A stretch of DNA of 64,000 bases from Haematococcus lacustris (lineage: Eukaryota; Chlorophyta; Chlorophyceae; Chlamydomonadales; Haematococcaceae): the NCBI GenBank assembly GCA_030144725.1, contig JASKMD010000025.1:806001-870000 (forward strand), given 5' to 3'. This document shows positions 1-64,000 of the stretch, in pieces (the stretch's first letter is position 1; each line of letters starts with the position of its first letter). Below the pieces are notes generated by a model, which did not search any database, was not told where the DNA came from, and saw only the letters and a program-made list of their open reading frames with translations. The position numbers and the translations under genes are program-made.

Positions 1-1286
1 CTACATGTCATATGTGCGTGCCTAGGTAGGTGCATTTGGTGTCACCATAAGCTATGCATGATACATTCTAGACCCTCATCATGCCTTGCTGAGGCTGTTG
101 TAGGGCACAAAGTACATGTCACCCACGCCTTCGCCATCTGGGAAGGCGCAAACCAACATGGTGTGCAGCAGCTCGCCATCAATGCCGTACCACTGATCAG
201 GGTTGACATCCGACACCATCTGCTTGCGCTTTGGAGGTGGGGCGGCCGCAGTGGGGGCAGCAGGGCGAGGGGCGGGAGCAGCCTGCTGGGAGGCCAGCCG
301 TGATGAACGGCGGTGACCTCCCTGTGCTGCGTCTGCCCCACCAAGCTGGACACCATTGGCCCCCTGGATGGGCATGGCCGCGGTCTGGTCTGCGGTTCCA
401 CTGGGCCATCCCGTTGCTGGCGTTCTGGCTCAGGCTCAGGCACATCCTCAGGCACAGGCTCATGCTTGATATCACCCACACCATGGAGCAACTCTGCCAG
501 GCCTCTCACCGGGTGCAAACGGACCAGCCGAGCGATAGCCAAGCGAAGGAAGTGGCCAGGATGGTCAGGGTGTTCCAACCTGACCCAGAACTCGATGTGG
601 GCTGCATACTTGTTGATCTTCTCGGTGCTGCCCCCGTGAAAGTACTGAGCCAACACCCAGGTGCTGGGCCGCTTCACGGCACGCCTGTAAGCCACACTGT
701 TCATCTTCTGCTGGGTGCACATAGCACGTGTGTAGTACCGCACCAAGCCTGGTCGGGCTGGAGGGACAGCTGCCTCACCGGGTACATTGGAAGCTGTGGG
801 GAAGAGGGCGTTGACGTCTGCCGGCTCCCACCCACTGTGCTGCTCACGCCCCCGGTTCATCTCCCCAACCGTGATGCAGCAGGCCTGACGCACACGCTCC
901 TCACTGTCAGGGACAGGGCATCGTAGGGACCCCGCGCCCACCAGTTGGCATTGCTGTCCCTCCTGCACCTGTGCATCTGCCACGCTGATGGGGTCCCGGC
1001 CAGGACCAACCAGCCGTGCCCGCTTGGGGCCTGCCCGCTGCTCCTCAGCATCCGCTGCATCTGGTCGCATAGCTGCAAAACGCTTCACCCCGCGGTGCAC
1101 CTGATCACGCAGGCAGGATATCAGCCCCTTGCTGCAGCCTGGAGAATGCTTGCCAGCCCACAGCTTGACGTACTGCATGAGCCGCTCCACCCAGAACTCC
1201 GCGTCACGGAAGCTGCGTCCCCGCTCCAGCTCTTGAAGGTACAGCCTGCACCCAACAAGCATGCCAGGATCCTGGCTTACTTGGTG

Positions 1287-2410
1287 ACTGCAGCTATGTG
1301 GCTCCAGCGCAGGAGCCATGTATCACCTGCGGTGCAGCTATGTTGCTCCTGCGCTGGAGCTATGTGGCAAAATGGCTCCACCGCTGGAGCTATGCGGCTC
1401 CCGCGTTGTAGCCTTACGCTCCCGCGCTGGAGCAAATCGGCTCCAGCGCTGTAGCCATATGGCTCCCGCGCTGGAGCAGAGCGGCTCCAGCGCTGTAGCC
1501 ACATGGCACCCGCGCTGGACAAAACGGCTCCAGCGCGGTATCCAAATGGCACCCGCGCTGGAGCAAAGCTGCTCCAGCGCTGTAGCCATATGGCTCCCGC
1601 GCTGGAGCAAAGCGGCTCCAGCGCGGTATCTAAATGGCACCCGCGCTGGAGCAAATCGGCTCCAGCGCGGTAGCAACATGGCTCCCGCGCTGGAGCAAAG
1701 CGGCTCCAGCGCTGTAGCCATATGGCACCCGCGCTGGAGCAAATCGGCTCCAGCGCGGTAGCCATATGGCTACAGCGCTGGAGAAATGCGGCTCCATCGC
1801 TGTAGCCACATGGCACCCGCGCTGGACAAAACGGCTCCAGCGCGGTATCAAAATGGCTCCCGCGCTGGAGCAAAGCTGCTCCAGCGCTGTAGCCCTATGG
1901 CTCCCGCGCTGGAGCAAAGCTGCTCCAGCGCTGTAGCCATATGGCTCCCGCGCTGGAGCAAAGCGGCTCCAGCGCTGTAGCCATATGGCTCCCGCGCTGG
2001 AGCAAAGCAGCTCCAGCGCGGTAGCCATATGGCTACAGCGCTGGAGCAAAACGGCTCCAGCGCGGTAGCAGAATGGCTCCCGCGCTGGAAGTATGCGGCA
2101 CCAGCGCTGTAGCTGTATGGCTACCGCGCTGGAGCCAAGCGGCAGCAGCGCTGAAGCTATATGGCTACCGTGCTGGAGCTATGCGGCTCCAGCGCCATAG
2201 CTATATGGCTCCCGCGCTGGAGCTAAGCGGCTCTAGCGCTGTAGCCATATGGAACATGCGCTGAAGCTATGTGGCACCTGCGCTGGAGCCATGTGGCATC
2301 TGCGCTGGAGCTATAGTGCTCCTGCGCTGGAGCCCTATGGCACGTGTGCTGGAGCTATGATGCTCCTGCGCTGGAGCCATGTGGCTCCTATGCTGCAGCC
2401 TGTTGTTACC
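1287..2410. repeat. CTCCAGCGC satellite in intron 5 of copy A
   Basis: A tandem array of about 21-bp half-units built on CTCCAGCGCTGTAGCCATAT alternating with the inverted-looking GGCTCCCGCGCTGGAGCAAA, so each pair can fold on itself. It fills most of the intron between exons ending at 2439 and starting at 1245. Units become degenerate toward 2400. All frames stay open across it, so long ORFs here are not evidence of coding. Confidence 0.85.
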
Positions 2411-2652
2411 TGCGGCCATGTCTGAGCAAGCTTCTTACCGGCATATCAACATATGTAGATTCGGCGAGAACGTTGTGTCCGGAGCTTTCAACTCCTCCTG
2501 GAACTCTTGCATGCCAACAGCGTACTTCTTCAAGTTAGCGTAAGCAGTCTCGATGTTCTCCAGCACCGTCTCAGGCGTGTCAGCACCTACAGCACCAATC
2601 ACCAAAACACCAGCGTGCTTTATGCTGCATCAATGTTGCTGCTATGCTTCTT

Positions 2653-2850
2653 TGGGTTATAGGGTTAGGGTTAGGGTTAGGGTTAGGGACAGGGACAGGG
2701 ACAGGGACAGGGATAGGGTTAAGGTTAGGGTTAGGGGTTAGGGTTAGGGTTAGGGTTAGGGTTAGGGTTAGGGTTAGGGTTAGGGTTAGGGTTAGGGTTA
2801 GGGTTAGGGTTAGGGTTAGGGTTAGGGTTAGGGTTAGGGATAGGGTAACC
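2653..2850. repeat. Interstitial TTAGGG telomere-like array
   Basis: About 30 copies of TTAGGG on the plus strand with a few GGGACA and GATAGG variants at the edges. It lies inside intron 4 of copy A (2625-2900), so the transcript sense is CCCTAA. Confidence 0.9.
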
Positions 2851-4389
2851 CTAACTCTGCTCCTGGGGTTAGGTAATGCAATGATGCATGATGATGTCAC
2901 CTGGGGTTAGGTAGTGCAATGATGCCGACACCAAGCAGCGCCATAGCTCCAGGTGCTTCGCGTGCTCAGGTTTGGTCATGATGCCCTTGAAGACATATGC
3001 CCACTCGTGCTTGATGAAATGCATGAAGCTCTCCATGATCCAGCCACTGGGATGCAACAGCAGGCACGACCGACATCTGAGGAGGTTGAAGAGGATTGCA
3101 AACGCCCGAGCTCGACTGTGGGATCAAGGGGACCAAGGCTGGGATGGGTCTGGGTTAGGTTGCAGGTGGGGTTGTAAGCTGAAGAGCTGGTTAAGATGTT
3201 AGGCATGTTATCTACCTGCATTTGTTGTGGTGGTAAGGCTTGCGGCCGTACTCTGTGGGCACCATCAGATGGCCAAAGCGAGCCTTCATCAGCCGCCTCT
3301 CTCGTGCCCGGAAGGGGCTGCCAGGCGCAAACACCCACTTGAGGTGGGACTTCACCAACCCAAACAGCAGGCTGTGGCCGGTGGGCACCACATGGGCCCA
3401 GCTGGGCTGCACGTGCTCGAAGTACTTGCACACGATGGGCACACCAATGCAGCCAGCATCCGACTGAGTCAAGTGGCCAGACTCCACCAGCTCGCCACGC
3501 AACCTCATCTCCTCGTTGGTCACCCGGCACACAGGTTCCCACATGTGCACATGACTGGGCGCAGGCGGAGCTGCCTCGCCCGGCTCTTGAACCACTGGAG
3601 GCCGGACCAAGGCTGGTACCACCGGGGTTGGCACTGGCGTAGCGTAGCCCTTGGGGTGAATCGCGTTGTCCTCCTTGGCTGTTTTCAACCAGCACCAGAA
3701 GCAGCCCATGCCGGCCATGTGGGGGAGCCCCTTGGTCATGGTGGCCCTGCACACATGAAGCCATGATACCCATTAGTTACAGTTGCAACCGGTCATGGTA
3801 AGCTCTTATCTACCTTACGTCACCACTGCTACCTACCTGGCAGGCGTGTCTGCAACCAAGCTGATGAGGATGGGGATCAGCCGGGGCTCAGCGTGTGGGC
3901 GGCCATCGTTGGGGCCCTGGTACCGCAAGAACATGTGACCGCGAGGGTCGTCACCAAGGGCAGCCTGGAGATCCTGGAACATCGGCATCAGGTAGCCGTC
4001 CATGCTGGTAGGCTTGTCACCTCCCATGATGACACCCAAGATGGCCCAGGTGTCACTCTTGCCCCGGTGCGCATCAGGCACGTCCAATATCTGCACACAG
4101 TGGAGGAGGGTTTAAGCGAAGCGCTGTATGTTGGCTAACATGGTGCTCTCTGTCAGCTGCGATGGTTGTAGGCATCAAATCATACCTGCAGTCCGATCAC
4201 TCCCACCGATGTACCGCCCAAGTCCACCCAGTCCAAGCCAATGCCCACACGTACGCTCCAAGGGTCGTCATACAGGGCATCACCCAAGACTGAGCGCACA
4301 TGCTGGCATGCTGGGCCTGCATGTGGCACAGAGCACCACTGTTGTATTGGCTGAGGTTATGGGTTGTGACATGCATGAGCTGTGTTGCT

Positions 4390-4498
4390 TACTCCAGCGC
4401 TGTCCCTATAAGGCTTCAGCGCAGGTGCCACATGAATCCTGCGCTGAAATCACACAGCAGCTACGCAGGTGCCATATGGCTACAGCGCTGGAGTCATG
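4390..4498. repeat. Degenerate CTCCAGCGC satellite fragment
   Basis: Scattered CTCCAGCGC / GCGCTGGAG units like those at 1287-2410. They continue for a few bases after the MITE (TGTGGCTGCAGCGCATG at 4738-4754), so the MITE landed in this satellite. Confidence 0.6.
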
Positions 4499-4737
4499 CA
4501 CTCCTACAAATTAATCCCTGCGTTCTTCCCTGCGTTTTTGGCCAACCTTGTCCGATTGGGCTGAAAATTTGATAGATGGTGTTTTGCAGAAAATAAAACA
4601 TATTGTTTTTTGAGACAAAAATTCAAAACACCATATGTTTTATTTTCTGCAAAACACCATCTATCAAATTTTCAGCTCAATCGGACAAGGTTGGCCAAAA
4701 ACGCAGGGAAGAACGCAGGGATTAATTTGTAGGAGTG
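4499..4737. mobile_element. CACT-ended palindromic MITE (239 bp)
   Basis: The ends are perfect inverted repeats beginning CACTCCTACAAATTAATC and the whole element folds back on itself. The terminal repeat holds two copies of CCCTGCGTT. It is flanked by TG on both sides (4497-4498 and 4738-4739), a 2-bp target duplication. CACT ends with a 2-bp duplication fit CACTA/EnSpm-type elements. No coding capacity. It sits between the divergent genes at 79-4316 and 4820-8455. Confidence 0.85.
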
Positions 4738-4819
4738 TGTGGCTGCAGCGCATGTGTTACTTGGTGATCCATGCAATCCCTGCAATCCCAGCAGTCCCTG
4801 CCATGTGTGGTTTATGCAG

Positions 4820-7082
4820 GTTGACCAACGTGGGACCAAGCGCCAGCTGGACACTGCAGCCCCGCCTGCTGAAGCCACAGCCCCACCAGCCAAGGCACGC
4901 CCCTCCCTGTTTGGCTCAGCCCGGCCCAAGATCACGATGTCCTGCAGGGCCAGGGCAAAGGTGAAAAGGACAGTTATCAAACGGCAAGTTATGTACCCTG
5001 CTGACTAATCTGTTATGCCTGCTGATGATATCTGATATATACGCCACAGCACATGTAATCTGTTGTTGTTGTGCAGAGCCACGGCGTTGAAGGTGCGGGA
5101 GCAGCTGCTGGTGGCCAACTCAGTGACACAGCAGGTGAGACAGGAGGGACGGAATAGCAGGGGTGAGGCAGAGGTGCCACCAATACCAGCGCATTGTAGC
5201 TCAGACACGACGGTAAAGACTGTGATGCAATGTGTGTGCAGATATCCCGGACGGCCTGAAGAGGTTTTTGAATGAGCACTTCAGCGTGAGTCATGTGATG
5301 TCGCCGCCACTAATTGTCACCTTACCAGCTGTCCACCAGGCTCAGAAGTTGAGGGTCAGTTAATGGTACATGCAGAACACAGACAAGGCATTGAAGGCTT
5401 TGGCAGAGCGGTTGCCCCCGGCAGATGCACGGAAGGAGGCGGAGGAGCAGCGACCACTGAAGGTAACACATCAGGACAAGCATGTCAACTACAGTACACG
5501 GAGAGGGACAGCCTACTACTATTGCATGTGTTGTAGGACCGACCAACCAGCCGTCTCAGGTCAAGGCCCGTGGTGCCCAAGGAGCCTGAGCTGGTGTACA
5601 AGAACCCTGGGTACCGCAAGCCAGAGCAGGTGATCTTCAGGCCTGATCAGGTCAAGGAGTTCCAGCAGTACGTGCTGACACACGGCTTTGGCATCATTCA
5701 GCTGGATCAGAAGTACGTGGCTGGCGAGCTGGAGGTGTGGGCCATGGTGACGCTGAAGGACTACGGAGCTGTCATCTTCGAGAAGAGCAAGGTGGACGCC
5801 CATGGAGAATTTGTCCGTGATGGCGACAGCTACGTAAGTACACGGCACTGCAGATAATGTGCCACAGAGCAGCGGCATCTGCATCAATGCATCACAATAT
5901 TGTGTTTCTAATAAGAGCGTGAAAGGCTGCCGTGCAGCCCCTGATCCACATGGCAATCTTCATACTGACTATATGTGTTTGTTTGCAGGTAGGCACAGAC
6001 TTTGGCACTGGCCAGCGCCTCCAGCTTTACTTCACCACTCCCAATGCGGATGGCACCCTGCCTGACGAGGTGACCATGGCGGCCTTGAACGACGCGTTCT
6101 GCTGGGCGCACTTCGACAAACTGACAGAGGAAGACAAGACACGCCACCTGCTGGCAATAGAAGTGACCAAGAAGTACTTGACAAAGCTCCAGGTAAACTT
6201 GACGTTGGGATAACCGTGCCCACCCAACATGCTGACTTTGCTGAAGCCATGCTGCATGCGCCGACCCTATCCCTATCCCTATCCCTATCCCTATCCTTAC
6301 CCCTATCCCTATCCCTATCCCTATCCTTATCCCTAACCCCGACCCTATCCCTATCCCTATCCCTATGCCTAACCCCAGCCCTAGCCCTAACCCTAACCCT
6401 AACCCTAACCCTAACCCTAACCCTAACCCTAACCCTAACCCTAACCCTAACCCTAACCCTAACCCTAACCCTACCACTGTCACCAGAGCTAGCACACGCG
6501 TCACTAGAGCAGGTGGCACATATCTCCTGTGCGGTGATCACCTGTGTGGGGTCACTTGCTACATCATAAGGGTCTGAGCATGTGTAGTGTCACTTACATT
6601 CTTTACAGGTGTGCGCCCAGCAGCTATCTCCTTGCCCACTGCGTGGCGGCACCATCTTGGCCAATGACTACCTGAACTCAAGGGTTGTCACGCCAGGGGG
6701 GTACAAGCTGGACCCAAAGGGGCCCAAAGGGTTGGTACGGCCTCAAGCCTTGCATGTGGATGTGAGCCCCAAGGAGATCGCCACTCCCTGGGTAAGGAAA
6801 CAGCCGCCCTGATGGCTGCCCGGCTGCCCTGCTGCTGCCCTTCCCTGACCGGCTGCCCTGATGCCCTGCTACTGCCCTACCTCGATAGGCTGCCCTGATG
6901 CCCTGCTGCAGCCCTACCCGGATGCCTGCCCGGCCGCCCTGCTGCTGCCCTACCCTGCCCAGCCCAGGGTGAGACCACAACAACAGGATTGCCTGGTGCT
7001 GCGCAGGTGCCAACCATGGCTCAGCCCCTATGGAGCACCCCAACAGCAACCTCGCCGACGGATGCATTGGAAGCTCTTGCAT

Positions 7083-7113
<31 letters not shown>

Positions 7114-8455
7114 CTCATCTGCAGGTGTCGCCATACCTACCCCAATCCCTGCAGCAGCGGCAGCGGCAGCAGCAGCAGCACCGGTGGAAGCAGAAGCATC
7201 AGCAGCAGCAGCAGCAGCACCAGTGGAGGCACCAGCAGCAGCAGGGGCAGCAGCAGCAGGGGCAGCAGCGGGGACAGCAGCAGCAGCAACGACAGCAGCA
7301 GGAGCAGCAGCAGCGGGAGCAGCAGGCATTCCCCACGCCCCCTCTTCCGCAGCGGCCACATCTGTGGCCGAGGGGGCAGCTGGTGCACCCCGCCCTACCG
7401 CAGCAGCCCCCACAGCCCCCTCCTACACTCCAGACCCTGCTGGCACATCCTCAAGGCAGGCACCCCCCCATGCCCCAACACCCGGGTTCAAGGTGTTTGG
7501 GCGTGAGGGCATGGTGCTCATCATTGCCATGCAGCTGGTCAGCATCCTCCTCATCCCTGGCAGCCACGAGCTGGTGAAGCTGCTCGCCCAGTATTGGAAC
7601 GCTGTCATGCCAGACGATGAGGGGCATGTGAACGAGGCTCTGCTGCCAGCGCTGGAGAAGGCGTTGTGCACGCTGACCCTTCTGGAGGTGATAGAGGTTG
7701 AGCTGCAGCCGGGTCAGGCGCTGGGTATGACGGGGGTGACCATTCACGCTGGCGCTCAGGGCCGACCAGGCACAGCCTCTGCCCGTGCCCACTTCTATGG
7801 CAGTGTGTGCTTTGTGGAGAACACCACCACATTGGTCAGGCAGATGGGCAAGATCATTGACGGCGCAGCCATGCCTACAACAGAGGCCGACTTCAAGAAT
7901 AAGAACAAGTGGCCAATCTGGAAGACCGAAGCAGGTGGCAGCATGGTGCCCCCTGAGCCATACGTGCCTGAGGCCCAGTTGGAGACGGACAGGCTGTGGC
8001 AGGACCGCTTCAACTGCTTTTTGGACGACACCAGGAAGAGGCAACCCCAGCTGATAGCTGCTTGGAAGGCAGCATTAGAGGCCAAGGCGGCGAAGTTGAA
8101 GGAGCAGAAAGCGGCTGAGGCCAGGGCTGCTAGGGCAGCCAAAGCTGCAGCAAAGGTGGCCCAGGGGGGGGCTGCCACGGCAGCACCAGCAGCAGCGGTC
8201 CAGAGTGGTCCAGCTGCGGAAGAGGCAAAGGGTGGGGCCAAGAAGGTGACCAAGCCAGCTGCAAGCAGGAGCGGAGGCCAGGCCAGGACGGGGGGCAGGG
8301 GCAGCGGCAGTGGCACTGGCGGTGGCAGAGGCAGGGGCGGTGGCAGGGGCAGAAGCGGGGGCAGGGGCAGAGGCAGGGCCAACGGGCAGAAGGGTGCTGG
8401 GGAAGGGGGTGGGGGGGAGGCTCCACCGGCTAAGCGCCGGAAGGGACCAAAGTAG
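4820..8455 (+). CDS. Eight-exon gene of unknown function, Ala-rich with RGG/basic tail
   Basis: Exons with clean GT-AG borders in one phase: 4820-4960, 5077-5134, 5242-5285, 5376-5462, 5537-5833, 5989-6192, 6609-6791 and 7007-8455 (TAG). They give about 820 residues; the first exon starts at a TTTATGCAG acceptor, so the true start is upstream, possibly beyond the MITE. The middle (exons 5-7) is a folded-looking region (e.g. YVLTHGFGIIQLDQKYVAG). Exon 8 opens with long poly-Ala coded by GCA repeats (about 7060-7330), then a globular part (GREGMVLIIAMQLVSILLIP), a Lys/Ala helix, RGG repeats and a PAKRRKGPK nuclear-signal-like end. I recognise no family. Lying divergent to a transposase gene, it may be an accessory ORF of a DNA transposon or a host gene. 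Confidence 0.65.
6264..6473. repeat. CCCTAT/CCCTAA telomere-like array in an intron
   Basis: First half is CCCTAT with CCTTAC/CCTTAT variants, second half is regular CCCTAA. It lies in the 6193-6608 intron of the plus-strand gene, so the C-rich strand is again the transcript sense. Confidence 0.9.
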
Positions 8456-8993
8456 GGAGTTGTGTAGGGCGCCAGCTGAGGAACAGCCATTGCACATCAT
8501 CACGCCTTGCACCACAAGGTACACATAGGGCCAATGCGTCATGCTGTTGTTGCTGCTGAAGTTGCCTGCATGTTGGTGATGTTGGTGTGGTGGTGCCAGG
8601 CCAGCTTGTCATAATGTCATTGCCGCTCATGATGTTGTCGTTGTTCATGTCTCTGGTGCTGGTACATGAGCATGATGACGAGTGTGAGGTCCACACACAG
8701 TGTAAGAGCCCGGCCTACAGTAATAGTCAGTATCCTATCATCCATATTTGATTACATTGATCAAGATGGGCCATTGAGATGAGCCATAGACACAGGCAAC
8801 ATGAGTTAAGGTTTACACGGACTTCATCAAGGATAAACATAGGCTTGAGACATCAACCTGGCCTTGCATCAACAGAGCAACCTTCAACCAATAACATCAG
8901 CAATAACCGCAACAACCCACACAACAAACGATAGAAAAATGAAGGGAACAGAGCAACAACGTTGCTCCAGAGCATGGTACACATGTCACCAGC
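8456..8993. other. Stretch without a recognisable gene
   Basis: Contains the 3' flank of the upstream gene, TTG/GTTG-rich simple sequence (8536-8680) and unique AT-richer DNA. I see no supported ORF or RNA gene. Confidence 0.5.
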
Positions 8994-9946
8994 GCGGTAG
9001 CCATTTGCTCCAGCACGGTAGTCATTGGCTCCAGCGCGGTAGCAGTTTGCTCCAGCGCGGTAGCCATTTGCTCCAGCGCGGTTGCCATTATCTCCAGCGC
9101 GGTAGCCATAAGCTCCAGCGCGGTAGACTTAGCTCCAGCGCGGTAGCTATTTGCTCCAGCGCGGTAGGTATTTGCTCCAGCGCGGTTGCAGTTTGCTCCA
9201 GCGCGGTAGTTATTTGCTCCAGCGCGGTAGCAATTTGCTCCAGCGCGGTAGTCTTAGCTCCAGCGCGGTAGCTATCTGCTCCAGCGCGGTAGCCATTATC
9301 TCCAGCGCGGTAGCATTTTGCTCCAGCGCGGTAGCCAATTGCACCAGCGCGGTAGCCATTTGCACCAGCGCGGTAGCAATTTGCTCCAGCGCGGTAGCCA
9401 TTATCTCCAGCGCGGTAGGTATTTGCTCCAGCGCGGTAGCCATTATCTCCAGCGCGGTAGGTATCTGCTCCAGCGCGGTAGGTATTTGCTCCAGCGCGGT
9501 AGCCATCATCTCCAGCGCGGTAGCATTTTGCTCCAGCGCGGTAGCCAATTGCACCAGCGCGGTAGCCATTTGCACCAGCGCGGTAGCAATTTGCTCCAGC
9601 GCGGTAGCCATTATCTCCAGCGCGGTAGGTATTTGCTCCAGCGCGGTAGCAGTTTCCTCCAGCGCGGAAGCTATTTGCTCCAGCGCGGTTGCCATTATCT
9701 CCAGCGCGGTAGCCTTAGCTCCAGCGCGGTAGCTATTAACTCCAGCGCGGTAGCCATTTGATCCAGCGCGGTAGCCATAGGCTCCAGCGCGGTAAACATT
9801 GGCTCCAGCGCAGTAGCATTTGCCTCCCGCGCGGTACCTAATGGCTCCAGCGCAGAAACCACAGGCTCCAGCGCAGAAAATACTAGCTCCAGCGCAGAAG
9901 CCACCGGCTCCAGCGCAGTTGCCCATGGCTCCCGCGCAGGTGACGC
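8994..9946. repeat. 21-bp CTCCAGCGCGGTAGC satellite
   Basis: About 45 head-to-tail units of GCTCCAGCGCGGTAGCCATT with small changes; a higher-order block of several units is repeated (9290-9420 resembles 9500-9620). Same core as 1287-2410 but in one orientation only. It ends near GCTAATTCGTGTGAGTG (9950-9966), an imperfect inverted match to CACTCGTAGGAATTAGC. Confidence 0.9.
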
Positions 9947-9964
9947 TGCTAATTCGTGTGAGTG

Positions 9965-10593
9965 ATGGTTAGTTAGTATCTCTGTGACAGCCAGCTGGTC
10001 CTGCAAGGCTGAAGTGGTTGGGGCTGGCAGGTGGTAGTGAGGCTGGGCGCCATGTCTATTGTCAGCCTGCATGTCAGCATGGTTAGTTAGTATCTCTGTG
10101 ACAGCCAGCTGGTCCTGCAAGGCTGAAGTGGTTGGGGCTGGCAGGTGGTAGTGAGGCTGGGCGCCATGTCTATTGTCAGCCTGCATGTCAGCATGGTTTG
10201 TTGGCATCTCTGTGACAGCCAGCTGGTCATGCAAGGCTGTAGCGGTCAGGGCTGGCAGGTGGTGGTGGGGCTGGGCGCCATGTCTATCGTCAGCCTGCAT
10301 GTCAGCATGGTTTGTTGGCATCTCTGTGACAGCCAGTTGGTCATGCAAGGCTGTGTCGGTTGGGGCTAGCAGGTGGTGGGGGGGCTGGGCGCCATGTCTA
10401 TTGTCACCCTGCATGTCAGCTTGCATTGTTGTGTCAAGTGGTTGGTCATGCCGGGCTGTAGCAGCTGAGGCTGGCAGGTGGTGGTAATGCTGAGCATCAT
10501 GTTTAACGTCAGCCTGCGCATCAGCGTGTATAGCTTGCGTAACTGTGTCACAGGTTTGGTCATGCAAGGCTACATGAGAGAAGGCTGGGAGGT
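9965..10593. repeat. ~118-bp tandem repeat (HDQ..DMQA..HGAQP family)
   Basis: About five copies of a 110-120 bp unit; read on the minus strand each gives ALHDQLAVTE..NHADMQAD..HGAQPHHHLPAP. A diverged version of the same translated unit occurs at 17556-17950 and 58095-58224. The reading frame is conserved between the three loci while the DNA is diverged, so the repeat may once have been coding. Confidence 0.75.
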
Positions 10594-10735
10594 CACTCGT
10601 AGGAATTAGCAGCCAGGCCCCCAGACCGACTTTGGCCGTTTGGGCTAAAATTTTGCCCACAAGTAGCTTGTGATGTAAGCAAGTCAACCCAAAAGAAATC
10701 AGGCCAAAAATATCAAAGGCTGGGGCTGGGGGGTA
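10594..10735 (+). mobile_element. CACTCGTAGG-type element end, locus 1
   Basis: Begins CACTCGTAGGAATTAGC and runs about 140 bp to GGGGGGTATTGTTCAGTGCG, where a CAGTG satellite begins. The same 140-bp end plus satellite occurs at 52469 and 58225. It shares a subterminal layout (TAGCTTGTGATGTAAG, then AATCAGG, then ATCAAAGGCT) with the CACTCCTAC fold-back element at 29348. The opposite end was not identified. Confidence 0.6.
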
Positions 10736-11765
10736 TTGTTCAGTGCGTTCAGTGCACGGTTCAGTGCGTTCAGTGCAAGGTTCAGTGCGTTCAGTGCAAG
10801 GTTCAGTGCGTTCAGTGCAACGTTCAGTGCGTTCAGTGCAACGTTCAGTGCGTTCAGTGTAATGTTCAGTGCGTTCAGTCCAAGGTTTAGTGCGTTCAGT
10901 GCACAATTCAGTGCGTTCAGTGCACGCTTCAGTGCGTTCAGTGCACGATTCAGTGCGTTCAGTGCAACGTTCAGTGCGTTCAGTGCACAATTCAGTGCGT
11001 TCAGTGCACGATTCAGTGCGATCAGTGCAAGGTTCAGTGCGTTCAGTGCACGATTCAGTGCGATCAGTGCAAGGTTCAGTGCGTTCAATGCTAGGTTCAG
11101 TGCGTTCAGTGCACGGTTCAGTGCGTTCAGTGCAACGTTCAGTGCGTTCAGTGCATTGTTCAGTGCGTTCAGTGCTAGGTTCAGTGCGTTCAGTGCACGG
11201 TTCAGTGCGTTTAGTGCACGGTTCAGTGCGTTGAGTGCACGATTCAGTGCGGTCAGTGCACAATTCAGCGCGTTCAGTGCTAGGTTCAGTGCGGTCAGTG
11301 CACGGTTCAGTGCGTTCAGTGCACGATTCAGTGCGTTCAGTGCAAGGTTTAGTGCGTTTAGTGCAACGTTCAGTGCGTTCAGTGCACGGTTCAGTGCGTT
11401 CAGTGCACGGTTCAGTGCGTTCAGTGCACGATTCAGTGCGTTCAGTGCAAGGTTCAGTGCGTTCAGTGCAACGTTCAGTGCGTTCAGTGCATTGTTTACT
11501 GCGTTCAGTGCTAGGTTCAGTGCGTTCAGTGCACGGTTCAGTGCGTTCAGTGCAATGCTCAGTGCGGTCAGTGCACAATTCAGCGCGTTCAGTGCTAGGT
11601 TCAGTGCGGTCAGTGCACGATTCAGTGCGTTCAGTCCAATGTTCCGTGCGTTCAGTGCAAAGTTCAGTGCGTTCAGTGCACGGTCCAGTGCGTTCAGTGC
11701 AAGGTTTAGTGCGTTTAGTGCATGTTTCAGTGTGTTCAGTGCATGTTTCAGTGCGTTCTGTTTAG
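10736..11765. repeat. 21-bp TTCAGTGCG satellite, locus 1
   Basis: About 49 units of TTCAGTGCGTTCAGTGCACGG with point variants. No stops in any frame, which explains ORFs of several hundred codons on both strands. Confidence 0.9.
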
Positions 11766-12185
11766 GTATTTAGTGCTCATCAAACACCAAATATGAGTGT
11801 CATGTTTTCATGAATCCATGTCAAGGACATTACATAACACCAAATCATTGTCATGTTGTTCAGCATTGCATCATTTTGCTCCAACTTCAACTCCCCTATC
11901 CCACTACACACGCTTGTTTTTTATAGGATGTTTGATGTACTGTTTGAGCTCCTAATAGATGTGTACATGACGTGTTGCTACATGTTTAGGCAATTGGAGC
12001 CCACGCTCACCGATACACCATGCTTCCACGCCACTTCAGCTGCTTTGGCGCTCAACAAATGCTCAATGCAGGTGGACACTGATGGCTGGGTGCCTGGCGC
12101 ATTGCTGGGCTGGTCACGTGTCTTGGCTGCAGGGCTGCGCTTCACGGGCGTTCCCCCTGCAGATCACGCTGCACAAGAGGTTAAA

Positions 12186-14099
12186 TCACTGCATTGGATG
12201 TGATCTCCCACGTGTGCCCTCTCCTCCTTGACCAGCCTGCTCACCGGTCAGGTTCTTCAAAGTCAAACCACGAGCATGCTCAAGTTTCCATCCAGGAGGA
12301 ACGTGGAGGGTGCCATGTTCTTTCCTGAGTTTGGCGTATGGCTCGTAGATTCTGGCCTCTTCGGCATATTTTGGGCCGCACTCCTTGCCCAGGTTCTTTT
12401 TCATATAGGTTTTGTGAGTGGTGCGAGTAGTAAGAACGACACTGCAAAATTCAGGAAAATTGTGAAGGTTTTGGCACATAGCACAAGTGAATGCATAGCA
12501 TCCCTACCTAGCACTGAGATGGACACTCACCGGCATAAGACGGCCTCTAAGCCCCCATACGTCACACACTTGGGCAGGATGCCAGCATGTTTAGCCTCGA
12601 TGGCCAAGGCCACAGCCCCCACTGCCGTGATCTCTGCTGCTTCCCACTTTGCATTGGGATCCTTCGTCTTCCAGGCGCAGTACTTCCCATGAGGCTCCTT
12701 GCCAATGGGATAGAGCTGCATGCAATAAGCTCATCCTATTGTCAGATGCAACACAGTGTAGGCACATTGTCTACAACATGCTACAACATACAACATGCTA
12801 CAACATACAACATGCTACAACATACAACATGCTACAACATGCTACAACATACAACATACTCACAGGCTTGACTGATCGAAAGGCGAACATGCTGGCAGCC
12901 GAATAACCGGCCTTGTGCGCTGTGTCATATACCTGCAAAGTGGGTGACGGTGTGCGGATAGTACTTGCTTGGGTCATGACAAGGAATGGGTTGCATGCAC
13001 CCACATCCACGTTCTCTTCCCCAAAAGGGTTGTGTGACCGAGCTGTCTGCCTCTCAGCCTTGGGCTTTGGCTTGGGCTTGGGCTTGACCAGAGCCTCCTT
13101 CTTGGTCCTGCTCTTGCTCTTGGAACCGCTGTCACCAGTGCGCTTGGCCTGAGAGGATACAAGCAGCCCCTTTGAGAAACATGTCACATTGTCCTTATGG
13201 AGTGGTCCATGCGACCTATAGGCGCACCTGCTTGTTAGGCCTGCTTGGGGTGGCAGCTGGCTGACCTGCAGCTTCTGATAGCAACTGCATCCATGCAATT
13301 GGGCACGCACAAAGACACAGACTTTTGAAGGATTATTAGACCCAATGAAAGTGGCAAACATCAGCCTAGTTAACAGCATGGTGAGGCCTACCTGTGATGG
13401 GAGAAGTTGGTTGTCCTCTGCAACCTCCTCCTCGTTTTGGTACTCATCTTCCTCCCCCTCCCCCTCCTCCTCCCCCTCCTCCTCCTCTTCCTCCTCATCT
13501 TCTGAACTAGAGGGTGAGGGGCTGGCAATTCGCTTGCGAATCAACCCCTGGTCATGTCAACGAGCACTTGTACTTTACAGTGGCTATAAGCAATTTGGGT
13601 GTGCATGGACAAGTGGGTTGCATGACAGCAACATACCTTGGCCTGCTTCTTGCCTCCACTTTGCTGCAGGGGTGGAAGCAATTCCAGGCTGGCAGGTGGC
13701 GTCTGAGATGGTGCCTGTGTGTATACGGACACAACAGTGTCTAAACATGAGGCAGCAGTTACTACTGACCACAAACTATACCTCATCATCAGCATGGGAG
13801 TAGATGACGGCCTCCACAACCTCGCCCGCTGTGGAGAACATGCCCCAATTGTTCTGTGCGCCCGAAGCCTCCCAGGCCTTGTCGTAGCGGTTGCGCCAGA
13901 GTACTCGAGCTAACCGGTCGTAGTCAACATCAGCAAACTTTTGCAAGAGGCGGACGCTGCCATCAACGTTAACTTCGACCTTGCACAGTTTGTGCTCCTC
14001 AAGAGCATTCTTTAGTGACTTTGCATCAAGGAATTTGTTTGCTGCGAAACGAGTTATTTCCTGCTTATGCAAATCACGCACAACAACATCCAGCGACAT
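12186..14099 (-). CDS. Eight-exon gene of unknown function with acidic and Lys-Pro tracts
   Basis: Minus-strand exons 14099-13782, 13714-13637, 13547-13392, 13284-13228, 13148-12933, 12911-12864, 12715-12531 and 12441-12186 all have GT-AG borders and stay in phase from ATG (MSLDVVVRDLHKQE) to TGA, giving about 437 residues. Order: N-terminal alpha/beta-looking segment (1-106), SPSPSSSEDEEEEEE acidic run, a basic KPKPKPKPK run with AKRTGDSGSKSKSR, then a C-terminal part (KWEAAEITAVGAVALAIEAK; GKECGPKYAEEARIYEPYAK). Charged tracts suggest a nuclear protein (inference). No family recognised. It is divergent to the transposase-like gene starting near 14386, about 290 bp away, so both may share a promoter region. 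Confidence 0.7.
12776..12856. repeat. Short minisatellite CATGCTACAACATACAA
   Basis: Several 10-17 bp units of this sequence in tandem inside the 12716-12863 intron of the minus-strand gene. Confidence 0.8.
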
Positions 14100-14385
14100 G
14101 TGGCAGCGTCCGTGTTGCCCGTTCAGCAAAATGTCCGTTCAGCAAAAATGTGAGATGATTGAAGCCCCACAGGACTTGAGGGGATATTGAGGAGGCTAGG
14201 TAGGAGTCGGTAAGCAGCAGCATCAACAGTGTGTCGCGAAGGAGGAGGATGGGACGGCGATGCAAGCGATGTCCGGTTGCTGATTGATACATCGACGTCG
14301 CTTGGGCTAGTACTAGTGCGATGACGGCCCTGCCCGATGACAGGCATCAGACGGCGAAGGCGGCACCAGACGGCAGAGGGGAAGC
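14100..14385. promoter_or_regulatory. Shared intergenic region between divergent genes
   Basis: Spacer between the minus-strand ATG at 14099 and the plus-strand gene. A GTTCAGCAAAATGTCC motif is partly repeated at 14121-14150. No TATA box is obvious. The promoter role is inferred from the divergent layout only. Confidence 0.3.
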
Positions 14386-16515
14386 GTGCAAGCGATCGCC
14401 CCCGCCTCCGCTGTTGCCAGTGCCGGTATGCTGGACGGCATGCTGGACAGTGCTATGGGGATGGGCCCTTGCCTTGGAGCTCTCGACAACATGTCTCAAT
14501 GTACGCAGGTTCGGCAACCGGGTCAATCGTATAATCAGCACATGTACGAGTTTGTGAAATGGGTCGATGTGAGGGGGGCACTTGTAAATGTACACCATCT
14601 AGCAAGTCGGCATGACACCATTGTATCCTTGAATGCAGGCATACTACGGAGACAAGTTGCACAAGAGTGTGGCTGGTACTGAACCAAAAAATATGCCTGG
14701 GCCGTCAACACCATTGCAAGTACCACCCCTCAAGGTGACACATGTGTGCAAGCTTGCTAAATAGGTACTGGTGAAGGAAACACATTGTTATGCTGTGCAC
14801 ATGTGTGATACAGGCAACAGCATCCTTTGACATGCCCAAAAGAGGTTGCTCAACACCACATCAGTCAGTCCCCAAGAGGACAAAGGTATGGAGTGAACTC
14901 ACAGCGTGCAAAGATTTGTGACATCAATCATTTGTGTGTATGTGTGTCTAAATTGCATGTGTGTTGATGTTCCTCAGGTGTCTCTGGGCAGCTGCAGCAG
15001 GGAAGGGGTTGATGAGTACGTGGGAGTGAGGGGTGCAGGCGGAGGGAATGGTCGGGATGTTGGGTTACGTGGTGTGGGTGTGGGTGGGGCAGATGAGGAG
15101 GGAGAACGCCACAGCACCCAAAGGAGGGGGGAAGGATCGAGTCAAGGCTATGGGAGTGGGGGCCATGGTGGTGAGGGAGGCGATGAGGTTCTCAGGGGAA
15201 CCGGTGATGGGGATTACAGTGAGAGCGCTGGGGGAGCGGGCGAGGATGTTGACGGCGGGAGGGGAGGCGGGGGTGGCGGGGGAGGTGGAGGGGGAGGTGG
15301 CGGAGGAGGTGCTGGGGGGGGGGGGCGGGGGCGGCGGTGGAGGTGGAGGAGGTGGCGGTGGTGGTGGGGGAGGAGGAGGGGGCGTGGGAGGGGCGGCTGT
15401 TAGAGCAGCCGCCTTAGGTGGCGGTGTGGTCCATCGGCGCAACAGCAAGGTCTCCACCATCCAGCAGCAATTGGCAGAGGGCGCGCCCTTGTTCCACAGT
15501 CCTTTAGACACGTCTCTGAGTGGTCACCTGGCATCGATCTGTGAGTACCTCGTCACCGCCTGCCCGTCAGAACAGGACGTCATGAGGGTGTTGAAGCTCA
15601 TGAACAACAGCTTGGGCCCAGGCAAGACATGGCATCCTACGACCCCACATCAGTTATATGGTGTGCTTGGAGCAGAGGAGCAGGAGGGACAACGAGTACA
15701 CGTCTGCAACAGCAAGGGGTGTGGAGGCCATGCCTTCGCGTACCTTCCTCGGTAGGTCGGATGTGATGGTGAATGTGATATCGCTTGACTGGTGGCAACC
15801 GTCTTATGTGTCCTTATCACAGGGACAAATGGAAGGATCACAAAGATGAAGTGTGCCCCAGATGTCAGACACCCCGCTTTATGAAGGGTGAGGGCACAGC
15901 CACCTGAGGCCATTGTGCTTAACACCACCACCTCCTAGCCTATCAATATCCCATGTTTTATTACACAGCGTAATGGTGTTCCGTTACACAACATGTCATA
16001 CAACATACAATAGCTATATAGACGTGGTGTGATATGTTTTGTTGGTATTGGCAGTGGGCGAATCCCTTGAGCCACGCTACTGCATCTTCATTCATGGCGT
16101 TGAGGACACGCTAAACCACCTTTTCGACAGTGAGGAGATGAAGGAGTGGTTGGCCCAGCGCCCCAAGCATCCAGAACCAGGCTCATTTGCTGCAAGTAAG
16201 ACGATGAATGGACACTTTTCGGTTGGCAACAACTGAGAGGTTTTCTCTGCACGATACACGAAGCTGCTGCGCGAACGCTCTACACGACTGAACAATGCAT
16301 CAGAATTAAGCCCGAATGATAAGTGGAACGACGAGAGGTCAACGGCCGACGTTAAGTCGGAAGAAGCTCTGAACGTGGCCTACCATGGTCTCAGCAAGCT
16401 GTCCGGTAAGACAACACGAGCAGCGACACTTGTAATCTTGACCTTTTTCACCCTGCTGCAGCTGACCCATTGCTGCAACACAACCTCTGGGTACAAGAGC
16501 ACAGCGCACCTGCAT
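14386..16515 (+). pseudogene. N-terminal part of a Tnp2-like transposase, copy C
   Basis: Spliced exons are recognisable: about 14386-14590; 14639-14732 (AYYGDKLHKSVAG); 14815-14886 (ATASFDMPKRG); about 15032-15751; 15832-15888; 16054-16195; and about 16264-16405. Exon 4 has a long poly-Gly run, then STIQQQLAEGAPLFHSP and a zinc-ribbon-like HVCNSKGC. The next exon supplies CPRCQTPRF, followed by EPRYCIFIHGVEDTLNHLF and SEEMKEW. This order (Zn ribbon, hydrophobic 'P+Y..I..GVEDTL..LF' block) is what precedes the Tnp2 domain in CACTA transposases. After 16515 the frame stops and a minisatellite follows, so the catalytic part is lost. Start codon uncertain. Confidence 0.5.
15257..15392 (+). repeat. 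G-rich GGN tract coding for poly-Gly
   Basis: GGGGGA/GGCGGT-type simple sequence inside an exon, with many G-runs of three or more, so the plus strand could form G-quadruplexes. Frame slippage here may explain the competing open frames of the exon. Confidence 0.8.
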
Positions 16516-16799
16516 GACTCCGATCGCTCCCACTGCAGTCCTACACAGGGTGAAGATTACTGGAAATGCCAAAACAGTCAAGAAAAGACGCAGCACCGCG
16601 ACAAGCAGCAAGACATCAGGTGTACTGCACTGACTTACCCTGCCTTACCCAACCCTGTGCAGCAATGCCCACACATGACTGCACTGCCAAATCCTGCGTT
16701 GACCTGCCTGCATACCAACCCAATGCACAACACACAGCCAAAGGGAACCCCCCTGCGGCCTGTCTTCATGTTGCAACAACCAGCTTTCACCATGCCAAC

Positions 16800-17520
16800 G
16801 GGTTCCCCCCTACGGCCAGCACTTACCACGCCAAAGGGTGCCCCCCTACGGCCAGCACTTACCATGCCAAAGGGCGCCCCCCCACGGCCAGCACTTACCA
16901 TGCCAAAGGGCGCCCCCCTACGGCCAGCACTTACCATGCCAAAGGGCGCCCCCCTACGGCCAGCACTTACCATGCCAAAGGGCGCCCCCCCACGGCCAGC
17001 ACTTACCATGCCAAAGGGCGCCCCCCTACGGCCAGCACTTACCATGCCAAAGGGCGCCCCCCTACGGCCAGCACTTACCATGCCAAAGGGCGCCCCCCTA
17101 CGGCCAGCACTTACCATGCCAACGGGCGCCCCCCTACGGCCAGCACTTACCATGCCAAAGGGCGCCCCCCTACGGCCAGCACTTACCATGCCAAAGGGCG
17201 CCCCCCTACGGCCAGCACTTACCATGCCAAAGGGAGCCCCCCTACGGCCAGCACTTACCATGCCAAAGGGCGCCCCCCTACGGCCAGCACTTACCATGCC
17301 AAAGGGCGCCCCCCTACGGCCAGCACTTACCATGCCAAAGGGCGCCCCCCTACGGCCAGCACTTACCATGCCAAAGGGCGCCCCCCTACGGCCACCACTT
17401 ACCATGCCAAAGGGAGCCCCCCTACGGCCAGCACTTACCATGCCAAAGGGCGCCCCCCCGCGGCCAGCACTTACCATGCCAACAGGCGCCCCCCTACGAC
17501 CAGTTACCACCATGCCAAAG
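16800..17520. repeat. 36-bp GC-rich minisatellite
   Basis: About 20 units of 36 bp containing CGGCCAGCACTTACCATGCC and AAAGGGCGCCCCCCTA. Period divisible by three keeps all plus frames open. Each unit carries a perfect GTAAGT donor consensus on the minus strand (reverse complement of ACTTAC). Confidence 0.95.
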
Positions 17521-17555
17521 GACGCCCCCCTGTGGCCAGTTATCACCATGCCAAC

Positions 17556-17950
17556 AGTGCACGCCCCAGCCATTCATGACTGGCCCGCAGCGACGCAACC
17601 ACATGCCCTCTGCCCCACCATGCAGGCTGGTGAGGCTGGCGGAGCACAGCCAGCCCACCACATGCCAGAAGCGCACGCCCCAGCCATTCATGACTGGCCT
17701 GCAGTGACGCAACCACATGCCCTCTGCCCCACCATGCAGGCTGGTGAGGCTGGCGGAGCACAGCCAGCCCACCACATGCCAGAAGCGCACGCCCCAGCCA
17801 TTCATGACTGGCCTGCAGTGACGCAACCACATGCCCTCTGCCCCACCATGCAGGCTGGTGAGGCTGGCAGAGCCCACCATGTACCAACAGAGCACGCACC
17901 AACCATACACGCTGGCACCATGCAGCCCTGTGAGGCACAGCCAGCCAAGG
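17556..17950. repeat. ~117-bp tandem repeat, diverged relative of 9965-10593
   Basis: Three and a half copies; plus-strand translation AIHDWPAVTQPHALCPTMQA aligns with ALHDQLAVTEMPTNHADMQA of the other locus. Runs up to the N gap. Confidence 0.8.
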
Positions 17951-18005
17951 AGCAGACATGGATGCCCTATCCGTGCATGCTGATGGATACCAGCAAAGAG
18001 GGCGG

Positions 18006-18505
18006 NNNNNNNNNNNNNNNNNNNNNNNNNNNNNNNNNNNNNNNNNNNNNNNNNNNNNNNNNNNNNNNNNNNNNNNNNNNNNNNNNNNNNNNNNNNNNNN
18101 NNNNNNNNNNNNNNNNNNNNNNNNNNNNNNNNNNNNNNNNNNNNNNNNNNNNNNNNNNNNNNNNNNNNNNNNNNNNNNNNNNNNNNNNNNNNNNNNNNNN
18201 NNNNNNNNNNNNNNNNNNNNNNNNNNNNNNNNNNNNNNNNNNNNNNNNNNNNNNNNNNNNNNNNNNNNNNNNNNNNNNNNNNNNNNNNNNNNNNNNNNNN
18301 NNNNNNNNNNNNNNNNNNNNNNNNNNNNNNNNNNNNNNNNNNNNNNNNNNNNNNNNNNNNNNNNNNNNNNNNNNNNNNNNNNNNNNNNNNNNNNNNNNNN
18401 NNNNNNNNNNNNNNNNNNNNNNNNNNNNNNNNNNNNNNNNNNNNNNNNNNNNNNNNNNNNNNNNNNNNNNNNNNNNNNNNNNNNNNNNNNNNNNNNNNNN
18501 NNNNN
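18006..18505. other. Assembly gap of exactly 500 N
   Basis: A run of 500 N, the same length as the gap at 44765, so probably a placeholder of unknown true size. Confidence 0.98.
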
Positions 18506-18553
18506 AAGTGACGAGGGCAGAGATTCGTTAGAGCTGCGCGTGCTAGCACAGGA

Positions 18554-18598
18554 CGTCCGCCTGGGAGTCGAACCCAGCGTTTGACACCGGTCATTGGT
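18554..18598 (-). repeat. Fragment related to the X LTR, next to the gap
   Basis: About 43 bases match, in reverse, the X LTR part from CCAATGACCGG to CCAGGCGGAC with one or two changes, then diverge. Contains the T-arm-like CTGGGTTCGACTCCCAG. It may be a related LTR or a chimeric contig end. Confidence 0.55.
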
Positions 18599-18603
18599 CG
18601 TCG

Positions 18604-19484
18604 TCACACTCTTGGACCGATCGCGAGCGCAGGGTTACCATTACATGGCATGGGAAGCGTTCGTGCCTTGCACCGTAACACCAGGTTCCAGGGGTATTGT
18701 ATGACCCACTGGGCGCTCTGGTGGCAGGCCAGTGAGAGGTGTGAACACATCACTGTATTCTGCCAGTCCAACTGAGCTTTGATAGCATCAGGGAGACCAT
18801 GAGGGGTTACCTCAGGTTCAGGTGTGGCAGAGCCATCAGGACTGATAACAGCCACAACGGCACGACCGCCTTTTCTCAACCACCTTGCTGCTACCTTGGC
18901 AGTAGCCATTGGTACAGTAGCCTTCATGGCACTGATGAGAAAGGCAGGTGGAGGAGTGACCATGGGTTGCTTGATAGCAGGGACTGCTGCAGGAGGTACT
19001 GCAGAGTGGCATGGTAATTGAACAGAAGGTTCACCTGGGCGGGCCAAAGACAAAGTCTTATGCTCATATGACAGTGTAGCCTGATTGGCAAACAACCAGT
19101 CATCACCCAAAAGCACATCATACCCTTTAACAAATCGTGGCATGACAGTCAGCTTGCACCTTGCATCGTGCCCTGGCAGAGACAAAGGTACTGACACGAA
19201 TCCATTGCAGGACAGTGACCCATTGTCTGCAAGCAGCCAGGTACGCTCAATGGCATACTTAAGCACAGGCAGATTATTTGCAGCAACAAAGTCTGCACTG
19301 ATAAAGAGTGAGTGGCTCCTGTGTCACACAGAAACATAGCCTGATGGCCATCGACAGTGCCTTCAAAAGAGAAATGCAAAGAACCACCGTTAGCTGCAGA
19401 TCCACAGATCAGGGCAGCAGGCACAGTGGCAGCATCAAACTTCTGTACACCAGAACAGTTTTGGCTTACTGTCTGGGCAGGTTC
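18604..19484 (-). pseudogene. Chromovirus Y protease region
   Basis: Retroviral-type aspartic protease downstream of gag in the same frame. The active site reads FLCDTGATHSL near 19320-19360. Two bases further the frame breaks and resumes in another frame (VLKYAIERTWLLADNGSL, then GYDVLLGDDWL, a typical second protease block), so the enzyme is frameshifted, apparently by about two missing bases. The open frame ends at 18604 just before the X-LTR-like fragment and the gap; no Y reverse transcriptase is visible in this window. Confidence 0.75.
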
Positions 19485-21908
19485 CTATGGGCTGGCCTTA
19501 GCAGGGCCTGAGCTGGGGCCAGGGCCACCAGGGCCAGGGCCAGGACCAGGGCCAGGCCTGCCGCGCTTGCCGCTGCCATTACCATCCCTGCTGCTGCCGC
19601 CCTTCTTGCCACTGCCTGAAGCAGGCCTCTTAGCTGCCTTTTTAGCTGCAATGGCTTCCCTTAGCTTCCTGACCAGAGTCGAGGTGCCCAGCTCACGCTG
19701 GGCTTGCTCAGGTGTCAGGCCAGCTGCCTTCTTGGGGCAGTCAGGCACCCAGTGGCCGTCCAGGCCACACCATAGGCAGTTGGTGGTGGGCGCACTGCTC
19801 TGGCCACCGTAATCAGTGGGCGCAGGAGCAGATGGGCCGGGCCTCGATGGGCCACCAACTTCACGGCGCAAGGCCGCTACCTGTGGAACAGAAGGGGCAG
19901 TCTTTTTGGGAGGAGGAGGAGGCATGGCATTGCCAGCACAGGCGACGATGGCCTTATGGTTTTGAATAGATATTTTAATAACATCATCAAGGGTAGGATT
20001 AGTCAAGGCCAGAAGGTCCTTGGTAACTGGGGTGCGAAGGTCAGCTGCTAGGCCACGCATGAATGCGGATACCATCATAGCATTATCCATGCACATGGTA
20101 CCAGCTAAAATAAAGGTATTCCTGAAATCAGTGACATATGACTGTAAGGAAGTACCAGGTTTCATGGACAGGTTATGTCCAGATAGCAGCTTCTGACGAG
20201 CCGAATCAATATCTTTAAATAGATCTTCACCAGTATATTGTATAAATTGTTCCTTAAGAACAGACCAGGTAGGATAAGCTCCATTGGTGATGGCACATGT
20301 ATCTCTTATGGATTGAAACCACAAGTCCCTTGCTCGACCGGTTAGGTACGAGGGGAAGAGGGCAGCAGGGTCAAACCCTTGCAGAGAGCAGTACAACTCA
20401 TAGTCCTCTAGAAATGTGACGGCACGACGGCCAGATGCAACGCTATTATCAGACCATTTATCAGGAGGGGGTAACCCTTTCTTATAAGATGGATACTGAT
20501 TATATTTATGCATATACATCATAGGTACCTCAGCAGAAGCAGAGGAATGAGGGGCTGTGAAACCAGGTGGCAGGTTAAAATCAGCATGTGCTTTCATGTG
20601 CATGTCAGTGTACCAGTGAGGGATCTCAACTGGCCTACCATGCTCATCATACAGTTTGGGCGTGGCCATTCCAGGGTCACTGGATGCACGGGTGGTCTGC
20701 CGAGGGGGATTAGCTTGAAAGCCATTGTACCCTTGGGGCAGGACAGGTCCAAAAGGACTCTCACCATACCTAGTGGGGGTAGATTCCCTCCATCTAGGCC
20801 CACCAAACAGTTGAGCTGGAGTAGGCTGATCACCATGATACACAGGTGCACGATCAGGCATAGGATGATCAGCAGGTCTGTCAAATAACCTCTGAGCCAC
20901 ATCAGTATGCAGTACTGCACCGGCATTATGGGTAGTAAGGTAGTCATTAAGACGTGGCGTATATGCACCAGGATTAGTAGGGGACCTGTTAGGACCACCT
21001 GTACTGGGGACAGCACCATTAACAGGATAAGTAGAAGGCATACGAGGGCCATTTGTATCTGTAATAGCATGTCCACCAGCATAGCCAGCAGCTCTAAAAG
21101 CTGATATACGTTGTGCAGCACGAGCAGATGCTGCAACATCAACCTGAACAGGCTGTGTAAAGTTGGCAGTAGGCCTCAAAGTACCAGGACTGGCAAATGA
21201 CATCGGTCGGGCTGCAGTCAGAGGACTAGGACCTCTTACCGTGTTTTGAGCCGCAGCTACGTTGCCTTCCAGGGTATCCAGGCGCTGTTGCACAGACGAA
21301 AGAGCAGCATTACGCTGCGCCAGAGCAGCCACCAGCTCACGGTTGCGCTGTTCCAGCTGGTCCACCCGCGTTGGCTCAGGGTCGTCCTCTTCTTCCTCAT
21401 CATACTCAGAGGGATCGGGATCTGGCGACGGGGTCTGGCGCCTAGTCCGCGGACGGGACGGCCCAGGAGCACCAGGATCTGGCGACAGGGAAGGACCAGG
21501 ATTGGTCGCGGGGGAAACACCAGGATTGGTGGCAGGTGCGTTCACTGCACCGCCAGGAAGGAATTCAGGGGCGAGCCCTGCTCCTTCCTCAGGAGCGAGA
21601 TCCTGACCAGGGGCAGGCTCCGTGGCAACGGGAGGATCCCCAGCAGGAGGAGCTTCGCCAGGAGCGCCACCTGGAATCCGCGCAGAGCGAGGAACAGGAG
21701 GACCCATTTGCAAGACAACCCCGTTGGCATCAATTACCACAGATCCGGGCATTGCTCCAATGTGGTCCTCCGGGGCCGGAGGCGCAGGCAGAGGCTGGAC
21801 TCCTGGGGGTAAAGTCGGCCCGTTCTGGTTCAGAGGAATCTGATGTACCATCGAATTGTGGTAGTCCTCAACAGTCGGTATGTAGCGGATGCGTTGATAG
21901 CGAACCAT
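19485..21908 (-). CDS. gag: Chromovirus Y Gag polyprotein
   Basis: Intact 807-residue ORF. Order: Pro-rich N-terminus (1-150), coiled coil VDQLEQRNRELVAALAQRN (about 185-225), a Pro/Gly/Asn-rich linker, a retrotransposon-gag domain (about 500-660; AVTFLEDYELYCSLQGFDP, YLTGRARDLWF), a CCHC knuckle CLWCGLDGHWVPDC (about 725), and a basic Gly/Pro-rich tail. It assembles the retrotransposon particle and binds its RNA (family knowledge). It stops at TAG (19485-19487); the protease follows in the same frame. The 57-bp leader to the LTR contains a TGG three bases after the LTR, fitting a tRNA primer site. Confidence 0.9.
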   Translation of the reverse strand: MVRYQRIRYIPTVEDYHNSMVHQIPLNQNGPTLPPGVQPLPAPPAPEDHIGAMPGSVVIDANGVVLQMGPPVPRSARIPGGAPGEAPPAGDPPVATEPAPGQDLAPEEGAGLAPEFLPGGAVNAPATNPGVSPATNPGPSLSPDPGAPGPSRPRTRRQTPSPDPDPSEYDEEEEDDPEPTRVDQLEQRNRELVAALAQRNAALSSVQQRLDTLEGNVAAAQNTVRGPSPLTAARPMSFASPGTLRPTANFTQPVQVDVAASARAAQRISAFRAAGYAGGHAITDTNGPRMPSTYPVNGAVPSTGGPNRSPTNPGAYTPRLNDYLTTHNAGAVLHTDVAQRLFDRPADHPMPDRAPVYHGDQPTPAQLFGGPRWRESTPTRYGESPFGPVLPQGYNGFQANPPRQTTRASSDPGMATPKLYDEHGRPVEIPHWYTDMHMKAHADFNLPPGFTAPHSSASAEVPMMYMHKYNQYPSYKKGLPPPDKWSDNSVASGRRAVTFLEDYELYCSLQGFDPAALFPSYLTGRARDLWFQSIRDTCAITNGAYPTWSVLKEQFIQYTGEDLFKDIDSARQKLLSGHNLSMKPGTSLQSYVTDFRNTFILAGTMCMDNAMMVSAFMRGLAADLRTPVTKDLLALTNPTLDDVIKISIQNHKAIVACAGNAMPPPPPKKTAPSVPQVAALRREVGGPSRPGPSAPAPTDYGGQSSAPTTNCLWCGLDGHWVPDCPKKAAGLTPEQAQRELGTSTLVRKLREAIAAKKAAKRPASGSGKKGGSSRDGNGSGKRGRPGPGPGPGPGGPGPSSGPAKASP

Positions 21909-21965
21909 AACCGAGGGCTGAGGGACAGGCTTGCAGTCAGACGCTAGTCTGGTCGGAAACCACTC

Positions 21966-22239
21966 TGTAACGTGCAGTGCACGTTGTTAGCCGAGAGACC
22001 GTCTTGCGTGTTGCGAGGGAAACTGCCATGGAGGAGTTTACAAGCGAACCTCGTGAGAGGGCTAGGGCTTAGAACGGGGCCCCCTGGAATCGAACCAGTT
22101 GTCCTCACAGCAGAGCTGCTAGGCTTTAACCTGCCCTACTCACTCGGTAAAAGTAATGCGCCCACCTGCGCCCGCCATAGGCAGTACACCAGGTGTCGCG
22201 GGCAAAGGGGAACGGTGTCGCTCAAGGCTCGCCGTTACA
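21966..22239 (-). repeat. Chromovirus Y 5' LTR (274 bp)
   Basis: Read on the minus strand it starts TGTAACGGCGAGCC and ends GTGCACGTTACA, the TG...CA ends of an LTR. The same 274 bp recurs at 61480-61753. The base run GGTCG follows at 22240-22244 and also precedes the other copy (61475-61479), which is a 5-bp target duplication. Holds a T-arm-like hairpin at 22085-22099. Confidence 0.9.
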
Positions 22240-24347
22240 GGTCGGTGTCGCCACATACATCGTGCGTAACTGGTAGTGAACAACACATAAAGCTGAGCCT
22301 AGCATCAACGGGGCTGGTGCCCGAGAACACGGTGGCAGAAATGGTCAAAACTTACAATGACGTCTTTGCTGATATCCCCGCTGGTCTACCGCCTGAACGA
22401 GATGTGGGACACACCATTCCACTGGAAGCGGGTACGCTGCCACAATGGGCACGCATGTACCGTTTGAGTCAACGAGAAATTGAGGAAATGAAAAAGCAGG
22501 TATCGGCGCTGCTGGAGAAGGGCTGGATAGAGCCAAGCGCTTCGCCCTGGGGGGCCCCTGTGCTCTTTGTGCAGAAGAAGGATGGGTCCCTGAGGATGTG
22601 CATTGACTACAGGGCGTTGAACAAGCGCACGGTGCGCGACCGATACCCACTGCCTCGTATTGATGATTTGCTTGACCAAGTCCGGGGGAAGAAGGTGTTC
22701 AGTTCTCTTGACCTGCAGTCTGGGTATCACCAGATCAGGATTACCCCCGAAGACGTCCCAAAGACAGCTTTCCTCACGCCCATGGGCCAGTTTCAATATA
22801 AGGTCCTGTGTTTTGGGCTGTGCAATGCCCCTGCAACGTTTCAGAAAACCATGAACAGGATCTTTGAGCCCATGATCAAGGCTGGTTCCGCCCTTGTCTA
22901 CCTAGATGACATTTTGGTGATGAGCAATACCCCTGAGGAGCATGTGCAGCATTTGAGGCAGGTCCTGGAGTTGATGAGAGCCCACAAGCTGTTTGCAAAA
23001 CTGAGCAAATGTGAGTTTAACAGACCTGAGCTGGCTTTCCTGGGCCACATAGTGGGCAGGAACGGTGTGGCAGTGGACCCTGCTAAAGTGAAGGTGGTGG
23101 CTGAGTGGCCTCAACCTAGAGGGCTGAAGGAATTGCAAGCCTTCCTAGGTCTGTGTAACTTCTTCCGCCGCTTCATCCGTGGCTACAGCTCTGTGGCTGC
23201 TCCCCTCACCGACCTGACAAGGCAAGACAAGCAAGCTGCACCTACGGGGGCACAACATGATGCAAGAGTGCAGGCAGCCTTTGCTAAGGACCCTCAAGTC
23301 AAGGGTGCCTTCCAGGCTCTGAAAGCAGCCCTGTGCTCAGCCCCTGTCCTAGCTCTGCCTGACTTCTCCAAGCCGTACTTAGTGTGGACTGACGCCTCCC
23401 TCCAAGGCACTGGTGGTGTGCTCATGCAAGACGGCCGTGTGGTGGCGTACACGAGCAAGAAGTTCACACCGGCTCAAACACGGTACACAACAGGCGAGCA
23501 GGAGCTCCTGGCCATTGTGAGGGCCCTGCAAGAATGGCGCTGCTATCTAGATGGGGCTGTGGGAGTGACCATTGTGACGGATCACAACCCTCTTGTGTAC
23601 CTGGCTTCTCAGACTAACCTATCCAGGCGCGTGGCGCGGTGGGTTGAGTTGATGTCCCGGTTCAAGTATGAGATCAAACACAAGCCTGGGGCTGTGAACA
23701 TTGCTGACCCCATCAGCCGCAGTGTCCAACAAATGCAGCAGGGAAGTAACAAGGACGATGATGAGGAGGAAGCTGTAGGTGCTGTGGTGCTGCGTAGAGA
23801 GGGCCAAGTGCTGGTCATGACAAGGAGACAGGCCCGGCAGACCCAGCCGTCCATCGCCCATGCGCCACCAGTGACACGCGAGCAAGACTCCGCCCAGCAG
23901 GCCGAGGGCCAGTCGGCTGTTGAGCGTACCGCAGGAGCGGTGCGGCCTGGTGGGGGGGAAGTCCCACTCCCTCGGCGAAGCCCATGTGCGACACCCGCGG
24001 AAAGAGAGGATGCGGAGCGGGTGAGAGAAGTGGAACTCGCACGGGCACCAGGTGGCTCGCTACATGATTTCATAATTGAAGGCTACAGCCATGACCCCTT
24101 GTTTCAATCAGGAAAGGCACAAAAGAGGCTGAGCCGCAGCGAGCGAGGACTGTGGTTGCTAAGGGACAGAGTGTGGGTGCCACGCAGTCCACTGGTTAAG
24201 CAAGCGGTGCTAGAGAAGTGCCATGATGATGCTTTTGCTGGCCATGTGGGTATCACAAAGACCAAGAAGCTGGTATCCCGACACTTCTACTGGCCGGGCT
24301 GGGACAAAGACGTGGAGGACTATGTGCGGCATTGTGATGCCTGCTAG
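22240..24347 (+). pseudogene. pol: Chromovirus X reverse transcriptase / RNase H (pol, first part)
   Basis: Open frame from the Y insertion point to a TAG at 24345-24347. RT blocks: WARMYRLSQREIEEMKKQ, VLFVQKKDGSLRMCIDYRAL, SSLDLQSGYHQIRI, FGLCNAPATFQ and the catalytic YLDDILV. Then RNase H (WTDASLQGTGGVLMQDGRVV, GEQELLAIV, TDHNPL, and a PGAVNIADPISR end) and the start of the integrase HHCC finger (HDDAFAGHVG..., CDAC). The TAG falls right after CDAC, where this family normally has Gln. The first 91 codons of the open frame belong to the Y LTR and are not part of X; at 22245 the X frame is in phase with the protease frame ending at 61479. Confidence 0.9.
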
Positions 24348-25496
24348 AGGAACAAACCTAGCTGCCTCCTTAAAGCCGGCAAACTGCAACCCCTGTCCAT
24401 CCCTGGTAAAAGATGGGAACATGTGAGCATGGACATGATTGTCAAGCTCCCAGCAAGTGGTGAAGAGAGGTATGACTCCATCCTGGTGTTTGTAGATCGC
24501 CTAAGCAAGATGGTGCACTTAGTGCCCACACATGAGTCAATCGACATCGCAAAGTTTGCAAGACTGTTCAAGAAAAATGTCATACGTTTGCATGGGAAGC
24601 CGTCATCGGTGTTGAGTGACAGAGGAGCAATCTTTCACAGTGAAAACTGGCGCGAGATCTGCCGGTTGCTGGGCATGCGGATAGCCATGAGCACGGCTTA
24701 CCACCCTGAGTCCGATGGGCAAACCGAGAGAGTGAACAGGGTGGTGGAAGAGATGTTGAGGGCCTACATCAGCCCCGCCCAGTCTGACTGGTCTGAGCAT
24801 TTGGACATGGTGGAATTCGCAATCAACAACTCATGGCATGAATCGGTGCAGAATACTCCCTTCTTCTTGAACTATGGAGAGCACCCGTTGACGCCAGCTT
24901 CTGAGGGGCTACCCCGGTCGGGGCCCAAGGCTCATTCCTTTGTGCAAGGCATCTTACAAGCAATCAAGAAGGCCAAGCAGTGTTGGGCTGAAGCTCAGCA
25001 GAAGATGAAGGCCCGAGAGGATGGCAGGAGAAGGCATGTGTCTTACAGCCCTGAGCAACTTATCATGCTATCGACTGAGAACATGAGGAGGAAAGTTGAT
25101 GATGTGGGAGTGCGGAAGTTGAAACCTAGATACGTTGGACCTTTTCGAGTGCTCCACATGGTGGGAGATGCAGCAGTCAAGATCCAGCTACCCCATCAAT
25201 GGCGTGTACACAATGTGTTCCATGTGTCCCTGGTGAAGCCATACGTGGGCGATGCGGTCCCAAACCTGGTAGCGCCACCGCCTGACCGTTGGGAAGACGG
25301 CCAGCCCGTGTACGAGGTGGAAAAGCTGGTTGACCATCGTCTTACGTCCGGCTATCGACCACAACTGGAGTTTCTGGTGAAGTGGGTTGGATACCCCTCT
25401 GAGAGCAACACATGGGAACCCCTAGTCAATCTGCAAGGTAGCATGGACCTGGTGAGGGAGTATGCTGCTGCCAAGAACCTACACATCCCAAAGTGA
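24348..25496 (+). CDS. pol: Chromovirus X integrase core and chromodomain (pol, second part)
   Basis: Continues in the frame of the upstream RT past the TAG; the first ATG is at 24429. DDE integrase: first Asp in MSMDMIVKLP, second in LSDRGAIFHS, Glu in DGQTERVNR. Then a GPF/Y-like module (PRYVGPFRVLHMV) and a C-terminal chromodomain (YEVEKLVDHRL...EFLVKWVGYP...NTWEPLVNL). Chromodomains steer chromovirus insertion to marked chromatin (family knowledge). Ends with TGA 144 bp before the LTR. Confidence 0.92.
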   Translation, partial: RNKPSCLLKAGKLQPLSIPGKRWEHVSMDMIVKLPASGEERYDSILVFVDRLSKMVHLVPTHESIDIAKFARLFKKNVIRLHGKPSSVLSDRGAIFHSENWREICRLLGMRIAMSTAYHPESDGQTERVNRVVEEMLRAYISPAQSDWSEHLDMVEFAINNSWHESVQNTPFFLNYGEHPLTPASEGLPRSGPKAHSFVQGILQAIKKAKQCWAEAQQKMKAREDGRRRHVSYSPEQLIMLSTENMRRKVDDVGVRKLKPRYVGPFRVLHMVGDAAVKIQLPHQWRVHNVFHVSLVKPYVGDAVPNLVAPPPDRWEDGQPVYEVEKLVDHRLTSGYRPQLEFLVKWVGYPSESNTWEPLVNLQGSMDLVREYAAAKNLHIPK

Positions 25497-25628
25497 AAAG
25501 ACAATAAAAAGTGTTTGTGGACGTTTGACACCAAGCGCCGACGTAAAGGCGTTAGCGACGGTACGACGCAGTACCCGAGCGGGGCAGGTCAATGATGGCA
25601 GCTGAGGACAGCTGGGGCCTTCGGCCAG

Positions 25629-25639
25629 GCGGGGGAGAA
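25629..25639 (+). promoter_or_regulatory. X polypurine tract
   Basis: GGCGGGGGAGAA immediately upstream of the LTR TG; expected site of plus-strand DNA priming. Confidence 0.8.
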
Positions 25640-25840
25640 TGTTACGAGCGCCGGTCGGAGTGCTAGCGAAGCGTCTCGGAAAAGTGATGACGCGATTGCG
25701 TCATAGTGGTGTCGGAGTGTAATGCCAATGACCGGTGTCAAATGCTGGGTTCGACTCCCAGGCGGACAGCCTTGTGTAAGGCACTGACATCGCCCTTGTC
25801 CGCTGAATTGGCACTACCTCCATACACCAGCTACGTAACA
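25640..25840 (+). repeat. Chromovirus X 3' LTR (201 bp)
   Basis: Starts TGTTACGAGCGCC and ends CTACGTAACA; identical by eye to 58749-58949. It is followed by TCAGT (25841-25845), the same five bases that precede the other LTR (58744-58748). Contains CTGGGTTCGACTCCCAG at 25745-25761. Confidence 0.95.
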
Positions 25841-26850
25841 TCAGTGTGTTCAGTGCATGGTTCAGTGTGTTCAGTGCTAGGGTTCAGTGTGTTCAGTGCA
25901 TGGTTCAGTGTGTTCAGTGCTAGGGTTCAGTGTGTTCAGTGCATGGTTCAGTGCGATCAGTGCTAGGGTTCAGTGCGTTCAGTGCTATGGTTCAGTGTGT
26001 TCAGTGCAAGGTTCAGTGCATTCAGTGCTTGGGTTCAGTGTGTTCAGTGCTAAGGTTCAGTGCATTCAGTGCATGGTTCAGTGTGTTCAGTGCATGGTTC
26101 AGTGCATTCAGTGCTATGGTTCAGTGTGTTCAGTGTATGGTTCAGTGTGTTCAGTGCATGGTTCAGTGTGTTCAGTGCAAAGGTTCATTGCATTCAGTGC
26201 TAGGGTTCAGTGTGGTCAGTGCTGATGTTCAGTGCGTTCAGTGCTAGGGTTCAGTGTGTTTAGTGCATGGTTCAGTGTGTTCAGTGCATGTTTTCAGTGT
26301 GTTCAGTGTTGGTGTTCAGTGTGTTCAGTGCATGTGTTCAGTGCGTTCAGTGCTAGGGTTCAGTGCGTTCAGTGTTGGTGTTCAGTGTGTTCAGTGCAAG
26401 GGTTCAGTGTGTTCAGTGCACGTTTTCAATGTGTTCAGTGCATGTTTTCAATGCGTTCAGTGGTGGTGTTCAGTGTGTTCAGTGCAAGGGTTCAGTGTGT
26501 TCAGTGCATGTGTTCAGTGTGTTCAGTGCACGTTGTCAGTGTGTTCAGTGCATGTTTTCAGTGCGTTCAGTGTTGGTGTTCAGTGTGTCAGTGCTAGGGT
26601 TCAGTGCGTTCAGTGTTGGTGTTCAGTGTGTTCAGTGCATGTGTTCAGTGCGTTCAGTGCTATGGTTCAGTGTGTTCAGTGTTGCGTCAGTGTGTTCAGT
26701 GCATGGTTCAGTGCGTCCAGTGCTAGGGTTCAGTGCGTTCAGTGCATGGTTCAGTGCGTCCAGTGCTAGGGTTCAGTGTGTTCAGTGCATGGTTCAATGC
26801 GTTCAGTGCATGTGTTCAGTCCGTTTAGTGCTTTGGTTCAGTGCTTCTAT
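25841..26850. repeat. TTCAGTGTG satellite, right part
   Basis: 21-22 bp units such as TTCAGTGTGTTCAGTGCATGG and the TAGGG variant. The same TGTG-type units end at 58748 just before the X 5' LTR, so this looks like one array split by X. Confidence 0.9.
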
Positions 26851-29347
26851 TTAGCATGCTCTGGCCTATTGTCTAGGACATTGAACACAGTGGTCATAAT
26901 GTCCATGCATACATCAACCGTCCATGCCTGGAAGTAACCTAGTGCGTATGCGTAAGTATTGGCTTCATTCATGCAGCTATAATGCTCCAAGAGCTGGGGG
27001 CCTTCATGGCTGCTTGCTGAGGCTGTTGTAAGGCGTGAAGTACATGTCCCCTCGACCCTCCCCTGCTGGGAAGAATGCTACTAACAGAGTGTGCAGCAGC
27101 TCGCCATTCACTGCAAACCATTCTGAAGGACCTGCACCCGCCTCCTTCGTCTTGAACTTGTCACGCTTGGGGATCCTGCATGCTTGAGGCTGCTCCTGCG
27201 GGGGGGCAGTATCTGGCCTCTTTGCCACACGGGTTGAGCGGCGCTGTTGGCTGATTATCTCACCATTGTGGGGGGGCAGAAGAGAGGGTCCAGCTGCTGC
27301 TGCTGCTGCTGCTGGCGTAGGATCTGTTGCCCGCCGCTTGGCCGCTGTGTCCTGTGGGGCTGCCCGCTTGCCTGCTGCACGCCCGACCCCTGTTGCTGCT
27401 GCTGCAGCAGCCGCTTGAGGCTGTGGGTCCAGGCCCATGCCATGAAGCAAGTGGGGCATGCCACCCACAGGGAAGAGGGGGTAGAGCCTCGTGATGGCCA
27501 CACGCAGGAAGCGGTTTGGGATGAAGGGATGCTGGAGGCGCACCCAGAATTGGATGTAGGCAGCATACTTGTTGATTGTCTGGGTACTGGCCTTGTTGAA
27601 ATACTGCGCCAGCACCCAGCTGTTGTTGCGTTTGTCTGCAAGCTTGTACGCCACACTGAACATCATCTGTTGCGTGCAGTCTGCCCGGGTAAAATACCAT
27701 ACCCGCCCTGGCTCAACAGGGGGCTGGGCTGGCTCACCAGAGGAGAACAGATCTTTGACGTCCTGCTCACACCAGCCACTGGGCTCGCCTCCCAACCCAG
27801 CGTTCATCTCTTGCACCATGGTGCAGATCGCCCGGCATACCCACTCCTCACCACCCGGAACTGGGCACGTCCTCTTGCCCACCCCAACCAGCTGGCAGTT
27901 TCCCCCCGGCAGCGGCTGAGGGTCCTTCAAACTGGCAGTGACCTTGCACCCATCACTTCACCCCCCACACCCTGCTGCGCTGGGCCGGGCTGCTCCCCCT
28001 GCTCCCCCCCCTCACCCTGCTGCGCTGGGCTGGGCTGCTCCCCCTGGTCACCCCCCACACCCTGCTGCGCTTGACTGGGCTGCTCCTCCTGCTCACCCTC
28101 CCCACCATGCTGCGCTCTGTACTTGTCAAGGAACCGCTGAGCCTGGCGGACCACCATCTCACGCTTGCAGGCGGTGAGGGCTACGGTAGCACCTGATGCA
28201 TGCTTGCCACAGCATCGCTTCATGTACTGCATGGCGCGCTCCAACCAAAACTCAGCATCACGGAAGCTGCGGCCACGCTGCAGCTCTTGATACAGCAGCC
28301 TGCGCCCACAATGAAGCAAAGTAATCGGTAGTGGGCCATGAATGAAGTGTTGAACCGGAGCCATTGGTTGTGGGAGAGTGATTGGTCTCGGAGGTGGTGG
28401 TCTGCTGAAAGTAAACCCCGACGGATGACCCACCGGCAAACACACATGTGGAGATTGGGAGAGAACATGGAGGTCGGGACATGAAGGGTGTCCTCATGCT
28501 TATCCAGCATTTTGGCGTATTCCAGCAGGTCCTCATAGCCCTTTCGGATGTTGGCCGCCACTGTGTCAGGTTTGTCAGCACCAAGCAAACAAAACACAAG
28601 CACGTGTTTTTGTGTACCCCTGCTTATGACAGAGTGCACCTATCGATCCCTCGACTATGGCTGGAGATATTCACCTGGTGTCAGGTAGTGAAGCGCAACT
28701 CTGACCAGGCATTTCCACATCTCAAAGTGCAGCTTGCGCTTGCGTGTTGGCTTGTTCAGGATGTCCAGGAACACGTACTGCCACTCGTGCTTGATGAAGT
28801 TCATGTAGTGGTCCATGATCCAGCCACTGCATATCAATCACATCTTACCAAGTATATCACTATTCCAATAGCTTGGCTGTGTTTAGCTAGGTAAGGTGGC
28901 TTGTGCTATTTCTGCCTCCATGGCTAAGGCTCATGTACCTGCACTTGGGATGGTGGAAGGGGTCGCGGCCGTAGTCAGAAGGCACATGCATGTGCTTGAA
29001 GCGTTGCAGAATGACCTTGCGCTCCTTGCTCGACAAGGGGCTCTTCTTCTTGGTGGAGAGCAGCCACAGCAGGTGGTGGTGCACCAGCCCAAACAGCAGG
29101 CTGTGGGCTATTGGTACGACATGGACCCACAGGGCCTCCACGTACTTGAGGAACCTCGTGATGATAGCGGGGCCATGGCACCCCACAGCGTTAGGAGTCA
29201 GCTTGCCCTTCTTCACAAGTCTGCCACGCTTTCTGAACTCTGGCTCCGTCAGCCGCATTGCTTCCTCCATCATAAGCATAAGGGCGGGCGGCACCTCGTC
29301 TGGCACTGGTCGTCTGACGTTGCGGGGGATCACAGGTGCTGGGACAG

Positions 29348-32300
29348 CACTCCTACAATTTAAGCCCTGCGTTTTTCCCTGCGCGTTGGCCGACCTTGTC
29401 CAAATGGGCTGAAACTTGGCACGTTGGTAGCTTGTGATGTAAGGAATCCATCCCAAAAGAAATCAGGTCAAAAAAATCAAAGGCTAAGGCTCGGCGGCCC
29501 GTGGCGTTCACGCAGGGACGGATGCAGGGATTGAGGGGGGGGCGCAGGGACAAACGCAGGGATGGAAGGGGGGGTGCAGGGACGAACGCAGGGATTAGCG
29601 CAGGGATGAGCGCAGGGATTATGGGCGCAGGGATGAGCGCAGGGATTAAGGCAGGGACGAGCGCAGGGATTATGGGCGCAGGGATGAGCGCAGGGATAAA
29701 CGCAGGGACGAGCGCAGGGATGAACGCAGGGACGAGCGCAGGGATTATGGGCGCAGGGACGAGCGCAGGGATTAACGCAGGGATGAGCGCATGGATTATG
29801 GGCGCAGGGACGAGCGCAGGGATTAACGCAGGGATTATCGCAGGGATTAACGCAGGGATTAACGCAGGGATTAACGCAGGGATTATCGCAGGGATTAACG
29901 CAGGGATTAACGCAGGGATTAACGCAGGGATTAACGCAGGGATTATCGCAGGGATTAACGCAGGGATTAACGCAGGGATTAACGCAGGGATTAACGCAGG
30001 GATTAACGCAGGGATTAACGCAGGGATTAACGCAGGGATTATCGCAGGGATTAACGCAGGGATTAACGCAGGGATTAACGCAGGGATTATCGCAGGGATT
30101 AACGCAGGGATTAACGCAGGGATTAACGCAGGGATTATCGCAGGGATTAACGCAGGGATTAACGCAGGGATTAACGCAGGGATTATCGCAGGGATTAACG
30201 CAGGGATTAACGCAGGGATTATCGCAGGGATTATCGCAGGGGTTATCGCAGGGATTATCGCAGGGATTATCGCAGGGATTAACGCAGGGATTAACGCAGG
30301 GATTAACGCAGGGATTATCGCAGGGATTAACGCAGGGATTAACGCAGGGATTAACGCAGGGATTATCGCAGGGATTAACGCAGGGATTAACGCAGGGATT
30401 ATCGCAGGGATTATCGCAGGGGTTATCGCAGGGATTATCGCAGGGATTATCGCAGGGATTAACGCAGGGCTCGAGTGCAGGGACGGACGCAGGGACGGAT
30501 GCAGGGGCAGACGCAGGGATTGTAGGAACGTGCATGATGCTTACAGCAGTGTCTAACACAAGCACAAATAACCTTCTCCGTGTTTGCTACATCCAACTAC
30601 ATACATCACATCCATCTACTGCGATCATTTAGGCTGGAGTCTGGCTGTTGCATGTCAGCTGGCTCCTGCCTGTAAGCTGGCTGCCACCAAGCTGCTACGG
30701 CCTCTTGGCTGCTGATCCCGGCTTGCACCACTGCTCCATGGCCACACCACTGCCAAGAGGCTGTTGCACCCCTGCACAACAACAACATGCACACAAGGGG
30801 ACATGTGCACAAGAGCACACACCTTACTGATGAAGGACGCACCCACGACGTTCATCTGCAATCAGGCAGGCAACACAGATGTGGTGGAACGTGACGCTAT
30901 ATAGATGAAGCGCGACTGGTGCTGCGTGACTGCTACCACGAAAACGGCGGCTGCACCGCACTGCGACATCGCACCTGGCATAGTGTACGAGTGCAGTCCG
31001 GATCCTGCAAGCCTGCGAGCGTGCAAGCCGGCAAACCTGCAAGCCACGAGGCGGCAAGACACATCGCACATCGCTCAATTGCCAGCCGAAGCCACTTACC
31101 ACCACTAGCGTGCAACGGGCCCTCCTCTGTGGCAGCCACCAGCCAGGCCTTGCCAGTTTCTCGTCGCCTGATCCCGCTTGGGGAAGCAATATGTGTGCTG
31201 CCTTGTATGCTAAGGGATGAACGATGCCGCCGTTAGAACTGCTCTACAACACGCAAACTTCGTCACTCGCAAGCTTCGCGATTCACTAACTTTGAAAGTT
31301 CACTAACCAAGATAGCGCTTATCCAGACTGTGCTAGGCCTTGTCGGGAACGTACTGCGATGTATTGGCAAAGGCTTGCGTCAAGATTGGCCTTAGTACGA
31401 GGAATGAAGGTGCACTGGCAAGGCCTGGCTGGTGGCTGCCACAGAGGAGGGCCCGTTGCACGCTAGTGGTGGTAAGTGGCTTCGGCTGGCAATTGAGCGA
31501 TGTGCGATGTGTCTTGCCGCCTCGTGGCTTGCAGGTTTGCCGGCTTGCACGCTCGCAGGCTTGCAGGATCCGGACTGCACTCGTACACTATGCCAGGTGC
31601 GATGTCGCAGTGCGGTGCAGCCGCCGTTTTCGTGGTAGCAGTCACGCAGCACCAGTCGCGCTTCATCTATATAGCGTCACGTTCCACCACATCTGTGTTG
31701 CCTGCCTGATTGCAGATGAACGTCGTGGGTGCGTCCTTCATCAGTAAGGTGTGTGCTCTTGTGCACATGTCCCCTTGTGTGCATGTTGTTGTTGTGCAGG
31801 GGTGCAACAGCCTCTTGGCAGTGGTGTGGCCATGGAGCAGTGGTGCAAGCCGGGATCAGCAGCCAAGAGGCCGTAGCAGCTTGGTGGCAGCCAGCTTACA
31901 GGCAGGAGCCAGCTGACATGCAACAGCCAGACTCCAGCCTAAATGATCGCAGTAGATGGATGTGATGTATGTAGTTGGATGTAGCAAACACGGAGAAGGT
32001 TATTTGTGCTTGTGTTAGACACTGCTGTAAGCATCATGCACGTTCCTACAATCCCTGCGTCTGCCCCTGCATCCGTCCCTGCGTCCGTCCCTGCACTCGA
32101 GCCCTGCGTTAATCCCTGCGATAATCCCTGCGATAATCCCTGCGATAACCCCTGCGATAATCCCTGCGATAATCCCTGCGTTAATCCCTGCGTTAATCCC
32201 TGCGATAATCCCTGCGTTAATCCCTGCGTTAATCCCTGCGTTAATCCCTGCGATAATCCCTGCGTTAATCCCTGCGTTAATCCCTGCGTTAATCCCTGCG

Positions 32301-33631
32301 ATAATCCCTGCGATAATCCCTGCGATAACCCCTGCGATAATCCCTGCGATAATCCCTGCGTTAATCCCTGCGTTAATCCCTGCGATAATCCCTGCGTTAA
32401 TCCCTGCGTTAATCCCTGCGTTAATCCCTGCGATAATCCCTGCGTTAATCCCTGCGTTAATCCCTGCGTTAATCCCTGCGATAATCCCTGCGTTAATCCC
32501 TGCGTTAATCCCTGCGTTAATCCCTGCGATAATCCCTGCGTTAATCCCTGCGTTAATCCCTGCGTTAATCCCTGCGTTAATCCCTGCGTTAATCCCTGCG
32601 TTAATCCCTGCGTTAATCCCTGCGTTAATCCCTGCGTTAATCCCTGCGTTAATCCCTGCGATAATCCCTGCGTTAATCCCTGCGTTAATCCCTGCGTTAA
32701 TCCCTGCGATAATCCCTGCGTTAATCCCTGCGTTAATCCCTGCGTTAATCCCTGCGATAATCCCTGCGTTAATCCCTGCGTTAATCCCTGCGATAATCCC
32801 TGCGATAATCCCTGCGATAACCCCTGCGATAATCCCTGCGATAATCCCTGCGATAATCCCTGCGTTAATCCCTGCGTTAATCCCTGCGATAATCCCTGCG
32901 TTAATCCCTGCGTTAATCCCTGCGTTAATCCCTGCGATAATCCCTGCGTTAATCCCTGCGTTAATCCCTGCGTTAATCCCTGCGTTAATCCCTGCGATAA
33001 TCCCTGCGTTAATCCCTGCGCTAATCCCTGCGTTAATCCCTGCGATAATCCCTGCGTTAATCCCTGCGTTAATCCCTGCGTTAATCCCTGCGATAATCCC
33101 TGCGTTAATCCCTGCGTTAATCCCTGCGTTAATCCCTGCGATAATCCCTGCGTTAATCCCTGCGCTCGTCCCTGCGCCCATAATCCCTGCGCTCATCCCT
33201 GCGTTAATCCCTGCGCTCGTCCCTGCGCCCATAATCCCTGCGCTCGTCCCTGCGTTCATCCCTGCGCTCGTCCCTGCGTTTATCCCTGCGCTCATCCCTG
33301 CGCCCATAATCCCTGCGCTCGTCCCTGCCTTAATCCCTGCGCTCATCCCTGCGCCCATAATCCCTGCGCTCATCCCTGCGCTAATCCCTGCGTTCGTCCC
33401 TGCACCCCCCCTTCCATCCCTGCGTTTGTCCCTGCGCCCCCCCCTCAATCCCTGCATCCGTCCCTGCGTGAACGCCACGGGCCGCCGAGCCTTAGCCTTT
33501 GATTTTTTTGACCTGATTTCTTTTGGGATGGATTCCTTACATCACAAGCTACCAACGTGCCAAGTTTCAGCCCATTTGGACAAGGTCGGCCAACGCGCAG
33601 GGAAAAACGCAGGGCTTAAATTGTAGGAGTG
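29348..33631. mobile_element. 4284-bp CACT-ended fold-back element
   Basis: Starts CACTCCTACAATTTAAGCC and ends with its reverse complement; flanked by AG on both sides (29346-29347, 33632-33633). Arms 29348-31157 and 31414-33631 are near-identical inverted repeats around a 256-bp spacer. Each arm: terminal 160 bp, a tandem array of the 12-mer CCCTGCGTTAAT and its GATAAT variant (about 29500-30490 left, 32090-33470 right), and about 650 bp of unique DNA. The right array is 408 bp (34 units) longer. No gene is recognisable; the long Cys-Asn-Pro ORFs are the 12-mers read through. Inserted in an exon of copy B. Confidence 0.85.
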
Positions 33632-33758
33632 AGGGTGGAAGTAGCCTCTGGGATGGACACCACCCTTGCTTGACTGTTTGGTATTCAGCCAGCACCACAT
33701 GCAGTTCATATTGGCGCCCTGGCCCATGCCATTAGACCAAGCAGCCCTGCATGCAAAA

Positions 33759-34758
33759 GGGTTAGGGCTAGGGTTTGGGTTAGGGTTGGGCTAGGGCTAG
33801 GGCTAGGGCTAGGGCTAGGGCTAGGGCTAGGGCTAGGGCTAGGGCTAGGGCTAGGGCTAGGGCTAGGGCTAGGGCTAGGGCTAGGGCTAGGGCTAGGGCT
33901 AGGGCTAGGGCTAGGGCTAGGGCTAGGGCTAGGGCTAGGGCTAGGGCTAGGGCTAGGGCTAGGGCTAGGGCTAGGGCTAGGGCTAGGGCTAGGGCTAGGG
34001 ATATGGATAGGGATATGGATAGGGATATGGATAGGGATAGGGCTAGGGCTAGGGATGGGGATGGGGATAGGGATAGGGATAGGGATAGGGATAGGGATAG
34101 GGATAGGCATGGACGTGGGGATGGGTTGGGTTAGGGTTAGGGCTAGGGCTAGGGCTAGGGCTAGGGCTAGGGCTAGGGCTAGGGCTAGGGCTAGAACTAG
34201 GGATAGGGATAGGGATAGGGATAGGGATAGGGATAGGGATAGGGATAGGGATAGGGATAGGGATAGGGATAGGGATAGGGATAGGGATAGGGATAGGGAT
34301 AGGGATAGGGATAGGGATAGGGATAGGGATAGGGATAGGGATAGGGATAGGGATAGGGATAGGGATAGGGATAGGGATAGGGATAGGGATAGGGATAGGG
34401 ATAGGGATAGGGATAGGGATAGGGATAGGGATAGGGATAGGGATAGGGATAGGGATAGGGATAGGGATAGGGATAGGGATAGGGATAGGGATAGGGATAG
34501 GGATAGGGATAGGGATAGGGATAGGGATAGGGATAGGGATAGGGATAGGGATAGGGATAGGGATAGGGATAGGGATAGGGATAGGGATAGGGATAGGGAT
34601 AGGGATAGGGATAGGGATAGGGATAGGGATAGGGATAGGGATAGGCATGGACGTGGGGATGGGTTGGGTTAGGGTTAGGGCTAGGGCTAGGGCTAGGGCT
34701 AGGGCTAGGGCTAGGGCTAGGGCTAGGGCTAGGGTTAGGGATAGGGATAGGGCTAGGG
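33759..34758. repeat. CTAGGG / ATAGGG telomere-like array in an intron
   Basis: Blocks of GGGCTA (33790-33990), mixed GGATAT (33990-34110), GGGCTA, then about 73 regular ATAGGG units (34198-34645) and a last GGGCTA block. The junction sequence GGCATGGACGTGGGGATGGG occurs at both 34107 and 34645, a block duplication. In intron 2 of copy B; the transcript sense is the C-rich strand. Confidence 0.92.
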
Positions 34759-35399
34759 CCCTTTTGTTTCCAACTGCTTGCCTGGTCGGAGTGTCCGCCA
34801 CCAAGCTGACCACAATAGGGTACAGCCGCGGTCCCACAGTGGGACGATCGCCTAAGCCTCCGTGATTGTGCAGGTAGATGTGCTGGGAGGCATCGGGTCC
34901 CAAGGCGCCTTTGAGAGCTTCATAGATGGGCTTCATGTAGCCTGTGATGTGTGATGCGGTTCCCGGGGTGAGGATAACGCCAAGAATGGCCCAGGTTTTG
35001 CTTTTACCTCGCACATGGTCAGGTACATCCACCACCTGCAGCTCATCATCATTCAATGCTTAAGGGCTCATTAGTGTAAGGCCTTTATGATGCAACACAA
35101 GGTCTGTCTGAGAAGAATGCAATACATGGGGTAATGTTGGTGGCATTGTGATGATGCATGAAGTATGTGTTGATGACTGCTCACCTGCATGCCCACCACT
35201 CCCACTGATGTGCCGTTGATGCTCACCCAGTCCAGGCCCAAGCTGACCCTCACAGCGTATTGGTTATCATACACATCAGGCGTAACATGCTCCCGGATGT
35301 GGGCAGCAGCAGGGCCTACATGTGATGCAACACACACAAACGTGTAATCAAGACTTATCGATGATTGGCTCTGATTCGAATAACACAGTCCATTCATCG

Positions 35400-35522
35400 A
35401 AGAAGAAGAAGAAGAAGAAGAAGACTACTCCGGCGTGGAAGCCGGCGTGCATTAAGGAAGGAGCTTCCGCCTGGGGCGCGGCCTGCTCCCACCACCTACC
35501 CTGGGTGATGGAGAGACCCTAC
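35400..35522 (-). mobile_element. 3' end of the Dualen-type LINE
   Basis: Minus strand: after the stop a short UTR ends in CCTTAATGCACGCC, a GCCGG...CCGG hairpin, GGAGTAGTC and a (TTC)n tail of about eight units (35400-35423). The same end, with a different loop, closes two short elements at 52572 and 53405. Confidence 0.8.
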
Positions 35523-38500
35523 CTAGCCCCAATCCCCTTTCCCTGCTCTGAGTCTGTAGCTCGTTTTGGCGATGCTATGTGAGCTCATCACCGCGTGCCG
35601 GGTGAGCTTGTTGAGTAGTTTGATGGTGTTAGTGTGTGTTACACCCAACTCCCTCATATGTTGCTTAGTGTGTGTTTCGTAGGTAATGCCGCCTATGCCG
35701 AGTAGGATAGGTCGGATAGTAACGGTGTTGCCAGCTTCCCGTATGGCCGTGGCGAGGGTCTCGTGTTGTGTGCTGGCTTTTTCTAGTTGTTCGGTCCATC
35801 GAGAGTCGGCACAGTATTTAATCTCCAATATAGTGACGTGCTTGTTGGGCTCGTTATTATCCCGTTTTCTTTTGTTGCTGCTGCTTATCATGATGATATC
35901 AGGGCGGGTTGTCGTATTGTGTGTTGCTGGCAGGCCTATGGCTGCAAGGGTGTCGCTTAAGGTGGTGTTGGGGAGATCCATGTCATTTTGCTCGCCGCGT
36001 GCGTGGCTGCCGATGTCAGTGTACGTAATGCACCCTCCTTGCGAGCCTTTACTGATCGCTTTTGTGATGAGGCGTCCCGCCCCGTTGTGCCGTTCTTGTA
36101 CTAAAGCTGCAGTGCGGGTGCATCCCGAGAGAAGGTGAGTAGCACTGTCGGCCTCGCCGCAGAGCGGGCACCGATCGTCCGCGGCCTTCCCCCAACGCAT
36201 CGCCAATTTCTGGTTGTAGAGCCCGCCAGTGCGGTAGAGTAGTGCCGTTCTTTGGGCAGCGGTCGGGATGCCCGGGTCGAGCATTACTCGTTCACATGAC
36301 CCTTTGGCTGCGACCCTGGCGATGTCTTGGGACATCTGGTAGTAGATGCTATCTTGGTTTGCGAGTCCCAGTTTGTGCTTGGCGCGCATATGTGTGCGTA
36401 CGCTGTGTCTGCAGTCCGGTAGCGGTATGGTGGTGCCAGTTTCGGTGGTTGCGCTCAGCCAGGTCTGTTGTTCGGTGTGCTCGTGCGGGGCCTGAGTGTG
36501 GGCCTTCTCCGGGTACATAGCCGCGTGTTTGGCCAGGGCGTCTGCCGCTTCATTTCCGATGATGCCGGAGTGTGCCCGGACTTTTCGTAGGTGTATAGTG
36601 TCGCGGCTGTTCATGATCAGGGTGGAGATGTCGGCCAATATGTCCCTGTGATGATGTGTGCGGAGCGACATTGGGTTGGCCAGTGCTCTCCGTATTTGGT
36701 ATATGGAGCAGAGGCTGTCAGTGGCGATATGGGTTGCTCCCGATTTGATGGCCGCGTGGATAGCTGCGAGCTCTGCTCTGTTGATGGTGCTGTGGTCGGG
36801 TAGGGCAATGGTAAGCCGCTCGTCATTCTCCGGTGTGTACACTCCCGCTCCCACTTTCCGCGGGGCGCGATCCGTTCCTTGCATGCAGCTGCCATCTGTG
36901 TACGTGACAGTCCTCCAGTTGGGGATGACCATACTTGATGTTGTGTAGAACGGGGGTGCGATCTGGTTGGGTTGGCGCATGTGCCCCGTGGCGGGGAGCT
37001 CGCGGTCTGCCGGGAGGTGCATGTGCTTGTAGTGCCCGCTGGGCAGTTGGGTGGGCTGGACGTGTTTCGAGGGTTGGTTGTGTTTAGGGTGCCGTTCGGG
37101 TCTGGGGTGTAGCGCCGTGGCTGTGTTGGCCAGCCAGCCCTGTGGATTCCCTTTTGTGACGAGTTGTTGCCCCGCCTTGTTCCAAACGATGTAGGTGAGC
37201 AGCGTGGCGTGTTTGCATGACTTGGTAGCTGCCTTTGGTTTGTCAAGGGGGATGGTGGCCAGGTGCTGGCAGTATTCCGGGTAGCTTTTGAGCATGGCTA
37301 TGTGTTTAGGATATGAGATGCCCTTCTTCCCTGGGATGAGCAGGATAGTGGCCGTGGCCTCCTCCATTGTGGCAGAGTGTATTGCATGTTTGATGCATTT
37401 TAGGGCCAGGGCATCCTCAGCTGGGACGTTCCATGTAGAGAGCCCTGTGTGTCTCACGAGGAGGCAGTTGTGGTGTGCCCCATAGGCTGTGTCGTTGATG
37501 TCTGGGCTCCAGTAGGTAGTGGTCTCAGCCCTGACCGTGAGTGGATTGGCCCATCTCTGGACGGTGCTGGGAAAGTACTGTGTGTTGTAGAGGGTGGTGA
37601 TGGCCTTGTTTTGTGCTGCTAGGAGTGGTTGGGGGGTGCTTTGTGTATTATTTCTACGTAGGAGAGCTGATAGCTCCATGGCTGGGTCCCGTGGGTGTGG
37701 TGTGTGCTGCAGCCATGTGGTTAGATTTTGGTAATTGGTCTTGTTGATCAGGCCCACTGTGCGCCCCGCCTCATCATGGGCTACTACGTGTTCAATGAGG
37801 CTGTGTTGGGGCAGGTTGGGTCCTTGGCTCCCTCCACACATAGCTTGGGTGGTGATGTGGGAGTGATTCTGGAGTGTGATTTCACACCTTCCCGTCCCGA
37901 CGATGTCTGTTTGCGGGTTAACCGGTGAGGTGTGGAATGTGGCTCTGGAGTGCAGGTCGGTGCAGCGGGGTATCCAGGTGTGGGGGTCGGGCAGACCCTG
38001 CCGGGTATGCTCTGGGAGGGCCGCGTCGAGTGGTCGGCGTCTCGCCTCTTGTCTCTTACTATTGTCCGCGTCGTACTCATTCTTCTTATCGGTGTAGTCG
38101 ATATGTGCTAGAATTAGCGACTTAGGTTCGGTTGTGGGGTGCCAGTGGGCCTTTATCAGGTCCGTCTCCACTGACTTTCGCATGGCGGTTTTGAGGTCAT
38201 CTTCGCCGTGTGCGCAGACTGGGCAGAGCCAGTGGTCGTCCCTCGCTTGCCCCGCTAGGCCTGTCTTGGCTAGGCAGGCCGGGTGGTAGGCTCTCATGCA
38301 GTTGTTGCACATGGGGCTGTCCTCTTTGGGTTCCCAGCATAGTTCGCATGTGCAAACATGTTCTGCATCTGCTCTGCAGATGTCTTCTGTGTGGGCGGGC
38401 GTGTAGCCTTCCTTCTTGTACATTTGGAGAGCCCATTTCTCTATGATGGTGGGCCTCCAGTGGACGTTGTAGTAGCTTTCTTGGTTGTTGCCGTTCCAGT

Positions 38501-41500
38501 GCCATCCGTCAATGGCAGTGATGGACTCTTGGTGGTCATACATGGCTCCTAGAATGATCCCTAGCTGCTCGTCTTTGTGTTGGCGTGCAGTATCGGCTTT
38601 CCATGTACTGAGATTGGCCAGGGTCATGATGGGTATGTGTGCCACTATGTCAGGGATGGTCTGGGTGTGTCGATCGTCAGCTTCTGTGTGTCTGTCTTCC
38701 GCTGGTCTCTTGCTGCCGATCCTGGGCTGCGGCGTGGGCTGTTTCGCAGTCGGTGGCTTGGGGACGTTGTTTGTGAGTTTGGATCTCGCGGTCGCCGTTA
38801 TGGGGTGCGGTGTAGGCGGCTGTGTGTCCTTTGCGAGTGTCTTGGCTGTCATGTATGCTCGGATGTCCGTGTAGCGGGGCCCGGTGTGGGCGGTGGTGTG
38901 AGGAGTGAGCTCTGTGAGTCCTGCGGCCCAGGCTCCGATCCGCCGCTGGTCTGCTGGTAGGGTAAGCGTAGTATCCCGTCTCCCCAGGATGGTCTTGGCT
39001 TCCGTCGCGGTTGGGCAGTGGTCCATGGTCGTCATGGCCGTAAGTCTATTTAGGGCGATGATGTGCTTTTGTTTCACCTTAGTGCCGAAGCGTTTCCTGA
39101 GGCTATCCCCTGACATGATGTGTATGTTATCCTGGCAGATGAGCTCCGAAGGGTGTGCCAGTCCTAGGCTCTTGAGGCATGTAATGCATGCGCTGACTAT
39201 GTCCCGTGGTAGCGGGCTAGCGCTCTGTGTTGTGAGTTGCCCAAGTGCTTTAGTCTCCTTGGGGTAGAGGGGTGCCCCTTCGTGTGTGGCGAAGAGGTTT
39301 GCTGTGGTGGTATGCAGGAGTTGTCTGGCCCGCAGGGTGTGTTGCAATAGGTTGGGAATTCGGTGTCCATGTTTAGCGGCCTGAGCGTAGAGCCAGGTGA
39401 TCTGTTTGTGGAGCATGCACCTCGTTATGTGTGCGTATGTGTTGTCCGCGGACTGGAGACTGGAGACTAGGGCTGTGGTGTTCCTGGCATGGTACTCTTG
39501 GGCTGCTGAGCTGATGCCGAGGCCAAGCTTGTCTATGTCGTCCCGGATGACGGCATTGGGTGTGCCCAGTGGGAGGTTGAGCTTGTGCTTGACGCATTGG
39601 TTGACTGCCCTGTCAAAGAGGTCCAGGTCCCCCGGGGTGCATGGTACCACGCAGAAGCTATAGGCCAGGCTGGGGATGATCGCTGTTTTAACAATGTGGA
39701 TGGCTTGTCTAGCGCTGGCGAAGGAGCGCCGCAGTCTGTCTAGTTTCTGCCTTAGCTGTGTTATCATGGCCGTGTGTTGTGGCTTCCAGTTGAGTGTCAT
39801 GGTGAGCATGACTCCTAGGTAGGTAAAGGGTGCTGTCGGGCGGAGGAAGGTGACCGGTTTTCCTTGTAGGCGCAGGTCTTGCATTTGCTTGCGGGCTTCC
39901 TTCTCCGCGTCTGCTTGGGTGCTGCATCGGCCGGATTGATGCGCTTTGTGTAGCGCCGCTGTGGCGAGGGTTTTGCTGTGTGATATGATGAGGTGGCCCC
40001 AGTCTGAGTAGGCTGAGAGCTTGTCCGCCTGGACGCGTGTATTGCTAATTGAGTTACAGAGGATGGCGACATCGTCCGCATAATCGATGCTCCCTATCGT
40101 GTATCTGTTGTCACTGTCGTTTTCCACTGACTGGAATTTGTACCCCCGCGCTCCTACTTGGAGCCAGCGCAGTAGGGGTTCGATGTAGATGAGGAACAGG
40201 AAGGGTGAGAGTGAGTCGCCCTGGATGGTGCCCCGGTCTACGGGTACCGGGTCAGTAGGGCCGTACGGGGTTTTGAAGCGCGTTGTAGCGCCCGTGTATA
40301 GGTCCTTCACCGCGTCTGTGGCGTCGGTGGGGAAGCCAAGGTCGTGCATGATCCATAGCAGTTTGTCTTGACATGTGGTATTAAATGCACTTGTGAAGTC
40401 GACCATGAGGGCATAGATGTCTGCTTTAGCAAGTTTAGCGTCTTCGAGGGCCATGACTAGCATTTGTAGTTGCTGAGTGGTGTCCCTGTGAGAGCGGAAG
40501 CCTGCTTGGCATTTGCTCAGCATCCCATTGGCCTCGGCGTACTCATAGAGTGTCTTGGTAATGAGGCTGGTCCATAGCTTGTAGATGGTGTTGGCCAGTC
40601 CTACAGGTCTGTAGGCGTTGAGGTCTGTTTCCTGGCCCTTGTCCTTGTAAAGTAGGCAGGTGTCACTGGTTTTCCACGTGGTTGGTGTGCAGCCTGTAGC
40701 CCACATGATGATGAACAGCCGGTGTATGGTGTCCCTCATCTCCCATGGCAACATCTTGATGATCTCATTCTCAATGCCGTCTGGTCCTGGGGCTTTGCCT
40801 CCTGCCAGCCTGCTGAGGCACTCCTGGAAGCTGGCTTTGTCCATGATGGCTGTGTGCATCCAGTGTATATTTTTGCAAGTGTGCATTGTGAAGGGGTCGT
40901 CCGCTTTGGCACGGGCCCAAGGATAGTTTCTTGTCTGTGTGTCTGTGTAGTGGCCGGTTTTGGGCGTTGGGGGTGATAGCTTCTGCCCGTAGGCGGCGGT
41001 GATAATCCGGTTAAGGTCGGCCGGGTCGGTACAAACTCTACTGGTGGCGGGGTCTGTGAGCGCTTGCAGGCCTTTGTGGCTCGTGCGGGATGGGCGTAGA
41101 ATGTATTTGTTGGCTTTCTTGGGCTGGGTGCTTATTAGTTGTTGAAATCGGACCCGGGCCTGTGCGATGGCGAGTGCGGAGTCATCATCGTCCAGCTGGT
41201 GGATTTGGTCGCGGTAGGAATTTGTCAGTTTAGCTAGTGCGGCTTGCACGTGATTGTCGGTTGGGTCGTCATCTTGACGTGCTAGCACCGCTTCCCTGAT
41301 CGCTGTGTTGCTTGTGTCTGTATCTGGGATGAGATCCTCTATTGTTGGGTGGACGCCATTCTGTTTGAATAGTAGCCTAGCCTGCCGGCTGAGGTTTCTA
41401 GTGGTCTTGAGCTTCTTGCCTAGTGCCGATCTGATTCTGCACATGGTCCTGCGTTGGTAGTGTTGGCCCCCTCTAGTTAGTGTCTTTGTTGTGCATGTCC

Positions 41501-44500
41501 TTATGGCTGTCGTCCTGCAGGTTTCCAAAAGGGTTGTGAGCATGGTGGCTGCCATGTCAACAGCTTGCCTTGGGTGGAGGCCTGCCAGCTGCGTCAGGCG
41601 TTTGGGCTGGTGTGGGTTGTCCTTGTCCAGGTTCGCCAAGAAGTCTGTGGCTTCTGTAAAGAGGGGTGACAGGTAGGCTGCCAGTTGTGCGTGCAATTGT
41701 GGAGCGCCGGAGCTAGGTTGTTGCACGGCGAGGCGGAAGGCTTCCCTGTCACTGTCGGTGATAGGTGTGGTGAGAACAGTGTGTTTATGGCTTTGGGCCT
41801 GTTGTGTTTGAGCTAGGTGTATGCCCATCCTCTCTGTGGTCAGTGTGGCGATGAGTGGTCTGTGGTCGCTGAGATACGCATGTGTGTCTACGATGGTGCG
41901 GTGCTCCGGGCCTGGTCGTGCGTCGCGCGTCAGGATGGCGTCGATGCGGCTGTTGCAGTGTGGTTGTTGGTAGGTCCAGGCCCGGTCCCCGGGGTCGGCT
42001 TCGGACAGGCGCATCTCTGAGGCAAACTCCCTCATCATGCGGTCCTGGGTGTATTCAGTGTGTTCGGAGCGGTCTTCTGTTTTCATCGTGGCGTTCAAGT
42101 CACCGGCGAGAATGAGGGAGCCGGGCAGGTGTCCTGTGGCTGTGCGTATGTGATGCTGCATGTTCTCCCGCAGTGGGAGCGCGTCTTCGTTGCAGCCCGA
42201 TGGCCAGTACGTTGCTACGATGGTGAGGTTGTCGCTGTGGTGCTGGCTAAGAGTCAGGATGACGCATCTGGAGTTTATTTCCGCCTCCGTGCTGGGTGGT
42301 ACTAGGGTAGCTTGCATCTGAATGGCTAGGTCATGCTTGATGCCAATGAGGACTTCACTGTGGCCACCGTGTCGGTGCAGTGTGTAGTCCTGTGTGGTTA
42401 CTTTGAGCCATCCCGGTGTGTCTTTCTTGTGGTGTGTCTTCGTCTCTGTTAGGATCAGGATATCAGGGTGGTGGTGGTGGATGAGGTGGGAGACGTCCCT
42501 TCTAGCACGGTAGAGGCCCCGGACATTGAGAGTGGTGAGCGTCAGGTGTTGTCTGCTGGGGGTCTGGTGTGGTTGTGTGGGGAGGATGGGGGGGGCCTTG
42601 GTTGTTGGGCATGGGACAGGCGGGCTGGGTATGGTGGCAGTGGTTGCGGCCTGGGTATTGGTTAGGTACCTTGACATAAGCGTTTGTGTGTGCCTGTCTT
42701 TGCTGTGGCTGGTGTTCTTGGCTCCTTTCTTCGATCGTGGTTTCTTAGGGCCTGTCTTGGTGCTTGGCTTCTCGTTTCGTGTTGGGGGGGGAGGTGTGGC
42801 TGCGTCCTCCTTCGCGTTGGCATCTTCGCGGTGTCGCGACCGGGCCGGCGGGTCCGCCTCTGCATAGGTATTCTTGCGCTTAGGAGCGTTATTGCTCGTG
42901 GTGAGGGGGTGTGGTGTTGCTGCTGGCGGTGGTATTGTTGGTGGTTGGTCGTCGTGGCCGCTCAGGTCTATGTGGTGCGGTCTCGCGTAATGGTGCTCTA
43001 GCTGTGTCGTGGTGGCTTGCTCCATTGGGTCCGCTAGCCAGAAGATGGGTTCGATGAGATTCTTATGTTGCATGCCTTGCTTAATTAGGATGAGCCTTCC
43101 TTGCAGCTCCTTCCAGTCTGCTGTGGTCAGCAGCCTTCTAGCTTGTGTAGCTTGTGAGTCCAGCCAGTACCAGGTGTTGTCTAGGTACCTAAGGGTAGTC
43201 GCATGGTTCCTGTTGATGAGAATGGCTGCGTTGCTGGTGTGATTGTCCTCCTTGCCCATGAGGGTACTAAGCGTTGCTCTAGTGATGTTGTCTTGGGGCA
43301 GCTCTTGCGTTGCCAGGTGGAGGGTCTTGTAGTTGTGATAAAGGTAGTGGTTCATGGAGTGGATGTTGAAGTTTCCATCCTCATCGTATATGTGTGGGGT
43401 ACGGTCGGGCAGGGGTATGTGCCTGTTTTCCCCCCTGGCTCTGCTAGCTAGGTCTTGAAGGTGGGTGGCCAGGTGGCTGCAGTGTGTGAGGACATCATGT
43501 GGGTTGATCAGTGGTCTCCCCATGGCCATGTTGATGGCGTGTACCAGGCAGAAACATTTGTGTTGTGCTTCCATATAGATGGGTACGGGTGGGCTAGTGT
43601 TGTGGTTGGTATGGCTGATGATGTGGTTTATCTTCTTAGTATGGCAGAGTGCTATCTGTGCACTCGTACGGGTTGTGTGGGTGGGGGTGATGATGAAGAG
43701 CTGGTGGTGTGTTTGCTTTGTTGGCAATGCGATGCGTGCCAGTGGAGTGGGTGCTGGTTCTAGGGAGTCCTTGAGTGACCATTTCCCATTGAGGCTTGTC
43801 ATGGCCATGCTGTGGCCCAGTCTTTTGCATAGGAATGCAGTCGTTTCGTGGCGCTGTGCTAGGCTATCGAGGTTGTGTTTAGTCCAGTCTTGGGGGCGTC
43901 TTAGATCAGCGACGCTTGTCGAAATCAGGCCGTATTTAGATGTGAGGTACAGGTCTATTACTCCATCGTCGTAGCCTCCTGCGCCTTTTGCCATCTGCCA
44001 GGCTATAAGTTCGTCCGGTGTGTTGAGTTGCGTGAGCCTTTGTGCGTAAAAGGTGTCGATATCGTCAATGCTGACCCATTTCCGTCCCGCGACGTTGTTA
44101 AGGGAGTCGGCTTGACAAGTGCTACTACCGTCTTGCTGGACGTAGTGTGAGTTGGGTCCCGGGTTGGCTTCAACGTCCCCGCATGCAAGTAGGAGCCATG
44201 CAATGTATGTGATCGCCATGGCGCAGTAGCTCGTGCTCAAAGTGCCCAGCCATTCGATGGCGGTCTTAAGGTGGTCCATGGTGATGGCGTTGGTAGGGCG
44301 TCGTTGTTTGTCTAAGATGGTGATTCTGTAGATAGTGTGGCGTTGAAAAGTGGTGTTGTAGTGATGAGCGACCACTGAGGATTTGCCTACCGTCACAGTG
44401 TAGTGGCCTTGTGTAGTCCAGGAGTGCATGCAGACTGTGAGGTTGAGTATGGCGGTGTGTCTATCGATGGTCCCGTCTATGTACAGGAAATTGACGAAGG

Positions 44501-44705
44501 CCGATGTAGTGGAGATGGCTCTCCATCTTTTCAGCCTTTTGCAATGCCTTCGCAAGCACTTTTGGGACTGAGAGATGGTCTGCGAGATGGACTGAGAGGT
44601 TGAAGTGAGGTGAAGTGTTGCATGGTGATGGATCCACCACCATGCACAGGCTACTGCTATGAATATACCATGCATGCCCTTCCATTGCAAGTAGGCTTGT
44701 TTCAT
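35523..44705 (-). CDS. Dualen/RandI-type LINE polyprotein (3060 aa) with 2A peptide
   Basis: One uninterrupted ORF. Order by residue: N-terminal part with hydrophobic stretches (12-24, 161-175); 2A peptide GDVEANPGP (176-184); Josephin-like cysteine protease (about 375-520; C386-x2-H389-x2-N392, H501, D516); basic linker (600-680); APE endonuclease (721-956; N727, E754, D869-x-N871, SDH 946-948); RT (about 1290-1580; GKAPGPDG, D1436 in MVDFTSAF, YADD at 1542-1545); PHD finger C4HC3 (2120-2164); RNase H (2597-2730; D2604, E2645, D2663, N2718, D2722); CCHC (C2846, C2849, H2857, C2862); restriction-like endonuclease (PD 2935-2936, EIK 2961-2963). APE plus restriction-like endonuclease plus RNase H plus protease defines Dualen. 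It copies itself by target-primed reverse transcription. A TATATAA lies 17 bases before the ATG, so the true start may be a later Met. The intact frame suggests recent activity. Confidence 0.93.
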   Translation of the reverse strand: MKQAYLQWKGMHGIFIAVACAWWWIHHHATLHLTSTSQSISQTISQSQKCLRRHCKRLKRWRAISTTSAFVNFLYIDGTIDRHTAILNLTVCMHSWTTQGHYTVTVGKSSVVAHHYNTTFQRHTIYRITILDKQRRPTNAITMDHLKTAIEWLGTLSTSYCAMAITYIAWLLLACGDVEANPGPNSHYVQQDGSSTCQADSLNNVAGRKWVSIDDIDTFYAQRLTQLNTPDELIAWQMAKGAGGYDDGVIDLYLTSKYGLISTSVADLRRPQDWTKHNLDSLAQRHETTAFLCKRLGHSMAMTSLNGKWSLKDSLEPAPTPLARIALPTKQTHHQLFIITPTHTTRTSAQIALCHTKKINHIISHTNHNTSPPVPIYMEAQHKCFCLVHAINMAMGRPLINPHDVLTHCSHLATHLQDLASRARGENRHIPLPDRTPHIYDEDGNFNIHSMNHYLYHNYKTLHLATQELPQDNITRATLSTLMGKEDNHTSNAAILINRNHATTLRYLDNTWYWLDSQATQARRLLTTADWKELQGRLILIKQGMQHKNLIEPIFWLADPMEQATTTQLEHHYARPHHIDLSGHDDQPPTIPPPAATPHPLTTSNNAPKRKNTYAEADPPARSRHREDANAKEDAATPPPPTRNEKPSTKTGPKKPRSKKGAKNTSHSKDRHTQTLMSRYLTNTQAATTATIPSPPVPCPTTKAPPILPTQPHQTPSRQHLTLTTLNVRGLYRARRDVSHLIHHHHPDILILTETKTHHKKDTPGWLKVTTQDYTLHRHGGHSEVLIGIKHDLAIQMQATLVPPSTEAEINSRCVILTLSQHHSDNLTIVATYWPSGCNEDALPLRENMQHHIRTATGHLPGSLILAGDLNATMKTEDRSEHTEYTQDRMMREFASEMRLSEADPGDRAWTYQQPHCNSRIDAILTRDARPGPEHRTIVDTHAYLSDHRPLIATLTTERMGIHLAQTQQAQSHKHTVLTTPITDSDREAFRLAVQQPSSGAPQLHAQLAAYLSPLFTEATDFLANLDKDNPHQPKRLTQLAGLHPRQAVDMAATMLTTLLETCRTTAIRTCTTKTLTRGGQHYQRRTMCRIRSALGKKLKTTRNLSRQARLLFKQNGVHPTIEDLIPDTDTSNTAIREAVLARQDDDPTDNHVQAALAKLTNSYRDQIHQLDDDDSALAIAQARVRFQQLISTQPKKANKYILRPSRTSHKGLQALTDPATSRVCTDPADLNRIITAAYGQKLSPPTPKTGHYTDTQTRNYPWARAKADDPFTMHTCKNIHWMHTAIMDKASFQECLSRLAGGKAPGPDGIENEIIKMLPWEMRDTIHRLFIIMWATGCTPTTWKTSDTCLLYKDKGQETDLNAYRPVGLANTIYKLWTSLITKTLYEYAEANGMLSKCQAGFRSHRDTTQQLQMLVMALEDAKLAKADIYALMVDFTSAFNTTCQDKLLWIMHDLGFPTDATDAVKDLYTGATTRFKTPYGPTDPVPVDRGTIQGDSLSPFLFLIYIEPLLRWLQVGARGYKFQSVENDSDNRYTIGSIDYADDVAILCNSISNTRVQADKLSAYSDWGHLIISHSKTLATAALHKAHQSGRCSTQADAEKEARKQMQDLRLQGKPVTFLRPTAPFTYLGVMLTMTLNWKPQHTAMITQLRQKLDRLRRSFASARQAIHIVKTAIIPSLAYSFCVVPCTPGDLDLFDRAVNQCVKHKLNLPLGTPNAVIRDDIDKLGLGISSAAQEYHARNTTALVSSLQSADNTYAHITRCMLHKQITWLYAQAAKHGHRIPNLLQHTLRARQLLHTTTANLFATHEGAPLYPKETKALGQLTTQSASPLPRDIVSACITCLKSLGLAHPSELICQDNIHIMSGDSLRKRFGTKVKQKHIIALNRLTAMTTMDHCPTATEAKTILGRRDTTLTLPADQRRIGAWAAGLTELTPHTTAHTGPRYTDIRAYMTAKTLAKDTQPPTPHPITATARSKLTNNVPKPPTAKQPTPQPRIGSKRPAEDRHTEADDRHTQTIPDIVAHIPIMTLANLSTWKADTARQHKDEQLGIILGAMYDHQESITAIDGWHWNGNNQESYYNVHWRPTIIEKWALQMYKKEGYTPAHTEDICRADAEHVCTCELCWEPKEDSPMCNNCMRAYHPACLAKTGLAGQARDDHWLCPVCAHGEDDLKTAMRKSVETDLIKAHWHPTTEPKSLILAHIDYTDKKNEYDADNSKRQEARRRPLDAALPEHTRQGLPDPHTWIPRCTDLHSRATFHTSPVNPQTDIVGTGRCEITLQNHSHITTQAMCGGSQGPNLPQHSLIEHVVAHDEAGRTVGLINKTNYQNLTTWLQHTPHPRDPAMELSALLRRNNTQSTPQPLLAAQNKAITTLYNTQYFPSTVQRWANPLTVRAETTTYWSPDINDTAYGAHHNCLLVRHTGLSTWNVPAEDALALKCIKHAIHSATMEEATATILLIPGKKGISYPKHIAMLKSYPEYCQHLATIPLDKPKAATKSCKHATLLTYIVWNKAGQQLVTKGNPQGWLANTATALHPRPERHPKHNQPSKHVQPTQLPSGHYKHMHLPADRELPATGHMRQPNQIAPPFYTTSSMVIPNWRTVTYTDGSCMQGTDRAPRKVGAGVYTPENDERLTIALPDHSTINRAELAAIHAAIKSGATHIATDSLCSIYQIRRALANPMSLRTHHHRDILADISTLIMNSRDTIHLRKVRAHSGIIGNEAADALAKHAAMYPEKAHTQAPHEHTEQQTWLSATTETGTTIPLPDCRHSVRTHMRAKHKLGLANQDSIYYQMSQDIARVAAKGSCERVMLDPGIPTAAQRTALLYRTGGLYNQKLAMRWGKAADDRCPLCGEADSATHLLSGCTRTAALVQERHNGAGRLITKAISKGSQGGCITYTDIGSHARGEQNDMDLPNTTLSDTLAAIGLPATHNTTTRPDIIMISSSNKRKRDNNEPNKHVTILEIKYCADSRWTEQLEKASTQHETLATAIREAGNTVTIRPILLGIGGITYETHTKQHMRELGVTHTNTIKLLNKLTRHAVMSSHSIAKTSYRLRAGKGDWG

Positions 44706-44764
44706 GTCGTGGAGGGCATCCTTATATAGGACCAGTGTATTGTAGGTCTTGTCAGCAATCGTGC

Positions 44765-45264
44765 NNNNNNNNNNNNNNNNNNNNNNNNNNNNNNNNNNNN
44801 NNNNNNNNNNNNNNNNNNNNNNNNNNNNNNNNNNNNNNNNNNNNNNNNNNNNNNNNNNNNNNNNNNNNNNNNNNNNNNNNNNNNNNNNNNNNNNNNNNNN
44901 NNNNNNNNNNNNNNNNNNNNNNNNNNNNNNNNNNNNNNNNNNNNNNNNNNNNNNNNNNNNNNNNNNNNNNNNNNNNNNNNNNNNNNNNNNNNNNNNNNNN
45001 NNNNNNNNNNNNNNNNNNNNNNNNNNNNNNNNNNNNNNNNNNNNNNNNNNNNNNNNNNNNNNNNNNNNNNNNNNNNNNNNNNNNNNNNNNNNNNNNNNNN
45101 NNNNNNNNNNNNNNNNNNNNNNNNNNNNNNNNNNNNNNNNNNNNNNNNNNNNNNNNNNNNNNNNNNNNNNNNNNNNNNNNNNNNNNNNNNNNNNNNNNNN
45201 NNNNNNNNNNNNNNNNNNNNNNNNNNNNNNNNNNNNNNNNNNNNNNNNNNNNNNNNNNNNNNNN
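44765..45264. other. Assembly gap of exactly 500 N
   Basis: Placeholder-length run of N just upstream of the LINE start; hides the LINE 5' end and its target duplication. Confidence 0.98.
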
Positions 45265-47520
45265 CTCCCTCCCTCCCTCCCTCCCTCCCTCCCACAGCCC
45301 TACAGGTGGCTACAGGTCCCCTTACCCCCTATCGATACAACCACCCCCTCCGAGTTTGTCAATACACTTCCCCCTCCCCCAGGCCTACCCTGTCCCCCTC
45401 CCCTTCCCCCTTCCCTACCCTGTCACCCGGTCACGATCCCCTCCCCCCAGAACCAGAAGAGAGCCCACCCCAACCTTGACGTTGTACCCTACCCTGGCTC
45501 TTTCACCTCCACCTAATAACCACACTTTACCTTCTGCACCACAAACGTAAGACCAAGGTAAGTAGTTATTGCTGTTGCCGCAGGTCTTGTGCGCCTATGC
45601 CTCCTATGCCCCCCTTTGCACATATCCCCTTCCCCGATCCCCTTCCCCACTCCCTATCACCTATCACCTCCACCCTTGGCACCTCCACCCTTGGCACCTC
45701 CACCCTTGGCAGCTGAGTGAGCATTCATGTTGTGGGTTGTATTGGCTTGCCTTTGTGAGCCTACTCATGATCGCATCAGAGCAGCAACCAGCAAGGACAT
45801 GACAAGGCATGTATCCCTGTTCACAACATCCCATCATATTTGCCCCTATGCTAGGTGAGTGCCTCCATCATGCAATACGTGAGCTTCCCATGATATTATG
45901 CATGCCTCATTGTAAGCGCGCTCCTTGCTTGATGCAGGTCCTACGCCTATACTCCCGCCCCATGCCTCCTTTCCCCTTCCCTACCCCGTCCCACCACCTC
46001 CACTTCCACCTCTACCCACCCACCCCTTCCCCCCTCCCCGTCACCTCCCCCCTGACTTCCCGGGAGAAAGCCCACCCTACCCACCCTCTTCCCACCAACA
46101 CCACCACCACCACCACCTCCCCTTCCACTCCCGCTCCCTTCAATTGATGTGACATCGCACCTTCCACCTCACCCCACCTTCTCCTCCCTACTCCCTTGAG
46201 CCACGGAAGGTCAGGAGGCCAGGAGGAGGCCAGGAGGCCAGGAGGACCACAACGGTAAGGCCGCGGTGACAGCCAACAAGGAGTAAACAAGGAACCAGCA
46301 CTGCCCAGCATGGAGCACCAACATCCCATAATATCATGAATGTCAGCCATTCCTTCATGCTCGCCGGCAGTGGGGCAACAACCATGAGCCAAGTGAGTTC
46401 CTCTGTCATGCAACTAGTGACAGCCAACTTGCCAGGATGTCATGCCAGCCTCGCTGTAAGCACGCTCCTTGCTTGCTGCAGGTCTTCCCCCTTCCCTACC
46501 CTAGTCACCCGGTCACCATCACTGCCTCCTTTCCCCTCCCCCGCACTTCCCCTCTCCCCCCTCAACTTCCCCCAATAACCAACCAGTAACTGCAACCTCA
46601 TAACCAAACATCCCCACTCCACCTCCCGCATCACTAACAGGTAGCATTGCACGACATGGAGCACCACTGCGTTAAGCGGTGAGTGCTTCGCCCCCTGCCT
46701 TTCAGTGCCTATTATCACCCAACCTATCCCCTAGCACGCACTGTGTTTGCTGCAGGTCTGACGCTATCAAACCTTGTTAACCCCCCTCCCCACCTCTACT
46801 TCCCTCGCCTTCTATCCCCCTGGCATCGCAGCCACCTGCCCTCCCTTCCCTACCCTTCCCAGCAGCCAAGAGCAGACCCCCCCACCCATCACCAGCCTAC
46901 CTTGGCACAACCCATCCCCACTGCCACCTTTCCCCCCTCCACAGCCCCTTTCCCCCTCCACATGCCCCTTCCTGCCCCTTTCTCTACCGCCCTCCTTCCT
47001 GCCAATGAATGGTGACAGGTGGCTACCGGTAAGTGGCTAACTCCCAGCCTGGTTTTCCCACCTGAGTGCAAGCCCCTTGGCTAAAGGTCTGATGGGCCCT
47101 TCCCCTCCCCTTCCCTTTCCCTTACACAACTAACCCCCTCCCAGTTCATCGACCGCTCCTCCCCCCGCCCCCACCACCGCCCTGCCCAGCCTGCAAAGGT
47201 AGCCCAAACCACCACCTCTAATCACATTGTCACTGCAACTCCCATCTTCCAACATCAGGCCCCATACTGCAACCGCAGCGCCAGCCATGCCCATCCACAC
47301 ACCACAATGTTGTAGCTGCACCGTAGCCTTAGCGGGTCGGTCGCTGTGTGGTAAGTGATGTTGCTCTTGTTTGCATGCAGTAGGAGCACGAAACGTGTAC
47401 CAAGCGTGCCCCCTTTGCTCACCTTGCCAGGCAAGTGCCACTCCATCCCAACCATCCCACCCCATCCCACCCCACCCCACCCAGCATTGGCAGCTGCTTC
47501 AGTCCCCCTCCTGCTGTAGA
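45265..47520. other. Pyrimidine-rich low-complexity region, no supported gene
   Basis: Starts with (CTCC)n and is dominated by CCCCTTCCC runs on the plus strand. Degenerate blocks recur: CCCTACCCT...TCACCCGGTCAC at 45412 and 46494, and CTGTAAGC.CGCTCCTTGCTTG.TGCAGGTC at 45912 and 46456. These look like old tandem duplications with splice-like sites, but no consistent frame links them. Confidence 0.5.
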
Positions 47521-48330
47521 CAGTGCCGGATGATTATCCAGTGCCGGATGACTGTCCGGTGCTGGGTAATTATCCAGTGCCGGATGACTGTCCGGTGCTG
47601 GGTAATTATCCAGTGCCGGATGACTGTCCGGTGCTGGGTAATTATCCAGTGCCGGATGACTGTCCGGTGCTGGGTAATTATCCAGTGCCGGATGATTATC
47701 CAGTGCCGGATGGTTATCCAGTGCCGGATGACTGTCCGGTGCTGGGTAATTATCTTGTGCCGGATGATTATCCAGTGCCGGATGACTGTCCGGTGCTGGG
47801 TAATTATCCAGTGCCGGATAATGATCCAGTGCCGGACAGTTATCTAGTGCCGGATGACTGTCCGGTGCTCGGCAATTATCCAGTGCCGGATGACTGTCTG
47901 GTGCTGGGTAATTATCCGGTGCCGGATGATTATCCAGTGCCGGATGGTTATCCAGTGCCGGATGACTGTCCGGTGCTGGGTAATTATCCAGTGCCGGATG
48001 ATTATCCAGTGCCGGATGGTTCTCCAGTGCCGGATGACTGTCCGGTGCTGGGTAATTATCCAGTGCCGGATGACTGTCCGGTGCTGGGTAATTATCCAGT
48101 GCCGGATGACTGTCCGGTGCCGGGTAATTATCCAGTGCCGGATGACGGTCCGGTGCTGGTTGATTATCCAGTGCCGGATGATTATCCAGTGCCGGATGGT
48201 TATCCAGTGCCGGATGATCCAGTGATGGATGATTATCGAGTGCCGGATAATAATCCAGTGCTGGATGATTATCCTGTGCCGGATGATTATCCAGTGCCGG
48301 ATAATTATCCAGTGCTGGGTGGCAATCCAG
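47521..48330. repeat. 18-bp near-palindromic ATCCAGTGCCGGAT array
   Basis: About 45 units around ATCCAGTGCCGGAT, alternating with GTCCGGTGCTGGGTAATT. The core is nearly its own reverse complement. The plus frame reads YPVPDD / CPVLGN hexapeptides for 292 codons, but other frames are also open. A few related units lie at 49050-49105. Confidence 0.9.
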
Positions 48331-49394
48331 TGCTGCTTACAACGGGTGCTGGATACCCAGCCAGTGTTGGGTACCCAGCTAGTGCTGGATACCTTGGATA
48401 ACCTAGCCAGTGCTGGATACCTTACAGTATTGTGTGTCATGCATTGCATGCATTGCATACTATATGTAAGATGACTGTTTGTCACTGTGCAGGCTGGAGC
48501 TTGGACGACTACCCTTATACATCAATGTCGCTTTGCATTTCAAGGGAATGAGACGGATGGAGGCTGTTGGTTGACGCTACATAGCATGCTGGTTATGCGA
48601 AGCTGTGTACGATGTAATGTTAGTGATAACATCGCAAGGACAATGCTTATTATTAGTAGTGTGTTATAACATGTTGTCCTCTTGGTGCCTAACCTAACCT
48701 AGGCTCCAGTACCTAGTACCTAACCTAGGCTCCAGCCCTGAGCTCAAGCCTCAGCCCTAATCTTCAGCCATCATAGGCCACTCTCAACATCACACAGATC
48801 ATTAGAAAGACTAGTCAGTATGGAGAGTTGTTAACCCATTACAAGCGCACATTGTAGCGCCCATCGACTGGACATCGCACATCGCACATCGCACATCGAC
48901 GTAGACAGCCGTTGAGGAGCTACGCTACAGCGACGCGCTGATTCCAGCAATGCAAGTGTTACACGTTGGGATGGATAACCTCCATGCAGTATTGACCAAT
49001 GCCCCAGCCCTAGCCCTAGCCCTACCAAAGCTGACATAGCGTACTCTCCAGTACTGGATGGCATCCAGTACTGGATAGCTATCCGGTACTGGATGCGATC
49101 CGGCACTGGATGCCTCACAGAACTGCACGAGAGTCAAACGATCAAATCTCGCTAGCCACTTGGAGTAGAATTTTTTTTCCAAGTGCGTTGGCTTGCCAAT
49201 GAGAAACTGAAGCCTTCCATCAGAAAAAGAAGTACCCTTAGGTGGCACTTATAATGCGATCTTTTCTGCGAGTGAATCAGAGTCACAGCCCCACACATGG
49301 CCCAGCAACTCGACACCGAGTGAGAATTACACTTTGGCCCAAGAGAGTCTTGTCATCCTCTAGGTCACAGCAGCCCACATACCAAATTTCAGAC
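48331..49394. other. Stretch without a recognised gene
   Basis: Degenerate CCAGTGCTGGATACC units to 48425, then AT-richer unique DNA. A minus-strand open segment (49248-49115; LQFLIGKPTHLEKKFYSKWL) looks protein-like but no exon structure or family is evident. Confidence 0.4.
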
Positions 49395-52300
49395 CTCAAC
49401 TCTCAGGTTTTTCAAGCCTGCCAGGCCTTAATTTGCACGAGTGCGCCTGCTGACTTGAGAGCTAGGTGGCAGTGGTTGCATGAGGGGGAGCGGGCAGCTG
49501 CCCATTTCAAGGGGGTGCTTGCTCATGCTAACTCCTCCTTGACCGCTGTCCGCACACCGGGGGGGGGGTTAGCCACCACCCCCTCCTCCATTGCCTCAGT
49601 CCCACTCCTACAATTTAGTCCCTGCGTTTGTCCCTGCGTTCTACCGACCTTGTCCGATCGGGCTGAAATTTTGATAGATGGTAGTTTGCAGAAAATAAAA
49701 CATATTTTTCAGATAAAATATTTTGAAAAAATCAAAGGCGGCTGCGCTGTGGCCCTGGGGCGTAGGTGCAGGGATAAGTGCAGGGATAGGTTGCGGGCCA
49801 CAGCGCAACAGCTTTTGAATTTTTCCTAATTTTTTATTGTAAAATATGTTTTATTTTCTGAAAACTGCCATCTATCAAATTTTCAGCCTGATCGGACAAG
49901 GTCGGTAGAACGCAGGGACAAACGCAGGGACTAAATTGTAGGAGTGCCTGGTAGCCCACTATGCACGCATCTCTGCTGACCCAGTGTGTGACAGTGAGGC
50001 TGTGCAACACGTGTTGACTGCTGTTAGGACGCATGCCAACCGAGTAGACCACGATTTGGCCTGTCAGGCTGGTGCACCACAAGTGTCATGTGAGGAGGTT
50101 AGGATGGCTTGCAAGCACATGGCACCAGGTTTTGCCCCAGGACCTGATGGTCTGCCAGTCAATGTGTGGCGGGTAGGGAAGGGTTGCCTGCAGCCCCTGC
50201 TTGCCCTCCTTTTCACTGCCACAGGCAACACGCACATCATGCCGCACATGTTCACGTGGGGGGCGGTGTGTCCCATCAGCAAATCAGGGGACGCCACCTC
50301 ACCAGCCAACTACCGTCCCATCACCTTGTTGAACACTGACTGTCGTGTCCTGGCACGGGTGTTAAATGCCCGCTTGGTGGGTGTGCTTGCCGACAGCATA
50401 GGCCCAGAACAGTCAGCTTTCCTGCCTAACAAGCTTATAGGAGACAACGTCCATTTCCTGCAGTTGCTCCCGGCGGCCTTGCGTGCACAGCAGGGCATGC
50501 CAGGGTTGCCTCATGCAGCAGCAGTGGCCTTCATTGACTTTGCCAAAGCGTATGACACCATCAGTCGCCCCTTCCTGTATGCGGTGATTGAGGCGGTAGG
50601 AGCAGGTGCCTTTCTGCCGTGGGTAAAGGTTGTGCTATCAGACTGCCGCGCCTGCGTGGTTGTCAATGGGTGCAAGTCCCCGTGGGCCCAATGCGAGGCT
50701 GGAGTGCGTCAGGGCTGCCCTCTGTCCCCTTCCCTCTACCTCTTTGTGGCTTGGGCCTTGTCGTGTTGGCTGCATGCGCAACCTAGCCTGGGTGTTGTAG
50801 TGGCTGGCCAGCGCCGTGTGTGCATGCAGTTTGCTGATGACACACAGGTTTTCATTCGCTCCGTGGCTGAGGATGATGTGCAGCCCTTGTGCTTGTGCAT
50901 GGCAGTTTTCAAGCAGGCCTCAGGTCAAGACATGAACACTAACAAGAGCACCCTTTTACACGTAGGCACTCCCACCACGCATCCTGCACCTAGTGTTGTA
51001 TGCGGTATGCCTGTGGTCACTATGCACAAGGCCCTAGGGGTGCACATCCACAATGACACTGATGATGTACCACACACCAATTCCATTTGGACAAGGCTGA
51101 CTGATGGGGTAGAGCACGCCTTCACTAAGTTGGCCCGCCTGCACATGTCAGCCATGGGAAGGGGTCTAGCGGCCTCAACGTTTGCCGTCAGTCGCTTCCT
51201 GTTTCATGGGGAGTTTATGGGCCTCCCCCCCCCTCCCCTGCTGCAGCGCATCACCTCAGCCTCCCAGAAGCTGGTAGATAGGGGGGTCCCACCAGACAGC
51301 AGAACCCGCAGCCCCATGCCCGGGGTCCCAGGCCTGCTCCTGTCTGGGGCGCCCAGCCAAGGGGCCTTTGGCCTCCTGCCATGGAAGCAACACATGATGG
51401 CCCGCCATGCGGTGTGGGCGTGCAAGCTGCTGGGGTTCCTGGCCTGTGATGGCCTCCCCCTGCAGCCCATGCAGGTCCGCCGGAGTTGCAAGCAGCCATG
51501 CAAGCAGCCTCTCCCGGCCGGCAACGCCACCTACGCAAGCAGCTGGAGCGCTTGCAGCAGCCTCCTCACCGGGCAGCGTGGATGTCCCTCACTCCCCTCA
51601 TTCTCATCACCGCCAGCCCCCATCTCCACCCTGCCTTCCACCTCCTAGCCCTAGCCCGGGCCAAACCAGGCGTCAGCGGCAACCTCCCAAAGGCTGGCCT
51701 GCCTGGCCTCCTACGGCGCATTGTGTCAGCCCTCCGTGGGTTGGGCTGCCCAGCAGACCTCACACCAGATCTGCAGCTGCCAGCGGGCCCGGCCTGCTCC
51801 CACATCCCGGTGTGGGGCAACCCCCTGCTGGCCATGGAGGACACCCAGCAGCCCCCTGCCCCCTTCCCACAGCAGGCGGGGCTCAAGCGTTGCAGTGGGT
51901 GGCAGAGTGGGCGACCACAGGCTTTCAAGAGCTGGCAGCCATTCCCTCCCTCACCAACCCTAGCAGCCTCCTCCACCTCTGCCGGGTCACTCAGCCAGCG
52001 GGCCGGGGGGGCAGGGTGGGGTCCAGAGAGTGGCAGCGGGCGGTGTGGGGGGAGGAACAGGTTGCTAGGAGCATAGCTGTGGCCGTTTGAGCCAATCCAG
52101 CCCGCTGCGCTACAGGCCTTTTCGCCATGTGGGCCCGCCTCCCCACTAGCTGGCAGCAAGAAGTGGCACGGCAAGCTCCCTTGCCAGCCCCAGCGGACCC
52201 CCAAGCTCTGCAAAGGGTGGCAGTAGCCATGGTGATGGACCGGCTAGGTTGGCTGCCTAAGGCCCCCCCCACGGGCAGGGCCCCAGCCCCCTCCCCTATC

Positions 52301-52468
52301 CCCATCCTTGAGGGTGCCACGGTCAAGTGCTTCACCCGGGTGCTCATGGAGCCGGTCACCATACTGCGGGCGGAAGCCAACGCTCGTTTTGTCAAGGACG
52401 CTCTGGCCGGGATGTGGTCCCCTCCCCCTACACCTACCTCCGCCCCCCATCTACCACTCCCCTCCTCC
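49395..52468 (+). pseudogene. Degenerate L1-type LINE reverse transcriptase
   Basis: 5'-truncated. The segment before RT (ARWQWLHEGERAAAHFKGVL) precedes a 344-bp MITE (49603-49946), then RT resumes: GFAPGPDGLPVNVWRV, NYRPITLLNTDCRVLARVLN, PEQSAFLPNK, FIDFAKAYDTI, GVRQGCPLSPSLYLF and the catalytic FADDTQVFI (about 50830-50857). The C-terminal part (51400-52468; IPVWGNPLLAMED, ATTGFQELAAIPSL) jumps between frames, so it is decayed. No endonuclease or RNase H is seen. Cut off on the right by the CACTCGTAGG element at 52469. Confidence 0.85.
49603..49946. mobile_element. CACT-ended MITE (344 bp) inside the L1-type LINE
   Basis: Ends CACTCCTACAATTTAGTCC and its inverse; two CCCTGCGTT copies at each end; an inner stem around GGCTGCGCTGTGGCCC. 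Flanked by CC on both sides (49601-49602, 49947-49948). Leaving out the element plus one CC keeps the LINE reading frame open across the site, which confirms the borders. Confidence 0.88.
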
Positions 52469-52571
52469 CACTCGTAGGAATTAGCAGCCAGGCCCCTCGA
52501 CCGACTTTAGCCGTTTAGGCTGAAACTTTGCCCACTTGTAGCTTGTAATGTAAGCAAGTCAACCACAAAAA

Positions 52572-53486
52572 GAAGAAGACTACTCCGGTATAGACCGGCG
52601 TGCATTAAGGGAGGAGCTTCCGCCTGGGGCGCGGCCTGCTCCCACCTCCAAATGTTGGACATAGGCTGGACATGTCCCCAACAAGCTGCCCTAGCTGTAG
52701 CCACAGACCACAGCTAGCAGCCAAGGCAAACAAAGAGGCATGAGAGGAGCAAAGACCAGTGCACTCGCAGCTGGACCTCTCTCTTCTCCAAAAGTCCAAA
52801 CTTCAGCTGTCAGCCAACGTCCCGCGTTGAGGTAGCTCTGCTCCCTCCTTGACGACGCCAGCAACTCCACAACAGCTCGATGACCCGCAACGGTCGTGTG
52901 CGGCACCCGGACCTCATTTGTATTCCGCTGGACAAAGCGGTGCCCGTTCAAGCCTGGGAAGGCTGTCCCGTTGCATCCCAATTTATATACCGCTGGGTGC
53001 GGTGGTGAGGTAGCTTAGCCAATCATCAACCGGGTTAGGACCCGAAGCCAGTAGCACCCCATGCAGCAGGTGTGGTTCAGTAGCTACAAACCTCCCTCTT
53101 CTTGCGAGAGGACGGGGGATCGACACCCGCAAGGGGCCAGAAATATTTGGCGTAATCGATCTCTCTTGAGGGCAGTGCCCGCCATCGTGCGGGGTGGGAG
53201 CTGGAGTGGAGTAGGTTAATTTCCTATGAAGCTCAGGAGGGTAGACACGTTTCCGAGCCGGGGCGTGTCGTGCTGTGAGAGCGCCCTTTAGGCATACGTC
53301 AGCCCGCGGGGGCCCCTCCCATGGTGTGAAAGACCAGAAGCGGCGCGCGGTTCCTTAGTGCACGCCCCCTGAAGCTTCGGGGGGAGTAGTCTTTCTTTCT
53401 TTCTTTAGCTTAGCCAATCCGTGCGACCGAAGTCAACGCGGATTGTTACCAGGGCCACCGCGTGGAGGTGCCTCACCGCCAGCCCC
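52572..53486 (-). mobile_element. Short non-LTR element using the LINE 3' end
   Basis: Flanked by an 11-bp duplication AACCACAAAAA (52561-52571, 53487-53497). Its minus-strand 3' end (GGCGGAAGCTCC, CCTTAATGCACGCC, hairpin, GGAGTAGTC, TTC repeats) matches the last ~65 bp of the Dualen LINE. The body has no recognised protein domain. It contains a second, nested insertion at 53025-53405. Confidence 0.8.
53025..53405 (+). mobile_element. tRNA-derived SINE
   Basis: Flanked by a 14-bp duplication TAGCTTAGCCAATC (53011-53024, 53406-53419). The head has Pol III promoter boxes: A box TGGTTCAGTAG (53073-53083) and B box GGATCGACACC (53117-53127). It ends with CCTTAGTGCACGCC, a hairpin, GGAGTAGTC and (TTTC)n, the same end structure as the LINE. 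Confidence 0.8.
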
Positions 53487-53530
53487 AACCACAAAAAAAT
53501 CAGGCTAAAAAAGTCAAAGGTTGGGGCTGG

Positions 53531-54380
53531 GGGGTATTGTTCAGTGCGTTCAGTGCACGATTCAGTGCGTTCAGTGCACGATTCAGTGCGTTCAGTGCAA
53601 TGTTCAGTTCGTTGGGTGCACGATTCAGTGCGTTCAGTGCACGATTCAGTGCGTTCAGTGCACGATTCAGTGCGTTCAGTGCAATGTTCAGTGCGTTCAG
53701 TCCAAGGTTCAGTGCGTTCAGTGCACGGTTCAGTGCGTTCAGTGCAATGTTCAGTGCGTTCAGTGCTAGGTTCAGTGCGATGAGTGCACGATTCAGTGCG
53801 TTGAGTGCACGATTCAGTGCGTTTAGTGCACGGTTCAGTGCGTTCAGTCCAAGGTTCAGTGCGTTCAGTGCAATGTCCAGTTCGTTCAGTGCACGGTTCA
53901 GTGCGTTCAGTGCACGGTTCAATGCGTTCAGTGCACGGTTCAGTGCGTTCAGTGCAATGTTCAGTGCGTTGAGTGCACGATTCAGTGCGTTCAGTCCAAG
54001 GTTCAGTGCGTTCAGTGCACGGTTCAGTGCGTTCAGTGCACGGTTCAGTGCGTTCAGTGCATGGGTTTAGTGCGTTCAGTGCAATGTTCAGTGCGTTCAG
54101 TCCAAGGTTCAGTGCGTTCAGTGCACGGTTCAGTGCGTTCAGTGCACGGTTCAGTGCGTTCAGTGCAATGTTCAGTGCGTTGAGTGCACGGTTCAGTGCG
54201 TTGAGTGCACGATTCAGTGCGTTCAGTGCAATGTCCAGTGCGTTCAGTCCAAGGTTCAGTGCGTTCAGTGCAATGTCCAGTTCGTTCAGTGCACGGTTCA
54301 GTGCGTTCAGTGCACGGTTCAGTGCGTTCAGTGCATGGTTTAGTGCGTTTCAGTGCAATGTTCAGTGCGTTTAGTCCAAG
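53531..54380. repeat. 21-bp TTCAGTGCG satellite, locus 2
   Basis: About 40 units of TTCAGTGCGTTCAGTGCACGG, directly after the CACTCGTAGG-type end, as at locus 1. Confidence 0.9.
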
Positions 54381-54537
54381 GTGCAATAACTGCACCAACA
54401 AATGTATGCTTTGTTTTCTCTGACCGCAGACACATCAACGAGGTCGTTTGGGCACAGCGTGTGAAGTTGCACGCTGAGACGAGCCGAACGAGTACCGCAT
54501 CGTGGACCCTGGACCTTGGACCTGGACGCCGAAGACA

Positions 54538-55200
54538 ATGGCGCGTCTGTTTGCCTGCCTGTGCCTGTGCTATATTCTGATGGGGACCTCTGCTCCCCCA
54601 CTGGTCCAATGCGGCTATGCTAACGGGATTGCGGGCCTTCGGCTGCAATCGTCTGAGTATACAAACGCGGCGGGTCCAACCAGTGGGTCCTGGAGCATGT
54701 TCACCTTTGACCCACTGGCCACAAAACGGGAAAGAGATGGGTTCCAAATGCTGCCCAGACGCGATGTCTGCAACAGGTGCAACGACGTGGAACAGGCGGT
54801 GTTTAAACTCTCTCAGACGCCAACGACAGAAGAGATGAACAGGTGGAGTGGTGCCGACATCCAGACAGCCAGTTCAGTCGCAATCGACAGCTCCAGTAGC
54901 GAAAGACAGCCGTGGACAGGCCAGCTTGTCACAGACCAATCATGGAGCAACAGAAGGACCAGCCAAGCTACAACCAGTAGTGGTGAGCCATCTGACACCC
55001 CCTGGCAAGCTTTGTATAGTATAATGTCAGAGGCCAAGCTGTTACGGGAAAATAACGACCGAGACCTCGTCGAAAGTTGCAGTAAACGACGAGGCGTAGC
55101 CGAGTCGTTTACGCGGCTTGAGACGAGGCCGAGGTCGTTATTTGAACGTGAACAGCGCGGGCCGAGACATTATACCATATCCCTTTACATTACGGGCTGA
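54538..55200 (+). CDS. Hypothetical secreted protein fragment
   Basis: ATG at 54538 gives MARLFACLCLCYILMGTSAPP, a signal-peptide-like start, then a Ser/Thr-rich protein with CNRCNDVEQAV. Near its end SSGEPSDTPWQAL resembles the EPPDTPSQAQ repeat units right of the TIR element at 57745, so the element at 55178-57744 probably split this repeat-containing gene. The stop lies inside the element. Function unknown. Confidence 0.35.
   Translation: MARLFACLCLCYILMGTSAPPLVQCGYANGIAGLRLQSSEYTNAAGPTSGSWSMFTFDPLATKRERDGFQMLPRRDVCNRCNDVEQAVFKLSQTPTTEEMNRWSGADIQTASSVAIDSSSSERQPWTGQLVTDQSWSNRRTSQATTSSGEPSDTPWQALYSIMSEAKLLRENNDRDLVESCSKRRGVAESFTRLETRPRSLFEREQRGPRHYTISLYITG
55049..55143. repeat. Fold-back (cruciform) sequence
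   Basis: AATAACGACC ... GGTCGTTATT inverted ends with an inner palindrome around AAACGACGAGGC...GTCGTTT. It could be a tiny MITE; no clear target duplication. Confidence 0.6.
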
Positions 55201-55270
55201 TTCCAGGCCTACGTGTAAGTGATAAGCCCGCAGCATCAAAGCGTGTACATCGCGCAACATTGTCGCCGGC

Positions 55271-55455
55271 CCCTGCACTTTTTCAGTAAAATCGCGGTTG
55301 GGCGGCGGTTACGCAATAAAATCGCGGTTAGGAGGCGGTTACAGTAAAACTTCAGCACTTTTTCAGTAAAATCGCGGTTAGGCGACGGTTACAGTAAAAC
55401 TCCTGCACTTTTTCAGTAAAATCGCGGTTGGGCAGCGGTTACAGTAACACTCCTG
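55271..55455. repeat. 50-bp tandem repeats upstream of the element's gene
   Basis: Three to four units containing CACTTTTTCAGTAAAATCGC and GGTTACAGTAAAAC within the 5' part of the TIR element; possible promoter or protein-binding repeats. Confidence 0.7.
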
Positions 55456-55559
55456 CAAGCCGCGCAAGCTGTCGCGGCAAAATTCACTCGGGTCACATTC
55501 CCCAAAACAGTCCAGCACGCAGGACTTCAGACCGATTACCACGCACACCGATTACCACG

Positions 55560-57567
55560 ATGCCAAGCAGCGCCATTACTTCGGACTGCGAGATAGAAGA
55601 GGAAGAGGAAGAGGACTGCGGCGATGCGGAATCAGACATGGCCATCGGGCAATTAAACCTGCTACCACCCATCGACATCGCTACTGCACGTCTAGCAGCA
55701 GCTCGGCTCAATGGTGAGTCCCCGTCCTAAGTGTTGACTTGCGTTGACTGACGACTTGCGTTGACTCCTGACGGTTACGATGTTACGATGTTACGATGCA
55801 GAGGCTGCTCCGAGCAAGGAGACTCCTTTCGCACCAGTAGCAGCAGTCCCAGCACCAGCCCCCGCAGCAGCCCCCGCTCCGACCAGGAGATCTGGACGCC
55901 TATCTGGCAAGGCTGCAGGTAATTGAGTCTCATAGCTGTGGTTTACCAATCTCGCTTCTAAGACTGACACTGTATTGGTTGCGATGCAGGAGAGGATGCA
56001 GAAGAGGATGTTGTGTTACGGGCATTTCTTAAAGCCCCCAAGATTGCTGACTTTGCAACCCGAAGCAAGGCAGCCGCCTCCACCCAAGCAAAAGACAAAA
56101 GTCAGCTAAAGACCAGCTACAAGATGTTTGAGGAAGTGTTGGACAGCAGCAAATACGCAGGTCAGTGCCCCACCGACCAGCGTATCCTACATGCAGTGTC
56201 CTACCTTGCCCAGCCTTGCCCAGCCCCGTGCTTGAAAATGGTTTTTGTATTGCCATACAGATGGTGAGGTAGCTTCTGCACTTGTGCAGAAGGAGGGTGG
56301 TTGGAAGACTGTGGAGAGCGTCACACCGTACCTCGCTGTTGACAAGTCAGCACGACAGAAGCTCAGCAATGCTATAAATGCCCCCCTTGTAGCTGCCGCG
56401 ATGCGCTCCATGCCCCACCTCTCTCCTCCCTTGCTCTCCATTGCTGAGGACTCCGTGGCTACCTCCAGCCTTCCTGCCACTGCGTGTGAGTCGTCTGTTG
56501 CTGCCCGCCCTCTCTGTGCCCCCCCACCAAAGCCATCTGTTCAACCTGGATGGCAAGCTGCTGCAGCAGCTCATGGTTGGCGGCCCGCAACATCAAACGG
56601 AGCCCCCCCCTCCACCCCAGGACCTGGCAGCTGGCCCACGGGCGGGCATGCGGCAGCGACACCGGCTGCGAACGGAGGCCCCCCTCCCACCCCAGGACCT
56701 GGCAGCTGGCCCATGAGCTGGCAGGCGGCAGCGGCACCGGCTGCGTATGGAGGCCCCCCTCCCACCCCAGGACCTGGCAGCTGGCCCATGGGCTGGCAGG
56801 CGGCAGCGGCACCGGCTGCGTACGGAGGCCCCCCTCCCACCCTAGGACCTAGCTGCTGGACAACGGGCGGGCAGGCGGCAGCGGCTCCGGCTGCGTACGG
56901 AGGCCCCCCTCCCACCCCAGGACCTGGCAGCTGGACAACGGGCGGGCATGCGGCAGCGGCACCGGCTGCGTATGGAGGCCCCCCTCCCACCCCAGGACCT
57001 GGCAGCTGGCCCATGGGCTGGCAGGCGGCAGCGGCACCGGCTCCGGCTGCGTACGGAGGCCCCCCTCCCACCCCAGGACCTGGCAGCTGGACCACGGGCG
57101 GGCTAGCAGCAGCGGCACCGGCTGCGTACGGAGGCCCCCCTCCCACCCCAGGACCTGGCAGCTGGACAACGGGCGGGCATGCGGCAGCGGCACCGGCTGC
57201 GTATGGAGGCCCCCCTCCCACCCCAGGACCTGGCAGCTGGCCCATGGGCTGGCAGGCGGCAGCGGCACCGGCTCCGGCTGCGTACGGAGGCCCCCCTCCC
57301 ACCCCAGGACCTGGCAGCTGGACCACGGGCGGGCTAGCAGCAGCGGCACCGGCTGCGTACGGAGGCCCCCCTCCCACCCCAGGACCTGGCAGCTGGCCCG
57401 GTGGTTGGTACCCGGGACATGTGGCATCGTGGGGTCAAGCCCCTCAAGGCGGGAATTGGGCACCTCCCATCGATCCAGGGATAGCCCTCGGCTTTGAAGA
57501 GTTCAGGGCGAGTGAGGCAGCTAGCAAGGCCGCAAAGATGAGGCTATTGGCAGCTTTGATAGGGTAG
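55560..57567 (+). CDS. Four-exon gene inside the TIR element, Pro/Gly repeat protein
   Basis: Exons 55560-55713, 55802-55918, 55990-56160 and 56261-57567 (TAG), GT-AG borders, all phase 1, giving 582 residues from ATG (MPSSAITSDCEIEEEEEEDC). Order: acidic N-terminus; Ala/Pro linker ending PTRRSGRLSGKAAG (basic, nuclear-type); a helical conserved-looking block FLKAPKIADFATRSKAAAS and MFEEVLDSSKYADGEVASAL (about 100-200); then about ten 28-residue repeats with YGGPPPTPGPGSW; and a short C-terminal helix. I know no family; no DDE or other catalytic motif is visible. It could be a DNA-binding or structural protein of the element. Confidence 0.7.
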
Positions 57568-57774
57568 GGCTTGTGCTACATAGGCAGGATAGGGCGTACA
57601 GATAGGGCGTAGGGCGTACACGATAGGGCGGACACAAGTAAGAATGATAGGCTGATACGGCGGACACAAGTAAGAATGGGCTGAAAATGGCAGGTATTTA
57701 CGGGAAAATAAAAATTCTTACTTCCCCCGTAATGTAAAGGGATACCAGGAATCCAAACCTGTGATGCCGTTGCT

Positions 57775-58224
57775 GACATGATGATGCGCTGCAGCAGGCA
57801 CTCTGCTAGGCAGGCTAAAGCCCACAGTGGAGAACCACCTGACACCCCCTCGCAGGCTCAGCCAAGGACCCATACATGGAAGGCTGCTACACACGCTATG
57901 GTGTGCCACAGTAGACACACAGCCAGGCATGTTATTGGCTGTGATGCTGAGCCACCTCGCACCCCCCTGCAGACACAATCAACACACGTGATGGCATACT
58001 GTACTAAGCACATGACCAACCATGCTTCTACCAGTTGTGCTAAGCCACCTGACACCCCCTGCTGTGGCTCTTACACCTCGCCAGACCTGGCGTCCGTAGG
58101 TACATCTGAAAGCTACAAACTCACGGCACCAGCCTGGCACGACCAGCCGCTTGACACAATGACACAGGTTTCATACGCTGATGCGCAGGCCGACAAGAGA
58201 CATGCACCGCAACTGCACCACTAC
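57775..58224 (+). repeat. Diverged ~117-bp repeats (EPPDTP and HDQP units)
   Basis: Three units with CACCTGACACCCCCT spaced 100-120 bp, then one PAWHDQPLDTMTQVSYADAQAD unit that aligns with the repeats at 9965-10593. Directly abuts the CACTCGTAGG-type element at 58225. Confidence 0.65.
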
Positions 58225-58371
58225 CACTCGTAGGAATTAGCAGCCAGGCCCCCAGACCGACTTTGGCCGTTTGGGTTGAAACTTTGCACCCTGGTAGCTT
58301 GTAAATTAAGCAATCCAGCCCAAATAAAATCAGGCCCCAAAAGTCAAAGGCTGGGGCTCAGTGATCCGTGG
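58225..58371 (+). mobile_element. CACTCGTAGG-type element end, locus 3
   Basis: CACTCGTAGGAATTAGCAGC then the shared ~140-bp end, leading into TTCAGTGTG repeats. Same order as at 10594 and 52469. Confidence 0.65.
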
Positions 58372-58748
58372 CGTTTTGTTCAGTGTGTTCAGTGCTAGGG
58401 TTCAGTGTGTTCAGTGCTAGGGTTCAGTGTGTTCAGTGCATGGTTCAATGTGTTCAGTGCTAGGGTTCAGTGTGTTCAGTGCTAGGGTTCAGTGCGTTCA
58501 GTGCATGTGTTCAGTGTGTTCAGTGCATGGTTCAGTGTATTCAGTGCATGGTTCAGTGTGTTTAGTGCTGTGTTCAGTGTGTTCAGTGCATGGTTCAGTG
58601 TATTCAGTGCATGGTTCAGTGTATTCAGTGCATGGTTCAGTGCGTTCAGTGCTAGGGTTCAGTGTGTTCAATGCATGGTTCAGTGCGTTCAGTGCTAGGG
58701 TTTAGTGTGTTTTGTGTATGGTTCAGTGTGTTCAGTGCATGGTTCAGT
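58372..58748. repeat. TTCAGTGTG satellite, left part
   Basis: TTCAGTGTGTTCAGTGCTAGGG-type units that stop at the X LTR; the same unit types resume at 25841. Confidence 0.9.
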
Positions 58749-58949
58749 TGTTACGAGCGCCGGTCGGAGTGCTAGCGAAGCGTCTCGGAAAAGTGATGAC
58801 GCGATTGCGTCATAGTGGTGTCGGAGTGTAATGCCAATGACCGGTGTCAAATGCTGGGTTCGACTCCCAGGCGGACAGCCTTGTGTAAGGCACTGACATC
58901 GCCCTTGTCCGCTGAATTGGCACTACCTCCATACACCAGCTACGTAACA
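58749..58949 (+). repeat. Chromovirus X 5' LTR (201 bp)
   Basis: TGTTACG...CGTAACA, matching 25640-25840. Preceded by TCAGT. Three bases after it a TGGCTTCCAGACC stretch fits a tRNA primer-binding site. Confidence 0.95.
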
Positions 58950-59142
58950 ATCTGGCTTCCAGACCGACGTTGAGAGACTTCTGGCCAGACATCGATATAG
59001 CAACAACGTGTCCTAACCTGATGGCGAACTACGACGTGTTTGACGACGCAGATCTGGAGCTGAACGCGATGGATACTGAGGGTATGTACCATTAGGTCCC
59101 TCTAGTCCCTCTTGTCGCGTTTTGCAAAGTTCGCGTTTAGTA

Positions 59143-60744
59143 ATGCTACCAGTTCCAGCGGAGAAGCGTCTTAGGAAGCGCAGTGAAACTTTGGGTCAAC
59201 ATCAGCGGGTGGAAAGGCCGGGGTCGAGCTCGCAGCCGGTGGCTGCCCAGGAGGTAGTTGCGCGTGAAATGCAACACACACATGCTTTGACCCACCCGAC
59301 CGCTGATGCTGAACGTGTTCGTCATGCAGATGTCCGCCAAGGGCCAGAACCTGTGGGTCCACTGACTCGCAATGTAGGCGAGCTCAGTTTGGAGGAACTC
59401 GAGCAGGAGTTGCGCAGGAGGCGTGCTCGCCATGAGCAGCCCGGCCAGCATGCAGAGGTAGCCGCTGGAGGCAGTGGCATTGCTGGTGGCAACGGTGCTG
59501 TTGGTGGCGGCGGTGTTGCTGGTGGTAGTGGTGGTGTCGGCCAGCCTACAGCTCCAGGTGGCACTACCGGTGGGGTGCTTACCCCCGGTAGTGACCAGGT
59601 TGCGCGTAGTGGCCCAGGGGGCACGGCGAACCACCCTGCACCCGGTGGGCCTGGGGCCACGGGTGGCAGTGGTCCTGGCAGCTCAGGTGGCGGCAGCCAG
59701 GCTGGTGAGGGCCAGGCAGCGGCGGCGGCGGCATCTGGGGCAGGTGGCCCGGGGCCGAGCGCCAATCAGCCCGGCGAGAACCAAGTGAGTGGCTTCAGAG
59801 CAGTTATGCCCAACCCTAATATGTGGCGTATGGATGATGTAGAGAAGGGCAGAAATGTGAAGATGTTCTTGCGTGAGGTGACACGATGGGCAGCTGTTGC
59901 ACGTGTGCCCATGATCGACGCGTTGCAACTACATGTGGCTGATCCTCTCAAAGAAGCTTTGTTTGCCATTGCCGAGCAGGCTAAGGCTGAGCGTCGGCTC
60001 ATGACAGAAGAGGACATGGAAAAGATGTTCTTAGACCTGGTGGGTGCGGATACCATCCAGGTGCAACACACAGCCATGAAGAGGCTGATCAATAGAGAGT
60101 GTGTCCAGGGAGACCAGAGTGTTGCCCAGTACAACGTGGCGTTCAGGCTGCTAGCACAGCAGGTGCAAGCTTTCCCTGCAAGTGCTCTGTGTGAGATGTA
60201 TGTGCAAGGTCTACAGGCTGACCTACGCCGTGAGTGTGCAGTCATGCCGAATGGATTGCCATGGAGCAACCTGAATGATGTGATGATGTATGCGTTGGGC
60301 AGACAGGTCTCCATCCAGGCAGGCGTGAGCAAGGCTCAAGGCATGGTAGCTGTGGCAAGAGGTGCAGGCAGTGGCAGGCCTGACCGGCCCCGTGGTGGGC
60401 GTGTACGTGCCCGTGGTGTGCAGATGCAGGCGGCAAACACCGTTCTGAAGCGGTGGCTTCCGCCGCACCGGCGACATGAGGAGACCGAACTGGACCGGTT
60501 CCTGGAGGCGCACCGTGGGGGCCGTGGGGCTGGCCCATCTCGTGGCGGAGGCCGTGGTGGTGGCCGCGGAGGTGGCCGTGGCTCTGGCCGTGGTGGCGGC
60601 TCAGCTGGGCGTGGTGGTGGTGCAGCATGCCGCACATCAGAGTTGAATGCTAATGGCAAGCGGCCACTGACATGCTACAACTGTGGCGGCACAGGACACC
60701 TGGCACGTGACTGTGCGTCGCCTCGAGGTCAGGGTGCCGCCTAG
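59143..60744 (+). CDS. gag: Chromovirus X Gag
   Basis: ATG at 59143 (MLPVPAEKRLRKRSE); the frame is open from 59122. About 533 residues: a Glu/Arg-rich helix (ELSLEELEQELRRRRARHEQ), long Gly-rich linker, retrotransposon-gag domain (NMWRMDDVEKGRNVKMFLRE ... SVAQYNVAFRLLAQQVQAF), RGG-type repeats and a CCHC knuckle CYNCGGTGHLARDC. Ends at TAG; the protease follows in the same frame. An ATG at 59020 (MANYDVFDDADLELNAMD) followed by a GTATGT might be an upstream spliced first exon. Confidence 0.9.
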   Translation: MLPVPAEKRLRKRSETLGQHQRVERPGSSSQPVAAQEVVAREMQHTHALTHPTADAERVRHADVRQGPEPVGPLTRNVGELSLEELEQELRRRRARHEQPGQHAEVAAGGSGIAGGNGAVGGGGVAGGSGGVGQPTAPGGTTGGVLTPGSDQVARSGPGGTANHPAPGGPGATGGSGPGSSGGGSQAGEGQAAAAAASGAGGPGPSANQPGENQVSGFRAVMPNPNMWRMDDVEKGRNVKMFLREVTRWAAVARVPMIDALQLHVADPLKEALFAIAEQAKAERRLMTEEDMEKMFLDLVGADTIQVQHTAMKRLINRECVQGDQSVAQYNVAFRLLAQQVQAFPASALCEMYVQGLQADLRRECAVMPNGLPWSNLNDVMMYALGRQVSIQAGVSKAQGMVAVARGAGSGRPDRPRGGRVRARGVQMQAANTVLKRWLPPHRRHEETELDRFLEAHRGGRGAGPSRGGGRGGGRGGGRGSGRGGGSAGRGGGAACRTSELNANGKRPLTCYNCGGTGHLARDCASPRGQGAA

Positions 60745-61479
60745 GGAGTTGCCCTGGACTTTGCTGTGCACGCTAGCCAGGGTGATGACAAGCAAGAACA
60801 CGTACCATGTGAGTTGAAGAGGCCAAAGTTGTCTGTTGGGCCAATGCATGGTATGTGTAAGATTCCTGCTTTGTCAAGTGCACAACCTTCCGGTGCTATT
60901 GCAAGCGCCCATGGTGTGGATCTCTCGTTTGTGTATGAAGCCAGCCTAGGAGGCAAGCCGTGCAGAATTATGATGGACACGGGGTCATCCTTTGACCTAA
61001 TCTCTTAGAAGTGGCTAACCAATGTAAGGAAAGTGAACCGGAATGGACAACCCGTAAATTCAATCAAGGTGTCCATTGTCACGACGCAACCAACAGTGGC
61101 TGAGAGCATTGATGGCAAGCTGATACGCATGGCCGAAGAAGCTAGAGGAGAATTGTGCATGCAAGGAGTCAAGACGACGGCCGTGCTTAAGGTTGTGCCT
61201 GGTATGCTGGGGCAGATTGACGTCGTGCTAGGCAAGCCATGGCAAACGATGTATGATGCCAAGCTGCTGGTACGGGAGCAAAGCTGCCATGTTACTACGC
61301 CTGATGGCAAGGCACACACCCTGTATGCCAAGCGGCCGAGACATGCAAATGGCAAGATGCTTGCACAGCTAACAGAGCTGCGCATGGCACCGGAGCTGAT
61401 GAGCGCCCCTCAGGCAGCACGAGCTGTGCGGCATGGTTGCCCTAGTTTGCTGCTGATGGTGCAAAAAGAAGAAGGGTCG
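60745..61479 (+). pseudogene. Chromovirus X protease
   Basis: Same frame as gag after the TAG. Active site IMMDTGSSFDLIS, then an in-frame TAG (61006-61008), then VNSIKVSIVTTQ and the second protease block GQIDVVLGKPW. The frame reaches 61479 exactly at a codon end, where the Y LTR begins; it continues in phase at 22245. Confidence 0.85.
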
Positions 61480-61753
61480 TGTAACGTGCAGTGCACGTTG
61501 TTAGCCGAGAGACCGTCTTGCGTGTTGCGAGGGAAACTGCCATGGAGGAGTTTACAAGCGAACCTCGTGAGAGGGCTAGGGCTTAGAACGGGGCCCCCTG
61601 GAATCGAACCAGTTGTCCTCACAGCAGAGCTGCTAGGCTTTAACCTGCCCTACTCACTCGGTAAAAGTAATGCGCCCACCTGCGCCCGCCATAGGCAGTA
61701 CACCAGGTGTCGCGGGCAAAGGGGAACGGTGTCGCTCAAGGCTCGCCGTTACA
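61480..61753 (-). repeat. Chromovirus Y 3' LTR (274 bp)
   Basis: Matches 21966-22239 by eye. In Y sense it is preceded by a purine run CTTCTGGGGGGGGTGAA (61754-61770), the polypurine tract. GGTCG at 61475-61479 is its target duplication. Confidence 0.92.
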
Positions 61754-61983
61754 TTCACCCCCCCCAGAAGAGGTCCGTTCCGCCCAAGGAGATCCAAGGA
61801 CTCGCAGCCAATACTGCTTATTGGGGCTAGTGTGAACCATGATTGGTTAACACACATGATAGCCAGGAGCATGATAGCTCAGGTGCAAGAATGCAACCAT
61901 CCAGCCAGAAGGCTGCTCACACACACAGCACAACCCATAGCACACCACAGCACCGTAGCAGGAACACCAATCAGGCTGGGTCT

Positions 61984-63120
61984 TCACTTGAGACAGTGGA
62001 TGGCATTGTACTCAGCCAGAAGCTTGTCACAGCCAGTCAGGTTGGCTCGTGGCTCCCAGGTATTGAAGGAGGCATCATAGCCCTCCCACTGGACCAGGAA
62101 CTCTCCAGCCTTTCCTGCACGGACGTATCTGTGGTCAAGCAGACGCTCAACATAGTACACAGGAGTCTCATCCATCCATTCCACAGGAGGAGGCATGATA
62201 CCCACGTCACTGCCAGAGTACTTCTTGAGCAGTGACACATGGAAGACAGGGTGCAGCCTGCTCATGTTGGCAGGCAGAGTGAGTCTGTAGGCATTGGCAT
62301 TGATCTTAGCCTCGACCACGAAGGGTCCCACATAACGTGGCACAAACTTGCGGACCTTGCCTGTCTTAATGCGCAGGTTCCTGGTGCTCAGCAAGACCTG
62401 TGCACCCACCTCAAACTCCACGTCTTTCAGACCAGTGTCAGCATGACGCTTGTACCTGGCCTGAGCATCAGCCATGTGCCGCCTTGCATGGGCAACACCT
62501 TCTTTCCACCATGTGGCAAAGGCATGGGCAGAGGGACAGCGGCCGCCATCAGGCAGGTCACGCAGCCCAGGAGTGACAGGGCTCTGGCCTGTGTTGAGGA
62601 AGAAGGGCGTGGAGTGTATAGACTCCTGCCATGAGTTGTTGACAGCAAACTCAGCCAAGGCAAGGTGATCAGGCCAGTCAGCCTGAGTGGGAGAGATGTA
62701 ATGACGAAGCATTTCCTCAAGTACACGATTGTACCTCTCAGTCTGGCCATCACTCTGTGGCCTGTAGGCAGTAGACATATTAGTCTTCATACCCAGCAGC
62801 TTTTTAACAGCATGCCAGAACTTATTATTAAAGTGTGCACCACGATCGGTGAGTACCTCGGCCGGAAGACCGTGTAACCTGAATACATTGTTAATGAACA
62901 GCCGGGTGAAGGCCATGGCATTCATGGCCTCCTTGCAGGGCACAAAGTGCACCATTTTGCTCAGGCGGTCAACAATGACACAGATGGCATCATAGCCATG
63001 GGTCCCAGTAGGCAGCTTGGTCACAAGGTCCATAGACACATGTTCCCACCGATACCCTGGGACAGTCAGGGGTCTCAACAGACCACCTGGCTTAGAGTTG
63101 GAGGACTTATCGCGTTGACA
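61984..63120 (-). CDS. pol: Chromovirus Y integrase core and chromodomain
   Basis: Open frame from about 63120. DDE integrase with Asp in VSMDLVTKLP, Asp in LTDRGAHFNN and Glu in DGQTERYNR; then PRYVGPFVVEAKI (GPF/Y module) and a C-terminal chromodomain (YYVERLLDHRYVRAG...FLVQWEGYDASFNTWEPRANL). TGA at 61984-61986. Closely similar in layout to X but a distinct family. Confidence 0.92.
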   Translation of the reverse strand, partial: CQRDKSSNSKPGGLLRPLTVPGYRWEHVSMDLVTKLPTGTHGYDAICVIVDRLSKMVHFVPCKEAMNAMAFTRLFINNVFRLHGLPAEVLTDRGAHFNNKFWHAVKKLLGMKTNMSTAYRPQSDGQTERYNRVLEEMLRHYISPTQADWPDHLALAEFAVNNSWQESIHSTPFFLNTGQSPVTPGLRDLPDGGRCPSAHAFATWWKEGVAHARRHMADAQARYKRHADTGLKDVEFEVGAQVLLSTRNLRIKTGKVRKFVPRYVGPFVVEAKINANAYRLTLPANMSRLHPVFHVSLLKKYSGSDVGIMPPPVEWMDETPVYYVERLLDHRYVRAGKAGEFLVQWEGYDASFNTWEPRANLTGCDKLLAEYNAIHCLK

Positions 63121-64000
63121 CGCATCACATAGTCCCTAACATCAGCACGCACAGTGTTCCACCAGAATACACGTGTGACACGCTCGAGGGTTTTGGTCAT
63201 TCCCACATGGCCAGCATAGGCAGCATCATGCATCTCGTGCAGAATGTGCTCACGCAGTTCAGGCACATTGGGGACCACCACTAAGTCCTTACCAGAGATC
63301 CGCCAGAGACCATCGGTGTCCTGGTACATTCCAGAATGATCAGCATTGGCAGCAAACGCAGGGTCCTGCTGGTATCCAAGGTTCAGTTGATCAGAAAGTC
63401 CCATTGGAGCAGCTGGAGCCGCAGGATACTGCGCTGTCTCATCCTGTGTAACAGGGGTCTCAGACCCTATCGGGTCCAACATGGCTTCAACACACGTGGT
63501 ATCTTTCTCAAATTGTGACAGAGCAAGGGGGGATTTCGCACTGATGGCAGCCGGGGCAGCGGCACGAAGGCCAGCCTCACGAGCTCCCCCCCCCTCCAAA
63601 GAAAGCTTGGCCTGCCTCCTGGTGGTGACAGCACACACCGAGGCACTTTCTGGAGAATCGTGCACAATCCGGGACAAAGGGTCTGCAGGGTTGACAGTGC
63701 CGGCAATATGCACAAGACTGTATGAGAACCTGCTCATGAACTCCATCCACCGAGCCTGGCGCCTAGATAGCACTTTCTGGGTAGGCAAAGCAACCAAGGG
63801 TTGGTGATCAGTGAACAGAGTGAATGGCACGCCCTCTAAGTAGCAGCGCCATTCTTTGCATGCTGTGACTAAGGAGAGGAACTCCTGTTCACCAGTTGTG
63901 TAGTTGATCTCAGCAGGTGATAGCTTACGGCTTAGATAAGCCAATGGATAGCCATCCTGCATGAGGACTGCACCCAGTCCCTGAAGGGACGCATCACAGT
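63121..64000 (-). pseudogene. pol: Chromovirus Y RNase H and integrase zinc finger (partial)
   Basis: RNase H part: YTTGEQEFLSLVTACKEWRC, TDHQPLVAL, AGTVNPADPLSR; then a linker and the HHCC start HDAAYAGHVGMTKTLERV. The frame slips close to 63128 just before the expected CDACQRDK-like block, which is readable only in another frame. The reverse transcriptase should lie beyond the window end. Confidence 0.85.

What the first reader, a model, noticed from the sequence alone, without database searches (positions are those of the whole stretch)
18506..64000. Two nested retrotransposons show that contig 2 belongs downstream of contig 3
X is split between 58749-61479 (LTR, gag, protease) and 22240-25840 (RT to LTR). 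Y is split between 61480-64000 (LTR, integrase, RNase H) and 18604-22239 (protease, gag, LTR). X has TCAGT at 58744-58748 and 25841-25845; Y has GGTCG at 61475-61479 and 22240-22244. The X frame ends on a codon at 61479 and resumes in phase at 22245, and the TTCAGTGTG satellite stops at 58748 and resumes at 25841. The simplest reading is one X[Y]X locus cut up by wrong scaffolding around the 500-N gaps. A duplicated haplotype is the alternative.
Basis: seen in the sequence. Interest (0 to 1): 0.92.

Follow-up and report, generated by a model that had tools for sequence, protein, structure and literature searches.

The report
Four nested retrotransposons expose misordered contigs
In the green alga Haematococcus, jumping genes landed inside one another like nested dolls, and the matching broken halves show that two neighbouring pieces of the published chromosome were most likely put in the wrong order.

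Summary
The window is C136:806001-870000 of a Haematococcus assembly; C136's length equals Chr25 of Bian et al. 2023 (hifiasm + 3D-DNA). X and Y are Ty3 chromoviruses with LTR pairs identical at 201/201 and 274/274 sites and the stated duplications TCAGT and GGTCG. In 8 of 8 other X copies fetched (of 39 listed), the contig-3 and contig-2 halves of X are adjacent, overlapping by exactly the 5 duplicated bases.

The nest is deeper than reported. Past 64000, Y is cut by a third element, Z (CCAGG on both sides, one side in contig 2). Z's 5' LTR is cut by a LINE, W: its fragments in contigs 3 and 2 tile to exactly 222 bp around a 12-bp duplication, and contig 2's first four bases (AAGT) equal W's terminal four. 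So contig 2 followed contig 3: X[Y[Z[W]Z]Y]X. The smallest correction swaps contigs 2 and 3.

Unresolved: contigs 3 and 4 share an exact 2,671-bp overlap inside W, and the assembly reportedly holds both haplotypes. Reads would decide. This is an assembly error at an ordinary kind of locus.

The parts
58378..58748 (.). Satellite left of X (TTCAGTGTG subtype); TSD TCAGT at 58744-58748
58749..58949 (+). X 5' LTR, 201 bp, TG...CA
   Evidence: 201/201 identical to 25640-25840
59080..60744 (+). X gag ORF (zinc knuckle)
   Evidence: PF00098
61009..61479 (+). X left half of pol (protease region by position; no Pfam hit), ends on a codon
61475..61479 (.). Y target-site duplication GGTCG, contig-3 copy
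61480..61753 (-). Y 3' LTR, 274 bp
   Evidence: 274/274 identical to 21966-22239; 7 of 7 other copies fetched differ at 5-9 sites
61984..63135 (-). Y integrase core, SH3-like, chromodomain
63075..63998 (-). Y RNase H and integrase zinc-binding region; RT continues past the window to C136:870917
18006..18505 (.). 500-N scaffold gap left of contig 2
18506..18509 (-). AAGT, matches the last four bases of LINE W (its 5' end)
   Evidence: two other W copies end ...CCGAAAAAGT
18510..18680 (-). [not shown]
   Evidence: left part of this LTR is C136:883060-883122
18681..18685 (.). Z target-site duplication CCAGG, contig-2 copy (other copy C136:870918-870922)
18686..21965 (-). Y right half: pol start, protease, gag (stop-to-stop ORFs 18604-19323 and 19485-21986, which overrun the element edges)
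   Evidence: (PF08284, PF03732)
21966..22239 (-). Y 5' LTR
22240..22244 (.). Y target-site duplication GGTCG, contig-2 copy
22245..24347 (+). X right half of pol: RT, RNase H, integrase zinc domain, then in-frame TAG
24348..25496 (+). X integrase core, SH3-like, chromodomain, same frame after the TAG
25640..25840 (+). X 3' LTR
25841..26843 (.). TSD TCAGT (25841-25845) and satellite right of X, same subtype and register as the left flank
44765..45264 (.). 500-N scaffold gap between contigs 2 and 3

Best explanation
One genomic locus, built by four successive retrotransposon insertions, was cut in two by the scaffold. X (a Ty3 chromovirus) inserted in a satellite. Y, another chromovirus, inserted in X's pol in opposite orientation. 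Z, a chromovirus about 77% identical to X, inserted in Y just before RT. W, a LINE, inserted in Z's 5' LTR. Part of the Y/Z region was also tandemly duplicated. Contig 3 holds the left shell of the nest and ends inside W; contig 2 starts four bases before W's other end and holds the right shell. The true order is therefore contig 3 then contig 2; the scaffold has them reversed, and swapping these neighbours is the smallest correction. Shown: complementary halves, duplications, LTR tiling and uninterrupted copies elsewhere. Inferred: that the cause is 3D-DNA misordering of contigs that broke inside repeats, and that the W stretch between them (about 3.1 kb if this W has the same length as contig 4's) is simply missing.
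Against: Contig 3's end and contig 4's start share 2,671 identical bases inside W, which looks like an assembler overlap favouring contig 3 to contig 4; the other listed W copies match at 99% or less over a 600-bp piece (40 of 300 candidates scored). The W of contig 4 has a different right flank from contig 2, so both joins cannot be simple. One of the 7 Y loci fetched gave no match. No reads or Hi-C contacts were available. Genome searches for the X|Y left junction, the Z/W junction and contig 3's left flank did not complete, so an allele of the nest elsewhere in the assembly was not fully sought.
Confidence: 0.9

Rival explanations
1. Haplotype interleaving: contigs 2 and 3 come from opposite haplotypes that both carry the nest, and the scaffold put the two haplotigs side by side; each haplotype's other half is missing or collapsed.
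For: Marcolungo et al. 2024 report that most of their sequences align twice to the Bian 2023 assembly and that the species is diploid, about 1.5% heterozygous in K-0084 (PMC7617258, passages and section 3.1). Contigs 0 and 1 here share 13,466 identical bases, so redundant sequence is present.
Against: The halves are strictly complementary, with zero LTR differences over the 646 sites compared between the contigs (201 + 274 + 171), where 1.5% heterozygosity would give about 10 if alleles were mixed (arithmetic; sampling error applies). Only one Y|X junction was found among the 40 scored candidates. The right-flank query found no other place above 94% over its full length. The contig-3 side was not searched genome-wide.
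Confidence: 0.06
2. A real rearrangement: the nest was once continuous, but later recombination between identical W copies joined contig 3 to contig 4, and contig 2 now lies elsewhere or on the other haplotype. (If one haplotype keeps the old order this overlaps with the best explanation, so the confidences are not exclusive.)
For: Exact 2,671-bp overlap between contig 3's end and contig 4's start within W, with both W copies in the same orientation.
Against: Contig 2 sits on the same scaffold next to contig 3, and a 26-kb contig misplaced by one position needs no rearrangement. A repeat-induced overlap would look the same.
Confidence: 0.06
3. Coincidence: two unrelated broken copies of X and Y whose halves happen to be complementary.
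For: X and Y are repetitive: 39 other places each among the 40 scored candidates.
Against: Needs independent matches of three 5-bp duplications, one 12-bp duplication, W's terminal four bases, two frames and exact LTR tiling.
Confidence: 0.01

Closest known systems
Nested LTR retrotransposons (insertions within insertions, as described in large plant genomes; recalled, no call)
   Same: Younger elements inserted in older ones, each with its own target-site duplication and LTR pair.
   Different: Here it is four deep in a green alga, with a LINE innermost and a 5,965-bp tandem duplication; not a new mechanism.
Hi-C contig misplacement in Haematococcus lacustris (Marcolungo et al. 2023, PMC9861903, passages read)
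   Same: Same species, Hi-C scaffold joins contradicted by independent evidence.
   Different: That work used its own ONT/Hi-C assembly and optical maps; here the evidence is repeat anatomy inside what I infer to be the SAG 192.80 assembly.
Ty3/chromovirus families (Pfam RVT_1, RT_RNaseH, rve, SH3_Tf2-1, Chromo)
   Same: X, Y and Z carry these domains in this order (Y's RT lies past the window).
   Different: Their LTRs each contain a perfect tRNA-type B-box motif; see noticed in passing.
Helenus/Ajax LTR elements derived from small RNA genes (PMC10886601; start of abstract and passages seen)
   Same: Small-RNA-like sequence linked to LTR elements.
   Different: Those are non-autonomous; X, Y and Z encode gag and pol, and no Rfam tRNA match was found.

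Membership tests
Ty3 chromovirus (X, Y, Z) | pol order RT, RNase H, integrase with C-terminal chromodomain | tested here: met
   X by Pfam; Z; Y by Pfam from RNase H to chromodomain, its RT read from the ORF past the window, not scanned with Pfam
Ty3 chromovirus (X, Y, Z) | LTR pair with TG...CA ends | tested here: met
Ty3 chromovirus (X, Y, Z) | 5-bp target-site duplication | tested here: met
   TCAGT, GGTCG, CCAGG
Ty3 chromovirus (X, Y, Z) | primer-binding site complementary to a tRNA 3' end | tested here: inconclusive
   A TGG-starting stretch lies a few bases inside each 5' LTR, but no matching tRNA was identified; ARAGORN found none in the window
LINE (W) | RT with RNase H and no LTRs | tested here: met
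   RVT_1 and RNase_H; no terminal repeat of W seen in the self-comparison
LINE (W) | longer target-site duplication and simple 3' tail | tested here: met
   12-bp GACGAGGGCAGA and GAA-type tail
Scaffold order error | raw reads contradict the published join | not testable with these tools
   No reads available; inferred from sequence anatomy

The most novel reading that the evidence does not exclude
Both joins are real: one haplotype keeps contig 3 - W - contig 2, while in the other, recombination between two identical W copies removed contig 2 and fused contig 3 to contig 4, so this nest is a structurally heterozygous site caught soon after it formed.
Probability: 0.06. Interest if true: 0.45.

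Novelty: new member of a known kind. Interest (0 to 1): 0.27.

Why it matters
It shows that target-site duplications and split LTRs of nested elements can act as an internal check on Hi-C scaffolds, to the base and without new data. It also warns users that contig order on C136 (by length Chr25) of this astaxanthin-producing alga is probably wrong around 824-891 kb, and that a neighbouring 13.5-kb stretch is present twice.

Tried and rejected
Rejected: that Y reaches the gap edge at 18506 (it is cut by Z at 18681). Rejected: that contig 4 carries the right half of the nest within its first 108.6 kb. Considered and left open: real W-W recombination. An Rfam search for a tRNA in the LTRs gave none, either in 18506-25845 with relaxed thresholds (one weak unrelated hit) or in the whole window at gathering scores, and ARAGORN gave 0. 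No allele of contig 2's right flank was evident: best full-length other matches 93-94%. The C83 copy of W has an unrelated left flank; its right end was not reached in the piece fetched. Paper searches on tRNA-like LTRs listed 20 of 78 papers and 7 of 7; of these I opened only PMC10886601, for passages. I make no claim that the LTR motif is unpublished. (scaffolding papers) was seen as a listing only.

Full report
SOURCE. The window is G000:C136:806001-870000 of a 307.9-Mb assembly in 597 contigs. C136 is 8,590,500 bp, the length of Chr25 in Table 2 of Bian et al. 2023 (PMC10400597, passages and section 5 read). X's RT piece hits Haematococcus lacustris proteins, the best of them at 98% identity over 79% of the query. 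That assembly was made with hifiasm v0.14-r312 and 3D-DNA from strain SAG 192.80. I infer that C136 is Chr25 of that assembly; the genome carries no name in the tools.

OBSERVATION. Gaps, LTR pairs, duplications and frames are confirmed. The exception is the left edge of Y on contig 2: 18510-18680 is not Y but the LTR of a third element.

BEYOND THE WINDOW. Positions are on C136. Y RT runs on to 870917. CCAGG lies at 870918-870922, then a 222-bp LTR at 870923-871144 and Z pol on the minus strand. Contig 2 has the same LTR end at 18680 followed by CCAGG at 18681-18685 and Y's protease side. The local codon phase of Y is kept across the Z insertion. Z pol matches X's right half at 76.8% over 3,438 bp, and its domains are those of a chromovirus.

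CONTROLS WITH OTHER COPIES. A query across the Y|X junction of contig 2 found the window itself plus 39 other places; all 39 matched only from the duplication onward, so none has Y there (40 of 322 candidates were scored). I fetched 8 of those 39: in 8 of 8 the contig-3 half and contig-2 half of X are adjacent and overlap by exactly 5 bp. For the Z insertion point I fetched 7 of 39 other Y places: in 6 the RT side and protease side are adjacent with a 5-bp overlap (five directly; in L050 one alignment starts at base 3, so the figure is extended by two bases); L045 gave no match and may be the wrong stretch. The two Y LTRs differ at 0 of 274 sites, while the 7 other Y copies fetched differ from them at 5-9 sites, gaps counted. 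The satellite on both sides of X is one subtype, unlike the two other arrays compared, and its register is unbroken when the flanks are put together.

ORDER OF CONTIGS. From 689287 to 1000000 the scaffold has five contigs with 500-N gaps: 689287-804279, 804780-824005, 824506-850764 (contig 2), 851265-890896 (contig 3) and 891397 onward (contig 4). X's and Y's right halves occur as such only in contig 2; contig 3 holds their LTR copies, Z's own LTRs and the 72-77% matches to Z and Y RT, and the first 108.6 kb of contig 4 holds no match of 100 bp or more to the X, Y and Z queries, Z's LTR piece included. The smallest correction is to exchange contigs 2 and 3. Why 3D-DNA reversed them is inference: both are short against a contig N50 of 304.8 kb, and both end in repeats. 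Marcolungo et al. 2023 (PMC9861903, passages) report 864 incongruences in their own H. lacustris Hi-C scaffolds and 83% of putative misjoins backed by ONT reads, but they also say errors did not vary significantly with contig length.

EVIDENCE THAT CUTS THE OTHER WAY. Contig 3's end and contig 4's start share 2,671 identical bases within W. Over a 600-bp piece of W the other listed copies are at 99% or less (40 of 300 candidates scored). So the contig 3-contig 4 join may be a real graph edge. Contig 4's W ends in a different flank, a 21-bp satellite, so it cannot be the undisturbed insertion whose duplication is in contig 2. Either two W copies are identical over this stretch and produced a false overlap, or recombination between them made a second allele. 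Without reads this stays open. Marcolungo et al. 2024 (PMC7617258, passages and section 3.1) report that most of their sequences align twice to the Bian 2023 assembly (their reference 31) and conclude diploidy, so haplotype mixing is a standing risk here. Three genome-wide searches that bear on an allele of the nest (X|Y left junction, Z/W junction, contig 3's left flank) did not complete.

VERDICT. The elements, the nesting and the misordering are all of known kinds, so the finding is well supported and of moderate practical interest. The confidences of the best explanation and the rearrangement rival overlap and are not meant to sum to one.

Noticed in passing
C136:870157-882079 (L009, L010): A 5,965-bp tandem duplication of part of Y RT plus most of Z, 4 differences in 5,958 aligned bases, with a 7-bp filler (CTTAGCC) at the junction.
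   Followed up: partly
window 1-12245: Identical to C136:792035-804279, the end of the preceding contig: contigs 689287-804279 and 804780-824005 share 13,466 exact bases, so this sequence is present twice in the scaffold.
   Followed up: partly
window 58857, 25748 (+), 61610, 22096, 18574 (-): All three LTR families carry a perfect GGTTCGANTCC, the tRNA-type pol III B box (motif recalled), in element sense. 7 of 7 occurrences in 311.5 kb lie in these LTRs (about 0.6 expected by arithmetic; X and Z may share it by descent). No Rfam or ARAGORN tRNA was found, and X-Y and Y-Z LTR alignments score no better than shuffles.
   Followed up: partly
window 58834-58876 and 18555-18597: X and Z LTRs share a 43-bp patch at 42/43 identity around that motif; some similarity continues downstream of it, the rest of the two LTRs is more diverged.
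   Followed up: partly
window 24345-24347: In-frame TAG in X's integrase zinc domain, while Z's frame is open at the matching place; the Y copy also has frame breaks and small indels against other copies.
   Followed up: no
window 29348-31157 and 31414-33631: Long inverted repeat in contig 2 (best alignments 96.8% over 1,582 and 96.9% over 1,175 columns), containing 12-bp arrays; real or an assembly fold-back is unknown.
   Followed up: no
window 35399-44764: A LINE related to W (70-79% identical in the main alignments); similarity to W can be followed to about 44207, contig 2 ends at 44764.
   Followed up: partly
window 2660-2846 and 6264-6473: Interstitial telomere-like arrays, TAGGGT and ACCCTA, inside contig 1.
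   Followed up: no
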